Part shown: positions 1-64,000 of the stretch, piece after piece | How the letters are laid out: each line of letters begins with the position of its first letter | How positions within the stretch are numbered: the stretch's first letter is position 1 | NCBI GenBank assembly: GCA_030272155.1 | Contig: CP126206.1 | Span: 3,771,001 to 3,835,000 of the forward strand | From: Tetradesmus obliquus | Taxonomy: Eukaryota; Chlorophyta; Chlorophyceae; Sphaeropleales; Scenedesmaceae | Direction: 5' to 3' | DNA: 64,000 nt | Made by a program: the position numbers and the translations under genes | The notes under the pieces: generated by a model | Seen by the model: the letters and a program-made list of their open reading frames with translations, nothing else | The model's database searches: none | Told to the model about the DNA's origin: nothing

Positions 1-3
1 ATA

Positions 4-795
4 GCACACATGATGGGGCCGTGTGTAACCCCAAACCCTGGATGTACTGCTGGCACATAACGCGGCACATAACTTGTGAACTGGGTGACGCCTGCCAGCC
101 AGGCCAGATCAACAGCCCAGGGCCCACTGCCTCGCCAGATATGCAAATTTGTGATGCCAGAAGACGCTCATGACACTAGCAGCTGTGCAGATGCAGCCAA
201 ATTCAAACTGCAACAGCCTGCAGCAGCACGAGCAGCATCATCTGCCTGTATGCAGCCCTAGCTGCTGATTCTTCATGCCCCGCCAGGGCAGCAGGCCCAA
301 GCCGGTCAGCCATGGCATCCCGCATCGCCTGTATGCCGAGCCACTTGTAAACAGCTGGTTTGCGTTGTGCTGTTTCGTGCTGCACCGCAGCACATTGCGG
401 CTGACTACAGCGCACATGATGGGGCTGTGTGCAACCCCAAACCCTGGATGTACTGCACATAACGCGGCGCTGAACTTGTGAGCTGGGTGACACCTGCCAG
501 CCAGGCCAGATCAACAGTCCCGAACCAATGCCTCACCAGAAATGCAAAATTTGTGATGCTAGATGGCATTCATGACACTAGCAGCTGTACAGATGCAGCC
601 AGATTCAAACTGCAACAGCCTGCAGCACCAGCATCACCTATTCCTATGCAGCCCTAGCTGCTGATTCTTCATGCCCCGCCAGGGCAGCAGGCCCAAGCCG
701 GTCAGCCATGGCATCCTGCATCGACTTTATGCAGAACCTTTATCGTTGCGAGATGCCATCGCTCGACTGGCACCCGAAACAGGCCTTACGGAGGG
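4..795. repeat. Tandem duplication of the TERT 5' region (unit about 400 bp)
   Basis: The segment starting near position 4 (cacatgatggggc, then ccaaaccctggatgtact) is repeated starting near 409. The stretch encoding MPRQGSRPKPVSHGI occurs at 275 and again at 671, 396 bp apart. Small indels separate the two units. The second unit runs into the full TERT first exon; the first diverges after the codons for LYAEPL. Both carry the same upstream leader sequence, so promoter or 5'-UTR elements may also be duplicated. I recognise no TATA box or other promoter motif in either unit. Confidence 0.85.
275..346 (+). pseudogene. Truncated duplicate of TERT exon 1
   Basis: This copy encodes the same first 24 residues as the TERT start at 671 (one Leu/Pro difference) and then diverges into an unrelated frame ending at 481. 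It lacks the remainder of the TEN-domain exon (LRDAIARLAPE onward). It is best read as a broken 5'-end copy produced by the 400-bp tandem duplication. It could still act as an alternative upstream start or a decoy 5'-UTR ATG if transcription begins further upstream. Confidence 0.7.
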
Positions 796-2342
796 CTTGG
801 TGCGACCTGGAGACAGCAGGAGATACGCCGAAGCCTTCCTGCAAAGGACAATCGTTTGCTTTCGTTCGCAGCTGCCTGTTTTGCAGCAGCCATGGCGCCT
901 GTCGCAGCGCTACGGGCAGGAGCAGGTGGGGGCAGCGGGAGCAGGACAGCAGCAGTAGCAAGAACAGCAGCAGACGATACAGCTGACAGCCTGTTTGCAA
1001 GCTGGGTCGCACTGATGACTTTGGAAATAATATGATGTGATGTTTTAGGTGCTAGGTGCTGGCAGTGTGTGAGGCAGTGCTGTGTGGTGAAGCTCAGCGT
1101 GCGCAGCATGCACACCAGGCAGGCCAGCAGAGCCGCAGTGACAGCAGCAGCAGCAGCAGCAGATGACACCAGAAACTTGCGCACACTGCATACAACAGGC
1201 AGACTGATCCACACATTGTTCATTGACTTTTCGTTGGACTGTAGGATGGCCCAGCTGTCATTACAAAACAAATATGCACATGACACTGTTGCCGCTGCAG
1301 GTGGTGCTGCAGGCGATTGATGATTGATTATTGATGCTGGTGGCGAGCAACGCAGCTTTGTTGATTTGTTGCATCACCTGTAGACGTCACCCTGGCTTAT
1401 GCACTGATCTGCACATGGGAATCTGTTGCCCGTGCAGGTGGTGCTGCAGGCGATTGACGTGCTGGTGGCAAGCGGCGCAGACAACGTGCTGAGGGCAGGG
1501 TACGTGAAGGTGAGCAGCAAAGTTTTTCAAGTTTCCCGTTGTTGGATGTATTGACTCATTTACCGCTGCGCTGGCTTGCTTACATGTAGACTGCCTACAT
1601 GCAGAATTCAATCTCACCGTCAACAACATCCCCATATCTGTCCTCCTTTTGCATCCGCAGCGTAAGCCAGGTGGCGCAGGGGCAGGCGGCTTCGTGCCGG
1701 GCCTCTTCCACGCGCAGCAGCAGCAGCCCAGCAGCACAGCAGCAGCCTTATCATCACCAGAGTGGGCCACGCTGCTGAGCAGGGTGGGTGATGAGCTGAT
1801 GCTGGCGCTGCTGCTGCAAGGTGCTGTTTTTGCGCCGCTGCCGGGGGGGAACTACGTGCAGCTGGCAGGAGCGCCGGTGCACACGGTGAGAGGGATTTGG
1901 CCTGCTGTAGGGTTTTGGTGCAGGGTCTGAGTCCTAGGGTTTGTGGATTGGTGGCCACAGCCATGTCGGTGCTGCTGCTGCAGGGCGCCGTGTATGCGCC
2001 GCTGCCTGGCGGCAATTATGTGCAGCTGGCAGGGGCACCCGTGCACTCGGTGAGCAAAATGTGCTGCTGCTGCTGCTGCTGCCGCAGCTGGCTCGTGACA
2101 AGGCCAACCTTCCTGTGCTCAAACCAACGCTTATTGTGCCGACAAAAGTGCTGCTGTTGCTGCTGCTGCTGCTGCTACCACAGCTTGCACGTGACAAGGC
2201 CAGCCTGCCTGTGCTTACTTCTACAGTAATTGCGCTGCTGCTGTTGCTCTGCTGTTGCTGCTGCTGCTGCTGCTGCTGCAGCTTGCACGTGACAAGGCCA
2301 GCCTGCCTGTTCTCATATGAAGGGTTGTTGTGCTGACAAAAG

Positions 2343-2399
<57 letters not shown>

Positions 2400-2501
2400 A
2401 GCTTGCACGTGACAAGGCCAGCCTGCCTGTGCTGCAGCCGCCAGTGGCTGACTGGCTGCTCAGCCCCTACACGCAGCAGCAGCAGCAAGGGCAAGGGCAA
2501 G

Positions 2502-2571
<70 letters not shown>

Positions 2572-2732
2572 GGGGCAGGGGCAGCAGCAGCAGCAGCAGG
2601 GGCGGGGTCAATGCGTGCCGCAGCCAGCTGGCGTGGGTGCTGCTGGGACAAGTGCCGCTGCAGAAGCGGCTAGCAGCGCTCAGCAGCAGGCAGCAGCAAC
2701 TGCAGCAGCAGGCGCGACAGGTGGCAGCAGCA

Positions 2733-2763
<31 letters not shown>

Positions 2764-2827
2764 CAAGAAGAAGGGCTGCCGACCGCCTCCCTGGCTCAGG
2801 AAAAAGCTGAAGCTGCAACAGCTGGCT

Positions 2828-2867
<40 letters not shown>

Positions 2868-3383
2868 CTGGGTTGCTGCTGCCGGCAGGGGAGCATCCTC
2901 AGTCTCAGTCTGAACAGCTGCTGCCAGGGTCCCAGCAGCAGCAGCAGCAGGAGCAGCAGCAGCAGCAGCAGGCGGGGGAGTATGTGCTGCTGCATGACAT
3001 GGACAGCTGCGACGAGCCAGCCACACAGGTGGGCCGGCAGACACACAAAGCCACAGCCTTTGCTCAACATATGTGTTGCAAAGTGTTGCATAGTGCTCTG
3101 TGGGCGGGCAAACAGGCAGAGCCACAGCCCTGGCATAAAGCTTTTGTGTTCAAGTCATGCAGCATGCAGCGTAGGGCCCTGGCTGCGCTAGTCCTCGGCC
3201 ATGGTTGACTTGCTGTTCGGTTGGCTGCTGCTGCCAACTTCAGAAGTTTTCACGGTCCCTAGGCCTGGCACTGCCACTGCAGTGATCTACTACAGTGACA
3301 ACAGGTCTGCTAAATCCATGTTGATTCTGTTGCTTTCAGGTGCTGGGCAGCCCTATGGCACTGTGGGACTTCTCAGAGCACAG

Positions 3384-3414
<31 letters not shown>

Positions 3415-3486
3415 GATGATTTGCTGCTGTCGCAGTCGCAGCAGCCCACAGACACAGGGCAGCAGCAGCAGCAAAGAGCAGGAAGC

Positions 3487-3524
<38 letters not shown>

Positions 3525-4874
3525 GCCACCAAGCCAGAGCTTGGCATTGCCAGCAGCAGCTGCCGATGCCACCCGGCCAGCTGCTGCTGCGGCTGCTGCG
3601 CCTGCACATGCACCGGCTATCACAGCAGCTGCCCCAGCTACAACAGCAGCAACAGCAGGAACATCTGCAGCCGCTGCTGCTGCCGCAGCTCCGCGCGCTG
3701 GCGCTGCTGCTGCTGCTGGGCCTTCTGTGGCGGCTGTTGGCGGCTGGCTGCTGCCGCGTGGCGGCATTTTCCACTGTGCCACCTTCAGCAGGAAGGCTGG
3801 GCTGCCCGCGTCACGTGAGTGTGCCTGCTGGCTATTAAAAGTGTGGGGGTTTATGGCAGTGGTGATTGTGTGGTTGGCAGAAGGTTGTTTGACTGAGCCA
3901 CCTTCAGCAGGAAGGCAGGCCTGCCCGCATCACAAAAGCGCATGTGCTGGTTTGAATGTGTTTGTTTAGGAAAACGGCTGGCTGCTGCCACGTGGCGGCA
4001 TTCTCCACTGCGCCACATTCAGCAGGAAAGCTGGCTGCCAGCGTCGCGTGCGTGCATTTGGTTTCCATGGCAGTATATATGCGTACTGTGCTGTGTAGTG
4101 TTTCACTGCTTCACCTTCAGCAGGTGGGCGGTCATAGTGCAACCTCAACGCAAGCAACACATTCACATAATCAAGCAGGATAGTGATGCAAGGAAACATC
4201 TGTGGTTGCAAAGACATGTCAATGCATGGCCCCGCGTGTGTGCCTGCAGACATCCTGCGGCAGCTGCAGGGCATGCCGCTGCCAGCAGCAGCACCACACT
4301 AGCATGCTGATGTACGTGTTGTTGTGGCCGCGTTTGTAGTGCATCACAACTCCAGCAACTCACTGTCGTGTTATACATACAGAAGGAGACATTACATGTG
4401 GATTTATCCACATATGTATGTATATACATACAAGCAGGAAAGCTACTAATTAGGCAAGAACGTGTTTTTTTGCTGCGTGTGTGCCCGCAGACATCCTGCG
4501 GCAGCTGCAGGGCACGCCGCTGCCAGCAGCAGCACGCATGCTGCGGCAACTGCAGGGCGAGTCATTTCCTCTTTTTGACGTCTGCAATAACACAATGCAA
4601 ATGTGGTTGTAACTTGCAGACATCCTGAGGCAGTTGCAGATCAAGTCACTTCCTGTTTCTGACGTCTGCAATAACACAATGCAAATGTGGTTGTAACTTG
4701 CAGACATTTTGCGGCAGCTGCAGATCAAGTCATTTCCTGTTTCTGACGTCTGCAGTAACACAATGCAAATGTGGTTGTAACTTGCAGACATCCTGAGGCA
4801 GCTGCAAGGCACGCCGCTGCCAGCAGCAGCACGCATGCTCTACGCAGACATCTTCCTGCACCCCAGGCAGCAGT

Positions 4875-4908
<34 letters not shown>

Positions 4909-6608
4909 TCCCACTGCTGCTGCTGCTGCTGCTGCTGCTGGATCTGGATCAAAATCTAGAGTTGCAACGGCTGCTGCTGCTGCTGCCAGGACAAATGCTG
5001 TCAGGGGCAGGGGTGCTGCTGGGCTAGCACCTGCCCAGAGGTACCTGGGGCAGGGCCAGCAGCAGCAGCAGCAGCAGCAGCCGAGGTGGCGGCAGCGGCA
5101 GCAGCAGCAGCAGCGCGCGGCGCTCAGTGGCGGCGGCGGCGGTGGTGTGCCGCTGCTGCCGGTGGCTGCTGCTGCTGTGCGGCCTGGCCATAGGGTGTTG
5201 CTGGGGCTGCTGCGGCGCATGATAGGTGCGGGGTTCGGCTTTTTGTTCTGTTCACGTGTTGAACATGCTAGATATTTTTATGCCTGTGCTTTGTGCAAGG
5301 GTTGTACCGTCTGCAGAACGTCTGGCATGCTTGCTGCAATGTATGCAGCACCTCTGCCACAGCACGCCTCCACCACACAGCTCACCAAGGCGCTGCTGCT
5401 GCTGTCTGGGGCTGCTGCGGCGCATGATACGTGCGGGGGTCACTGAAAGTACTTGCACTTTCCCTTCAACCGTTACTGAAACTTCGCTGCTTTATGCATT
5501 TTGCTGCGCTTATTTGAACTTGTAAGTACAGGCTGTACTGGCTGCACAGCTTGTAGTGTGCTTACAAGGATGGATGCAGCACCTCTGCCACAGCACGCCT
5601 CCATAGCTTACAAAGGTGCTGCTGCTGCTGCCTGCTGTTGCTGCTGCTGCTGCCTGCTGTTGCTGCTGCTGCTGCTGTTACTGCTGCTGCTGCTGCCTGC
5701 AGTGCGTGCCTCCCACTGCCCCTACACCCTTCTGCTCAACCACCACTGCCCCTTGCCACCCACAGCAGTAGCAGCAGCAGCAGCAGTGCTGCCTGGAGCC
5801 TCTCAGGGCCCTCGGCAGGGCAGGCGGCAGGCAGCAGCGGTGCCTAGCAGCAGCAGCAGGCGCAAGCGGCTACGGACTGCAGCAGCAACACAGGGCGTGA
5901 GGCAAGCACAGCAGCAGCAGCAGCAGCAGTTGGGTGCAGGCAGATTGCTGCCTCAAGCAGGTCACAGAATGCAGCAGCAGTCAGTGCAGCAGCAACAGCA
6001 GCAGCAGCAGCAGTTGCCGCTGCTTGCATTTGGCAGCCCACCGGGCGCCAGCCTGTCAAGCATTATGTGCGGCCAGGGTTCAGGGTTTAACAAGCCTGCC
6101 AGCCAGTGTGGCCAGGGTTCAGGGTTCAACAGGCCTGCCAGCCAGGGTTCAGGGCCCAGCCCAGGAAAGCAGGGTTCAGCACCCAGCCCCGCAAAGAAAG
6201 GCTCCGGGGCCTCAGCAGCAGCAGCAGCAGCAGCAGCAGGTTCTGGTCAGGGTTTAGGGCTGGCAGCAGCAGCAGGTGGCAGCGGCAGCAGCAGACCCAC
6301 ATCCCCAATGCTGTTGGATGCTGCTGCTGGGCAGGCTAAGCAACTGCAGCAGCAGCAGCAGAAGCAGCAGAAGCAGCAGAAGCAGCAGCAGCAGAAGCAG
6401 CAGCAGCAGAAGCAGGGTGTGGTAACCCCACAAGAGAATAGCCCTGCTGCTGCTGCTGCTGCTGCAGCAGCAGCAGCGGCCGGGCCTGTAGCAATGGACG
6501 TTGACGTGCCTGCTGCTGCCACTGCTGCACCACCACCGCCAGCAGCAGCAGCAGCAGCCACCCCTGCTGCAGCTGCCCTACCTGACGGCCATCTGTCTTC
6601 TCAAACGC

Positions 6609-6660
<52 letters not shown>

Positions 6661-8854
6661 TCCAGCCCCGCCATCCTCCCAGCTGGGCCTGCCTGCCCAG
6701 GTGGTGCCCCACAGCCAGGTGGAGTGCTTTGTGTGGGGTGTGGTGCGGCGCGTGGTGCCACCTGCACTGCTGGGCAGCAAACGTGATCAGCAGGTGAATT
6801 GGGGTGTGAAAAGGGCTGTGCATTTGGGTGTGAACATTAGTGTGAACTGGGACGTGAACTGGTGCATGAAAGGGGGGTGCAGCGTGTGGTGCCACCTGCA
6901 CTGCTGGGAAGCAAGCGTGATCAGCAGGTGAACTGGGGTGTGAATAGGGGTATGAACTGAGGTGTGAACTGGGGCGTGAACTGGGTGTGAACTTGGAAGT
7001 GGAGCGCTTTGTGTGGAGCGTGGTGCAGCGCGTGGTGCCACCTGCACTACTAGGCAGCAAACGTGATCAGCAGGTGAGAGGATAGGCCTAGAAAAAGGGG
7101 TCATGCTCTTGCATAGACAGCTGGGGCAGCTCAGCCAAGTGAAGCATGTTGTAGAGTGGCTGCACTTTGTTAGCATGTAGGGAGTGCTTTGTGTGGGGTG
7201 TGGTGCGGCGCGTGGTGCTACCTGCACTGCTGGGCAGCAAGCGTGACCAGCAGGTGAACTTGTGCGTGGACTGGGGTGTGAATCCAGCTGCTCATCAGGC
7301 TGCGCCGCCATAAGAAGCCACGGCATGCAAGCTGCAACTGATACCAAGGACACCAGCAGCTGATGCTCTGCTTTTATGCCCACAGCCTTGTTTTTGCTGT
7401 GCGCAGGTGTGGCGGGGCGCCATTCGGCTGTCGTCAGGCTGAGCTGCCATGGGACCTTGCGCCTGCACATGGCAGCAGCCGCTCAGTGTAGGCTGACACC
7501 TTGTCACCACCGGCATCATGACACAACAGCAGGAGTCGCTCACCCAACTACTGCCAACAGCCGCTGTCTGGTTACATTGAATGTGCTGTTTGTTGCATGC
7601 TGTTTATAAATATGTTTATATGTTTATATGTTTTTGGTGCATCTCAGGTGTGGCGGGGCGCCATCCGGCTGCTCGTCAGGCTGCGCCGCCACAAAACCTC
7701 GCGCCTGGACAGGGCGGTAGCAGGGCTGGCCACTGGCTCCATGCCCCGATATTGAATTTGGGGTTGAGTTGTTGGAACGACTCATACCGCAAGTTCAGGA
7801 ATTGCAGCGGCTGATTTGGTGTGCCCTGCTGGTCTTCTCTCTGTTGTCTGCAGGTTTGGCGGGCAGCTATCCGGCTGCTGGTGCGTCTGCGCCGCCATGA
7901 GACCTTGCGCCTGGACAGAGCAGCAGCAGGCCTGGCCACTGGCTCCATGCCCTGGCTACACACTGCAACACCAGCAGCAGCAGCAGCAGCAGGCCATGTC
8001 CCAGCACCCCAGCAGCACCAGCAGCAGCAGCAGCAGCACCAGCACCAGCAGCAAGAAAGAAGGCGTGTGTCTGCCGGGCTGCATGTTGCCAAGCAGGCCT
8101 GGCTGCGCTGCTGGTGCTGGTGGCTGCTGGGGCGGCTGGTGCTGCCGCTGCTGCGAAACAGTTTTTACATCACGGAGAGCGAGCCGTACCGGCAGGAAGT
8201 GTTCTACTACAGGTGGGGTTTAGGGTTTGAAGAAATCCTTGTGGGCTTTAGAGTTCAGAGAGGAATCAAGGGCTTAGGCTTGCTTCTTTTCAGAGTTTCT
8301 AGGGGTTTTGCTGGCTGGGCATGGTGGCTGCTGGCGAGGCTGGTGCTGCTGCTGCTGCGCAATAGTTTTGACATCACGGAGAGCGAGCCATACCGACAAG
8401 AAGTGTTCTACTACAGGTGGGAAGTGGTCTGCGATTTATTGTATTTGCGTTCAAGGGTTGGCTTTGATATTCTGAAGCCCTTTGGAGTGGTTTCTGTCAT
8501 GATTGGTCAAACTTGGTCAAATTCACTCACAATTCCCATTTTCATTCGTACTTTTGCTGCCGCGCAGGAAGCCTGTGTGGCACCAACTGTCCCTGTTAGG
8601 CCTACACGAACTAACAGCAACATGTTTCACAGCAATCACTCAAGAAGAAGCAGCAGGCTTGCTGTGCAGGCGGTCTTTGGGGGTGGCTCGGCTGCGGCTG
8701 CTGCCGAAGCGTGCCGGGCTGCGGCCAATTGCCCAGCTCAGCAGCAGCAGCGTGGTGCGATTCAGGCTGACACAGCAGCAGCAGCAGCAGCAGGGTGGGG
8801 CAGTGAGGCTTGGCAGTGGCACAGCAGCCCGGCAGCAGCAGCAGGGTAGAGGAG

Positions 8855-8906
<52 letters not shown>

Positions 8907-8996
8907 CAGTGGTGGCGGGAGGATGGCAGCAGGTGGAGCTGCAGCTGGCAGCAGCAGCAGCAGGGGTAGGGGTGGGGGTGTGCGTCTTGGCACCAC

Positions 8997-9038
<42 letters not shown>

Positions 9039-10260
9039 CAGGGGTGTGCGGCTGTCAGGCAGCAAGCGGCGCCGCAGAGCTGGGCGCGTGTCTGCTGCTG
9101 ATGCTGCTGGCGGTGCTGCTGGTGTTGGTGGAGTGAGGCGCCAAGGGGCAGGCAGTGCGGCTGCTGCTGCTGGTGGTGGTGGTGGCCGCAGCGGCTCGCT
9201 GCTGCTGCCATTCAAGCCTGTTAACACTGTGCTGCAGCCGGCTTTCCAGGTGAGGCTTGGTATTTGCGTTATTGGGCTGGTTGCTAGCTCTGCTACTGCT
9301 GCTGCTGTTGCTGCGGCTGCGGCTGTGGCTGCGGCTGGTGGTGAGGCTGCTTAACCCAACATGCGTGCGTTTCATACTGATCTCCCATCCAGAGAGAATG
9401 CAGATAATGTGTGCTACCGCTGCTGCTGCGGCTGCTGCCGCAGGCGTTGCGTTGTGAGGTGCTGGCGCGGCCAGGCTTACTAGGCAGCAGCGTGTTTGGG
9501 CTGGATGACGCGGCACGGCTGCTGCACCCCTTCCTGCGGCGGTTTAGGGCGGCGCAGGCGGCCGACCCGGGCCTTGTACCCTACATCATCAGCGCTGACG
9601 TGCGCAAGGCCTTTGATTCAGGTGTGTGTGGTTATCCTGTCGAAATCAGGTTTGAGGATGCTGCTTGCGTGCAGTGTGGTACGGCTTGAGGCTGCAGGTC
9701 TGGGCCATACAGCACAAGGCTTTTGAATCGGGTGCACGCATCCTGTGGATATCACTTGCATGCAGTGTAGTGCAAGTTGGAGCTGCTGAACCTGCATCAT
9801 CAGCGCTGGCCATACACCCTGCATCAGAAGTGCATCTCATCATTACGCGTGCTTCACTACCAGTATTGATCGGCTCCATCCTCATGTTCATGCACCTGCA
9901 ATATGTGCACCTGTCCCTCTGCTGTTGTCTTGCTGCAGTCTCGATCCCCCGCCTGCTCAACCTGGTGCAGCCTCTCATCAGCAGCCCCTGCTACAGCCTG
10001 CTGCGCTACGCCACAGTCTCCCCCATGCTGGGCGCAGTGCGGGCGCGCTACAATGCAACAGCTTCTTCCACCAGCAAAGTTGCTAAATCCACTCATTTTG
10101 CGCTGCTGCTGCTGCTGCTGCTGCTGCTGCCTCTCTTCCGCGACAGTGTCAATCCCCCGCCTGCTGAACCTGGTACAACCTCTCATCTCCAGCCCCTGCT
10201 ACAGCCTGCTGCGCTACACCACAGTCTCACCAATGCTTAACCTTTACATGCACTCTTCCC

Positions 10261-10312
<52 letters not shown>

Positions 10313-10565
10313 CCTGCAGTGTCCATCCCTTGCCTGCTGGGCCTGGTACAGCCTCTCATAAGCAGCCCCTGCTACAGCCTGCTGCGCTATGCGGCAGTGT
10401 CTCCGATGCTAACAATGCCGCTGCTGTTGCTGCTGCTGCTGCTGCTGCAGTGTCCATCCCCCGCCTCCTAAACCTGGTGCAGCCCCTGATTTCTAGCCCC
10501 TGCTACAGCCTGCTGCCTTATGCTACTGTCTCACCGATGCTAATCCTTGACATGCACCCTTCCCC

Positions 10566-10601
<36 letters not shown>

Positions 10602-11789
10602 CCTGCAGTGTCCATCCCCCGCCTGCTAAACCTGGTTCAACCTCTCATCAGCAGTCCGTGTTACAGCCTGCTGCGCTACGCCACAGTCTCACCAATGCTG
10701 GGTGCAGTGCGGGCGCGCTACTGCACAGCAGCAGTACCTGGGGAGCTGCCAGGGGCTGCTGGTGCTGCTGCTGCTGCTGCTGCTGGTGGTGGTGGTGCTG
10801 CTGCTGCTGGTGCTGGAGGGTTTCTGGGCTGGGTGAGGGGCGGCTGCAGGGGCAGCGCCAACACAGTGTTCACTGACCAGGTGAGCCAGCAGGACAGGTT
10901 GTGTGAGGCCAGTGTCCCCCTGGGGATGTTTCATGTAAAAATTAGGCTGTGGGGCAGCTTGTGTTCACATCTCTGTGTATAATGCTTGTTGCTTGCTTTG
11001 TTGTGATGCCTGTGGCTGCTGCTGGTTGAGTATCCGGGCTGGGTAAGGGGCGGCTGCAGGGGCAGCGCCAACACAGTTTTTGCCGACCAGGTGAGAGATA
11101 TAAAAGCATTCAACTGTATGGCTCCTGGGTTTTGAAAAACCAAAGGTAGATGCATAACTACGCACCTTCAAGCATGAAGAGGTACTGTCAGCAGTGCTGG
11201 GTCTATATTGTGGTGCAGGGCTGTTGGCGGCTGCAGGGGCAGCGTGCGGTCTCACCGAACAGGGGAGGGGTACTGGCATGGAAGCAGTAAAATAAAATGT
11301 GTGTATGTTTGTGCGCCGGGGCAACAAAGCTAGCAATCGAGGCCGATCCACGCCCAACTCATCAAGACAACAATAGCAGGGTAAGTAGCGTCATCAGGTT
11401 AAATCACCAACCACAACCACCGAAGACAAGCAGCACGCAGATCTAAACCAGCCGAAAGTGATCTGCGACTTTTGAACGCTGCGTCAGCATGCACCGACAC
11501 TGCCACCCAAGCTGCTGGTGACATGGCTGGGCCAGGCACACTGTGTCCTCATGTTGGGCGGGATGACCGACGAACGCGCCTGCAAATCAAACATCACTTG
11601 ACAAGGCAGAGGTGAATACAAAATGCACAGTGCTCCTGCAAAAAGAGACACAACTTGTTGGCAAACAAAACAAACACCGTTTGCAAACAAAACACATCCA
11701 ATCACATACGTTGGCAGATGCATGTGTGTTGCTTTGGTGGTGGTGTCAGCGCAGCTGGTGATTGTTGGCTAAAGCGCCTTGCTGTCATT

Positions 11790-11837
<48 letters not shown>

Positions 11838-12475
11838 AGGTGCGGCCCAGTGTGGTGTCAGGGGCTGAGGTGTGGGCCCTGCTGCAGCAACACCTCACCG
11901 GGCACATGCTGCTGCTTGACGCTGCTGCTGCTGCTTTTCAAGCTGTTGCTGCTGCTGAACGCTACTTCTTAACGCTGCTGCTGCTGCCGCTGCTGCTGCT
12001 GCTGCTGCTGCTTAAAGCTGTTGCTGCTGCTTAAAGCTGTTGCTGCTGCTGAACGCTACTTTTTAAAGCTGCTGCTGCTGCCGCTGCTGCCGCCGCCGCT
12101 GCTGCTGCTGCTGCCACAGGTGCGGCCCAGTGTGGTGTCAGGCGCTGAGGTCTCGGCCCTGCTGCAGCAACACCTCACCGGGCACCTGCTGCTGCTGCTG
12201 CTGCTGCTTAACATTGCTGCTGCCGCCGCCGCTGTTGCTGCTGCTGCTGCCGCAGGTGCGCCCCAGTATTATTTCAGGGGCTGAGGTGTGGGCCCTGCTG
12301 CAGCAGCACCTCACAGGCCACTTGCTGCGGGTAGGGGGAGGCTTCCTGCTGCAGCGCACCGGCATTGCACAGGTGAGGGGATTGCCGCTGCTGCTGCTGT
12401 TGTTGTAGAACAGTGTGGCCAGCACGCTGCTGTGCAGCCTGTACCTGGCTGACCCAGAGACCTCACAGCTGCTGC

Positions 12476-12517
<42 letters not shown>

Positions 12518-12852
12518 TGCTGGTGTGCAGGGCAGTGTGGCCAGCACGCTGCTGTGCAGCCTGTACCTGGCTGACCCAGAGACCTCACAGCTGCTGCCGC
12601 TGCTGCTGCTGCTGCTGCTGCTGTTGCTGCTGGTGTGCAGGGCAGTGTGGCCAGCACGCTGCTGTGCAGCCTGTACCTGGCTGACCTAGAAACACCGCTA
12701 CACCTACGGATCAAGAGCCATGTGATTTCAAACACTGTTTGTTTTTCTGCTGCTGCTGCAGGGCAGTGTGGCCAGCACGCTGCTGTGCAGCCTGTACCTG
12801 GCTGACCTGGAAACATCACAGCTGCTGCCGCTGCTGCCACGGCATGGCCAGA

Positions 12853-12898
<46 letters not shown>

Positions 12899-13106
12899 TG
12901 GAGAGGCGGAACTCCAGCAGCAGCAGCAGGGTGTTATGGTTGCGGCAGCAGCAGCAACAGGTGTTGCTAGGGGGTTGGGAGGTCTTGCAGGGGCAGTGCT
13001 TCAGCCTGCTGCTGCTGCTGCTGGCGGTGGTGCTGCTGTGAGCAGCAGTGCTTGTGGCATTAGTGAACTGGCAGCTCTGGCAGCAGCAAGCGCTGACATG
13101 ACAGGC

Positions 13107-13146
<40 letters not shown>

Positions 13147-13291
13147 CAGTAGCAGCAGCAGTGCAACTGCCGGTACCCCACTTGTTAAGCCCAGCTACGG
13201 TGCAACAAAACAGACAAAGGGCTGCTGGTGACACACCTGCTGCTGCTGCTGCTGCTGCTGCTGCGGTGCCAGCTACTCCAGCTACCAAAGG

Positions 13292-13326
<35 letters not shown>

Positions 13327-13840
13327 GTGGTGGTCAGTTTGTTACTCCAGTATGTCACAGGGACTCAGCTGCTGCTGATGGGGTTCAAGGAAGGGCTTCT
13401 GTGCCTGGCTCAGTGCAGGGTTCACGGTCAGGTTCAGGGCAGGCCTCCAGTGGGAAGTTCACGCAGTCCACTGGGAAGTTCACAGCTGGGAACAATTCAG
13501 CTGGGAAGTTCAGCACGCAATCCACAGAGGACCCTGAGCGGCTGCCTCGGAGCTGCACTAGGGCACCAGACGGAGCTGCAGCAGCAGCAGCAGCAGATGG
13601 GGCCGTAGTGACAGGTGTAACTGCTGGCGCCGGATTACAACAGCAGCAGCAGCAGCAGTTGCTGAGTCCTGCTGGTGCTGCTTGGTCTCAGGCGCCAAGG
13701 GCGGCAGCGGTGGCAGCAGCAGCAGGAGTGTCACCACGGCGACAGCAGCAGCAGCAGCAGGGAGGTGGCAGCCAGGTTGCGCTGCTGATGCCTCCCCCTG
13801 CTCAGCTGCTGCTGGCGTCACCACCAAAGACAGCCACCGC

Positions 13841-13877
<37 letters not shown>

Positions 13878-13906
13878 GGCTGCACTGATGCCCCAGGTGT
13901 AGCGCA

Positions 13907-13939
<33 letters not shown>

Positions 13940-14524
13940 CGGCACGCCCTGCAGCCCTCCCGGCAGTTCAGGGCAGCTGCTGCTGACCCTCAGCAGCACA
14001 CCCAGCAGCAGCAGGGCACCAAGCAGCAGCCAAAAGCAGCAGCAGCAGCAGCAGCAGCAGAGCCAGGGGCAACCGCAGCAACAGCAGCAGCGCAGGTGGA
14101 GCAGCAGCAGTGGAAGTGGCGGAGGCGGTGGCAGCGCTGCTGCTGCTGCTGCTGGTGCTGAGGCTGCTGCTGCTGCGCCGCTGCTGGTGCCGCAACAAGC
14201 AGCACCGGCAGCAGCAGCAGCAGCAGCAGTAGCAGCAGAGTGCAATGGGTCAGAGCCGCTGCTGGCAACACAGCCTTGGGATGATGGGGCTGGTGCTGCT
14301 GCTGCTGCTGCTGCTGCTGGGAGCCAGCCTATGGAGGTTGACGAGCAGCAGCAGCAGCAGCAGGGAGGGCAACAGCACTGGCTAGATGGCTACAGTCAGC
14401 ACCAACAGCAGCAGCAGCAGCAGCAAGCTGCTGCAGCACCTCCCCACGTGCAGCAGCAGCAGATTGTACAACAGCCAGGCCAGCAGCAGGAGTGCACAGG
14501 GCATGTTGGCGATGAACCTACTGT

Positions 14525-14581
<57 letters not shown>

Positions 14582-14785
14582 CAGTGACAGCCTGCCCACC
14601 ACAGAGTGCTGGCAAGAGGACAGCCAGGCTGATGCCGCCGCAGCAGCAGCAGCAGCTGCTGCTGGGGATGGCGGCAGCAGCAGCAGTAGCAGCTTGCTGA
14701 GCACTGAGGACCTGGATGCAGCGCAGCGGCCAGTAGGACCAAGACTGGAAGACATGCCACAAGACATGGATGTTGAGCAGCTTTC

Positions 14786-14878
<93 letters not shown>

Positions 14879-15038
14879 TCTGACCGTGGGACAGCAGCAG
14901 GAAGGTCACCTCCCAGATGGGCATATGTGGCAGGACCCTGAGCAGCCTCTGCAGCCTCAGCAGCAAGGCTGTCACGATACCCCAGCAGCTGCAGCAGCTG
15001 CTGCTGCTGCTGCTGCTAGCCCAGCAGCTGCCACCAGC

Positions 15039-15092
<54 letters not shown>

Positions 15093-16812
15093 GGGGCGCA
15101 CCCGGTGCGGCGCAGCCCTGACTCTGTGCTGCTGCGGCTGGTTGATGACTGGCTGGTCATCACCACGAGTGGCGCAGCAGCACAGGCAGTAGGGGCACGC
15201 CTCGTTGCAGGTGGGAGGGGCAGGAGCGCTGTGCATTGGAGTCTCTCAGACATTGGTGTATGAGGGTGAACCAAGGGCGGTCTGCTTACCAAACAATGTC
15301 AGGCTTTTGGATCGTTCAAGAGATGCACATGTACCTAGGTGTGTCTGCTGCTGCTGCGGCTGGTTGATGACTGGCTGGTCATAACAACAAGTGGGGCAAC
15401 AGCACAGGCGGTGGGAGGGCGCCTCGTTGCAGGTGGGAGGGACAGGCAGGGGCGTCTTGCTTTGCTTAACAACACGTACTTGCATCCTATCAACATGCAG
15501 ATGAACTCCTGCCTGCTGCTGCTGCTGCTGCTGCTGCCCTCGTTCACATCACGCAGGCTTTCCTGGGCACAACGTGGCCACGCACCCTGACAAGACGCAG
15601 GCCAACTTCCCACTGGCGCTGCCTGGGGGCGCCACGCTGCAGCCTAACCTGTGGAGCAGCGGAGATGGGTGAGTTGGCTTTAAATTCTGTTACAAAACAA
15701 ATTTGTTGTACTGCTTACGCTTGATGAGAATAAGATTCGTGGCGTTTTGACACCACGGCTGACGGCTGGTGCCTAGTTTAAATCCCCCGAGCTGCAGCTG
15801 AACCAGCCGCTGGTGCTGCCATTGGGAGGCTGCCTGACGGCCATGGCTGACCACAGCATCTGTCTTGTCTCTGGTATCCACCATACCGCATGTTGCTGCT
15901 GCTGCCGCCACTGCTGCTGCAGGTCCAGCTGGTTGCGCTGGTGTGATCTGCTCCTGCACACAGGCAGCCTGGAGCTCATTGCCGATGACAGGGTCTGCCC
16001 CGTGCCGCTTTTCACTGCTGCCGCTGCTGCTGCAGGTCCAGCTGGGTGCGCTGGTGCATGCAACCACACTGGAGCTCATGGCTGACTACAACATCTGTCT
16101 TGTCTGATATGCTGCTGCTGCTGCTGTTGCTGCTGCAGGTCGTGCTGGGTGCGCTGGTGTGGGCTGCTGGTGCATGCAACCACGCTGGAGCTCATGGCCG
16201 ACTACAGCAGATATGCGGGGAGCCACATCGCATCAAGCCTGACACTGAACAGGTGAGGGGTGACGTGTGTTGTGTTTTAAGCTATGTTGTGTTATGCTAG
16301 GTCATTTGCTGCTGTGCGAAGCTACATGTGCTCAAACTTGTAAGCATATCATACGCATCCTTCTCAGACAGCTGCACTCCTCTCAGGATGCAGTAGGTCT
16401 GACATGCAAGCATGAAGTAGTGCAGGAGAGACTGCGTATGTGTTTCTGCAGGGAGGGCCGGCCCGGGTGTCTGCTGTGCGCCAAGCTGCTGAGCTGCATG
16501 CCCTCACCAAAATTTGTTGACAGACACACCAACATCTTGTCAGACATCATCACTCCTTTCGAGTTTGCAGGAACCTGGCCTGCAAGCGAATCTTTTATTT
16601 GAGATATTGTATGTGACTGTTTTGTCCTGCAGGGAGGGCCGGCCCGGGCGCCTGCTGTGCTCCAAGCTGCTGAGCTACATGCGGCCCAAGATGCACGGCC
16701 TGCTGCTGGACACATCCATAAACAGCGCCGCCAAAGTGCGCCTCAACATCTACCAGGTGCGACATTATCCTGGTTACATCGCACCTGCTAGAGTTTGCCC
16801 AGCCAAGAATGC

Positions 16813-16847
<35 letters not shown>

Positions 16848-17398
16848 ATGGTGTCGCTGCCACTGGCCCTGGGCATGCTGGAACATCCAGCAGGTGCGTG
16901 GAGTGGCAGCGCATGCCTCGTGCTGTTGCTGCTGATGCTGATGCACGGCCTGCTGCTGGACACATCCATCAACAGCGCGGCCACAGTGCGCCTCAACATC
17001 TACCAGGTGGGTCTGTTGGTATGCACCTGGTGCTGCTGCTGCTGCTGCTGCTGCTGCAGGCCTTCCTGCTGTCCTTCATGAAGATGCACTGGCATCCTGC
17101 TACTAAACACTTTGACACATGTGGCTGCTGCTGCCGCTGCCGCTGCCGTTGCCAGGCCTTCCTGCTGCCCTTCTCGAAGATGCGGCTGCTGCCACTGAAC
17201 ACTTTGATACATGTGGCTGCTGTTGCTGCTGCTACTGCTGCTGCCAGGCCTTCCTGCTGTCCTTCATGAAGATGCCCTGGGCTTCTGCTACTGACCACAC
17301 AAACTATATGTGTGCTGCTGCTGCTGCTGTCAGGCCTTCCTGCTGTCCTTCATGAAGATGCACCGGGGTCTCACTTCTAAACACACAAACTATCTGTG

Positions 17399-17430
<32 letters not shown>

Positions 17431-17540
17431 CTCCTTTCTGCAGGCCTTCCTACTGTCTTTCATGAAGATGCACTGGGCAGCCCGCTGCCTGCTGCCACGC
17501 CGCCACACCACAGCAGCCAAGCACAACCACCATCAGCAGC

Positions 17541-17573
<33 letters not shown>

Positions 17574-17601
17574 GCTGCCGCGAGGACCCTGCAGGCCGCA
17601 C

Positions 17602-17647
<46 letters not shown>

Positions 17648-18219
17648 GACCCCGGCCTCATCCTACAAGCCATCCAGGGAGCTATTAATTACTGCGTGGG
17701 GCTGGTGCGGGCGCGGGTGCTGCTGGCGCGGCAGCGGCTGGGGCTGGATGTGCGGTGCAATGTGAGCCGCTGCCACATACGGTGGCTGGGGCTGGTGGCT
17801 GCACAGCGCGTGCTGAGCAGGTGCGAGATTCTTTGTAAGAGTTGCAGGCTATGAGCACTTTCGCTTGCCAGGGTAGCGACACCGAATGATTTCCACGGTC
17901 ACTGTTTGGGGCTGGTGCGGGCGCGTGTGCTGCTGGCACGGCAGCGTCTGGGGCTGGATGTGCGGTGCAGCGTGAGCCGCTGCTACATGCGGTGGCTGGG
18001 GCTGATGGCTGCACAACGTGTGCTGACACGGTAGGTGTCTGTTAAGCTTTGCTCACCTGTTTACGTACCTAGCATTGCTATCAGCTGCACTTCCTGCAGA
18101 CAGCTGGCTGTTAACAACTTCACCTGCAATCAGGGGCTGTATACGTGTAACGTACTTGCAAACATGAAGCCTCCCAGAGCTACTAATATTTTGTGGGCCT
18201 GCACGTGCGGTGCTGTCAT

Positions 18220-18250
<31 letters not shown>

Positions 18251-18769
18251 CATGCTTGCAGGAAGCAGTCCTGCTAACCGGGCGTGCTGGCGGTGCTGCG
18301 CCGCCAGCTGTAGTTTCATTCTCAGCCGAAACCTCGCTGAACACACAAGTTCTGCGGTCGCACTGCTGCTGCTGTCTGCTGCGGGCAGGAAACTGCCCTG
18401 CTACGCCAGACGTGCTGGCGGTGCTGCGCCGCCAGCTGCCGCTTGATGCTTTACCTGGCCTGCCTCAGTGCTTACATTCGGCTTCCGCTGCTGCCACTGC
18501 TGCTGCTTGCAGGAAGCAGTCCTGCCCCCCCCCCCCCCCCCCCATCGTGCTGGCAGTGCTGCGGCGCTGGCTGTTGCCTGATGCTTTGCCCAGCTTCTCT
18601 TATGCTGCTGCTGCCACTGGGTGCTTGCAGGAAGCAGTCCTGCTACCCGGGCGTGCTGGCGGTGCTGCGGCGCCAGCTGGCGTCCCCCTGCTACAGCCAG
18701 GTGCGGGTGCAGCTGGCGGCAGTGGTGGCGCCCGAGCGCTCCTCAGTGTTTGACCAGGTGTTGTATTGA
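671..18769 (+). CDS. TERT: Telomerase reverse transcriptase catalytic subunit, 18-exon model
   Basis: This is the catalytic protein of telomerase, which extends chromosome ends on its RNA template. Model exons: 671-925, 1438-1509, 1661-1885, 2402-3028, 3340-3814, 4788-5225, 5703-6793, 7854-8212, 8568-9249, 9444-9621, 10609-10880, 12256-12372, 12762-15210, 15557-15668, 16139-16252, 16633-16756, 17444-17820, 18631-18769. They sum to 8106 nt (2701 aa plus stop) with all GT-AG junctions in phase. Family motifs in order: TEN start MPR with LYAEPLSLRDAI and WATLLSRVGDEL; RNA-binding domain RGGIF, GLPASHIL, HCPYTLLLNHHCP, FVWGVVRRVVPPALLGSKRD; T motif FYYRKPVW; motif 1/2 LLPKRAGLRPI; motif A ADVRKAFD (D1460); motif B' GIAQGSVASTLLCSL; motif C LVDDWLV (D2392, D2393); motif D DKTQANFP; motif E WCGLLVHATTLEL; C-terminal extension to VFDQVLY. 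All three catalytic Asp are present. The usual family length is about 1100-1300 aa; the excess is Gln/Ala/Gly low complexity. Identity is near certain. Exact exon choice among duplicated edges is inferred. Confidence 0.93.
1301..1320 (+). repeat. Echo of TERT exon 2, 5' edge
   Basis: A copy of the first 20 nt or so of exon 2 (GTGGTGCTGCAGGCGATTGA) follows a gccgctgcag acceptor, about 137 bp before the real exon at 1438. It then degenerates into repeats of gattgatgattg. Confidence 0.7.
1984..2049 (+). repeat. Echo of TERT exon 3, 3' part; complete in-frame splice cassette
   Basis: This 66-bp copy of the last third of exon 3 encodes GAVYAPLPGGNYVQLAGAPVHS. It is preceded by CTGCTGCTGCAG and followed by gtgagc, so it has both an acceptor and a donor and is a multiple of three. 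Exon 3 ends in phase 0, so inclusion would duplicate 22 residues in frame without a stop. It could be a cassette exon or simply a decayed duplicate. Confidence 0.7.
2088..2401 (+). repeat. Three echoes of TERT exon 4, 5' edge, separated by (CTG)n
   Basis: Copies of the exon 4 start, encoding LARDKA(S/N)LPVL, begin at 2088, 2184 and 2282, before the complete exon at 2402. Each is preceded by a CTG tract ending in CAG and followed by diverged sequence without a convincing donor. Spacing is 96, 98 and 120 bp. Only the last copy continues into the long open frame. Confidence 0.85.
3885..4120 (+). repeat. Decayed echoes of TERT exon 5, 3' part
   Basis: After exon 5 (ending 3814) there are further partial copies of its last segment (gcggcattttccac..gccaccttcagcaggaaggc): near 3896-3930, at about 3968-4050 (NGWLLPRGGILHCATFSRKAG) and at 4108-4130 (ttcagcaggtggg). 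They decay progressively, and only the first and third keep the RGGI(F/L) core. Confidence 0.75.
4250..4787 (+). repeat. Four echoes of TERT exon 6, 5' edge, partly as an exact 84-bp tandem array
   Basis: Acceptors followed by ACATCCTG(C/A)GGCAG occur at 4250, 4491, 4620 and 4704 (the last has ACATTTTGCGGCAG), before the exon proper at 4788. The 4620, 4704 and 4788 copies are exactly 84 bp apart and nearly identical through the intron part (gacgtctgcaataacacaa..). The copy at 4491 extends to include LPAAARML. Each copy carries the HILRQLQ portion that follows GLPAS in the RNA-binding domain. Confidence 0.88.
5398..5436 (+). repeat. Echo of TERT exon 6, 3' edge
   Basis: The segment encoding LGLLRRMI, which ends exon 6 at 5225, recurs about 190 bp downstream and is followed by cgtgcggggg, a weaker donor. 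An intermediate block (cagcacctctgccacagcacgcctcca) is itself duplicated at about 5346 and 5577. Confidence 0.7.
6870..7256 (+). repeat. Three echoes of TERT exon 7, 3' part
   Basis: Exon 7 ends at 6793 with the RNA-binding-domain segment FVWGVVRRVVPPALLGSKRDQQ. Copies of this end recur at about 6885-6930, 7003-7075 and 7186-7255, each ending CAGCAG|gtga. The intervening DNA consists of short gtgaactggg(g/t)tg repeats derived from the donor region. Confidence 0.85.
7295..7770 (+). repeat. Three echoes of TERT exon 8, 5' part
   Basis: Partial copies of the exon 8 start (VWRGAIRLLVRLRRH..LATGSMP) occur at about 7288-7330, 7408-7470 and 7649-7745, before the exon proper at 7854. The 7649 copy reaches GSMP; the 7408 copy has a 1-bp-class deletion that shifts frame. 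Confidence 0.83.
8316..8412 (+). repeat. Echo of TERT exon 8, 3' part (T-motif region)
   Basis: This is a copy of the last 95 bp or so of exon 8, encoding WWLLARLVLLLLRNSFDITE and SEPYRQEVFYYR. Like the original end at 8212, it is followed by an AG|gtgggg-type donor. Confidence 0.85.
9939..10608 (+). repeat. Four echoes of TERT exon 11, 5' part, each after a (CTG)n acceptor
   Basis: Exon 11 (10609-10880) begins with VSIPRLLNLVQPLISSPCYS, directly after motif A. Near-identical 5' parts start at 9939, 10147, 10320 and 10451. Most follow long CTG tracts, and all are compatible with the phase-1 donor at 9621. The 9939 copy extends to LGAVRARY; the others stop at SPML. Without transcripts I chose the last copy because only it reaches the downstream donor in frame. 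Confidence 0.88.
11036..11265 (+). repeat. Two echoes of TERT exon 11, 3' part
   Basis: The end of exon 11 (gggtgaggggcggctgcaggggcagcgcc, then ccgaccag|gtgag) recurs at about 11036-11092 with an intact donor, and at 11218-11264 in decayed form. The rest of this intron, 11266-11760, shows nothing else that I recognise. Confidence 0.75.
11840..12255 (+). repeat. Two echoes of TERT exon 12, 5' part, plus CTG-rich spacer
   Basis: Copies encoding VRPSVVSGAEVWALLQQHLTGH begin at about 11840 and 12121, each after a (CTG)n..CAG acceptor. The exon proper begins at 12256. The copies end where the sequence dissolves into CTG repeats with several gctgttgctgctgc(t)gaacgctac sub-repeats at 11942-12064. 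Confidence 0.85.
12411..12761 (+). repeat. Three echoes of TERT exon 13, 5' edge (motif B')
   Basis: The acceptor-proximal block encoding GSVASTLLCSLYLAD(P/L)ETSQLL occurs at about 12411, 12531 and 12641, before the exon proper at 12762. The 12531 and 12641 copies are 110 bp apart and almost identical. The first lacks a canonical CAG acceptor (ttgtagaacagtg). Confidence 0.88.
12840..15110 (+). repeat. Giant low-complexity insertion between TERT motifs B' and C
   Basis: Within exon 13, about 750 codons of Gln/Ala/Gly/Ser-rich sequence separate motif B' (ends LLPLLPRHGQTP) from motif C (VRRSPDSVLLRLVDD). It contains a pure CAG run of about 30 codons at 14787-14876, many shorter CAG/GCA/GCT runs and a few non-repetitive islands (for example GKFTQSTGKFTAGNNSAGKF at about 13453-13512). 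The frame stays open over 2.4 kb, which argues that it is translated and not intronic, although a few internal AG/GT pairs could allow part to be spliced out. Confidence 0.85.
15342..15432 (+). repeat. Echo of TERT exon 13, 3' part (motif C)
   Basis: A second copy of the motif C segment, encoding LLLRLVDDWLVITTS and GGRLVAGG, follows the first by about 230 bp and keeps the GTTGCAG|gtggga donor. It has no clear acceptor of its own other than the CTG-rich tgtctgctgctgctg stretch. Confidence 0.85.
15780..16138 (+). repeat. Echoes of TERT exon 15 (motif E)
   Basis: Partial copies of the motif E exon occur at about 15790-15880 (decayed), 15925-15990 (WLRWCDLLLHTGSLELIADD) and 16040-16110 (with a deletion that shifts frame). 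The exon proper at 16139-16252 encodes WVRWCGLLVHATTLELMADY. The copies share the trailing acatctgtcttgtct block. Confidence 0.82.
16450..17008 (+). repeat. Echoes flanking TERT exon 16
   Basis: Upstream, 16451-16505 repeats the 5' edge (EGRPGCLLCAKLLSCMP). Downstream, about 16935-17008 repeats the 3' edge (MHGLLLDTSINSAATVRLNIYQ) with a CAG|gtgggt donor. Exon 16 proper is 16633-16756. This is the one place where both edges of the same exon are echoed, on opposite sides. Confidence 0.83.
17060..17443 (+). repeat. Four echoes of TERT exon 17, 5' edge
   Basis: The start of exon 17, encoding AFLLSFMKMHW, is copied at 17060, 17156, 17248 and 17334 before the exon at 17444 (spacing 96, 92, 86, 110 bp). 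Each copy is about 35 bp of exon behind a CTG/CCG-rich acceptor. The second copy reads LLPFSKM. Confidence 0.88.
17905..18032 (+). repeat. Echo of TERT exon 17, 3' part
   Basis: About 125 bp encoding LGLVRARVLLARQRLGLDVR and CSVSRCYMRWLGLMAAQRVLTR repeats the end of exon 17 (to 17820) and is followed by a gtaggt donor. Confidence 0.87.
18261..18630 (+). repeat. Three echoes of the last TERT exon, 5' edge, including a poly-C tract
   Basis: The block after the acceptor, GAAGCAGTCCTGC..GTGCTGGCGGTGCTG, occurs at about 18261, 18389 and 18511, before the terminal exon at 18631. In the third copy the part encoding the Tyr-Pro-Gly codons is replaced by a run of about 19 C at 18525-18543, a likely slippage or assembly-error site. 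Confidence 0.83.
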
Positions 18770-18847
18770 TGTATGGTATGGTGTGGTGTGACAAGTCAGA
18801 GCTGAGGCTTAGCTAAGGCTCAGCTGAGGCAGGTATGTAAGCACAGT

Positions 18848-18906
18848 TGGTGGCGGCAGTGGTGGCGCCCGAGCGCTCCAGCGTGTTCGACGAGATCCTT
18901 TACTGA
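18848..18906 (+). repeat. Echo of the TERT C-terminus with its own stop codon
   Basis: A copy of the 3' end of the terminal exon encodes LVAAVVAPERSSVFDEILY and a TGA stop at 18904-18906; the model's end at 18769 reads VFDQVLY. It is preceded by a cacag acceptor-like site at 18847. It could provide an alternative C-terminus or be 3'-UTR debris. Confidence 0.7.
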
Positions 18907-19977
18907 CATCGGCAGTCAGAGAATGGCTGGGTTACCGGGTGTTGTGGAGCACAGCTGGTTGCGCGCTGTGAAGAAGGAGCGCTGCTCCAGCTTTGGCTTA
19001 ATTCTGTACTGACAGCAGCACCCAGTGGTGGCTGGATGCTTTGGTCCCACTTGGTGTACAGGTTTGCTCCGCAGTTTGTTTGTGAGTTCAGGGCGTGCCC
19101 AGCGCAGTGAGGGTGGGTGTTGCACTGATGGACACGAGGTGATCACCAGGGGTGACTGGCATACTAGGTGATACTTGGATCAAGCTGTAGGAATGGCGCA
19201 TCATTATACAGTGCAGTGCTGCCAATGTCTCCACAGCGGTGTATTCCACTTCGTTACCAAGAGGGGCAACCATCTGGGGGGGTAGAGCCTTGTTCAGGAC
19301 TAGTTTGCTGTTGCTGTGCTGAATGGGCAATGCAGACCAGTTCGAAAGGTAGCTGGTTGGCAACACAAACCTTGCAAGACATGATTACATCCTCCTCCGG
19401 TGCTGCTGTGTTGACCGCATGGCATGTGCATGCCTGTTGCTCAGCAGTGCATTCTCAGATTTCGTAGAGTACTGAACTGGACTGTCTTGAACTTCAGGAC
19501 ACAACTCATGATGCACTGGCAGGTCATTGTTCTACGTAGCACTTGCTCAATTAATGCTGAGCCGTTGGCTTTAAACGGGCAGCAAGGGATGCATCGGCAA
19601 GCATGTTGACTTGCTGCCTGTGTTGACTTCTGTAACACGTGAATGATCAAGCCCTGCGCTGTCCGGTGCTTATCCAAGCTGCAGGCTGCCAGTGCCCTGC
19701 ACATTGGACAAAATACATGCATGCTGCTTGGATGGCATCAGCGGTTGCTGATGAACATGCTGCACCATGAGCAAGTGCCAAGTGCTGAGGGATGACGAGT
19801 GCTGACCTGTGTAACACGTTAGTCATTCACGTCCTGCGTATTTGAAGTTGCGCGCACGAGCCCAATGTTCGCTCTCGTTTCGTGTATGTTGTTTGGCTGC
19901 GAGCACTGGTCACTTGTCGCTGCTGCGTCCTTCCCTAGAGAGCCTGCACTCTAGTGCCCTGCTGGCTCGCCGCAGCC
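18907..19977. other. Intergenic / TERT 3' region, no gene recognised
   Basis: No ORF here resembles a known family. TGTAA, the usual polyadenylation signal of volvocine algae (established knowledge), occurs at 19631-19635 and 19810-19814, each followed by cacgt within a short duplicated block. Another TGTAA is at 18836. Any of these could end the TERT transcript. The 5' leader of the next gene lies in the last 100 bp or so; I see no clear TATA box. Confidence 0.4.
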
Positions 19978-24320
<4,343 letters not shown>

Positions 24321-26099
24321 GGTCACTGCTTGCGGCTTTGCCAGACCATGTGGTTCAATGACAATCAGCAGCATTTGCTTTGCAGGAGTGCAGCAGTGTG
24401 GTGACGAGTACATCCGTGTGTATGACCAGAACCAACTGTTAGAGCGTGTTTGGGGTGGTGTGCGTGCCAAGTACATGCAAGTTCTGCATGGTCGTGGTTT
24501 AGGGTTCGATTTTGATCAGCAATAGGCACCTGGAAGTGATGGTGTGGACAATACATGCGCCCAGCATGGTTGGTTGCTGCTGAGTGCGCGTGAGCGTGTG
24601 TGGGAGCGGGTGTCGTCTTGCCTGGGGAAGGCAGCAACAGGTTGGCTGCCTGACATGTTGTGTTACGCACCATACAGTATGGGCCATACTTGTACGAACT
24701 GTGGAGTGGCAGCATGAAGCTGATGCGGTTTGACTGCTACCGTGAATTAGGGAAGGGGTGCTTGGCTGTGGATGAACGCATTCACACCTAGGCCAGCTTC
24801 TCTGCGTGTCATTTTGCAGGGCATGGGGGTCAACGTCGTCAGTGCGCGGAGCATGCGGTGCAATGCAGAAGCAGCTGGGTCGTGTGTGGTGTATGAGAGG
24901 GGTTGGGCTGGAGGTGTGTCTGGGTTCTACTCTGGTACTACCTAGCAGGCAGTGCTCGTCTCTATGAGCACTGGTTCTCAGGTGGGCGTGCTGCTGTGTG
25001 GGTTTGATACAGGGCAGGGGGGCGGGGGCGCAGGTCAGGGAGCGGTGGTGGCTGCTCACCTGCAATTTTGTCAGGACACCGTGGTTCTGCTGTGGGGGCG
25101 TGCCCGGGCTTTGTGGAACTCTGTACAGCTTGCAATGACGTGCTGGAATGTTTCCTGCAACTTTTGCTGCGCTACACATGTGGTGAGATGCAAAGTTGCA
25201 GGGCGCAACTGCATGGCGCAACTGCAGGAGGATGGCCTCCCGGCTAGGCTCTATGTGTCAACTTGCAGCTTTCGAGTGTGTGTGGTCAGTGCCACTGCAA
25301 CGCTTGTGTTGACAGAATGTTTACGTGTATCCGGTGCCTTGCAGGAAACCCATTATTTGGTTGGGCTGTGGATAGATGAGATGTCCGCACACTTGTGGCA
25401 CTTTGCCACCTGCTGCTGCAAGTGAAGTGCAGCCAGCTTGCGCAGCCAAGCATTAAGTTGGCTGGCCTTGATCTGTAGGTTTGCAGTTACTGTGGCTGAA
25501 ACATTGTGTTGCAACAAATGCATGACTCTGGTCTGGTCCTGGATTTGTCTTGCTCGTCGAGAGTGCTTGGCTGCTATTGCAGGAATCATGGCAGCACGCA
25601 GCACCAGTGCCACTGGGCGTGGCGGCCACTGCAGTGATGCTGGTGCTCTAGCAGTAGCTGCCTGTCTCTGCCTTGAGTCACAGCAGCCTGCTGAGCGTTG
25701 GTGCGCTGGCGTGGTCAATGTAACCAATTGTTCCCTTGAGCCTGGCACTTCTTTCACTCGCACATGTGGCCTGGTACACCTGAGTGACTGCTGTTACATC
25801 ACACCTCTGCTGGGGGTCCCCCTTGATGACATCTTCGTCCTCCCGTGTGGCGCGTGCAGAGCTTTCGTACCACTTGCTGTTGATTGAATACAAATCGCGC
25901 AACAGCGCGACCACGATTGGCCGGGGATCGCAGTTCGGCCTGAAGTCCTGCTGCACAATTACTACACTCTGAATCCTTCCAGTACACTGTTTCGGCCGGC
26001 ATGCAGTTAAGCTTATATGTCGTTCAGGCACCAGTGGCGCCAATTCTAGCTCCCAGGACTTTGCAGCAGCAGCTCTGTAGAGGGTGCCTGTGATGATAG
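24321..26099. other. Intergenic region, no gene recognised
   Basis: This is 1.8 kb between the triple kinase stop and the proposed CHASE-kinase start. Short open frames on both strands have no recognisable family features. It presumably includes the 3' UTR of the upstream gene. A TGTAA at 25719-25723 is a possible but distant polyadenylation signal. No array, hairpin or mobile element was noticed. Confidence 0.4.
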
Positions 26100-27057
26100 A
26101 TGGCTAAGCCGCTGACGCCTTCTGAAGTGGTTTTGGATGTAAACGAAAAGGCTTTACAGCAAAGTAAACCGAAAAGATGCAGGGCTCGAGGCTGCGTGTC
26201 GGTGAGCATCGCAGAGGTGCTAGCTGCAGTAGCCTGATGGCCATTGCCTGATGCTGCACTTGAAGCCAGCCATCATAGGCATGATTCGCAGCCGTTAGCT
26301 GTATCTGTTTGCGAAGCTCAACGTGCACTTCTGCTCAGCCTCCCAGACTGCATACTGCAGCACACAGGCTTCTTACTGCTGCCAGAAACCCCACCCCACC
26401 TCACGCCACCCCACACAGCCGTTTCCATCAACCTGCTGCTGCCTGTCCCTTGGTCAAACGGCTCCAACGCTTGCAGGACTACTGGAGCAATGTCAAGGCG
26501 CGGCCGGCGTTCATGCTGTTGGTGCCTGTGCTGGTGTTCTGCGTGCTGTGCTCCCTGGGCATCGTGGGCGTGAAGCTTGGCGCAGATCAGTTTGAGGCTG
26601 AGACGCGCGCCAGGGCGCAGAGCGTGGCCATGGACTGGGTGAGCAAGCGGGTTCATGGTTCGGCCACTTAGCATAGGGACAGGGATGTTCAGTGTTAGTG
26701 TGCAAAGGCAGCAGCGCAGTTGAGCGTGGCCATGGACTGGGTGAGCAAGCAGCTGCTTGGTTTGGCTTGTCTCAGCATGTTGCACTTGTGGACGTGTGAT
26801 GTTGATTGTTGTGCAGCCATGGCAGCAGTGCAGATTGTGGCCATGGACTGGGTGAGCATGTGGTTTCGTGGTTTAGCCAGGTAGCGCAGGAACAGAGATG
26901 TTGATTGTGTCAACGTGCCAGGACGCAGAGCGTGGCCTGGGCTTGCAGGAGAGGGTGGTGGGGCATGCCTGCAGGGTGCTTGGTGGATGAGCAGTCGCAG
27001 CTGCAGATGCGTGTGGTTCCAAGCACCTACAACATCATCTCATCATCATCATCAGCA

Positions 27058-27089
<32 letters not shown>

Positions 27090-28076
27090 TGCAGCAGCAT
27101 TCTGGCACCATCTTGACAGCCCACAACCACGCCAGCATGTGGTACACGGGTGCTATATGTCATCCCTGTGCTGCCATGTATGGCAGCATGCGCTGCACAA
27201 CCTGCAGCACTCGCTCGCCTCAAGCAGCAACTGCAAATTTGTTACACACATTCTGTAACAGGACAACACTACGGGCCACCTCACCGCGTTGCTGCTACAC
27301 AGGCACCTCACAGCTGCTGTGCGTCTGCCGTCTTGTCTGTTACACCTGCAGGCAAGCTCCTTCCGCATGTCAGCTGAGCGCGTGTTCACGCCGCTGGTCA
27401 CGCTGGACATCATCATTCAGCGCTATCCGGATGTGGCACAGTGCGTGCCAGCGGCAGCAGCAGCAGCAGCAGCAGCGGCAGCGGTGTGCTTGCTATACGG
27501 CTGGCGGTACTGCAGCAGCAGCAGCAGCGGCAGCAGCAGCAGCGGCAGCAGCAGCAGCGGCAGCAGCAGCAGCGGCAGCAGCAGCAGCAGAGGGGTCGCT
27601 CGGCAGCAGCCGTATTTGTCTTGCTCTGCAGGCTTAGCTGCTGTGGAATCTTCAGCAGCAGTAACAGCGCCGTCACCAGCAACCTTAGCATTTCTCTCTC
27701 GCTTGTGCCCTTGCTGTGGCAAAGCTGTTTCACAGTCGCTGCTGCTGCTGCTGCTGCAGGCTGAAGAAGGTGTTCCCAGAAGCTGCAAAGCAGCTGTTTG
27801 ACCGGGTGCGTGCCCGGCATGCCTGACCCAGCAGCAGCAGCAGCAGCAGCAGCGTGCAAGCTGACTTGGCCAGAAACCACAGCAGCGCTGCAGCAGGCGC
27901 CTGCATGCAGTATCCTTGCACGAGCAGCTAGCTGCGCAGCAGTTGTGCTAGGGCATGTGGCAGCAACATGGGGTATCCTTGCACGAACATGCAGTACCCT
28001 TGCAGCAGCAGCTAGCCTCGCAGCTGATGAGTGCGAGCATGTGACATGAGTAGCGTGCAGCACACGCGCTCACCAC

Positions 28077-28108
<32 letters not shown>

Positions 28109-28302
28109 CGTTTGCGTGTGCACACTAGCTGCTGCTGCAGAGCTGGCTGCTGGCTGCCACGGGCACCAGCGGTCGCGGCAGTGATACACGCGGTGGTGAT
28201 ACCACTTGTCCGTGGTGAGCACTGCAGCCGCCCAGGGGCAACAGATTCCACATCTGACAGCACCTGCCTTTGATACCTGTGTGTCTGCCTGGCTGCCGAT
28301 GC

Positions 28303-28371
<69 letters not shown>

Positions 28372-28666
28372 TGCAGGTCAATGCTGACCGGGCAGTCATC
28401 CAGGAGCTGCAGGTGAGCCCTGATGAGCACAGCGCAAATGTGGTTGGCATGGATTGATCGGCAGCGCCAATGTGCTTCGCATGGCCAAGGCGGTGGTTGC
28501 TGCCGCGTCAGCAGCAGCATGCACTTTTGCCCTAGGTGCAGTATGCTTTCAACGCTGCCTGCTGCCTTGATGCATGCCTGCTCGCCTGCATGGCATGCGG
28601 CAGTGCTGCCTGCTCATGCTTGTGTGTGTGTGTGTGTCTCTGCTGTTACGTGGCACTGATCGCTGC

Positions 28667-28698
<32 letters not shown>

Positions 28699-29206
28699 TG
28701 CCAGGTGAGCCCCATGGGCGTCATCGAGCTCATCTACCCGCTCAACGCAGCCACGGAGAACGGCCTGGGCCTGGACATCTTTGCACAGGTGAGGGCCTGG
28801 CAGGGTGCAGGTTTAGGTGTAAACCCCCGTCAGCAGCAGCAGTAGCAGTAGGAATGGCTTTTGCGGCAGCCTGCCATGACAGATATACAGATATATTGCG
28901 GTAGCAGGGGTTCTTCACGTTTGAGTTCATCCGCAACCACAGAGAACGGCCTCAGCCTGGACATCTTCGCGCAGGTGGGGGACAGCGGCAGCAGCAGCAG
29001 CGTCTGCCCCAGCGGCGGCAGCGATGTTGGCAGCGCGCTCAAGACCCTTGAAGCACATGACATCATGCTTGCTGCCACACACCAACTCAAATGCTGCTGC
29101 TGCTGCTGCTGTCCCTTTCACAGCCCGCGCTGCGTGGCGGTGCGCACCTGGAAGCACATGCATCATGCTTGCTGCCACACACCAACGTGAATACTGCTGC
29201 TGCTGC

Positions 29207-29245
<39 letters not shown>

Positions 29246-29460
29246 CTCTTCCTCTGCTGCAGCCCGCGCTGCGCGGCGGTGCGCTCAAGACCCTGGAAGC
29301 ACACGACATCGTGCTTGCTGCCACACGCCAACGGCCCGCTCTCACACCACGTGTTGATGCTGCTGCTCCGCTGTTTTACTTCTGCAGCCCGCGCTGCGCG
29401 GTGGTGCACTCAAGACCCTGGAGGCGCATGCATCATGCTTGCTGTCACACACTAACTTAA

Positions 29461-29521
<61 letters not shown>

Positions 29522-31875
29522 TGCTGCTGCTGTGCCTTTCATAGCCCGCGATGCGCGGCAGCGCGTTCTAGACCCTGGAAGCGCACGACATCGTGCTCAA
29601 CGGCCCGCTCTCACACCTGCTGCTGCTGCTGCTCCGCTCTTTTACTTCTGCAGCCCGCGCTGCGTGGTGGTGCGCTGAAGACCCTGGAGGCGCACGATAT
29701 CGTGCTGAACGGCCCGCTGCAGCTGGTTGGGTCAAACTTTGCTGCCGTGGCGCGCATCCCCATCTTCATCGCCAATGCAAGTTTAAGCGAGGACTTCGGC
29801 TCAAACAAGACACGTGAGTGTTGAGGATTTCACTGCTCAGTGTTTGGCTTGCTTGTTGTGTCTAAACAGGTGCGGCTGTGGCGCGCATCCCCATCTTCAT
29901 TGCCAATGCGAGTTTAAGCGAAGATTTCGGCTCCAACAAGACACGTGAGTGAGGATGTTGGGGCTTAGTGGGGATAATGTAAGGTCGATGCTAGCTGTGT
30001 TGCATGTTGTCACAAAGAGATCACCTTCAACTGTTGTGTTTTGAGGGGTGGGGTGGTGGCGCGCATCCCCATCTTCATTGCCAACGCGAGCTTGAGCGAA
30101 GACTTCGGCTCCAACAAAACACGTGAGCGGCGCAGGGCGGGGCTGAGGGGGTGTAGTGTGCACACAGCACATGAAGCTTGGGACGTGCCAGGGGGGGGGT
30201 ATTGTCAGGTTTATGCTGGGTGGCTTGCTTGTTGTGTTTGGAGGGGTGGGGCAGTGGCACGCATCCCCATCTTCATCGCAAATGCGAGTTTCAGCGAGGA
30301 CTTTGGCTCCAACAAGACACGCGAGTGGCGCAGGGGGGGGGGGGGGGGGGGCTGAGGGGGTGTAGTGTGCACAGAGCACGCGAGGCCTGGGGATGTGCCA
30401 GGGGTATTGTCAGGTTTATGCTGGTTGGCTTGCTTATTATGTTTGGAGAGGTGGGGCCGTGGCGCGCATCCCCATCTTCATCGCAAATGCGAGTTTCAGC
30501 GAGGACTTTGGCTCCAACAAGACACGTGAGTGGGTGGCAGTGCCCAACAACTGCGCCGCTGTGCTCAACACATGCTTGATGTAAGCGTAATACTTGTGCT
30601 CAGTGCCGACACCAGTGTGTTTGCAGAGTCTGCTTACTATCTGCGCCTTGCTGCTTTTCACAACCCGCAGTGCCCACCAACTGCAGTGCGCTGCTGTGCT
30701 TCAACCCCGCCAGCCGCTGACACCTGCACATGCTGCCTGCTGCTGTTTGTACACGTTCACGCCCCGCAGTGCCCACCAATTGCAGTGCCCCGCTGTGCCT
30801 CACCCTGTCAGTCCTTTTGCTTGTTGTGTGCTGCTACGCAGTGCCCACCAACTGCAGCCCCCCGCTGTGCTTCACCCTATCAACCCTTTTGCTTGTTTTG
30901 TATGCCGCGCAGTGCCCACCAACTGCAGTGCCCCGCTGTGCTTCAACCCCACCAGCCGTGAGAAGTTCTGGGGCTTTGCCACCGCCATCAGCCCCATGGA
31001 TGACCTGAGGGCGGGCAACGACAGCAGGCTGGACCTGTTCAAGCAGAGCAACTACAGATGGGCGTGAGTTGACTGGGGTTGACTGAGGGTTGACTGAGGG
31101 TTGACTGAGGGTTGACTAGGGTTTTACTGAGGGTTTGACTTTTGGGTGGCCTTTGGTTTGAAGTCCGGCAAGACACAAGGCTGGATCCTCTTCAAGCAGC
31201 ACCACTACAGATGGGCGTGAGTTGACTGGGGGTTGAGAAAGGGTGGACTTCGGTTGACTGGTTTGTTGTTTCATTGTTTGACTTTGCAATATTTGAACGG
31301 TGTTTGGCCATGGTCTGACTGCATGGGGCTTTGCCACTGCCATCAGCCCCATGGACGGCCTGCGGGCAGGCAACGACAGCAGGCTGGACCTGTTCAAGCA
31401 GAGCAACTACAGATGGGCGTGAGTTGACTGGGGGTTGAGAAAGGGTTTTGCTGACTGTGTTGAATGACAGTAGATCGAGGGTTGACTGCTAGTTGACTTG
31501 TTGGTTGACTTTTGATGTGAGAGCAGGCAATGGCGCACCTGAAGCTCTTCCGTCACAGCCACTACAGATGGGCGTGCGTGGGTTGACTGAGGGTTGGCTT
31601 TAGGGTTGAGATGGCGTACTGCTGCCACTGACACACATACACACGCTGTACCCCACACTGTGTCGCGGCTGCATTGCGCCTTGTCAATTGCAATGCGGCA
31701 TGGCGCTACACGCCTGCCAAACGTAACAACAGCTCCTGCAGTCGCAGGCAACCTTCCATCTCATGCATTGCTGGCTTCCTGACTGCCGGCCTGCTGCCAC
31801 TCAGATGCATGCACATACTTTGAGCTCGCTAACATACATGACTGCTGTCCTTTGCCTCAATCGCAACTGCTGTGA

Positions 31876-31917
<42 letters not shown>

Positions 31918-34743
31918 AGCATGACGCGGCCGTACACGGCCACGGAGCGCGACAACGCCAAGCTGTTCAAGCCGGCGTCCACCTTCCCGCTCAACGGCGA
32001 GTTTGTGTTCTCCAACTCCAGCACCTGGCCGGGCCGGCAGGCGGTGCAGAGCACCATACACATCGCCAACGCAGACTGGCAGGTGAGGGAGCGGCACTGG
32101 CGCACTGATGCGCTGGCATGTTGGTCGGTACCAGGTTGAACTATCTTGATGACACCAGGCTCGCTAGTACTGTAGCGTCTGCTGTAGCCTGTACCATCCA
32201 CATCGCCAACGCAGACTGGCAGGTGAGGCCGGTGCAGCTGCCAAATTTGATGATTGACCGCAGTTGCCAAGTTATGGCAAAATGGTATTCTTGATGGTTT
32301 TGACCGCAGCTGCCAAGTGCACCATTCACATCGCCAACGCACACTGGCAGGTGAGGCCGGTGCAGCTTTGAGACGTATCAGATCACATTGACTGCGGTTG
32401 CCGGGCTTCACGTTGCACATGGACTGGCAGGCGAGCCAGATGTGCAACTGTGAGGCGTATCAATTTGACTGTAGTTGCCAGCCTTTACGTCGCACACTGA
32501 CTGGCAGGTGATCAATGCAGTGATGGCACTGGCGCACTGCGCACTGGCACGTTGGGCGCTGCCAGACCCTGACTGATTGACCGCCAGGTGTTCCTGGAGC
32601 CTGCAGGCGGCTGGCGGCCTGCCTGGGAGCGCAGGCTGGGCGCATACATGCGGTGCTGCCTGACTGCTGCTGCCGCTGCTGCCAGGTGTTCCTGGAGCCT
32701 GCGGCAGGCTGGCGGCCCGCCTGGGAGAAGGCCTAGACACATACATAGCCGTCGGCAGTTGCAACATCATTGTTATTGGTCTGGATTGCAGGTGTTTTTG
32801 GAGCCTGCAGCGGGATGGCGGCCTGCCTGGGAGCACAGGCTGGGCGCGACGCTGGTGCTGCCTGACTGCTGCTGTTGCTGCTGCTGCCTGATTGCTGCCC
32901 TTGCTGCTGCCGCTGCTGCTTGCCAGGTGTTCCTGGAGCCTGCTGCGGGACGGCGGCCCGCCTGGGAGAAGGGCCTAGACACATACATAGCCGTCGCCAG
33001 TTGCAACATCAGGGTGACTCTGAGTGTTACTCTCTGATATGCAGGTGTTCCTGGAGCCTGCTGCCGGCTGGCGGCCCGCGTGGGAGAAAGGCCTGGCCGC
33101 GACTGCCGTGCTGGATGCGGGCATCACTGTTATGGGTCTGAAATGCCAACTCTTTTCCAACTTGTGCGCCCCCGTTTGCAGGTGTTCCTGGAGCCTGCGG
33201 CGGGCTGGCGGCCCGCCTGGGAGAAGGGCCTGGCTGCGACTGCCGTGCTGGGTGCGGGCATCATCGGCGTGCTGGTGGGCACCATTCTTGCCTCCTGGGC
33301 GCAGCAGCAGAAGCTGCTGGGAGAGGTCATGGTGAGTAAGGGCTTTATCTGTTGGTTCTGTTTACTTTACATGCATTGCTACAGCCCTGGGCCGCTTTTG
33401 CTGGGGAGGCTGCTGACGGGGCGATCAGTGGTGCTTTTGTGCTGGAGATTGACTATGCGTCGACTATGCGTTGACGGCTGGCAGTGTGAAACTGTTGTTG
33501 TGCTGGGTGCGGGCATTATTGGGGTGCTGGTGGGGACGATCCTGGCGAGCTGGGCGCAGCAGCAGAAGCTGCTGGGAGAGGTCATGGTGAGGCGGCTGTC
33601 AGGGCTGTTTCAAGTTATAGGGGTTGCTACAGCTTTGGAGCTGTTGTGCTGGGGAGGCTGGCTGCTGGTGGGGCGATCAGTGGTGAGATCATGCTGTGGG
33701 TTCGCTGTGGGTTGACTCCGGGCTTGCTGGCAGTTTGAATTGGTCGGGGTGCTGGGTGCTGGCATCATCGGGGTGCTGGTGGGGACTATTTGGGGCAGCT
33801 GGGCGCAGCAGCAGAAGCTGCTGGGAGAGGTCATGGTGAGCGCTTTGGCAGGTTTTGATGCGCCATGCTTAATTCAGCGGGAGCTGCTACAAGAGTTTGT
33901 GGCTGGGCAGGCCTGATGATGGGGCGAAAAGTTCCTCGATGTGTCTGATGTGAGCTGCCACGCGCTGCCGCATTTGACTGAACGTTGCGTTGCAGGAGCG
34001 CATTGCGCGGCTGGCTGAACAAACTCCGGCAGGAGAGGCTGCGGCTGGGTGCGATGCTGTGCTGCTGCTGCAACCTGCAACCCAACCATGTGCTGTTATG
34101 CGCAGCTGTACCTGCTTGCAATGCGCGGCTGGCTGCCACTACGGCCAAGCTGCAGGAGGGGAAGCTGCGGCTGGTTGGACTGCTGCAAGCTGACCATTGC
34201 TTTGCATATGTCACCGCACTCTCCTCCTTTGCCTGCAATCACATGAGCACAATGAACAGCTAGCAGAGGCCACCGCCAAGGGGCAAGAAGAAAAGATGCG
34301 GCTGGACTCGCTGCTGGTGCAAGCTGACCACTCAACTGTACGTGTCACCTTGTTGCAACTAAAACAATTTCTTGCAGGAGCGCAACGCGCAGCTGGCAGA
34401 GACCACCGCCAAGCTGCAAGAAGAGAAGATGCGGCTGGACGCGCTGCTGGTGCGGCAGTACAACCTGGTGGCGGTGCTGGGGCGGGCGGCAGGCAAGGAT
34501 GGAGGCAAAGACAGGGACGTGAACGGAGGCAGCGGCACTGGCGGGGGCAGCCCTGACAACAGCACCAGCGCCTCGCGGGAGGGGCTTACACTAGGTGGGT
34601 GGCTGGGAAGAAGGCTTGGGAGGGAGAAACATGCTGTGTTGCTGTTGCGCGGGGGAGGGGGGTGATGTTGCTGGGGGTGGGGCACGGCAGTGCAACGTGG
34701 TTGCTGTGCAACACGCTGAGCAGGGCCGGCTCTAACGCACAAC

Positions 34744-34776
<33 letters not shown>

Positions 34777-35833
34777 CACACCGCACCATGCAGACCGTAT
34801 CGAGGCGATGCGCCGCCAGCTGGCTGTGAACACCAACACTGCCCTCCAAGACATCGGCAGCATCCAGCAGCTGGAGCTGCTGGGGAAGGGCACCTTTGGC
34901 AAGGTCTACAAGGGGCTGTGGCGGGGCACCGTGGTGGCGGTGAGGCGCGCTGGCTGTTTGTGTGTGTGTGTCGGTTGCTGTCGCTGTCACACACACACGC
35001 ACACGATCATGCACATATGCATATACACACGATTGTGGGCACCCGCGCTGTTGCTCTTGGAACATGTTGCGTGTAAGCTTTGTTCTCTGAGTGTGGCGGC
35101 TGCGTTGTGCTGGAGCTGCCCTTTAGCAAGGTCTAGAAAGGGCTGTTGTGTCATGTGCTGCCCTGCTGCTGCTGCTGCTGCTGCCGCTGCAGGTGAAGAC
35201 GATGCTGCTGCCTTCCAACATGAGCGGCTCGGAGAAGAGAGAGAAGATGTGAGGCGCAGCAGCGGCAGCAGCAGCAGCAGCGGCAGCAGCAGCAGCAGCA
35301 GCAGCAGCACTGTGCTCACAGTCCTTATGTGGTGTGGCTGGTGTGCGACTGCTGACTCAGCCTTGATACTCGTTGGCGTCCAGCAGCTGCGGCTTTTGCC
35401 GCGGCGCGCTCCTCTGGCAGCTGATGTTGCAACTGCATACAGCTGCACAACACGTGCGCAAAGCCAGGAGTTCCTGGCGTGTTGCGCTGCATCACAAAGA
35501 TGGCTGAAGTGTGTGCACTGCCCCTGCTGCCCCTGCCCCTGCTGCTGCTGCTGCTGCTGCTCCCCCCACCAGGGCTGTGATGGAGGCTGCCATCAGCTCC
35601 TCGCTGTCACACCCCAACGTGGTGCAGGTGGGGCGGCTGCATTATAACACGTTATGTTAGTTATGCGGAAATCAGGGGCTGGCAATTCAACTGTCTGCGT
35701 GCACACGGCCAGCTGTCCAACACCTGTACCATTGTGCCCTTTGCAGTCTTCGGTTGCTGCAGTCGCATTACTGTACAGCTGGTTACAGCGGTTTACCGCT
35801 ATTGCTGGCGCACCTCTGACTGTGCCGATTTTG

Positions 35834-35895
<62 letters not shown>

Positions 35896-38800
35896 ACGTA
35901 CACGTACGCCATCCGTGCCATCAGGGAGCTGCCTGAGGAGGGCACGGGCTCGCCACGCAGCGGGTGAGACACGGCAGCAGCAGATCTAGCTAGCAGGCTC
36001 TCATCAACAGCAGCATCAGACAAAAAATGGCAGCATGGCAGCAGTTGTGAGCTGCCTAAAAATACTCGCCACGCAGCGGGTGAGGCGATACAGCAGCAGC
36101 ATTAGCAGCAGCAGCTAGCCTATGCGGCAACGGTACCCCTGCATGCAGCCAGGTGCCGCTACTGCCCCCCCATGCCCACTCTTTCAGCCGACATGCATCT
36201 TGCCCTGATACCAGAAGACATCAGCCGCTGGCCCTGCCTCAATGCTGCAGCCACCTTTGACTGCTGCTGCCGCTGCTGCTGCTGCGTCCTGGCCGCCCCT
36301 CTTGCCCGCCTTCTCCCTTTCTCCCCTCCCCCGCAGCGAGCCGTCAGCCGCGCCCACCACCTCCCCCAGCGCCAGTGAGAGTGCACGGCTGGAGTCGCTG
36401 CGGCTGAGCTCAACCAGCGTGCCCGCACTGCACAGCTACGAGGTGGGCGAATTTTGCATCAAATGTATGTCAGTCAGTTCCAAAAGCATGTGTGACGGCA
36501 TGCAACGGTGGAACCTGCACAGCTGCAAAGCAACTGTGTGCCACCAGTAGAGCTGGGCAGCACGTGCAGCTGGCGGCGGCGGTGTGTATAACTAGTGCGG
36601 CTCTGGCTGGCTGGCTGGCTGGCTGAGGCTAGCTGGCTGTGGTGTGTTGTGTCATGCCAGCTGGAGTCGCTGAGGCTCAGCTCAACCAGCGTGCCAGCAC
36701 TGCACAGCTACGAGGTGCGTGGTGCTTGGATTTGTGCATTGAGCGCAACCGTCAGTCGTAGAAGCATTCATAACTTGCACAGCTAGCAGGTGAGGGTGTG
36801 GCGCCAGTAGAGGTGGGGCAGCACGGGCAGCTGGCAGCGGAAATGTGTGTGGTGTCAGGCTGGCGGGCTGCGACTGGCTGCCTGTGGTGTTGTATCATGG
36901 TGGCTGGAGTCGCTGAGGCTTAGCTCCACCAGCGTGCCTGTTTTGCACAGCTACAAGGTGGGCAGGAGGCGCGCTGTGTCGCCTACTCTATACATCAAGT
37001 AGCTGCAGCCCGTCCAGAAACAGCTGTGCTGTGCGGTCTGCGCGTGCCACACTCGGCGTGTATGAGCAGTGCGGCGCGCACATATTGCTCTGCCGATGTG
37101 ACACGTCTTGCTGCTCCTGCTGCTGCTGATGCCGCCGCCCCTTTGTTTTCAAACTTCAGGTGCGCCTGGTGCTGGAGTTTTGTGACAAGGGCTGCCTGCG
37201 TGAGGCGCTGGACGCGGGAGCCTTCCTGCTGGCAGGTGCGGCGCTGTGTGTTATAATGTGTGGTAATGTGTACATATGTTATTGACAGGGGATGCGATGT
37301 GGTGTTGAGGGCGGCTGGACGCGGGCGCCTTCCTGCTGGCAGGTGCGGCGGCTTTTTGTACTCGGGGCTGGAAGTGGGGCAAGGTGCTGTGCTGGTGTGT
37401 ATGCATGTGTGTGTGCAACAACTGCAAGCATTAAAACATCCTGAGCTGTAGTTGCATGAGGATGTAGTGCTTTTGTGATGCAGCTTCAGGACATTTTCAT
37501 TTTGCAGGAGATTGGCAGCGCACTGTCTCATCACTGCTGCTGCTGCTGCAACTTGCGCAGGGGATTAGCAGCACACTGTCTCATCACTGCTGCTGCCGCT
37601 GCTGCTGCAAGTTGAGCCCGCACACTGCCTCATCACTGCTGCTGCTGCTGCTGCTGCTGCTGCAACATGTGCAGGTGGTGGCGTGAACTACGCGGCCATC
37701 CTGGACACTGCTGCTGACGTGGCCAAGGCCATGCTGCACCTGCACTCCCTCAATGTGCTGCACTCAGACCTGTGAGTTGGGTTTGGTGCACGACCAGCAG
37801 GCATAAGGATATTGCAGAAAGGTACAGGGGCGCACAGGAGGTACCGCGAAACATCACATGCACATGCACAGCCTCAACAGCTGCACTGAGACCTGTCAGC
37901 TGGCCGGGGCACAGGGGGGTAACATAGGGGTACAGCGCAGAGGGGAACAGGGGTGAGGTTGCAATAGCCTGCAAGCGCTGACCCTCATTCTGCTAGCCAG
38001 CGTCCTGTTAGCCTGCAGCACATATCGTCCTGATAGCCTGCAGCACATATCGTCCTGATAGCCTGCAGCACATATCGTCAGGGTGGTGTGCTGTGGTGAA
38101 GGTCAGCAGTGCATTCACTGGCAGCTGCCGTGCCGGTTGGCTTGGAAATGCAGCACATGCCAGCTAGCTCACAGCTGTGCCAGCAGCTCAACATATAGCC
38201 GCAGCCTCCCGCTCTGTGTAACACAGCCACAGGCTGTGGCCCACAGCTTACGAGTGTGCTGCTTGGCTGCCTGTACATGTGCCTGTGTGTGTCTTACCTG
38301 CTTGCAGCAAGGCGCAGAACGTGATGATGGCCTCGGGCAACTCTGACGGGCGGGGCGTGGTGGCCAAGGTGAGCGCCCGCTGCTGCTGCTGCTGCTGCTG
38401 CTGCTTGGCTTCTCATGCACATAGGGTGTACAGCTGCATCATGCTCTGCTGGTTGCCATCATTGCTGTTTTCGTGCATACCTGCTGCCGCCTCCTGGTGC
38501 TTTGCATAGCCAGTGCATATCCTGCTGCTGCTGTTGCTGCTGCTGCCGGCTTCTTGCTTGCCTCACCCATATTCTGCCGCCTCCGCTGCTGCTGCTGCGT
38601 CTCCCGCCAGGTGGGCGACTTTGGGCTGAGCCTGAAGATGGACCACACTGCCACACACATCAGCAGCGTGTACCAGGGCACGCTCACACACATGGCGCCA
38701 GGTGAGGCGCATGATTTTGATGAGCTGTACCTGTGTTAACTAATACATTGTGGCTTCATTGGTCATCAGCAGCAGCAGCGTGTATCGGGGCACGCGGACT

Positions 38801-39075
38801 CACATGGCGCCCAGTGCGGCAGGCTGCGCGGCAGCTGCTTGCAAAGGAAGACTAGCTGTGATCATTGCGCTCGAGTTGAGCAGGCTTGTAGCAGTTCACA
38901 AGCACAAGCACGGTGATGTTGCCTGGTGTATTTGTGGGGCACTGGCCACGCCGATGAGCTGTCGCGGCAGCTCACAGCTGAGATTATCTCACGCGTGAGG
39001 CAGCTCACAATGTAACCACAGCATGTGCTGCTGAGCATGCACAGCACATTGCGTGCCTGCGGTCACAACATCACG

Positions 39076-39108
<33 letters not shown>

Positions 39109-42100
39109 GTGCAGAGGTGATGCTGTCGGGGCGCGTGTCCAAGGCCGCAGACGTGTACGGTGGGCAGACCTATTCCCTAGCGCCTGCCATGCTTGCTTGC
39201 TTCATGCGGTACGCGCTCCAGCTGCCAGCTACTGCCAGCCCACTCTTGCTGCCTGTCACATTGTCTGCATTGGCAACTCTCTGCATGCTGCCCCGCAACC
39301 CTCTTGCTCACCTTGAACCCTCTGCATCCTCTCAACTCCGTGCCGCTGTCAATTAGTCACTACATTGCAGCCTTTGGCATCACGCTGTGGGAGCTGCATG
39401 TGGGCGGCCGCGCCAAAGTAACCCTGCTGTCTCCCTCCATTGCTCGCTGTTTCTGTATTTGCATCCTGCATCCTGCAGCGTTCGGCATCACGCTGTGGGA
39501 GCTGTACATGGCCCGCCACGCCTTCAGGGGCATCATTCGTATTCAACGTCACAGGCTCTCGCCGCCTTTACCCTCAACCCCTGCTGTGGTTCTAACCCAC
39601 CAGGTTGCATACCCTCTTGCTTCTTGTAGCTTCAGGACTTACCAAAAGTATCAGTACACAAGGTGCAGAGGTTCACGCCACATAACCTCTTAACCCCTGC
39701 TGTTTCGCTTGCTGCTTCCCTGGCATCCTGCAGCGTTCGGCATCACGCTGTGGGAGCTGTACACGGGCAGGCGTGCTTTTGCAGGCGTGCCGCGGGCCCT
39801 GCTGGGCCACCAGGTCACGCGGGAGGCGCTGCGGCCCAAGTTCCCCCCGGGCACGCCCCTGCAGTACAAAACCCTGGCGGAGCGCTGCTGGCACACCGAC
39901 TGGGAGAAGCGGTGAGGGGGTTGTCTGCTGCTGGTGGCACGTGGACAGGGGCTGGGGGTTTGGGGGTGTGGTGGCTGTAGCTGGCACATAAAGGTGAGGC
40001 GGTGCAGTCATGGGGTGTTCGGGGGGGGGGTGGATGGGGGCGCTGCTGGGCCACCAGGTCACAACAGGGGCGCTGCGCTGCGGCCCGAGGTCCTGCCTGG
40101 CACGCCTCGGCAGTAGCGGGCCCTCTCCGAGCGCTGCTGGCAGGCCGACTGGGAGAAGGGGTGAGGGGGTCGCCTGCTGCTAGGGGTGGGCTGGTGCTGG
40201 TGGCAAGCAAATGGATGTGGAGCAGCTGCTGGGGGGTTTGGGGTAGAGGATGGGTGGTGGCTGCAGCTGGCACACAGACAGACGCTAAAAGACTGAGAGG
40301 AGTGGTGAGGGCGCCGGGGTGGTGGTGGGCACAGCAGTATGCATTGACGCTGCCTGCACCGTTTCAGGGGTGACCACTGAACAATTTGTCAAGTGCACAT
40401 CGTCCCTTCCTGCCTTTCTCACCGCAGGCTGGAGTACAGCGGCGTGCTGTCGGAGCTGCTGGCGATGCGCGTCTACTCTGATCGGATTGCATATGTTTTG
40501 ACCCTGAGAAGGATCTTGTGGCACGTTCTCCTGCCTGACTGCAGCCCGGAGTTCAGCGGCGTGCTCAGCGAGCTGTTGGCGATGCAACAGCGGCCCCTTC
40601 CACCTCTCCCGTCTTACCTCACTCCCATGTGCTGAACGTATGCTGTCTCTCTGTTGCCTGCCGCTGCAGGCCGGAATTCAGCGACGTGCTCAGCGAGCTG
40701 CTGGCAATGCAACGTCCACCTGTCCCCCCTTATCCGTTTTCCATGGAACTAAACGTTGGTTGTCTCTCTTTTTTCTCCTGCCGCTGCAGGCCGGAGTTCA
40801 GCGGCGTGCTCAGTGAGCTGCTGGCGACCCACCCCTCCCCTGTTGGTATTCCAGCATGACCTTGCCGCTTCCCACTATGCTGTCCCAATTCTCAACAATA
40901 TTCACGTGTTCTGTCCCGCTGCAGGCCGGAGTTCAGCGGCGTGCTGAGTGAGCTGCTGGCGATGCAGTTTCCCCCTGTTTTATTTCTTGAAAGCAAACTC
41001 TTGTCGCTTGCCCCGCATCTTATTTCTTTTGCTGCAGGCCAGAGTTCAGCGGCGTGCTGAGTGAGCTGCTGGCGATGCAATGGCCACCTGTCCCCCCTTA
41101 CCCCTATTCCTTGAAACTAAAGTATGCTGTCTATCTGTCTCCTCATTGCAGGCTGGAGTTCAGTGGCGTGCTCAGCGAGCTGTTGGCGATGCAACATCCA
41201 CCTGTCCCCCCTTATCCCTGAGCCATGTAATGCACATATGTTGCCTCTCTGTTACCCGTCCCGCTGCAGGCCTGAGTTCAGTGGCGTGCTGAGCGAGCTG
41301 CTGGCGATGCATTCTTCCCCCTGGTTAAAAATTTGGAAAGCAAACTCTGGTCGCTTGTCCCGCATCTTATTTCTTTTGCTGCAGGCCTGAGTTCAGCGGC
41401 GTGCTCAGCGAGCTGCTGGCGATGCAACGTCCGCCTGTCCCCCCTGATCCGTATTCCTTGGAACCAACTATGCTGTCTATCTGTCTCGTCTCATTGCAGG
41501 CCTGAGTTCAGCGGCGTGCTGACTGAGCTGTTGGCGATGCGTGCCGCCGACCCGCGCCGCACGCCCGCCATCAGCCTGCTCATGCGCCAGCAGCAGCACG
41601 AGCTGGACGACGAAAAGAACGATGCATTCCTGGCGGCAGCAGGTGCGGTTTTTGGGGGAAGCAGGCTCTGCTGATGATGTTATGGCTGTAGGGTGTGTGC
41701 TAGCATATTTTGCGGGCTGCCGGGGTAGCAGCAGCACGAGCTGGACGACGAAAAGAACGACGCATTCCTGGCGGCAGCAGGTGCGGGTTTTGGGGCAGCA
41801 GGCTCTGCTAATGAATTTATGGCTGTAGGGTGTGTGCTAGCGTCTGGTGCGGGCGGCTGGGGTAGCAGCAGCAGCACGAGCTGGACTACGAGAACAATCA
41901 CGCATTCCTGGCGGCAGCAGGTGAGAAAGGGGGCGGTGTGGCAAGTGTCTCATGCTGGTGTTCTGAAGGGGTGGCCGCGACCTTGACCTTGACCTTGTGA
42001 GGCAGCAGCAGCATGCGCAGGCAGCTGAGGACACAGCCAGGAGCGGTGGCAGCAGCTGTGAGGGCTGGCCTGAGGGTTCTGGTTGTGCTTAGGCCGCCAG

Positions 42101-42712
42101 CTGCTCACAAAGCTTCACTGTGTGCGGCCATGCCCCAGGCACTGATGTGATGCAGCTCAGCAACATGCACCGCAGAAGCACTGCAAAGCACAGCCCTGGC
42201 ACGGCAGCCAGTCATGTTCCTCTGCATGTGTCTGTATCGCACTGGGCCACTGACGCACGCCGTCTCCTGCCGCCTCCACGCGCCCCGCAGGCCGCAACAG
42301 CAACAGCAACCGCTCGCCGCTGCTGGGCGTGGGCCTGCCGGCTGCTGCTGCCGCTGCTGCTGCTGCTGCTGCCGCTGGGCTGGAGCGGCCCGGCTCTGTG
42401 TACCTGGAGCACTCGCTAGAAGACAGTGAGCTGCTGGTGATGAGGACAATGAGCGATTGGAGCCATGAAGGGCAGCAGCACGATGATGCGCACGGCTCTG
42501 CCGGCGGCAGCAGCAGCAGTATCTTAGAGCAGCAGCAGCAGCAGCAGCCGGGGGGCTCGTACCACCGCAGCCGGTCGACGAAGATGCCTCAGATTGATGA
42601 GGTGGAGGGGGAGGCAGGCAGTGAGGGGGAAGGAGAGGGAGAAGGAGAGGGAAGGGGGCAGCAGCAGCAGGGTGAGGCGCAGCAGCGGCAGCAGAGTGTG
42701 CCGCCTGCTTGA
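26100..42712 (+). CDS. CHASE-domain receptor-like protein kinase (TM-CHASE-TM-coiled coil-TKL-like kinase), 24-exon model
   Basis: Predicted membrane sensor that couples an extracellular CHASE ligand-binding domain to a cytosolic Ser/Thr kinase. Exons: 26100-26201, 26477-26638, 27352-27440, 27760-27805, 28377-28412, 28705-28788, 29654-29813, 30913-31063, 31920-32082, 33182-33331, 34378-34594, 34794-34939, 35193-35248, 35573-35627, 35896-35963, 36337-36442, 37160-37235, 37675-37771, 38308-38368, 38611-38701, 39115-39159, 39734-39911, 41500-41642, 42291-42712. All phases match and total 967 codons plus stop. TM1 is near residues 45-68. The CHASE part has VSPMGVIELIYPLNAATENG, GLGLDIFA, ARIPIFIANAS and FWGFATAISPMDDL. 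TM2 (AVLGAGIIGVLVGTILASWA) is near 350-370, then a coiled coil (RNAQLAETTAKLQEEKMRLDALL). Kinase: GKGTFGKVYKG from 484, VAVK (K504), HSDLKAQN (D654), DFG (678-680), MAPE, WELYTGRRAF. HSD replaces HRD. The C-terminal tail is Gln/Glu-rich. The start codon is the least certain part. Confidence 0.88.
26719..26940 (+). repeat. Echoes of CHASE-kinase exon 2, 3' edge
   Basis: The exon end gagcgtggccatggactgg|gtgagc (to 26638) recurs at about 26722-26740 and 26836-26850 with donors intact, and decayed at 26918-26938. These are short copies, 20-25 bp of exon each. Confidence 0.75.
28930..28976 (+). repeat. Echo of CHASE-kinase exon 6, 3' part
   Basis: A copy of the exon 6 end, encoding ATTENGLSLDIFAQ, is followed by CAG|gtgggg; the exon itself ends at 28788 with ATENGLGLDIFAQ. 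Confidence 0.8.
29124..29653 (+). repeat. Four echoes of CHASE-kinase exon 7, 5' part
   Basis: Copies of the exon start, CCCGCGCTGCGTGGCGGTGCG.., occur at about 29124, 29264, 29388 and 29545, before the exon proper at 29654. All lie behind ctg-rich acceptors (ttcacag, ctgcag, catag). Several continue through the codons for LEAHDIVLNGP. Spacing is about 110-160 bp, with long (CTG)n between copies (for example 29461-29520). Confidence 0.85.
29875..30530 (+). repeat. Four echoes of CHASE-kinase exon 7, 3' part
   Basis: The exon end encoding AVARIPIFIANASLSEDFGS, then NKT and the ACAC|gtgagtg donor (to 29813), recurs at about 29875-29943, 30050-30122, 30250-30320 and 30455-30528. Copies are roughly 75 bp, spaced 180-205 bp, and separated by a conserved downstream intron block (gtgtagtgtgcaca..). 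Poly-G runs at 30192-30198 and about 30332-30350 may be slippage sites. Confidence 0.87.
30540..30912 (+). repeat. Echoes of CHASE-kinase exon 8, 5' edge
   Basis: Copies of the start of exon 8 (TGCCCACCAACTGCAGTGC) occur at about 30671, 30769 and 30841, with a more diverged one near 30540. All precede the exon at 30913 and have gcag acceptors. Each covers about 45-50 bp, encoding PTNCSAPLCF. Confidence 0.83.
31076..31580 (+). repeat. Echoes of CHASE-kinase exon 8, 3' part and a gttgactgagg micro-repeat
   Basis: The exon end, encoding AGNDSRLDLFKQSNYRWA and followed by gtgagttgac, recurs at about 31165-31220, 31327-31421 and 31520-31580. The donor-adjacent intron sequence gggttgactga is itself tandemly repeated at 31075-31140 and after each echo. 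Confidence 0.83.
32190..32440 (+). repeat. Echoes of CHASE-kinase exon 9, 3' edge
   Basis: The exon end encoding TIHIANADWQ with CAG|gtgagg (to 32082) recurs at about 32193-32222 and 32322-32350, with decayed copies near 32412-32430 and 32490-32510. The intervening intron sequence (ctgcagttgccaag..) is repeated along with it. Confidence 0.82.
32588..33181 (+). repeat. Five echoes of CHASE-kinase exon 10, 5' part
   Basis: Copies of the exon start, GTGTTCCTGGAGCCTGC.. (VFLEPAAGWRPAWE), begin at about 32588, 32687, 32792, 32927 and 33045, before the exon proper at 33182. The last two read through EKGL before diverging. Spacing is 99-137 bp. Confidence 0.88.
33500..33836 (+). repeat. Two echoes of CHASE-kinase exon 10, 3' part (second TM segment)
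   Basis: About 85 bp encoding VLGAGIIGVLVGTILASWAQ and QQKLLGEVM with a donor recurs at 33502-33585 and 33752-33835. The TM-coding sequence is well kept. Each echo is followed by a further copy of the downstream intron (tgctggggaggctgctg..ggggcgatcagtggtg). Confidence 0.86.
33995..34377 (+). repeat. Three echoes of CHASE-kinase exon 11, 5' part (coiled coil)
   Basis: Partial copies of the exon start, gagcgcaacgcgcagctggc(a/t)gag, occur at about 33997, 34118 and 34243, before the exon at 34378. They encode diverged coiled-coil fragments such as NEQLAEATAKGQEEKMRLDS and are increasingly frameshifted upstream. Confidence 0.8.
36661..36957 (+). repeat. Two echoes of CHASE-kinase exon 16; the first is a complete in-frame cassette
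   Basis: At 36661-36714, 54 bp encoding LESLRLSSTSVPALHSYE lies between an acceptor (catgccag) and a donor (gtgcgt) and is phase-compatible with exon 16's phase-0 end. Inclusion would duplicate 18 residues. A second copy at about 36904-36957 lacks an acceptor. Confidence 0.78.
37310..37350 (+). repeat. Echo of CHASE-kinase exon 17, 3' edge
   Basis: This short copy (ctggacgcgggcgccttcctgctggcag|gtgcgg) repeats the end of exon 17 (to 37235). Further 3', at 37508-37674, the catcactgctgctg tract with (a)cactgtctc is tandemly repeated three times. Confidence 0.75.
39366..39733 (+). repeat. Echoes of CHASE-kinase exon 22, 5' part
   Basis: Copies encoding AFGITLWEL(H/Y) start at about 39369 and 39479, before the exon at 39734. 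All are preceded by cctgcag or ttgcag. The surrounding intron sequence (ctctcgccgccttaccctcaacccctgctgt) is duplicated as well. Confidence 0.86.
40010..40170 (+). repeat. Echo of CHASE-kinase exon 22, 3' part
   Basis: A diverged copy of the exon end (gctgggccaccaggtcac.., gagcgctgctggca..gactgggagaag..g|gtgagg) lies about 240 bp after the original (ending 39911). Its frame is broken by small indels. Confidence 0.78.
40428..41540 (+). repeat. Ten-copy tandem array of the CHASE-kinase exon 23 5' edge
   Basis: Acceptor plus the first 38 bp or so of exon 23, encoding (P/L)E(F/Y)SGVLSELLAM, starts at 40428, 40545, 40670, 40790, 40925, 41038, 41152, 41270, 41385 and 41500. The spacing is 113-135 bp, mostly near 117. 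The unit is the exon edge plus about 78 bp of intron containing a pyrimidine-rich tract and gcag. Only the tenth copy reads on into the rest of the exon (RAADPRRTPAISLL). The kinase's last helix region is thus preceded by nine decoy acceptors. Confidence 0.93.
41725..41930 (+). repeat. Two echoes of CHASE-kinase exon 23, 3' part
   Basis: The exon end encoding QQHELDDEKNDAFLAAAG with CAG|gtgcgg (to 41642) recurs at about 41728-41782 and 41868-41921, the second with D-to-Y and K-to-N type changes. Spacing is about 140 bp. Confidence 0.85.
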
Positions 42713-42755
42713 GCGCGCTGCTGCTGCTGCTGCTGTTGCTGCTTGATCTATACTG

Positions 42756-42873
42756 TCAGATTGATGAGGTGGATGGGGAGGCAGGCAGTGAGGGGGGCGG
42801 AGAGGCAGGGGAGGAGGAGGGGCAGCAGCAGGGGCAAGGGTGGCAGGGGCAGCAGGACATGCCGCCTGCGTGA
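42756..42873 (+). repeat. Echo of the CHASE-kinase terminal exon with stop codon
   Basis: This copy of the end of the coding region encodes QIDEVDGEAGSEGGGEAGEE..QDMPPA and a TGA at 42871-42873; the original stop is at 42710-42712. It could give an alternative C-terminus, but no clear acceptor precedes it. Confidence 0.78.
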
Positions 42874-42922
42874 GTGCGCCGAATCAGTGGGTCTGACTGC
42901 TGCTGATGCTGGACGCTTTATG

Positions 42923-42973
42923 TTTTTTTCTTCGAAGCAAGCAAGTTACAAGGGCTGACCTACATAACTGTGC
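42923..42973 (-). mobile_element. 51-bp LINE 3'-end stub with target-site duplication
   Basis: Read on the - strand this is the terminal 45 bp or so of the LINE at 55565-60272 plus a short A-tail (on + it reads ttttttt..gaagcaagcaagttacaagggctgacc). It is flanked by a 10-bp direct repeat ACGCTTTATG at 42913-42922 and 42974-42983. It is older than the satellite stubs, judging by mismatches. Confidence 0.82.
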
Positions 42974-43056
42974 ACGCTTTATGCTTCATGTATGTTGCTG
43001 CCTGCTTCTTTGTGTTGAGTGCTGAGCTTCAGCGCCTGCACAGCAGTACTGAGGTT

Positions 43057-43131
43057 TGGTATGTTGGCACTATCAATTCTCTGGTATGTTGGCACTATCA
43101 ACCCTAAACCCTAACCCTAAACCCTAAACCC
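43057..43131. repeat. Interstitial telomere-like tract next to a 20-bp direct repeat
   Basis: 43100-43131 reads AACCCTAAACCCTAACCCTAAA followed by CCCTAAACCC, a mixture of CCCTAAA and CCCTAA units, in the C-rich orientation. It is preceded by two copies of tggtatgttggcactatcaa, at about 43057 and 43083. It lies between the last gene and the satellite array. It is too short to be a working telomere. Confidence 0.85.
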
Positions 43132-43930
43132 AAGCACTGGTGAAGAGAGGCACTGCTATTACAACGTGTCTGCAAGGATTGTTCACAGCTTGGCAGGTTG
43201 CGGCGCATGATTCGGCCGTAATTGACTTGCTTATGAGGTGTGGTTGCAATGAGGTGTGGTTGCAATGATGTTTGAGGTCATTGGCGTGATTAAGGCGCAA
43301 AAATACTTCAGGCGCACTGCATATGGGCAATCCAGGTGCCAGCATAGGCCAGTGCGCTGTTCGGCAAGCTGCCACAGAAGGCCCTCACGGATTGCAATAC
43401 ACACTGGAGTTGTGACTGGGTTGGTGGCGCGCCGGCAGAGGTTTTGTCGTTTACTAATCACTCAATTGAAGGTTGAATGCACACACTGGGTATGTTTGGC
43501 AGATACAGGAGCCCGCGGTTGTGATTGTCTTGGTTGCTGCACAGCAGCTGTGCAAAGGATCGCTGCTTGCAGAGTTGCTGGTGTCCTGGTTGGCGCTGCC
43601 TGCGTGCGACTTGCTTGAAGCAGGCACACTGGTGTGTACAGCAGGGCTACTGGTGCCGCCACATGCAATGGCTATTAATTGCAGGTTGGCACGGGTGGAC
43701 GAATGGGATGTGGTCGTTGAACAATGTTTCAAATGTTATAACAAGTTGGTTTGTGTTGATTAATAATATAAAATGTCGTCGGAGCGACCGGGCTGAACCT
43801 AGCGGGTTGGCACGGGTGTCGGTCTACTGCCACTGGAAATTGGTTGGGCCTGCAAAAATACCTACTCGTCCGTTTGAGCTCGGACATTTTACCCACATGC
43901 ATGTGAAAACCTTAAATGAGTACGGGCGGA

Positions 43931-43957
43931 GGAGTTTTTTTTTAAGCAAGAAAGTTA
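43931..43957 (-). mobile_element. Micro LINE stub that distinguishes 342-bp from 308-bp monomers
   Basis: The first monomer carries ggag, T9 and AAGCAAGAAAGTTA, the last 14 bp of the LINE plus its tail on the - strand. It is flanked by GGGCGGA on both sides (43924-43930 and 43958-43964). Later 342-bp monomers carry the same insert with T6 and ..AAGTCA between GGGCGGAA repeats; 308-bp monomers have a single GGGCGGAA and no insert. Insert plus one duplication accounts for the 34-bp length difference. Confidence 0.75.
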
Positions 43958-45283
43958 GGGCGGAAACTCAAACGAAGCGCAGCGGCCCTCGAATAGTCCG
44001 GGCCGTTGCATTTTTAGCCTGCGCGCATACTTGGCCGTCCTGGACGAATGGGATGTGTTCGTTGAACAATGTTTAAAATGTTATAACAAGTTGGTCTGTG
44101 CTGATTAATAATATAAAATGTCGTCGGAGCGACCGGGCTGAACCTAGCAGGTTGGCACGGGTGTCGGTCCACTGCCACTGGAAATTGGTTGGGCCTGCAA
44201 AAATACCTACTCGTGCGTTTGAGCTCGGACATTTCACCCACATGCATGTGAGATCCTGCAGTGAGTAGGGGCGGAAACTCAAACGAAGCGCAGCGGCCCT
44301 CGAATAGTCCGGGCCGTTGCATTTTTAGCCGGCGCGCATACTTGGCCGTCCTGGACGAAAGGGATGTGTTCGTTGAACAATGTTTAAAATGTTATAACAA
44401 GTTGGTCTGTGTTGATAAATATAAAATGTCGTCGGAGCGACCGGGCTGAACCTAGCAGGTTGGCACGGGTGTCGGTCCTCTGCCACTGGAAATTGGATGG
44501 GCCTGCAAAAATACCTACTCGTCCGTTTTAGCTCGGACATTTCACCCACATGCATGTGAAAACCTTAAATGAGTACGGGCGGAAGATTTGTTTTTTAAGC
44601 AAGAAAGTCAGGGCGGAAACTCAAACGAAGCGCAGCGGCCCTCGAATAGTCCGGGCCGTTGCATTTTTAGCCTGCGCGCATACTTGGCCGTCCTGGACGA
44701 ATGGGATGTGTTCGTTGAACAATGTTTAAAATCTTATAACAAGTTGGTCTGTGTTGATAAATATAAAATGTCGTCGGAGCGACCGGGCTGAACCTAGCAG
44801 GTTGGCACGGGTGTCGGTCCACTGCCACTGGAAATTGGTTGGGCCTGCAAAAATACCTACTCGTGCGTTTGAGCTCGGACATTTCACCCACATGCATGTG
44901 AGATCCTTAAATGAGTAGGGGCGGAAACTCAAACGAAGCGCAGCGGCCCTCGAATAGTCCGGGCCGTTGCATTTTTAGCCGGCGCGCATACTTGGCCGTC
45001 CTGGACGAATGGGATGCGTTCGTTGAACAATGTTTAAAATGTTATAACAAGTTGGTCTGTGCTGATTAATAATATAAAATGTCGTCGGAGCGACCGGGCT
45101 GAACCTAGCAGGTTGGCACGGGTGTCGGTCCACTGCCACTGGAAATTGGTTGGGCCTGCAAAAATACCTACTCGTGCGTTTGAGCTCGGACATTTCACCC
45201 ACATGCATGTGAGATCCTTCAATGAGTAGGGGCGGAAGATCAAACGAAGCGCAGCGGCCCTCGAATAGTCCGGGCCGTTGCAA

Positions 45284-45514
45284 TTTTTTTTTTTTTTTTT
45301 TTTTTGAAGCAAGAAAGTTACAAGGGCTGACCTACATAACTGTGCACTTGCTCCACAAAAAGATCCATTGAGAGAGTGAGGCAACCTGTTCCGCACTCAC
45401 CCCACAGGTCTCTTGTACCAAGAGACGCTGTCACACGATCATGCAGACAGCCCCGAGCGGGGCAGCCCCGAAAGGCATCCAGGACCTGACCGAGTGCCCA
45501 GACTCCACTAAAAT
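45284..45514 (-). mobile_element. LINE 3'-end stub in satellite, copy 1
   Basis: Poly-T followed by the reverse complement of the last 210 bp or so of the LINE (ending ..cactaaaatc). It is flanked by CCGTTGCA on both sides. The same breakpoints in all copies of this type indicate one insertion later amplified with the satellite. Confidence 0.88.
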
Positions 45515-46825
45515 CCGTTGCATTTTTAGCCGGCGCGCATACTTGGCCGTCCTGGACGAATGGGATGTGTTCGTTGAACAATGTTTAAAATGTTATAACA
45601 AGTTGGTCTGTGTTGATAAATATAAAATGTCGTCGGAGCGACCGGGCTGAACCTAGCAGGTTGGCACGGGTGTCGGTCCACTGCCACTGGAAATTGGATG
45701 GGCCTGCAAAAATACCTACTCGTCCGTTTTAGCTCGGACATTTCACCCACATGCATGTGAAAACCTTAAATGAGTACGGGCGGAAGATTTGTTTTTTAAG
45801 CAAGAAAGTCAGGGCGGAAACTCAAACGAAGCGCAGCGGCCCTCGAATAGTCCGGGCCGTTGCATTTTTAGCCGGCGCGCATACTTGGCCGTCCTGGACA
45901 AATGGGATGTTTTCGTTGAACAATGTTTAAAATGTTATAACAAGTTGGTCTGTGTTGATAAATATAAAATGTCGTCGGAGCGACCGGGCTGAACCTAGCA
46001 GGTTGGCACGGGTGTCGGTCCTCTGCCACTGGAAATTGGATGGGCCTGCAAAAATACCTACTCGTCCGTTTTAGCTCGGACATTTCACCCACATGCATGT
46101 GAAAACCTTAAATGAGTACGGGCGGAAGATTTGTTTTTTAAGCAAGAAAGTCAGGGCGGAAACTCAAACGAAGCGCAGCGGCCCTCGAATAGTCCGGGCC
46201 GTTGCATTTTTAGCCTGCGCGCATACTTGGCCGTCCTGGACGAATGGGATGTGTTCGTTGAACAATGTTTAAAATCTTATAACAAGTTGGTCTGTGTTGA
46301 TAAATATAAAATGTCGTCGGAGCGACCGGGCTGAACCTAGCAGGTTGGCACGGGTGTCGGTCCACTGCCACTGGAAATTGGTTGGGCCTGCAAAAATACC
46401 TACTCGTGCGTTTGAGCTCGGACATTTCACCCACATGCATGTGAGATCCTGCAGTGAGTAGGGGCGGAAACTCGAACGAAGCGCAGCGGCCCTCGAATAG
46501 TCCGGGCCGTTGCATTTTTAGCCGGCGCGCATACTTGGCCGTCCTGGACGAATGGGATGCGTTCGTTGAACAATGTCTAAAATGTTATAACAAGTTGGTC
46601 TGTGCTGATTAATAATATAAAATGTCGTCGGAGCGACCGGGCTGAACCTAGCAGGTTGGCACGGGTGTCGGTCCACTGCCACTGGAAATTGGTTGGGCCT
46701 GCAAAAATACCTACTCGTGCGTTTGAGCTCGGACATTTCACCCACATGCATGTGAGATCCTTCAATGAGTAGGGGCGGAAGATCACACGAAGCGCAGCGG
46801 CCCTCGAATAGTCCGGGCCATTGCA

Positions 46826-47052
46826 TTTTTTTTTTTTTTTTTGAAGCAAGAAAGTTACAAGGGCTGACCTACATAACTGTGCACTTGCTCCACAAAAAGA
46901 TCCATTGAGAGAGTGAGGCAACCTGTTCCGCACTCACCCCACAGGTCTCTTGTACCAAGAGACGCTGTCACACGATCATGCAGACAGCCCCGAGCGGGGC
47001 AGCCCCGAAAGGCATCCAGGACCTGACCGAGTGCCCAGACTCCACTAAAATC
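46826..47052 (-). mobile_element. LINE 3'-end stub in satellite, copy 2
   Basis: Same breakpoints as the copy at 45284. The left flank reads CCATTGCA, a point change in the duplication. This copy is the empty-site counterpart of 62391-62858. Confidence 0.87.
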
Positions 47053-47228
47053 CGTTGCATTTTTAGCCGGCGCGCATACTTGGCCGTCCTGGACGAATGG
47101 GATGTGTTCGTTGAACAATGTTTAAAATGTTATAAAAAGTTGGTCTGTGTTGATAAATATAAATGTCGTCGGAGCGACCGGGCTGAACCTAGCAGGTTGG
47201 CACGGGTGTCGGTCCACTGCCACTGGAA

Positions 47229-47473
47229 TTTTTTTTTTTTTTTTTGAAGCAAGAAAATTACAAGGGCTGACCTACATAACTTTGCACTTGCTCCACAAAA
47301 AGATCCATTGAGAGAGTGAGGCAACCTGTTCCGCACTCACCCCACAGGTCTCTTGTACCAAGAGACGCTGTCACACGATCATGCAGACAGCCCCGTGCGG
47401 GGCAGCCCCGAAAGGCATCCAGGACCTGACCGAGTGCCCAGACTCCACTAAAATCACAGGTACGCAATGACGT
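47229..47473 (-). mobile_element. LINE 3'-end stub, independent insertion with a longer 5' end
   Basis: Poly-T, then the LINE 3' end extending about 20 bp further (through tacgcaatgacgt) than the CCGTTGCA-type stubs. It is flanked by CCACTGGAA at 47220-47228 and 47474-47482. A different target site and a different 5' truncation point make it a separate retrotransposition event. Confidence 0.88.
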
Positions 47474-49235
47474 CCACTGGAAATTGGATGGGCCTGCAAA
47501 AATACCTACTCGTCCGTTTGAGCTCGGACATTTCACCCACATGCATGTGAAATCCTTAAATGAGTACGGGCGGAAGATTTGTTTTTTAAGCAAGAAAGTC
47601 AGGGCGGAAACTCAAACGAAGCGCAGCGGCCCTCGAATAGTCCGGGCCGTTGCATTTTTAGCCTGCGCGCATACTTGGCCGTCCTGGACGAATGGGATGT
47701 GTTCGTTGAACAATGTTTAAAATGTTATAACAAGTTGGTCTGTGTTGATAAATATAAAATGTCGTCGGAGCGACCGGGCTGAACCTAGCAGGTTGGCACG
47801 GGTGTCGGTCCACTGCCACTGGAAATTGGTTGGGCCTGCAAAAATACCTACTCGTGCGTTTGAGCTCGGACATTTCACCCACATGCATGTGAGATTCTTA
47901 AATGAGTAGGGGCAAAAGATCAAACGAAGCGCAGCGGCCCTCGAATAGTCCGGGCCGTTGCATTTTTAGCCGGCGCGCATACTTGGCCGTCCTGGACGAA
48001 TGGGATGCGTTCGTTGAACAATGTTTAAAATGTTATAACAAGTTGGTCTGTGCTGATTAATAATATAAAATGTCGTCGGAGCGACCGGGCTGAACCTAGC
48101 AGGTTGGCACGGGTGTCGGTCCACTGCCACTGGAAATTGGTTGGGCCTGCAAAAATACCTACTCGTGCGTTTGAGCTCAGACATTTCACCCACATGCATG
48201 TGAGATCCTTAAATGAGTAGGGGCAAAAGATCAAACGAAGCGCAGCGGCCCTCGAATAGTCCGGGCCGTTGCATTTTTAGCCGGCGCGCATACTTGGCCG
48301 TCCTGGACGAAAGGGATGTGTTCGTTGAACAATGTTTAAAATGTTATAACAAGTTGGTTTGTGTTGATAAATATAAAATGTCGTCGGAGCGACCGGGCTG
48401 AACCTAGCAGGTTGGCACGGGTGTCGGTCCTCTGCCACTGGAAATTGGATGGGCCTGCAAAAATACCTACTCGTCCGTTTTAGCTCGGACATTTCACCCA
48501 CATGCATGTGAAAACCTTAAATGAGTACGGGCGGAAGATTTGTTTTTTAAGCAAGAAAGTCAGGGCGGAAACTCAAACGAAGCGCAGCGGCCCTCGAATA
48601 GTCCGGGCCGTTGCATTTTTAGCCTGCGCGCATACTTGGCCGTCCTGGACGAATGGGATGTGTTCGTTGAACAATGTTTAAAGTGTTATAACAAGTTGGT
48701 CTGTGTTGATAAATATAAAATGTCGTCGGAGCGACCGGGCTGAACCTAGCAGGTTAGCACGGGTGTCGGTCCACTGCCACTGGAAATTGGTTGGGCCTGC
48801 AAAAATACCTACTCGTGCGTTTGAGCTCGGACATTTCACCCACATGCATGTGAGATCCTTAAATGAGTAGGGGCGGAAACTCAAACGAAGCGCAGCGGCC
48901 CTCGAATAGTCCGGGCCGTTGCATTTTTAGCCGGCGCGCATACTTGGCCGTCCTGGACGAATGGGATGCGTTCGTTGAACAATGTTTAAAATGTTATAAC
49001 AAGTTGGTCTGTGCTGATTAATAATATAAAATGTCGTCGGAGCGACCGGGCTGAACCTAGCAGGTTGGCACGGGTGTCGGTCCACTGCCACTGGAAATTG
49101 GTTGGGCCTGCAAAAATACCTACTCGTGCGTTTGAGCTCGGACATTTCACCCACATGCATGTGAGATCCTTCAATGAGTAGGGGCGGAAGATCAAACGAA
49201 GCGCAGCGGCCCTCGAATAGTCCGGGCCGTTGCAA

Positions 49236-49466
49236 TTTTTTTTTTTTTTTTTTTTTTGAAGCAAGAAAGTTACAAGGGCTGACCTACATAACTGTGCACT
49301 TGCTCCACAAAAAGATCCATTGAGAGAGTGAGGCAACCTGTTCCGCACTCACCCCACAGGTCTCTTGTACCAAGAGACGCTGTCACACGATCATGCAGAC
49401 AGCCCCGAGCGGGGCAGCCCCGAAAGGCATCCAGGACCTGACCGAGTGCCCAGACTCCACTAAAAT
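49236..49466 (-). mobile_element. LINE 3'-end stub in satellite, copy 3 of the CCGTTGCA type
   Basis: Poly-T plus LINE 3' end with CCGTTGCA flanks. It marks the start of the regular 1887-bp higher-order units. Confidence 0.87.
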
Positions 49467-51120
49467 CCGTTGCATTTTTAGCCGGCGCGCATACTTGGCC
49501 GTCCTGGACGAATGGGATGTGTTCGTTGAACAATGTTTAAAATGTTATAACAAGTTGGTCTGTGTTGATAAATATAAAATGTCGTCGGAGCGACCGGGCT
49601 GAACCTAGCAGGTTGGCACGGGTGTCGGTCCACTGCCACTGGAAATTGGATGGGCCTGCAAAAATACCTACTCGTCCGTTTTAGCTCGGACATTTCACCC
49701 ACATGCATGTGAAAACCTTAAATGAGTACGGGCGGAAGATTTGTTTTTTAAGCAAGAAAGTCAGGGCGGAAACTCAAACGAAGCGCAGCGGCCCTCGAAT
49801 AGTCCGGGCCGTTGCATTTTTAGCCTGCGCGCATACTTGGCCGTCCTGGACAAATGGGATGTTTTCGTTGAACAATGTTTAAAATGTTATAACAAGTTGG
49901 TCTGTGTTGATAAATATAAAATGTCGTCGGAGCGACCGGGCTGAACCTAGCAGGTTGGCACGGGTGTCGGTCCTCTGCCACTGGAAATTGGATGGGCCTG
50001 CAAAAATACCTACTCGTCCGTTTTAGCTCGGACATTTCACCCACATGCATGTGAAAACCTTAAATGAGTACGGGCGGAAGATTTGTTTTTTAAGCAAGAA
50101 AGTCAGGGCGGAAACTCAAACGAAGCGCAGCGGCCCTCGAATAGTCCGGGCCGTTGCATTTTTAGCCTGCGCGCATACTTGGCCGTCCTGGACGAATGGG
50201 ATGTGTTCGTTGAACAATGTTTAAAGTGTTATAACAAGTTGGTCTGTGTTGATAAATATAAAATGTCGTCGGAGCGACCGGGCTGAACCTAGCAGGTTGG
50301 CACGGGTGTCGGTCCACTGCCACTGGAAATTGGTTGGGCCTGCAAAAATACCTACTCGTGCGTTTGAGCTCGGACATTTCACCCACATGCATGTGAAAAC
50401 CTTAAATGAGTACGGGCGGAAGATTTGTTTTTTAAGCAAGAAAGTCAGGGCGGAAACTCAAACGAAGCGCAGCGGCCCTCGAATAGTCCGGGCCGTTGCA
50501 TTTTTAGCCTGCGCGCATACTTGGCCGTCCTGGACGAATGGGATGTGTTCGTTGAACAATGTTTAAAATCTTATAACAAGTTGGTCTGTGTTGATAAATA
50601 TAAAATGTCGTCGGAGCGACCGGGCTGAACCTAGCAGGTTGGCACGGGTGTCGGTCCACTGCCACTGGAAATTGGTTGGGCCTGCAAAAATACCTACTCG
50701 TGCGTTTGAGCTCGGACATTTCACCCACATGCATGTGAGATCCTTAAATGAGTAGGGGCGGAAACTCAAACGAAGCGCAGCGGCCCTCGAATAGTCCGGG
50801 CCGTTGCATTTTTAGCCGGCGCGCATACTTGGCCGTCCTGGACGAATGGGATGCGTTCGTTGAACAATGTTTAAAATGTTATAACAAGTTGGTCTGTGCT
50901 GATTAATAATATAAAATGTCGTCGGAGCGACCGGGCTGAACCTAGCAGGTTGGCACGGGTGTCGGTCCACTGCCACTGGAAATTGGTTGGGCCTGCAAAA
51001 ATACCTACTCGTGCGTTTGAGCTCGGACATTTCACCCACATGCATGTGAGATCCTTCAATGAGTAGGGGCGGAAGATCAAACGAAGCGCAGCGGCCCTCG
51101 AATAGTCCGGGCCGTTGCAA

Positions 51121-51354
51121 ATTTTTTTTTTTTTTTTTTTTTTTGAAGCAAGAAAGTTACAAGGGCTGACCTACATAACTGTGCACTTGCTCCACAAAAA
51201 GATCCATTGAGAGAGTGAGGCAACCTGTTCCGCACTCACCCCACAGGTCTCTTGTACCAAGAGACGCTGTCACACGATCATGCAGACAGCCCCGAGCGGG
51301 GCAGCCCCGAAAGGCATCCAGGACCTGACCGAGTGCCCAGACTCCACTAAAATC
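51121..51354 (-). mobile_element. LINE 3'-end stub in satellite, copy 4 of the CCGTTGCA type
   Basis: Poly-T plus LINE 3' end, 1887 bp after the previous copy. Poly-T length varies between copies (about 16-24), as expected for a slipping homopolymer. Confidence 0.87.
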
Positions 51355-53007
51355 CGTTGCATTTTTAGCCGGCGCGCATACTTGGCCGTCCTGGACGAAT
51401 GGGATGTGTTCGTTGAACAATGTTTAAAATGTTATAACAAGTTGGTCTGTGTTGATAAATATAAAATGTCGTCGGAGCGACCGGGCTGAACCTAGCAGGT
51501 TGGCACGGGTGTCGGTCCACTGCCACTGGAAATTGGATGGGCCTGCAAAAATACCTACTCGTCCGTTTTAGCTCGGACATTTCACCCACATGCATGTGAA
51601 AACCTTAAATGAGTACGGGCGGAAGATTTGTTTTTTAAGCAAGAAAGTCAGGGCGGAAACTCAAACGAAGCGCAGCGGCCCTCGAATAGTCCGGGCCGTT
51701 GCATTTTTAGCCTGCGCGCATACTTGGCCGTCCTGGACAAATGGGATGTTTTCGTTGAACAATGTTTAAAATGTTATAACAAGTTGGTCTGTGTTGATAA
51801 ATATAAAATGTCGTCGGAGCGACCGGGCTGAACCTAGCAGGTTGGCACGGGTGTCGGTCCACTGCCACTGGAAATTGGATGGGCCTGCAAAAATACCTAC
51901 TCGTCCGTTTTAGCTCGGACATTTCACCCACATGCATGTGAAAACCTTAAATGAGTACGGGCGGAAGATTTGTTTTTTAAGCAAGAAAGTCAGGGCGGAA
52001 ACTCAAACGAAGCGCAGCGGCCCTCGAATAGTCCGGGCCGTTGCATTTTTAGCCTGCGCGCATACTTGGCCGTCCTGGACGAATGGGATGTGTTCGTTGA
52101 ACAATGTTTAAAGTGTTATAACAAGTTGGTCTGTGTTGATAAATATAAAATGTCGTCGGAGCGACCGGGCTGAACCTAGCAGGTTGGCACGGGTGTCGGT
52201 CCACTGCCACTGGAAATTGGTTGGGCCTGCAAAAATACCTACTCGTGCGTTTGAGCTCGGACATTTCACCCACATGCATGTGAAAACCTTAAATGAGTAC
52301 GGGCGGAAGATTTGTTTTTTAAGCAAGAAAGTCAGGGCGGAAACTCAAACGAAGCGCAGCGGCCCTCGAATAGTCCGGGCCGTTGCATTTTTAGCCTGCG
52401 CGCATACTTGGCCGTCCTGGACGAATGGGATGTGTTCGTTGAACAATGTTTAAAATCTTATAACAAGTTGGTCTGTGTTGATAAATATAAAATGTCGTCG
52501 GAGCGACCGGGCTGAACCTAGCAGGTTGGCACGGGTGTCGGTCCACTGCCACTGGAAATTGGTTGGGCCTGCAAAAATACCTACTCGTGCGTTTGAGCTC
52601 GGACATTTCACCCACATGCATGTGAGATCCTTAAATGAGTAGGGGCGGAAACTCAAACGAAGCGCAGCGGCCCTCGAATAGTCCGGGCCGTTGCATTTTT
52701 AGCCGGCGCGCATACTTGGCCGTCCTGGACGAATGGGATGCGTTCGTTGAACAATGTTTAAAATGTTATAACAAGTTGGTCTGTGCTGATTAATAATATA
52801 AAATGTCGTCGGAGCGACCGGGCTGAACCTAGCAGGTTGGCACGGGTGTCGGTCCACTGCCACTGGAAATTGGTTGGGCCTGCAAAAATACCTACTCGTG
52901 CGTTTGAGCTCGGACATTTCACCCACATGCATGTGAGATCCTTCAATGAGTAGGGGCGGAAGATCAAACGAAGCGCAGCGGCCCTCGAATAGTCCGGGCC
53001 GTTGCAA

Positions 53008-53239
53008 ATTTTTTTATTTTTTTTTTTTTTGAAGCAAGAAAGTTACAAGGGCTGACCTACATAACTGTGCACTTGCTCCACAAAAAGATCCATTGAGAGA
53101 GTGAGGCAACCTGTTCCGCACTCACCCCACAGGTCTCTTGTACCAAGAGACGCTGTCACACGATCATGCAGACAGCCCCGAGCGGGGCAGCCCCGAAAGG
53201 CATCCAGGACCTGACCGAGTGCCCAGACTCCACTAAAAT
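53008..53239 (-). mobile_element. LINE 3'-end stub in satellite, copy 5 of the CCGTTGCA type
   Basis: Same breakpoints. The poly-T tract is interrupted by a single A (tttttttatttt), which marks this copy individually. Confidence 0.87.
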
Positions 53240-54586
53240 CCGTTGCATTTTTAGCCGGCGCGCATACTTGGCCGTCCTGGACGAATGGGATGTGTTCGTT
53301 GAACAATGTTTAAAATGTTATAACAAGTTGGTCTGTGTTGATAAATATAAAATGTCGTCGGAGCGACCGGGCTGAACCTAGCAGGTTGGCACGGGTGTCG
53401 GTCCACTGCCACTGGAAATTGGATGGGCCTGCAAAAATACCTACTCGTCCGTTTTAGCTCGGACATTTCACCCACATGCATGTGAAAACCTTAAATGAGT
53501 ACGGGCGGAAGATTTGTTTTTTAAGCAAGAAAGTCAGGGCGGAAACTCAAACGAAGCGCAGCGGCCCTCGAATAGTCCGGGCCGTTGCATTTTTAGCCTG
53601 CGCGCATACTTGGCCGTCCTGGACAAATGGGATGTTTTCGTTGAACAATGTTTAAAATGTTATAACAAGTTGGTCTGTGTTGATAAATATAAAATGTCGT
53701 CGGAGCGACCGGGCTGAACCTAGCAGGTTGGCACGGGTGTCGGTCCTCTGCCACTGGAAATTGGATGGGCCTGCAAAAATACCTACTCGTCCGTTTTAGC
53801 TCGGACATTTCACCCACATGCATGTGAAAACCTTAAATGAGTACGGGCGGAAGATTTGTTTTTTAAGCAAGAAAGTCAGGGCGGAAACTCAAACGAAGCG
53901 CAGCGGCCCTCGAATAGTCCGGGCCGTTGCATTTTTAGCCTGCGCGCATACTTGGCCGTCCTGGACGAATGGGATGTGTTCGTTGAACAATGTTTAAAGT
54001 GTTATAACAAGTTGGTCTGTGTTGATAAATATAAAATGTCGTCGGAGCGACCGGGCTGAACCTAGCAGGTTGGCACGGGTGTCGGTCCACTGCCACTGGA
54101 AATTGGTTGGGCCTGCAAAAATACCTACTCGTGCGTTTGAGCTCGGACATTTCACCCACATGCATGTGAAAACCTTAAATGAGTACGGGCGGAAGATTTG
54201 TTTTTTAAGCAAGAAAGTCAGGGCGGAAACTCAAACGAAGCGCAGCGGCCCTCGAATAGTCCGGGCCGTTGCATTTTTAGCCGGCGCGCATACTTGGCCG
54301 TCCTGGACGAATGGGATGCGTTCGTTGAACAATGTTTAAAATGTTATAACAAGTTGGTCTGTGCTGATTAATAATATAAAATGTCGTCGGAGCGACCGGG
54401 CTGAACCTAGCAGGTTGGCACGGGTGTCGGTCCACTGCCACTGGAAATTGGTTGGGCCTGCAAAAATACCTACTCGTGCGTTTGAGCTCGGACATTTCAC
54501 CCACATGCATGTGAGATCCTTCAATGAGTAGGGGCGGAAGATCAAACGAAGCGCAGCGGCCCTCGAATAGTCCGGGCCGTTGCAAA

Positions 54587-54819
54587 TTTTTTTTTTTTTT
54601 TTTTTTTTTGAAGCAAGAAAGTTACAAGGGCTGACCTACATAACTGTGCACTTGCTCCACAAAAAGATCCATTGAGAGAGTGAGGCAACCTGTTCCGCAC
54701 TCACCCCACAGGTCTCTTGTACCAAGAGACGCTGTCACACGATCATGCAGACAGCCCCGAGCGGGGCAGCCCCGAAAGGCATCCAGGACCTGACCGAGTG
54801 CCCAGACTCCACTAAAATC
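54587..54819 (-). mobile_element. LINE 3'-end stub in satellite, copy 6 of the CCGTTGCA type
   Basis: Same breakpoints. It lies only 1579 bp after copy 5 because a 308-bp monomer is missing from this higher-order unit. Confidence 0.87.
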
Positions 54820-55564
54820 CGTTGCATTTTTAGCCGGCGCGCATACTTGGCCGTCCTGGACGAATGGGATGTGTTCGTTGAACAATGTTTAAAATGTTAT
54901 AACAAGTTGGTCTGTGTTGATAAATATAAAATGTCGTCGGAGCGACCGGGCTGAACCTAGCAGGTTGGCACGGGTGTCGGTCCACTGCCACTGGAAATTG
55001 GATGGGCCTGCAAAAATACCTACTCGTCCGTTTTAGCTCGGACATTTCACCCACATGCATGTGAAAACCTTAAATGAGTACGGGCGGAAGATTTGTTTTT
55101 TAAGCAAGAAAGTCAGGGCGGAAACTCAAACGAAGCGCAGCGGCCCTCGAATAGTCCGGGCCGTTGCATTTTTAGCCTGCGCGCATACTTGGCCGTCCTG
55201 GACAAATGGGATGTTTTCGTTGAACAATGTTTAAAATGTTATAACAAGTTGGTCTGTGTTGATAAATATAAAATGTCGTCGGAGCGACCGGGCTGAACCT
55301 AGCAGGTTGGCACGGGTGTCGGTCCTCTGCCACTGGAAATTGGATGGGCCTGCAAAAATACCTACTCGTCCGTTTTAGCTCGGACATTTCACCCACATGC
55401 ATGTGAAAACCTTAAATGAGTACGGGCGGAAGATTTGTTTTTTAAGCAAGAAAGTCAGGGCGGAAACTCAAACGAAGCGCAGCGGCCCTCGAATAGTCCG
55501 GGCCGTTGCATTTTTAGCCTGCGCGCATACTTGGCCGTCCTGGACGAATGGGATGTGTTCGTTG

Positions 55565-57831
55565 TGGCGCGGCAGCAGCAGGCAGCCTGCTTGCAGACTT
55601 TTATGACCCTGCAGAAGGCGGGCTGTTCTCGCGACACCCCACCGACCCACAGCAGCAGCAGGAGCTGCTTGCGTGTGTGGATAAGCAGCTTTCTCCAGAG
55701 CAGCAGCAGCAATGCCTGGGCCCCGCAGGCGACGGCACCATCACCTTGGAGGAGGCGACAGCGGCACTCAACAGCATGCCTAGAGGGAAGGTGCCAGGCA
55801 GCGATGGGCTCACATATGAGTTCTACAGCGCATTCTGGGAGCAGCTAGGACCAGCTTTTGTGGCAGCATGCAACTTCCTGTTTGGTCTGGAGGGGGCGCT
55901 GCTGTCTCCGCAGCAGCGCCTTGGGCTCATCACCCTGCTGTTCAAAGGTGGCGGTAAGCCAAGGGACCAGGCTGCCAGCTACCGCCCCATCACGCTGATG
56001 AACTGTGATGTGAAGGTTCTGGCGAAGGTGGTGGTGCTGCGGGCGGCGCCAGTGCTGGACAGCGTCGTGGACAGCACTCAGACAGCGTTTGTTCCAGGCA
56101 GGGACATTGCAGACAATGTGCTGCTGCACCTGGAGGAAGTTGACTTCCTCAGGACGCAGCAGCAGCCCGGCTGCATTTTGTTTCTGGACTTTGAGAAGGC
56201 TTATGACAGGTTAGACAGGGACTGGCTGATGAAGTGCTTGGCAGCAATGCAGTTCCCGCCTGGCATGCGTAGGTGGGTACAGCTGCTGCTGGCAGGCACG
56301 CAGGGCCGCATCGTGTTCAACGGCGGCCACCTCAGCAGGGTGTTTGACATCCCCTCTGGCTGCGCGCAGGGCAGCCCACTTAGCCCGCTGCTGTATGTGC
56401 TAGCAGCGCAGCCGCTGGCGGCCAAATGCAGAGCGTTGCAAGCAGCAGGGGAAGTGGACAGCATCAGCATGCCTGATGGCTCAGCAGCACCCTGCAGCAT
56501 GCAGCATGCAGACGACACCACCCTGCACGCTGCCAGCAGGCAAGGCGTTGCTGTGCTGGTGAGGAAAGCAGTACAGCCGTTTTGTGCAGCGAGTGGCGCC
56601 AAGCTGGGAGTCAGCAAGTGCCAGGGCATGGAAGTAGGCACGCAGCAGCCGTTTGTAGGGGTGGATCCAGCCACGCAGATACCGTTCCATGATACAGCAC
56701 TGCACCCGATCAGGCACCTGGGTCTGCTGCTGTCAGCAGCAGGCGCAGAGCCGCATGCAGTAGCGCTGTATACGCAGCGCCTGCAAACCATCACATACCG
56801 GGCGCGGCAGTGGGCACGGCAGAATCTCAGCTATTTGGGGCGCTGCGCAGTTGCGCAGCAGATGATGGCATCTTGCATCACATATCATGCGCAGTTCGTG
56901 CCAGTCCCAGCAGAAATCATGGCCAGGATGCACCGCCGCCTCTTAGGGTTTGTGACAGAGCAGGGCTGCGCTCGCGAAGCCAACATCCGGCAGTGGAATG
57001 AAAGCCCTCCGGCAGCAGTGGCCAGCCTGCCTTTCAGCATGGGCGGAATGAGGCAGGTTGATGTCAGGGCGCACGCCACAGCAATGCAGGCACGCACAGC
57101 AGCAGCATTGCTGTCGCCGCGGCGAGCCCCATGGAAGGCCTTCATGCGGGCCAACCTGCGCCATGCACTGCCAGGACTAGGGGAGGCAGCGTTGGTGCAG
57201 CAATCAAGGGCGCCGCTGCAGGCTGCCGCCAGGGGCGGCAGGCTGCCGCTGCGCCTTGCAGCATACATAGAGGCGCTGCAAAGTGTGGGCATTCACAGGC
57301 ACGTGGAGCACAGCGCCATGACCCGCCAGCAGATCCAGCTTGAGCTGCTAGTGGGGAACCACAGCGTGGGTAGCAGCTCAGATGGGCAGATGTTGGCAGC
57401 AGCCGGCACCCTACCTGCCCAGCTGCGCCACGGCGCAGGCACCACACTGGGGCAGGTGCAGCAGCAGCTAACTGGACAGCCGCAGCAAGATGGCTTAGTG
57501 CTGCCGCCGACATGGCTGCGCACTCTGCGGGAGGGCAGCACAGGTGCATGGCAGACCGATACGCAGCAGCAGTGGGCACAACAGTTGCAGCAAGATGGCG
57601 CCACCAAGTGCTACAAGGTGCAGCAGGATGGCAGCTTGAAGGCCACGACAGCTGTCCCAATGGACACAGCAGCCCTCCAATGGGCGCCCTGTTGTGTGGT
57701 AGATGTAAAAGCAGTGCCGCACCCTGCCTTTCAGCGGCAACAACAGCAGCGGCAGCAGCGACAGCAGCAGCAGCATCGGCAACAGCCAGCAGCACGGCAA
57801 CAGCAGCAGCCACGACAGCAGCAACAGCAGG

Positions 57832-57865
<34 letters not shown>

Positions 57866-59064
57866 AGCAGCATGGCGACAGCAGCAGCCGCGACAGCAGC
57901 AACAGCAGGAACAGCAGCAGCCGCAGCAGCAGCAGCAGCAGCAGCACCAGGGACAGCAACAGCAACAGCAGCAATCGCAAAGCACGCCGTCATGGTACCT
58001 GGTGGGTGCTTGGGCAGACATTCGCGTAGATCCTAGTGTATGGGGGATGGGGTTTGCTGTCAGCCTGCTGCAGTTCACACCAAAGGTGGCAACATGCAGG
58101 CTGCTGCAGGAGCAATGCAGCCGGCAGTGCAAAGAGGGGTGGGTGTCAGGTGTAGGCATGCGCCCGCGGCTGTGGCGCAACCGCCTGGGTGCTGAGGCGC
58201 CACAGGACGGCTTGCAGGAGATGGAGGCAGCTCAGAAACGGTCTTTCCAGCAAATGCAGCAAAGTAGCGAGGCGCCAGGCAATCGCAGCAGCAGCAGCAG
58301 TGACAGCCAGCGGCTTAGCGATGCAGCTATGATGGCAGCTTACCATGCGTCCTGGATGGATCCGTCCAGGGAGCGGGAGCTGCCAAGACAGCGCGCAGCA
58401 ACAGCAGCAGCAGTGGTCACGGCTCAGCGGCAGCATCAGGAGCAACAACAACAGCGCATCAGCAGCCCAGCACACAATGATCTACTGGACCCGATCACTC
58501 AATCCATGGGTGCTGCCAATGCCAGGCAGCACCGCTGGGTGGCGAGTTATCAGAGGCTGAAAGACACCCAGCTGCCGAGGCGGCTGCGAGTGTTTGGCTG
58601 GCGGCTTCTGCATGCAGGAGTGAAGGTAGGCGCACGGCGCATGCTGGCATCCAGCAGGCGCGCGCCGGCTCACTTTGCCTGCCCAGCACAGCAGTGTCAG
58701 CAGCCGCAGCAACTGGAGACCCTCACCCACTTGTTTGTGGAGTGCCCAATAGCTGCAGCAGTGTGGCAGTGGTATGCGCAACAGGTGTGGCAGCGTGTGC
58801 AGCCAGGAGCAGTGGTCCCTGTTAATAACAGCCGTCTGCTGCTGCTGGATGACTTCAGTGTGTGGGCGCCGCCAGCAGGGCAGCAGCAGTTGTGGACGCA
58901 GCTGCGTCTGCTGCTGCTGGAATCCATTTGGGTGGTGCGCTGCAGCAGCAGCAGGGCTGGCGTGACTGTGGCCAGTGCGGGTGGTAGCGAGGGCGGCAGC
59001 AGCCGCAATGCAGGCAGCAGTTTGCAATCGCATAGCCACAGCAACGGCGGTGCCGAGGACAACA

Positions 59065-59103
<39 letters not shown>

Positions 59104-59375
59104 GCCAACGGTTTGCAGCTGGCGAGCCGGGCAGCTCATCATACGCTGCTAAGGCTGTGGCGTGCAGGTTTCTGGCAGAGCTACGGCAGCAAATTCAGAG
59201 GGAATGGGATAGGGTGGAAGTAGATGTTAGGTTGGGTTGTGGGATACCGTTTGCGTGGCTGCAAGGAAGGTCGCCTGAGATCAAACTTGTTGACTTTTGG
59301 CAGAAGTGGGGAGAACTGTATAGGGTGGGCACAGATGGTCGCATCAAGATTCGGGCCGGCACGGCTGGCATGTGA
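55565..59375 (+). CDS. LINE ORF2-type reverse transcriptase, 5'-truncated (non-LTR retrotransposon)
   Basis: The open frame runs from the insertion junction to TGA at 59373-59375. An ATG at 55548 lies in flanking satellite, so the apparent start is fortuitous; numbering below is from it. RT motifs: LGLITLLFKGGG, YRPITLMNCDVK, TQTAFVPGRDIADN, motif A LFLDFEKAYDRLD (about 211-223), motif B SGCAQGSPLSPLLYVL, and motif C HADD (H320-D323) where most relatives have YADD. Thumb and connection regions follow. A poly-Gln stretch occupies about 729-815. A C-terminal zinc-knuckle-like segment has C1045, C1050, H1061, C1066 and RLRVFGWRLLHAGV before it, as in plant and algal L1 ORF2. No AP-endonuclease is present. 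It probably encoded the enzyme that produced the family's stubs, but this copy lacks its promoter and 5' half. Confidence 0.92.
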
Positions 59376-59684
59376 GTGATGGGTTGGGCACGGTTATAGG
59401 TGGCGTGGTGGTCTGTTTTGACGGTTCGGGCAGGATATGCAATGCATCCGTTGGAGTAGTGGTTGTCGTTCCTCGTTGTGATGTGTTGCAAAATAGAATG
59501 GCAAAGGCTAAGTTGATGGCTGGGTTACGTTATGTATGCATGCGTGTGGGTAGCAGAGTATCATGATGTGTGCAGGCATGTGCTGATAAGTTTGTGTGTG
59601 TGGTTATATGTGTCTGTGTTGGTGTCATTTTTTACAAAATGCCACATGTCTCATAGGGGTATGTTCGGTCAATAGCAGGATATG

Positions 59685-59798
59685 GGGTGAGTGCGGAAGG
59701 TTGCCTCACTCTCTCAATGGATCTTTTTGTGGAGCAAGTGCACAGTTATGTAGGTCAGCCCTTGTAACTTTCTTGCTTAAAAAAAAAAAAAAAAAAAA
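59685..59798 (+). mobile_element. Short LINE copy nested in the LINE's own 3' UTR
   Basis: The last 95 bp or so of the same LINE family plus a poly-A of about 20 is inserted in the 3' UTR. It is flanked by AATAGCAGGATATG at 59671-59684 and 59797-59810 (the first two A may belong to the tail). It carries the small difference gaaggttgcc versus gaacaggttgcc, so it came from another copy. Confidence 0.88.
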
Positions 59799-59828
59799 TA
59801 GCAGGATATGCTTTGCCTGAAGTGGAGA

Positions 59829-59888
59829 GTCTATCAATAGACAGGTGGTGATTGTCTGTGTCGACAATCAGTCACCTATAAATAGGTG
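59829..59888 (+). other. Three consecutive perfect hairpins in the LINE 3' UTR
   Basis: Within 60 bp: GTCTAT-CA-ATAGAC (59829-59842), TGATTGTC-TGTGTC-GACAATCA (59849-59870) and CACCTAT-AA-ATAGGTG (59873-59888). AGGTG at 59843-59847 can also pair with CACCT at 59873-59877, extending the middle hairpin and competing with the third. This suggests a structured RNA element, possibly for RT recognition (inference). It does not match the hammerhead core. Confidence 0.7.
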
Positions 59889-60006
59889 TCTTGTGTGTGT
59901 GTGTCGTAAGGCTGCCTGTGAGGTGCAGCTTTTAGAGGTGTGCAAGTCACCATGCGTTGATAGCTGACAGCTACACTATGGACAGCTTTTGTTTCAAGGG
60001 CCAGTC

Positions 60007-60272
60007 ACGGTCTGTCACACATCACAGGACGTCATTGCGTAACTGTGATTTTAGTGGAGTCTGGGCACTCGGTCAGGTCCTGGATGCCTTTCGGGGCTGC
60101 CCCGCACGGGGCTGTCTGCATGATCGTGTGACAGCGTCTCTTGGTACAAGAGACCTGTGGGGTGAGTGCGGAACAGGTTGCCTCACTCTCTCAATGGATC
60201 TTTTTGTGGAGCAAGTGCACAGTTATGTAGGTCAGCCCTTGTAACTTTCTTGCTTAAAAAAAAAAAAAAAAA
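60007..60272 (+). other. LINE 3'-terminal region shared by all stubs
   Basis: From about acatcacaggacgtcattgcg to ..cttgctt and the poly-A. It contains a self-complementary cggggctgccccg segment and a perfect hairpin GTCTCTTG-GTA-CAAGAGAC. Every stub in the window is a 3' co-terminal part of this region, with several different 5' truncation points: acgtc, gatttta, gggcactc, gggtgagtg, and shorter. Confidence 0.85.
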
Positions 60273-60852
60273 ATGTGTTCGTTGAACACTGTTTAAAGTG
60301 TTATAACAAGTTGGTCTGTGTTGATAAATATAAAATGTCGTCGGAGCGACCGGGCTGAACCTAGCAGGTTGGCACGGGTGTCGGTCCACTGCCACTGGAA
60401 ATTGGTTGGGCCTGCAAAAATACCTACTCGTGCGTTTGAGCTCGGACATTTCACCCACATGCATGTGAGATCCTTAAATGAGTAGGGGCGGAAACTCAAA
60501 CGAAGCGCAGCGGCCCTCGAATAGTCCGGGCCGTTGCATTTTTAGCCGGCGCGCATACTTGGCCGTCCTGGACGAATGGGATGCGTTCGTTGAACAATGT
60601 TTAAAATGTTATAACAAGTTGGTCTGTGCTGATTAATAATATAAAATGTCGTCGGAGCGACCGGGCTGAACCTAGCAGGTTGGCACGGGTGTCGGTCCAC
60701 TGCCACTGGAAATTGGTTGGGCCTGCAAAAATACCTACTCGTGCGTTTGAGCTCGGACATTTCACCCACATGCATGTGAGATCCTTCAATGAGTAGGGGC
60801 GGAAGATCAAACGAAGCGCAGCGGCCCTCGAATAGTCCGGGCCGTTGCAAAT

Positions 60853-61078
60853 GTTTTTTTTTTTTTTTTGAAGCAAGAAAGTTACAAGGGCTGACCTACA
60901 TAACTGTGCACTTGCTCCACAAAAAGATCCATTGAGAGAGTGAGGCAACCTGTTCCGCACTCACCCCACAGGTCTCTTGTACCAAGAGACGCTGTCACAC
61001 GATCATGCAGACAGCCCCGAGCGGGGCAGCCCCGAAAGGCATCCAGGACCTGACCGAGTGCCCAGACTCCACTAAAAT
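60853..61078 (-). mobile_element. LINE 3'-end stub in satellite, right block, CCGTTGCA type
   Basis: Counterpart of the stub at 45284, with the same breakpoints. The junction reads gcaaatgttttt in place of gcaatttt. Confidence 0.86.
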
Positions 61079-62390
61079 CCGTTGCATTTTTAGCCGGCGC
61101 GCATACTTGGCCGTCCTGGACGAATGGGATGTGTTCGTTGAACAATGTTTAAAATGTTATAACAAGTTGGTCTGTGTTGATAAATATAAAATGTCGTCGG
61201 AGCGACCGGGCTGAACCTAGCAGGTTGGCACGGGTGTCGGTCCACTGCCACTGGAAATTGGATGGGCCTGCAAAAATACCTACTCGTCCGTTTTAGCTCG
61301 GACATTTCACCCACATGCATGTGAAAACCTTAAATGAGTACGGGCGGAAGATTTGTTTTTTAAGCAAGAAAGTCAGGGCGGAAACTCAAACGAAGCGCAG
61401 CGGCCCTCGAATAGTCCGGGCCGTTGCATTTTTAGCCGGCGCGCATACTTGGCCGTCCTGGACAAATGGGATGTTTTCGTTGAACAATGTTTAAAATGTT
61501 ATAACAAGTTGGTCTGTGTTGATAAATATAAAATGTCGTCGGAGCGACCGGGCTGAACCTAGCAGGTTGGCACGGGTGTCGGTCCTCTGCCACTGGAAAT
61601 TGGATGGGCCTGCAAAAATACCTACTCGTCCGTTTGAGCTCGGACATTTCACCCACATGCATGTGAAAACCTTAAATGAGTACGGGCGGAAGATTTGTTT
61701 TTTAAGCAAGAAAGTCAGGGCGGAAACTCAAACGAAGCGCAGCGGCCCTCGAATAGTCCGGGCCGTTGCATTTTTAGCCTGCGCGCATACTTGGCCGTCC
61801 TGGACGAATGGGATGTGTTCGTTGAACAATGTTTAAAATCTTATAACAAGTTGGTCTGTGTTGATAAATATAAAATGTCGTCGGAGCGACCGGGCTGAAC
61901 CTAGCAGGTTGGCACGGGTGTCGGTCCACTGCCACTGGAAATTGGTTGGGCCTGCAAAAATACCTACTCGTGCGTTTGAGCTCGGACATTTCACCCACAT
62001 GCATGTGAGATCCTGCGGTGAGTAGGGGCGGAAACTCAAACGAAGCGCAGCGGCCCTCGAATAGTCCGGGCCGTTGCATTTTTAGCCGGCGCGCATACTT
62101 GGCCGTCCTGGACGAATGGGATGCGTTCGTTGAACAATGTCTAAAATGTTATAACAAGTTGGTCTGTGCTGATTAATAATATAAAATGTCGTCGGAGCGA
62201 CCGGGCTGAACCTAGCAGGTTGGCACGGGTGTCGGTCCACTGCCACTGGAAATTGGTTGGGCCTGCAAAAATACCTACTCGTGCGTTTGAGCTCGGACAT
62301 TTCACCCACATGCATGTGAGATCCTTCAATGAGTAGGGGCGGAAGATCACACGAAGCGCAGCGGCCCTCGAATAGTCCGGGCCGTTGCAT

Positions 62391-62706
62391 TTTATTTTAT
62401 TTTTTTTGAAGCAAGAAAGTTACAAGGGCTGACCTACATAACTGTGCACTTGCTCCACAAAAAGATCCATTGAGAGAGTGAGGCAACCTGTTCCGCACTC
62501 ACCCCACAGGTCTGGGCACTCGGTCAGGTCCTGGATGCCTTTCGGGGCTGCCCCGCACGGGGCTGTCTGCATGATCGTGTGACAGCGTCTCTTGGTACAA
62601 GAGACCTGTGGGGTGAGTGCGGAACAGGTTGCCTCACTCTCTCAATGGATCTTTTTGTGGAGCAAGTGCAAAGTTATGTAGGTCGGCCCTTGTAACTTTC
62701 TTGCTT

Positions 62707-62745
<39 letters not shown>

Positions 62746-62858
62746 CCACAGGTCTCTTGTACCAAGAGACGCTGTCACACGATCATGCAGACAGCCCCGA
62801 GCGGGGCAGCTCCGAAAGGCATCCAGGACCTGACCGAGTGCCCAGACTCCACTAAAAT
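62391..62858 (-). mobile_element. LINE stub interrupted by a second, opposite-strand stub
   Basis: This CCGTTGCA-type stub matches 46826-47052 but is split at 62513 by another insertion. Its poly-T tract is punctuated by A (ttttattttatttt). Confidence 0.88.
62514..62743 (+). mobile_element. Nested LINE stub (filled site) with poly-A tail and 12-bp TSD
   Basis: A + strand stub starting at gggcactcggtcagg and ending in a poly-A of about 36 lies inside the - strand stub. It is flanked by CCCCACAGGTCT at 62502-62513 and 62744-62755. The homologous stub at 46826-47052 has a single CCCCACAGGTCT and no insert. Confidence 0.93.
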
Positions 62859-63036
62859 CCGTTGCATTTTTAGCCGGCGCGCATACTTGGCCGTCCTGGA
62901 CGAATGGGATGTGTTCGTTGAACAATGTTTAAAATGTTATAAAAAGTTGGTCTGTGTTGATAAATATAAAATGTCGTCGGAGCGACCGGGCTGAACCTAG
63001 CAGGTTGGCACGGGTGTCGGTCCACTGCCACTGGAA

Positions 63037-63282
63037 TTTTTTTTTTTTTTTTTTGAAGCAAGAAAATTACAAGGGCTGACCTACATAACTTTGCACTTGC
63101 TCCACAAAAAGATCCATTGAGAGAGTGAGGCAACCTGTTCCGCACTCACCCCACAGGTCTCTTGTACCAAGAGACGCTGTCACACGATCATGCAGACAGC
63201 CCCGTGCGGGGCAGCCCCGAAAGGCATCCAGGACCTGACCGAGTGCCCAGACTCCACTAAAATCACAGGTACGCAATGACGT
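63037..63282 (-). mobile_element. LINE 3'-end stub, right-block copy of the CCACTGGAA-type insertion
   Basis: Identical breakpoints and flanks (CCACTGGAA at 63028-63036 and 63283-63291) to the stub at 47229-47473. It arose by duplication of the satellite block and not by a new insertion. Confidence 0.87.
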
Positions 63283-64000
63283 CCACTGGAAATTGGATGG
63301 GCCTGCAAAAATACCTACTCGTCCGTTTGAGCTCGGACATTTCACCCACATGCATGTGAAATCCTTAAATGAGTACGGGCGGAAGATTTGTTTTTTAAGC
63401 AAGAAAGTCAGGGCGGAAACTCAAACGAAGCGCAGCGGCCCTCGAATAGTCCGGGCCGTTGCATTTTTAGCCTGCGCGCATACTTGGCCGTCCTGGACGA
63501 ATGGGATGTGTTCGTTGAACAATGTTTAAAATGTTATAACAAGTTGGTCTGTGTTGATAAATATAAAATGTCGTCGGAGCGACCGGGCTGAACCTAGCAG
63601 GTTGGCACGGGTGTCGGTCCACTGCCACTGGAAATTGGTTGGGCCTGCAAAAATACCTACTCGTGCGTTTGAGCTCGGACATTTCACCCACATGCATGTG
63701 AGATCCTTAAATGAGTAGGGGCAAAAGATCAAACGAAGCGCAGCGGCCCTCGAATAGTCCGGGCCGTTGCATTTTTAGCCGGCGCGCATACTTGGCCGTC
63801 CTGGACGAATGGGATGCGTTCGTTGAACAATGTTTAAAATGTTATAACAAGTTGGTCTGTGCTGATTAATAATATAAAATGTCGTCGGAGCGACCGGGTT
63901 GAACCTAGCAGGTTGGCACGGGTGTCGGTCCACTGCCACTGGAAATTGGTTGGGCCTGCAAAAATACCTACTCGTGCGTTTGAGCTCGGACATTTCACCC

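Follow-up and report, generated by a model that had tools for sequence, protein, structure and literature searches.

Tandem copies of exon edges in the introns of two Tetradesmus obliquus genes keep splice sites and coding-like divergence

Arrays of short partial exon copies accompany the exons of two large genes of Tetradesmus obliquus, TERT and a CHASE-like protein kinase gene (KIN). They follow a direction rule, in that copies of a 5' exon edge lie upstream of the complete exon and copies of a 3' edge lie downstream; they retain the splice site of the copied edge and show constraint at the level of codons, and the same rule is found at two other loci of the genome. Judged from their pattern of substitution, the copies have probably either been coding sequence for most of their history or are selected at present.

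Gene models in the window

The window analysed comprises 64,000 nucleotides (positions 3771001-3835000 of contig CP126206.1; genome assembly of 104,662,953 bases in 17 contigs). Three genes were modelled by hand, all on the forward strand, with every intron GT-AG and no internal stops: TERT (671-18769, 18 exons, 2701 aa), a triple adenylate kinase gene, AK (19978-24320, 9 exons, 669 aa), and KIN (26100-42712, 24 exons, 967 aa). Pfam scans of parts of the proteins (566 residues of TERT, 423 of AK and 793 of KIN) gave a Telomerase_RBD match in TERT (2.5e-20), with RVT_1 below threshold (16.9 bits, cut-off 29.6), an adenylate kinase domain in AK, and in KIN a protein kinase domain and a marginal CHASE domain (1.1e-4, 22.5 bits, cut-off 25). 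Protein searches, limited by protein length, returned algal TERT relatives and no T. obliquus protein for TERT (6 hits) and, among the candidates scored for KIN, a single close ortholog from T. obliquus alongside a 60% paralogue; fragments of T. obliquus TERT or KIN from other annotations were not among the hits. Against an independently recorded T. obliquus protein, P0001, the KIN model shows 16 substitutions and 15 gap columns in 954 aligned residues (97% match); P0001 agrees with the complete coding exons (hereafter masters), and the choice of the coding copy is therefore independently supported in KIN. TERT owes its 2701 residues to very long polyglutamine and polyalanine stretches in exons 4, 5, 7, 9 and 13 (2402-15210).

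Distribution and direction of the copies

Self-comparison of positions 1-43700, with CAG/CTG-type runs masked and pairs less than 1.5 kb apart retained at E<=1e-3, yielded 152 direct and 0 inverted repeat pairs. With a partial exon copy scored when at least 20 exon columns aligned, 84 copies were found in TERT and KIN, where a sequence-only reading of the window had counted over 60; they lie on 15 of the 18 TERT exons and 13 of the 24 KIN exons, so that its phrase "most exons" suits TERT well and KIN less. The exon part of a copy measures 20-126 nt (median 52), and 81/84 fall within the 25-125 nt that had been proposed, while the adjacent intron said to accompany it is alignable to the master's flank past the splice site (z>3) in only 33/78 copies. 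Spacing is 71-396 nt (median 137), a wider range than the 85-200 nt first described, which covers 59/84.

The direction rule itself held without exception among junction-spanning copies of the two genes: acceptor copies lie upstream in 41/41 cases and donor copies downstream in 32/32. The dinucleotide AG or GT is retained in 70 of these 73, and in 75/78 of the set also used for flank and dispersion tests, confirming that copies keep their acceptor or donor. Self-alignment likewise shows that the copies do not lie regardless of exon edges: when the exon map was circularly shifted 300 times, AK included, rule-conforming copies averaged 37 and reached at most 68, against 78 observed. All four violations fall within domain repeats of AK. 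Edges with any repeat (41, shift mean 33, a count reached in 19/300 shifts) are less extreme in number because repeats span much of the sequence.

Among 45 repeat families, 41 span exon and non-exon bases (two being AK domain repeats), three are intron-only, one is exon-only and none is intergenic. Random placement would make 25-65% of edge plus intron-only families edge-spanning, as opposed to 39/41 seen in TERT and KIN, which disfavours chance as the source of the edge bias; detection bias accounts for some of this excess, since sequence derived from exons can be recognised for longer and copies confined to an intron are more easily missed at equal age. The tie to splice junctions is thus upheld in that 41/45 families touch exon edges, but not in its restriction to junctions, since the TERT start edge (copy at 275), the TERT stop edge (copy at 18851) and the KIN last exon (copy at 42756) are echoed too. 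Recurrent tandem duplication over exon-intron junctions is borne out by the exclusively direct repeats and by a seven-unit array with flank at L034, a locus 10-20 kb upstream of the window. A tandem duplication that spans an edge forces the direction of the copy, and the direction rule is therefore not by itself evidence of selection.

In TERT, the start edge of exon 1 has one copy upstream, with an ATG and 22 codons (3-738). Copies of 5' edges belong to exon 2 (one copy, 1272-1457), exon 4 (three, 2085-2433), exon 6 (four, 4234-4839), exon 8 (two, 7282-7952), exon 11 (four, with 44 synonymous and 5 nonsynonymous codon changes, 9933-10721), exon 12 (two, 11836-12299), exon 13 (three, 12404-12829), exon 15 (two, 15921-16209), exon 16 (one, 16360-16682), exon 17 (three, 17058-17486) and exon 18 (two, 18253-18682). 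Copies of 3' edges belong to exon 3 (one, 22 codons with 11 synonymous and 2 nonsynonymous changes, 1820-2054), exon 5 (two, 3741-4060), exon 7 (three, 6719-7283) and, with one copy each, exon 6 (5201-5441), exon 8 (8110-8421), exon 11 (10820-11095), exon 13 (15136-15446), exon 16 (16690-17009) and exon 17 (17691-18026); the stop edge has one copy downstream, stop codon included (18714-18906).

In KIN, 5' edges are copied at exon 7 (three copies, 29029-29718), exon 8 (three, 30657-30958), exon 11 (two, 34118-34453), exon 22 (two, 39366-39779) and exon 23 (nine, 40413-41541), and exon 10 has five 5' and two 3' copies (32583-33840). The other 3' edges copied are those of exon 2 (two, 26617-26908), exon 6 (one, 28746-28981), exon 7 (four, 29722-30533), exon 8 (three, 30969-31609), exon 9 (two, 32048-32511), exon 16 (two, 36387-36963), exon 17 (one, 37207-37350), exon 20 (one, 38667-38820), exon 22 (one, decayed, with 12 nonsynonymous changes including a stop and 2 gaps, 39794-40170) and exon 23 (two, 41598-41923). 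The last exon has one copy past the stop (42589-42817), whose alignment ends 62 nt short of the stop, similarity by eye resuming up to the stop. The intron between KIN exons 5 and 6 has AGGTGAGCCC at both ends (28411-28420 and 28703-28712), as an intron that arose by tandem duplication might have. CTG runs (CTGCTGCTGCAG) directly precede several acceptors (2343-2401, 12744-12761, 27738-27759 and 31867-31919), so that microsatellite and splice acceptor coincide.

With the arrays removed, the median intron of 477 nt in TERT would shrink to 199 nt and that of 536 nt in KIN to 288 nt; AK introns measure 105-579 nt. AK has no echoes, its matches being only between its own paralogous domain exons, and its role as echo-free internal control stands, as one gene. 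The AK domain exons (20504-24183) share 93-95% identity for the most part and 75% in one stretch, with no intron alignment above threshold between the repeats; the exons may have been homogenised, or the introns may turn over fast. In one AK intron, units of about 44 bp (TCCTGCAAGC) form a degenerate tandem array (20821-21143), one of the three intron-only families.

Coding-like divergence of the copies

Masters and copies differ by 6.9, 5.8 and 22.0% at codon positions 1, 2 and 3, copies differ among themselves by 6.8, 6.5 and 23.8%, and alignable intron-derived parts diverge by 26.6%. Of the changes in the 1550 codons compared, 296 are synonymous, 166 are missense and 4 create stops; between master and copy, 228/906 four-fold sites (0.25) and 94/1549 second positions (0.06) differ. 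The pattern is repeated when copies are set against their family consensus (11 families with at least three copies each; 29/751, 22/735 and 86/694 at positions 1 to 3) and in 15 copy-copy HSPs with both exon and intron parts, which partly overlap so that columns recur (intron 244/954, 0.256; position 1 14/397, 0.035; position 2 21/386, 0.054; position 3 103/384, 0.268). In one such HSP of KIN exon 7, positions 1 and 2 show 0/137 differences and the intron 55/241.

A mutation bias is disfavoured as the cause. At two-fold third positions, masters and copies differ by 0.160 in transitions and 0.039 in transversions, and third positions of Met and Trp codons have changed in 1/75 cases; in alignable intron, transitions amount to 0.109 and transversions to 0.157. 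Transversions thus fall to the nonsynonymous level at two-fold sites and do not at four-fold sites, a contrast that, together with the Met and Trp codons, speaks for constraint on amino acids and against biased mutation.

Four-fold divergence is homogeneous across 78 copies (chi2 64.5, 77 df) and nonsynonymous change is overdispersed among them (chi2 111.6, 77 df). The splicing-free start and stop edges of TERT together lean synonymous (8 synonymous, 3 nonsynonymous changes); the KIN last-exon copy has 5 nonsynonymous and 0 synonymous. A stop or a one-base gap is present in 13/84 copies (not counting the genuine stop codon in the copy of the TERT stop edge), stops number 4 against 7.1 expected if all nonsynonymous changes were neutral, and missense changes are nearly random (BLOSUM -0.34 vs -0.59, P 0.054). 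Gaps in the 84 chosen copies comprise 14 of one base, one of four bases and none of three; three-base gaps do occur over all HSPs, a redundant set whose exon-like parts hold 68 gaps (48 one-base, 6 three-base), and their lack in the 84 copies therefore carries no argument.

Gene conversion within a single lineage does not reproduce this divergence. In simulated single-lineage arrays of 2-8 units, with conversion as the only form of exchange and nonsynonymous change of the master lethal, the ratio of synonymous to nonsynonymous divergence (S/N) reached at most 1.46 between copies and 1.79 between master and copy, compared with about 4 in the data. The data therefore call for other coding lineages or for present-day selection. 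Two further candidates were rejected: a TERT paralogue as donor, as a 159-residue TERT query gave only weak hits (E >=0.03) outside the TERT gene, and complete mini-exons, as the inner ends, read by eye, have no consistent splice sites. The sequence-only reading is not supported in its proposal that the complete, outermost exon alone is preserved by selection, as the copies themselves show amino-acid constraint and kept splice sites.

Origin and persistence of the copies

We favour, with confidence somewhat short of even, a reading in which masters and their copied edges recombine as one pool that extends over diverged alleles, the copies having been translated until recently and now decaying. 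Tandem duplications whose unit covers an acceptor, a donor, a start or a stop edge of an exon would keep arising, a continuing origin that we infer; the complete exon remains coding and surplus edges are parked in the intron. Parked and master edges would pair via the conserved exon part, introns being too diverged for pairing, so that exchanges would presumably start or end near exon edges, and units would be exchanged unequally or converted, both among themselves and from one diverged allele to another. Every parked edge would thus be one that was spliced and translated until recently, in this or another haplotype, and that would decay neutrally until replaced, before far decay; the price would be long introns and decoy splice sites.

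Several features are signs that the copies may be dead now, namely the 13/84 damaged copies, the few stops, the near-random missense changes, the lack of a consistent second splice site (by eye) and the overdispersed nonsynonymous change; the first three suggest a long coding phase followed by a short dead one. Exon parts and flanks can also differ in age, in both directions: third positions diverge more than the flank in TERT (10145/10449, 14/30 vs 4/26, P 0.02) and in KIN (32680/32921, 13/37 vs 7/63, P 0.008), and the flank more than third positions at 40424/41034 (P 0.025), these being the 3 of 15 comparisons that are nominally discordant and 0 after correction for 15 tests. P0001 differs from the genome at 3/342 echo-covered KIN codons, and copies carry its residue in 11/12 readings, which fits exchange but is also expected if old copies keep the ancestral residue. 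The assembly of strain DOE0152z is 208 Mb, against about 109 Mb for UTEX 393, a difference whose cause the authors do not explain (PMC5552973, PMC5255914) and which is compatible with two strongly diverged haplotypes.

Against the recombining pool, it requires neutral allelic divergence near 0.2, while P0001 and KIN differ at only 16/954 residues and the strains may be closer than that; four-fold divergence is not overdispersed, as it could be if the alleles differed in depth; amino-acid change increases with distance from the junction, as predicted, but weakly (P 0.048); and the purely nonsynonymous KIN last-exon copy and a weaker constraint in the L034 array do not fit it.

Alternatively, the copies may be used now, the master edge being replaced by a copy in some transcripts, or in some cells after DNA rearrangement, with weak direct selection on each copy's amino acids and splice site. 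This is a serious though doubtful possibility. It would account for the amino-acid constraint, the splice dinucleotides kept in nearly all copies, the homogeneous four-fold divergence, the deficit of stops, the equality of third-position and alignable-intron divergence between copies, as for old units selected in place, and the donor positions of the L034 array, with 0 differences in 105 pairwise comparisons. However, the inner ends of the copies lack a consistent second splice site (by eye), so that an ordinary mRNA would not link a copy with the rest of its exon; 13/84 copies are damaged, the TERT start and stop edges behave alike though splicing-free, and P0001 matches the master exons. Were direct use correct, which we think somewhat unlikely, the intron would be a bank of redundant exon edges really used, via alternative RNA joining or DNA exchange with the exon, and half-exons beyond the annotated coding parts would be selected directly as protein in many genes of the genome.

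A past burst, in which most edges were duplicated at roughly the same time, stayed functional for long via some splicing state and lost function recently, would agree with the homogeneous four-fold divergence of the 78 copies and with the mixture of clean and decayed copies. It is improbable, as less diverged arrays exist (middle copies at L034: intron 0.108, third positions 0.116) and half-exons are functional in no known state. Slightly less probable still is neutral tandem duplication, with the copies debris from birth and selection only on the outermost complete exon. Direct repeats, the direction rule and an array with flank homology are what it predicts, and some copies, such as the KIN exon 22 3' copy and the last-exon copy, look neutral, but a neutral copy of a constrained exon would give an S/N of about 2 at most, copies are constrained when compared with each other, and the two-fold/four-fold contrast speaks against a rescue by several-fold faster mutation at third positions. 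Collapsed or concatenated haplotypes are very improbable as the source, repeats being hard to assemble but many of these units differing by 10-30%, numbering up to nine per edge, obeying the direction rule and recurring at other loci.

Relation to known systems

Intron gain by tandem duplication starts from a unit inside an exon, whose two copies supply the donor and acceptor of the new intron. The copies described here share with it (PMC4974935, PMC2891723) a short tandem duplication that carries coding sequence and splice signals. They differ in that the unit spans an existing exon edge and enlarges an existing intron, up to nine times, with surplus edges left behind; the 39 TERT and KIN families lie at existing exon edges, and the introns exist apart from the copies. 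Tandem or mutually exclusive exons arise from copies that are each a complete exon with acceptor and donor. Direct exon copies in a neighbouring intron and amino-acid constraint are common to both, but here the copies are partial, with 20-126 nt of exon and one splice site, and neither AG nor GT recurs consistently at their inner ends (by eye). In concerted evolution, units of tandem repeats exchange sequence by gene conversion; units may exchange here as well, but they are half-exons in introns and the main signal is amino-acid constraint, not homogenisation. Minisatellite-like neutral duplication is matched by the head-to-tail direct units (in the window and at L034) but not by the copies' codon constraint, whose absence it would entail. 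Stwintrons, in which one intron is nested within a splice element of a second, have extra donors or acceptors within an intron (PMC8469720); additional splice sites inside introns are shared, but here they bring exon codons along.

Among the literature matches listed, none describes intron-parked exon-edge copies, and text searches of Sphaeropleales genome papers found no discussion of introns or exons. Intron sequence that keeps amino-acid identity and splice sites outside complete exons blurs the division between selected exons and neutral introns. The arrays would be a record of intron lengthening and of how exon-confined recombination might work in a diverged genome, and parked edges may mislead gene finders.

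Other loci in the genome

Twenty stretches of 10 kb were chosen by place, of which one all-N and two satellite-rich stretches were set aside; the remaining 17 contain 188 direct and 11 inverted short-range pairs. In their local repeats, mismatches show a modest phase excess (917 vs 842, SD 12.7). A set of 22 loci, made up of these 17, three more chosen by place and two upstream of the window, gave 296 ungapped repeat blocks with at least 4 mismatches, of which 58 are synonymous-biased (a level reached by at most 1/40 shuffles), where about 5% (15) are expected; the blocks overlap and are therefore not independent. Half of the biased blocks (29/58) come from one locus, L028, whose repeats may be inherent to it, as they resemble a leucine-rich-repeat protein. 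The count falls to 29/213 when L028 is excluded and to 17/146 when L034 and L035 are excluded as well, so that the excess is present but modest; 11/22 loci have at least one biased block. Splice signals at block ends number 32/52 in sense and 27/52 in antisense.

Three families obey the direction rule (by eye), two at L034 and one at L033, a locus on another contig with one donor copy. The transporter-like gene at L034 has, besides an array of donor units, one acceptor copy (31 codons with 9 synonymous and 2 nonsynonymous changes, the latter both at the inner end). The array (3685-4740) consists of seven units of about 145 bp, each with exon part and flank and with GTGAG in 7/7; constraint is weaker among its middle copies (0/310, 19/310 and 36/310 at positions 1 to 3, intron 44/406).

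Downstream of the genes, a short interstitial telomere-like repeat (AACCCTA type) lies at 43100-43131, about 24 kb downstream of TERT. Long arrays of 311/342-bp satellite with a lower G+C of about 0.50 occupy much of the last 20 kb of the window (43958-62393), with a CAG-rich array of 78-bp units between satellite blocks (57732-57974); two of the loci, L011 and L027, have a G+C like that of this satellite and many long-range repeats.
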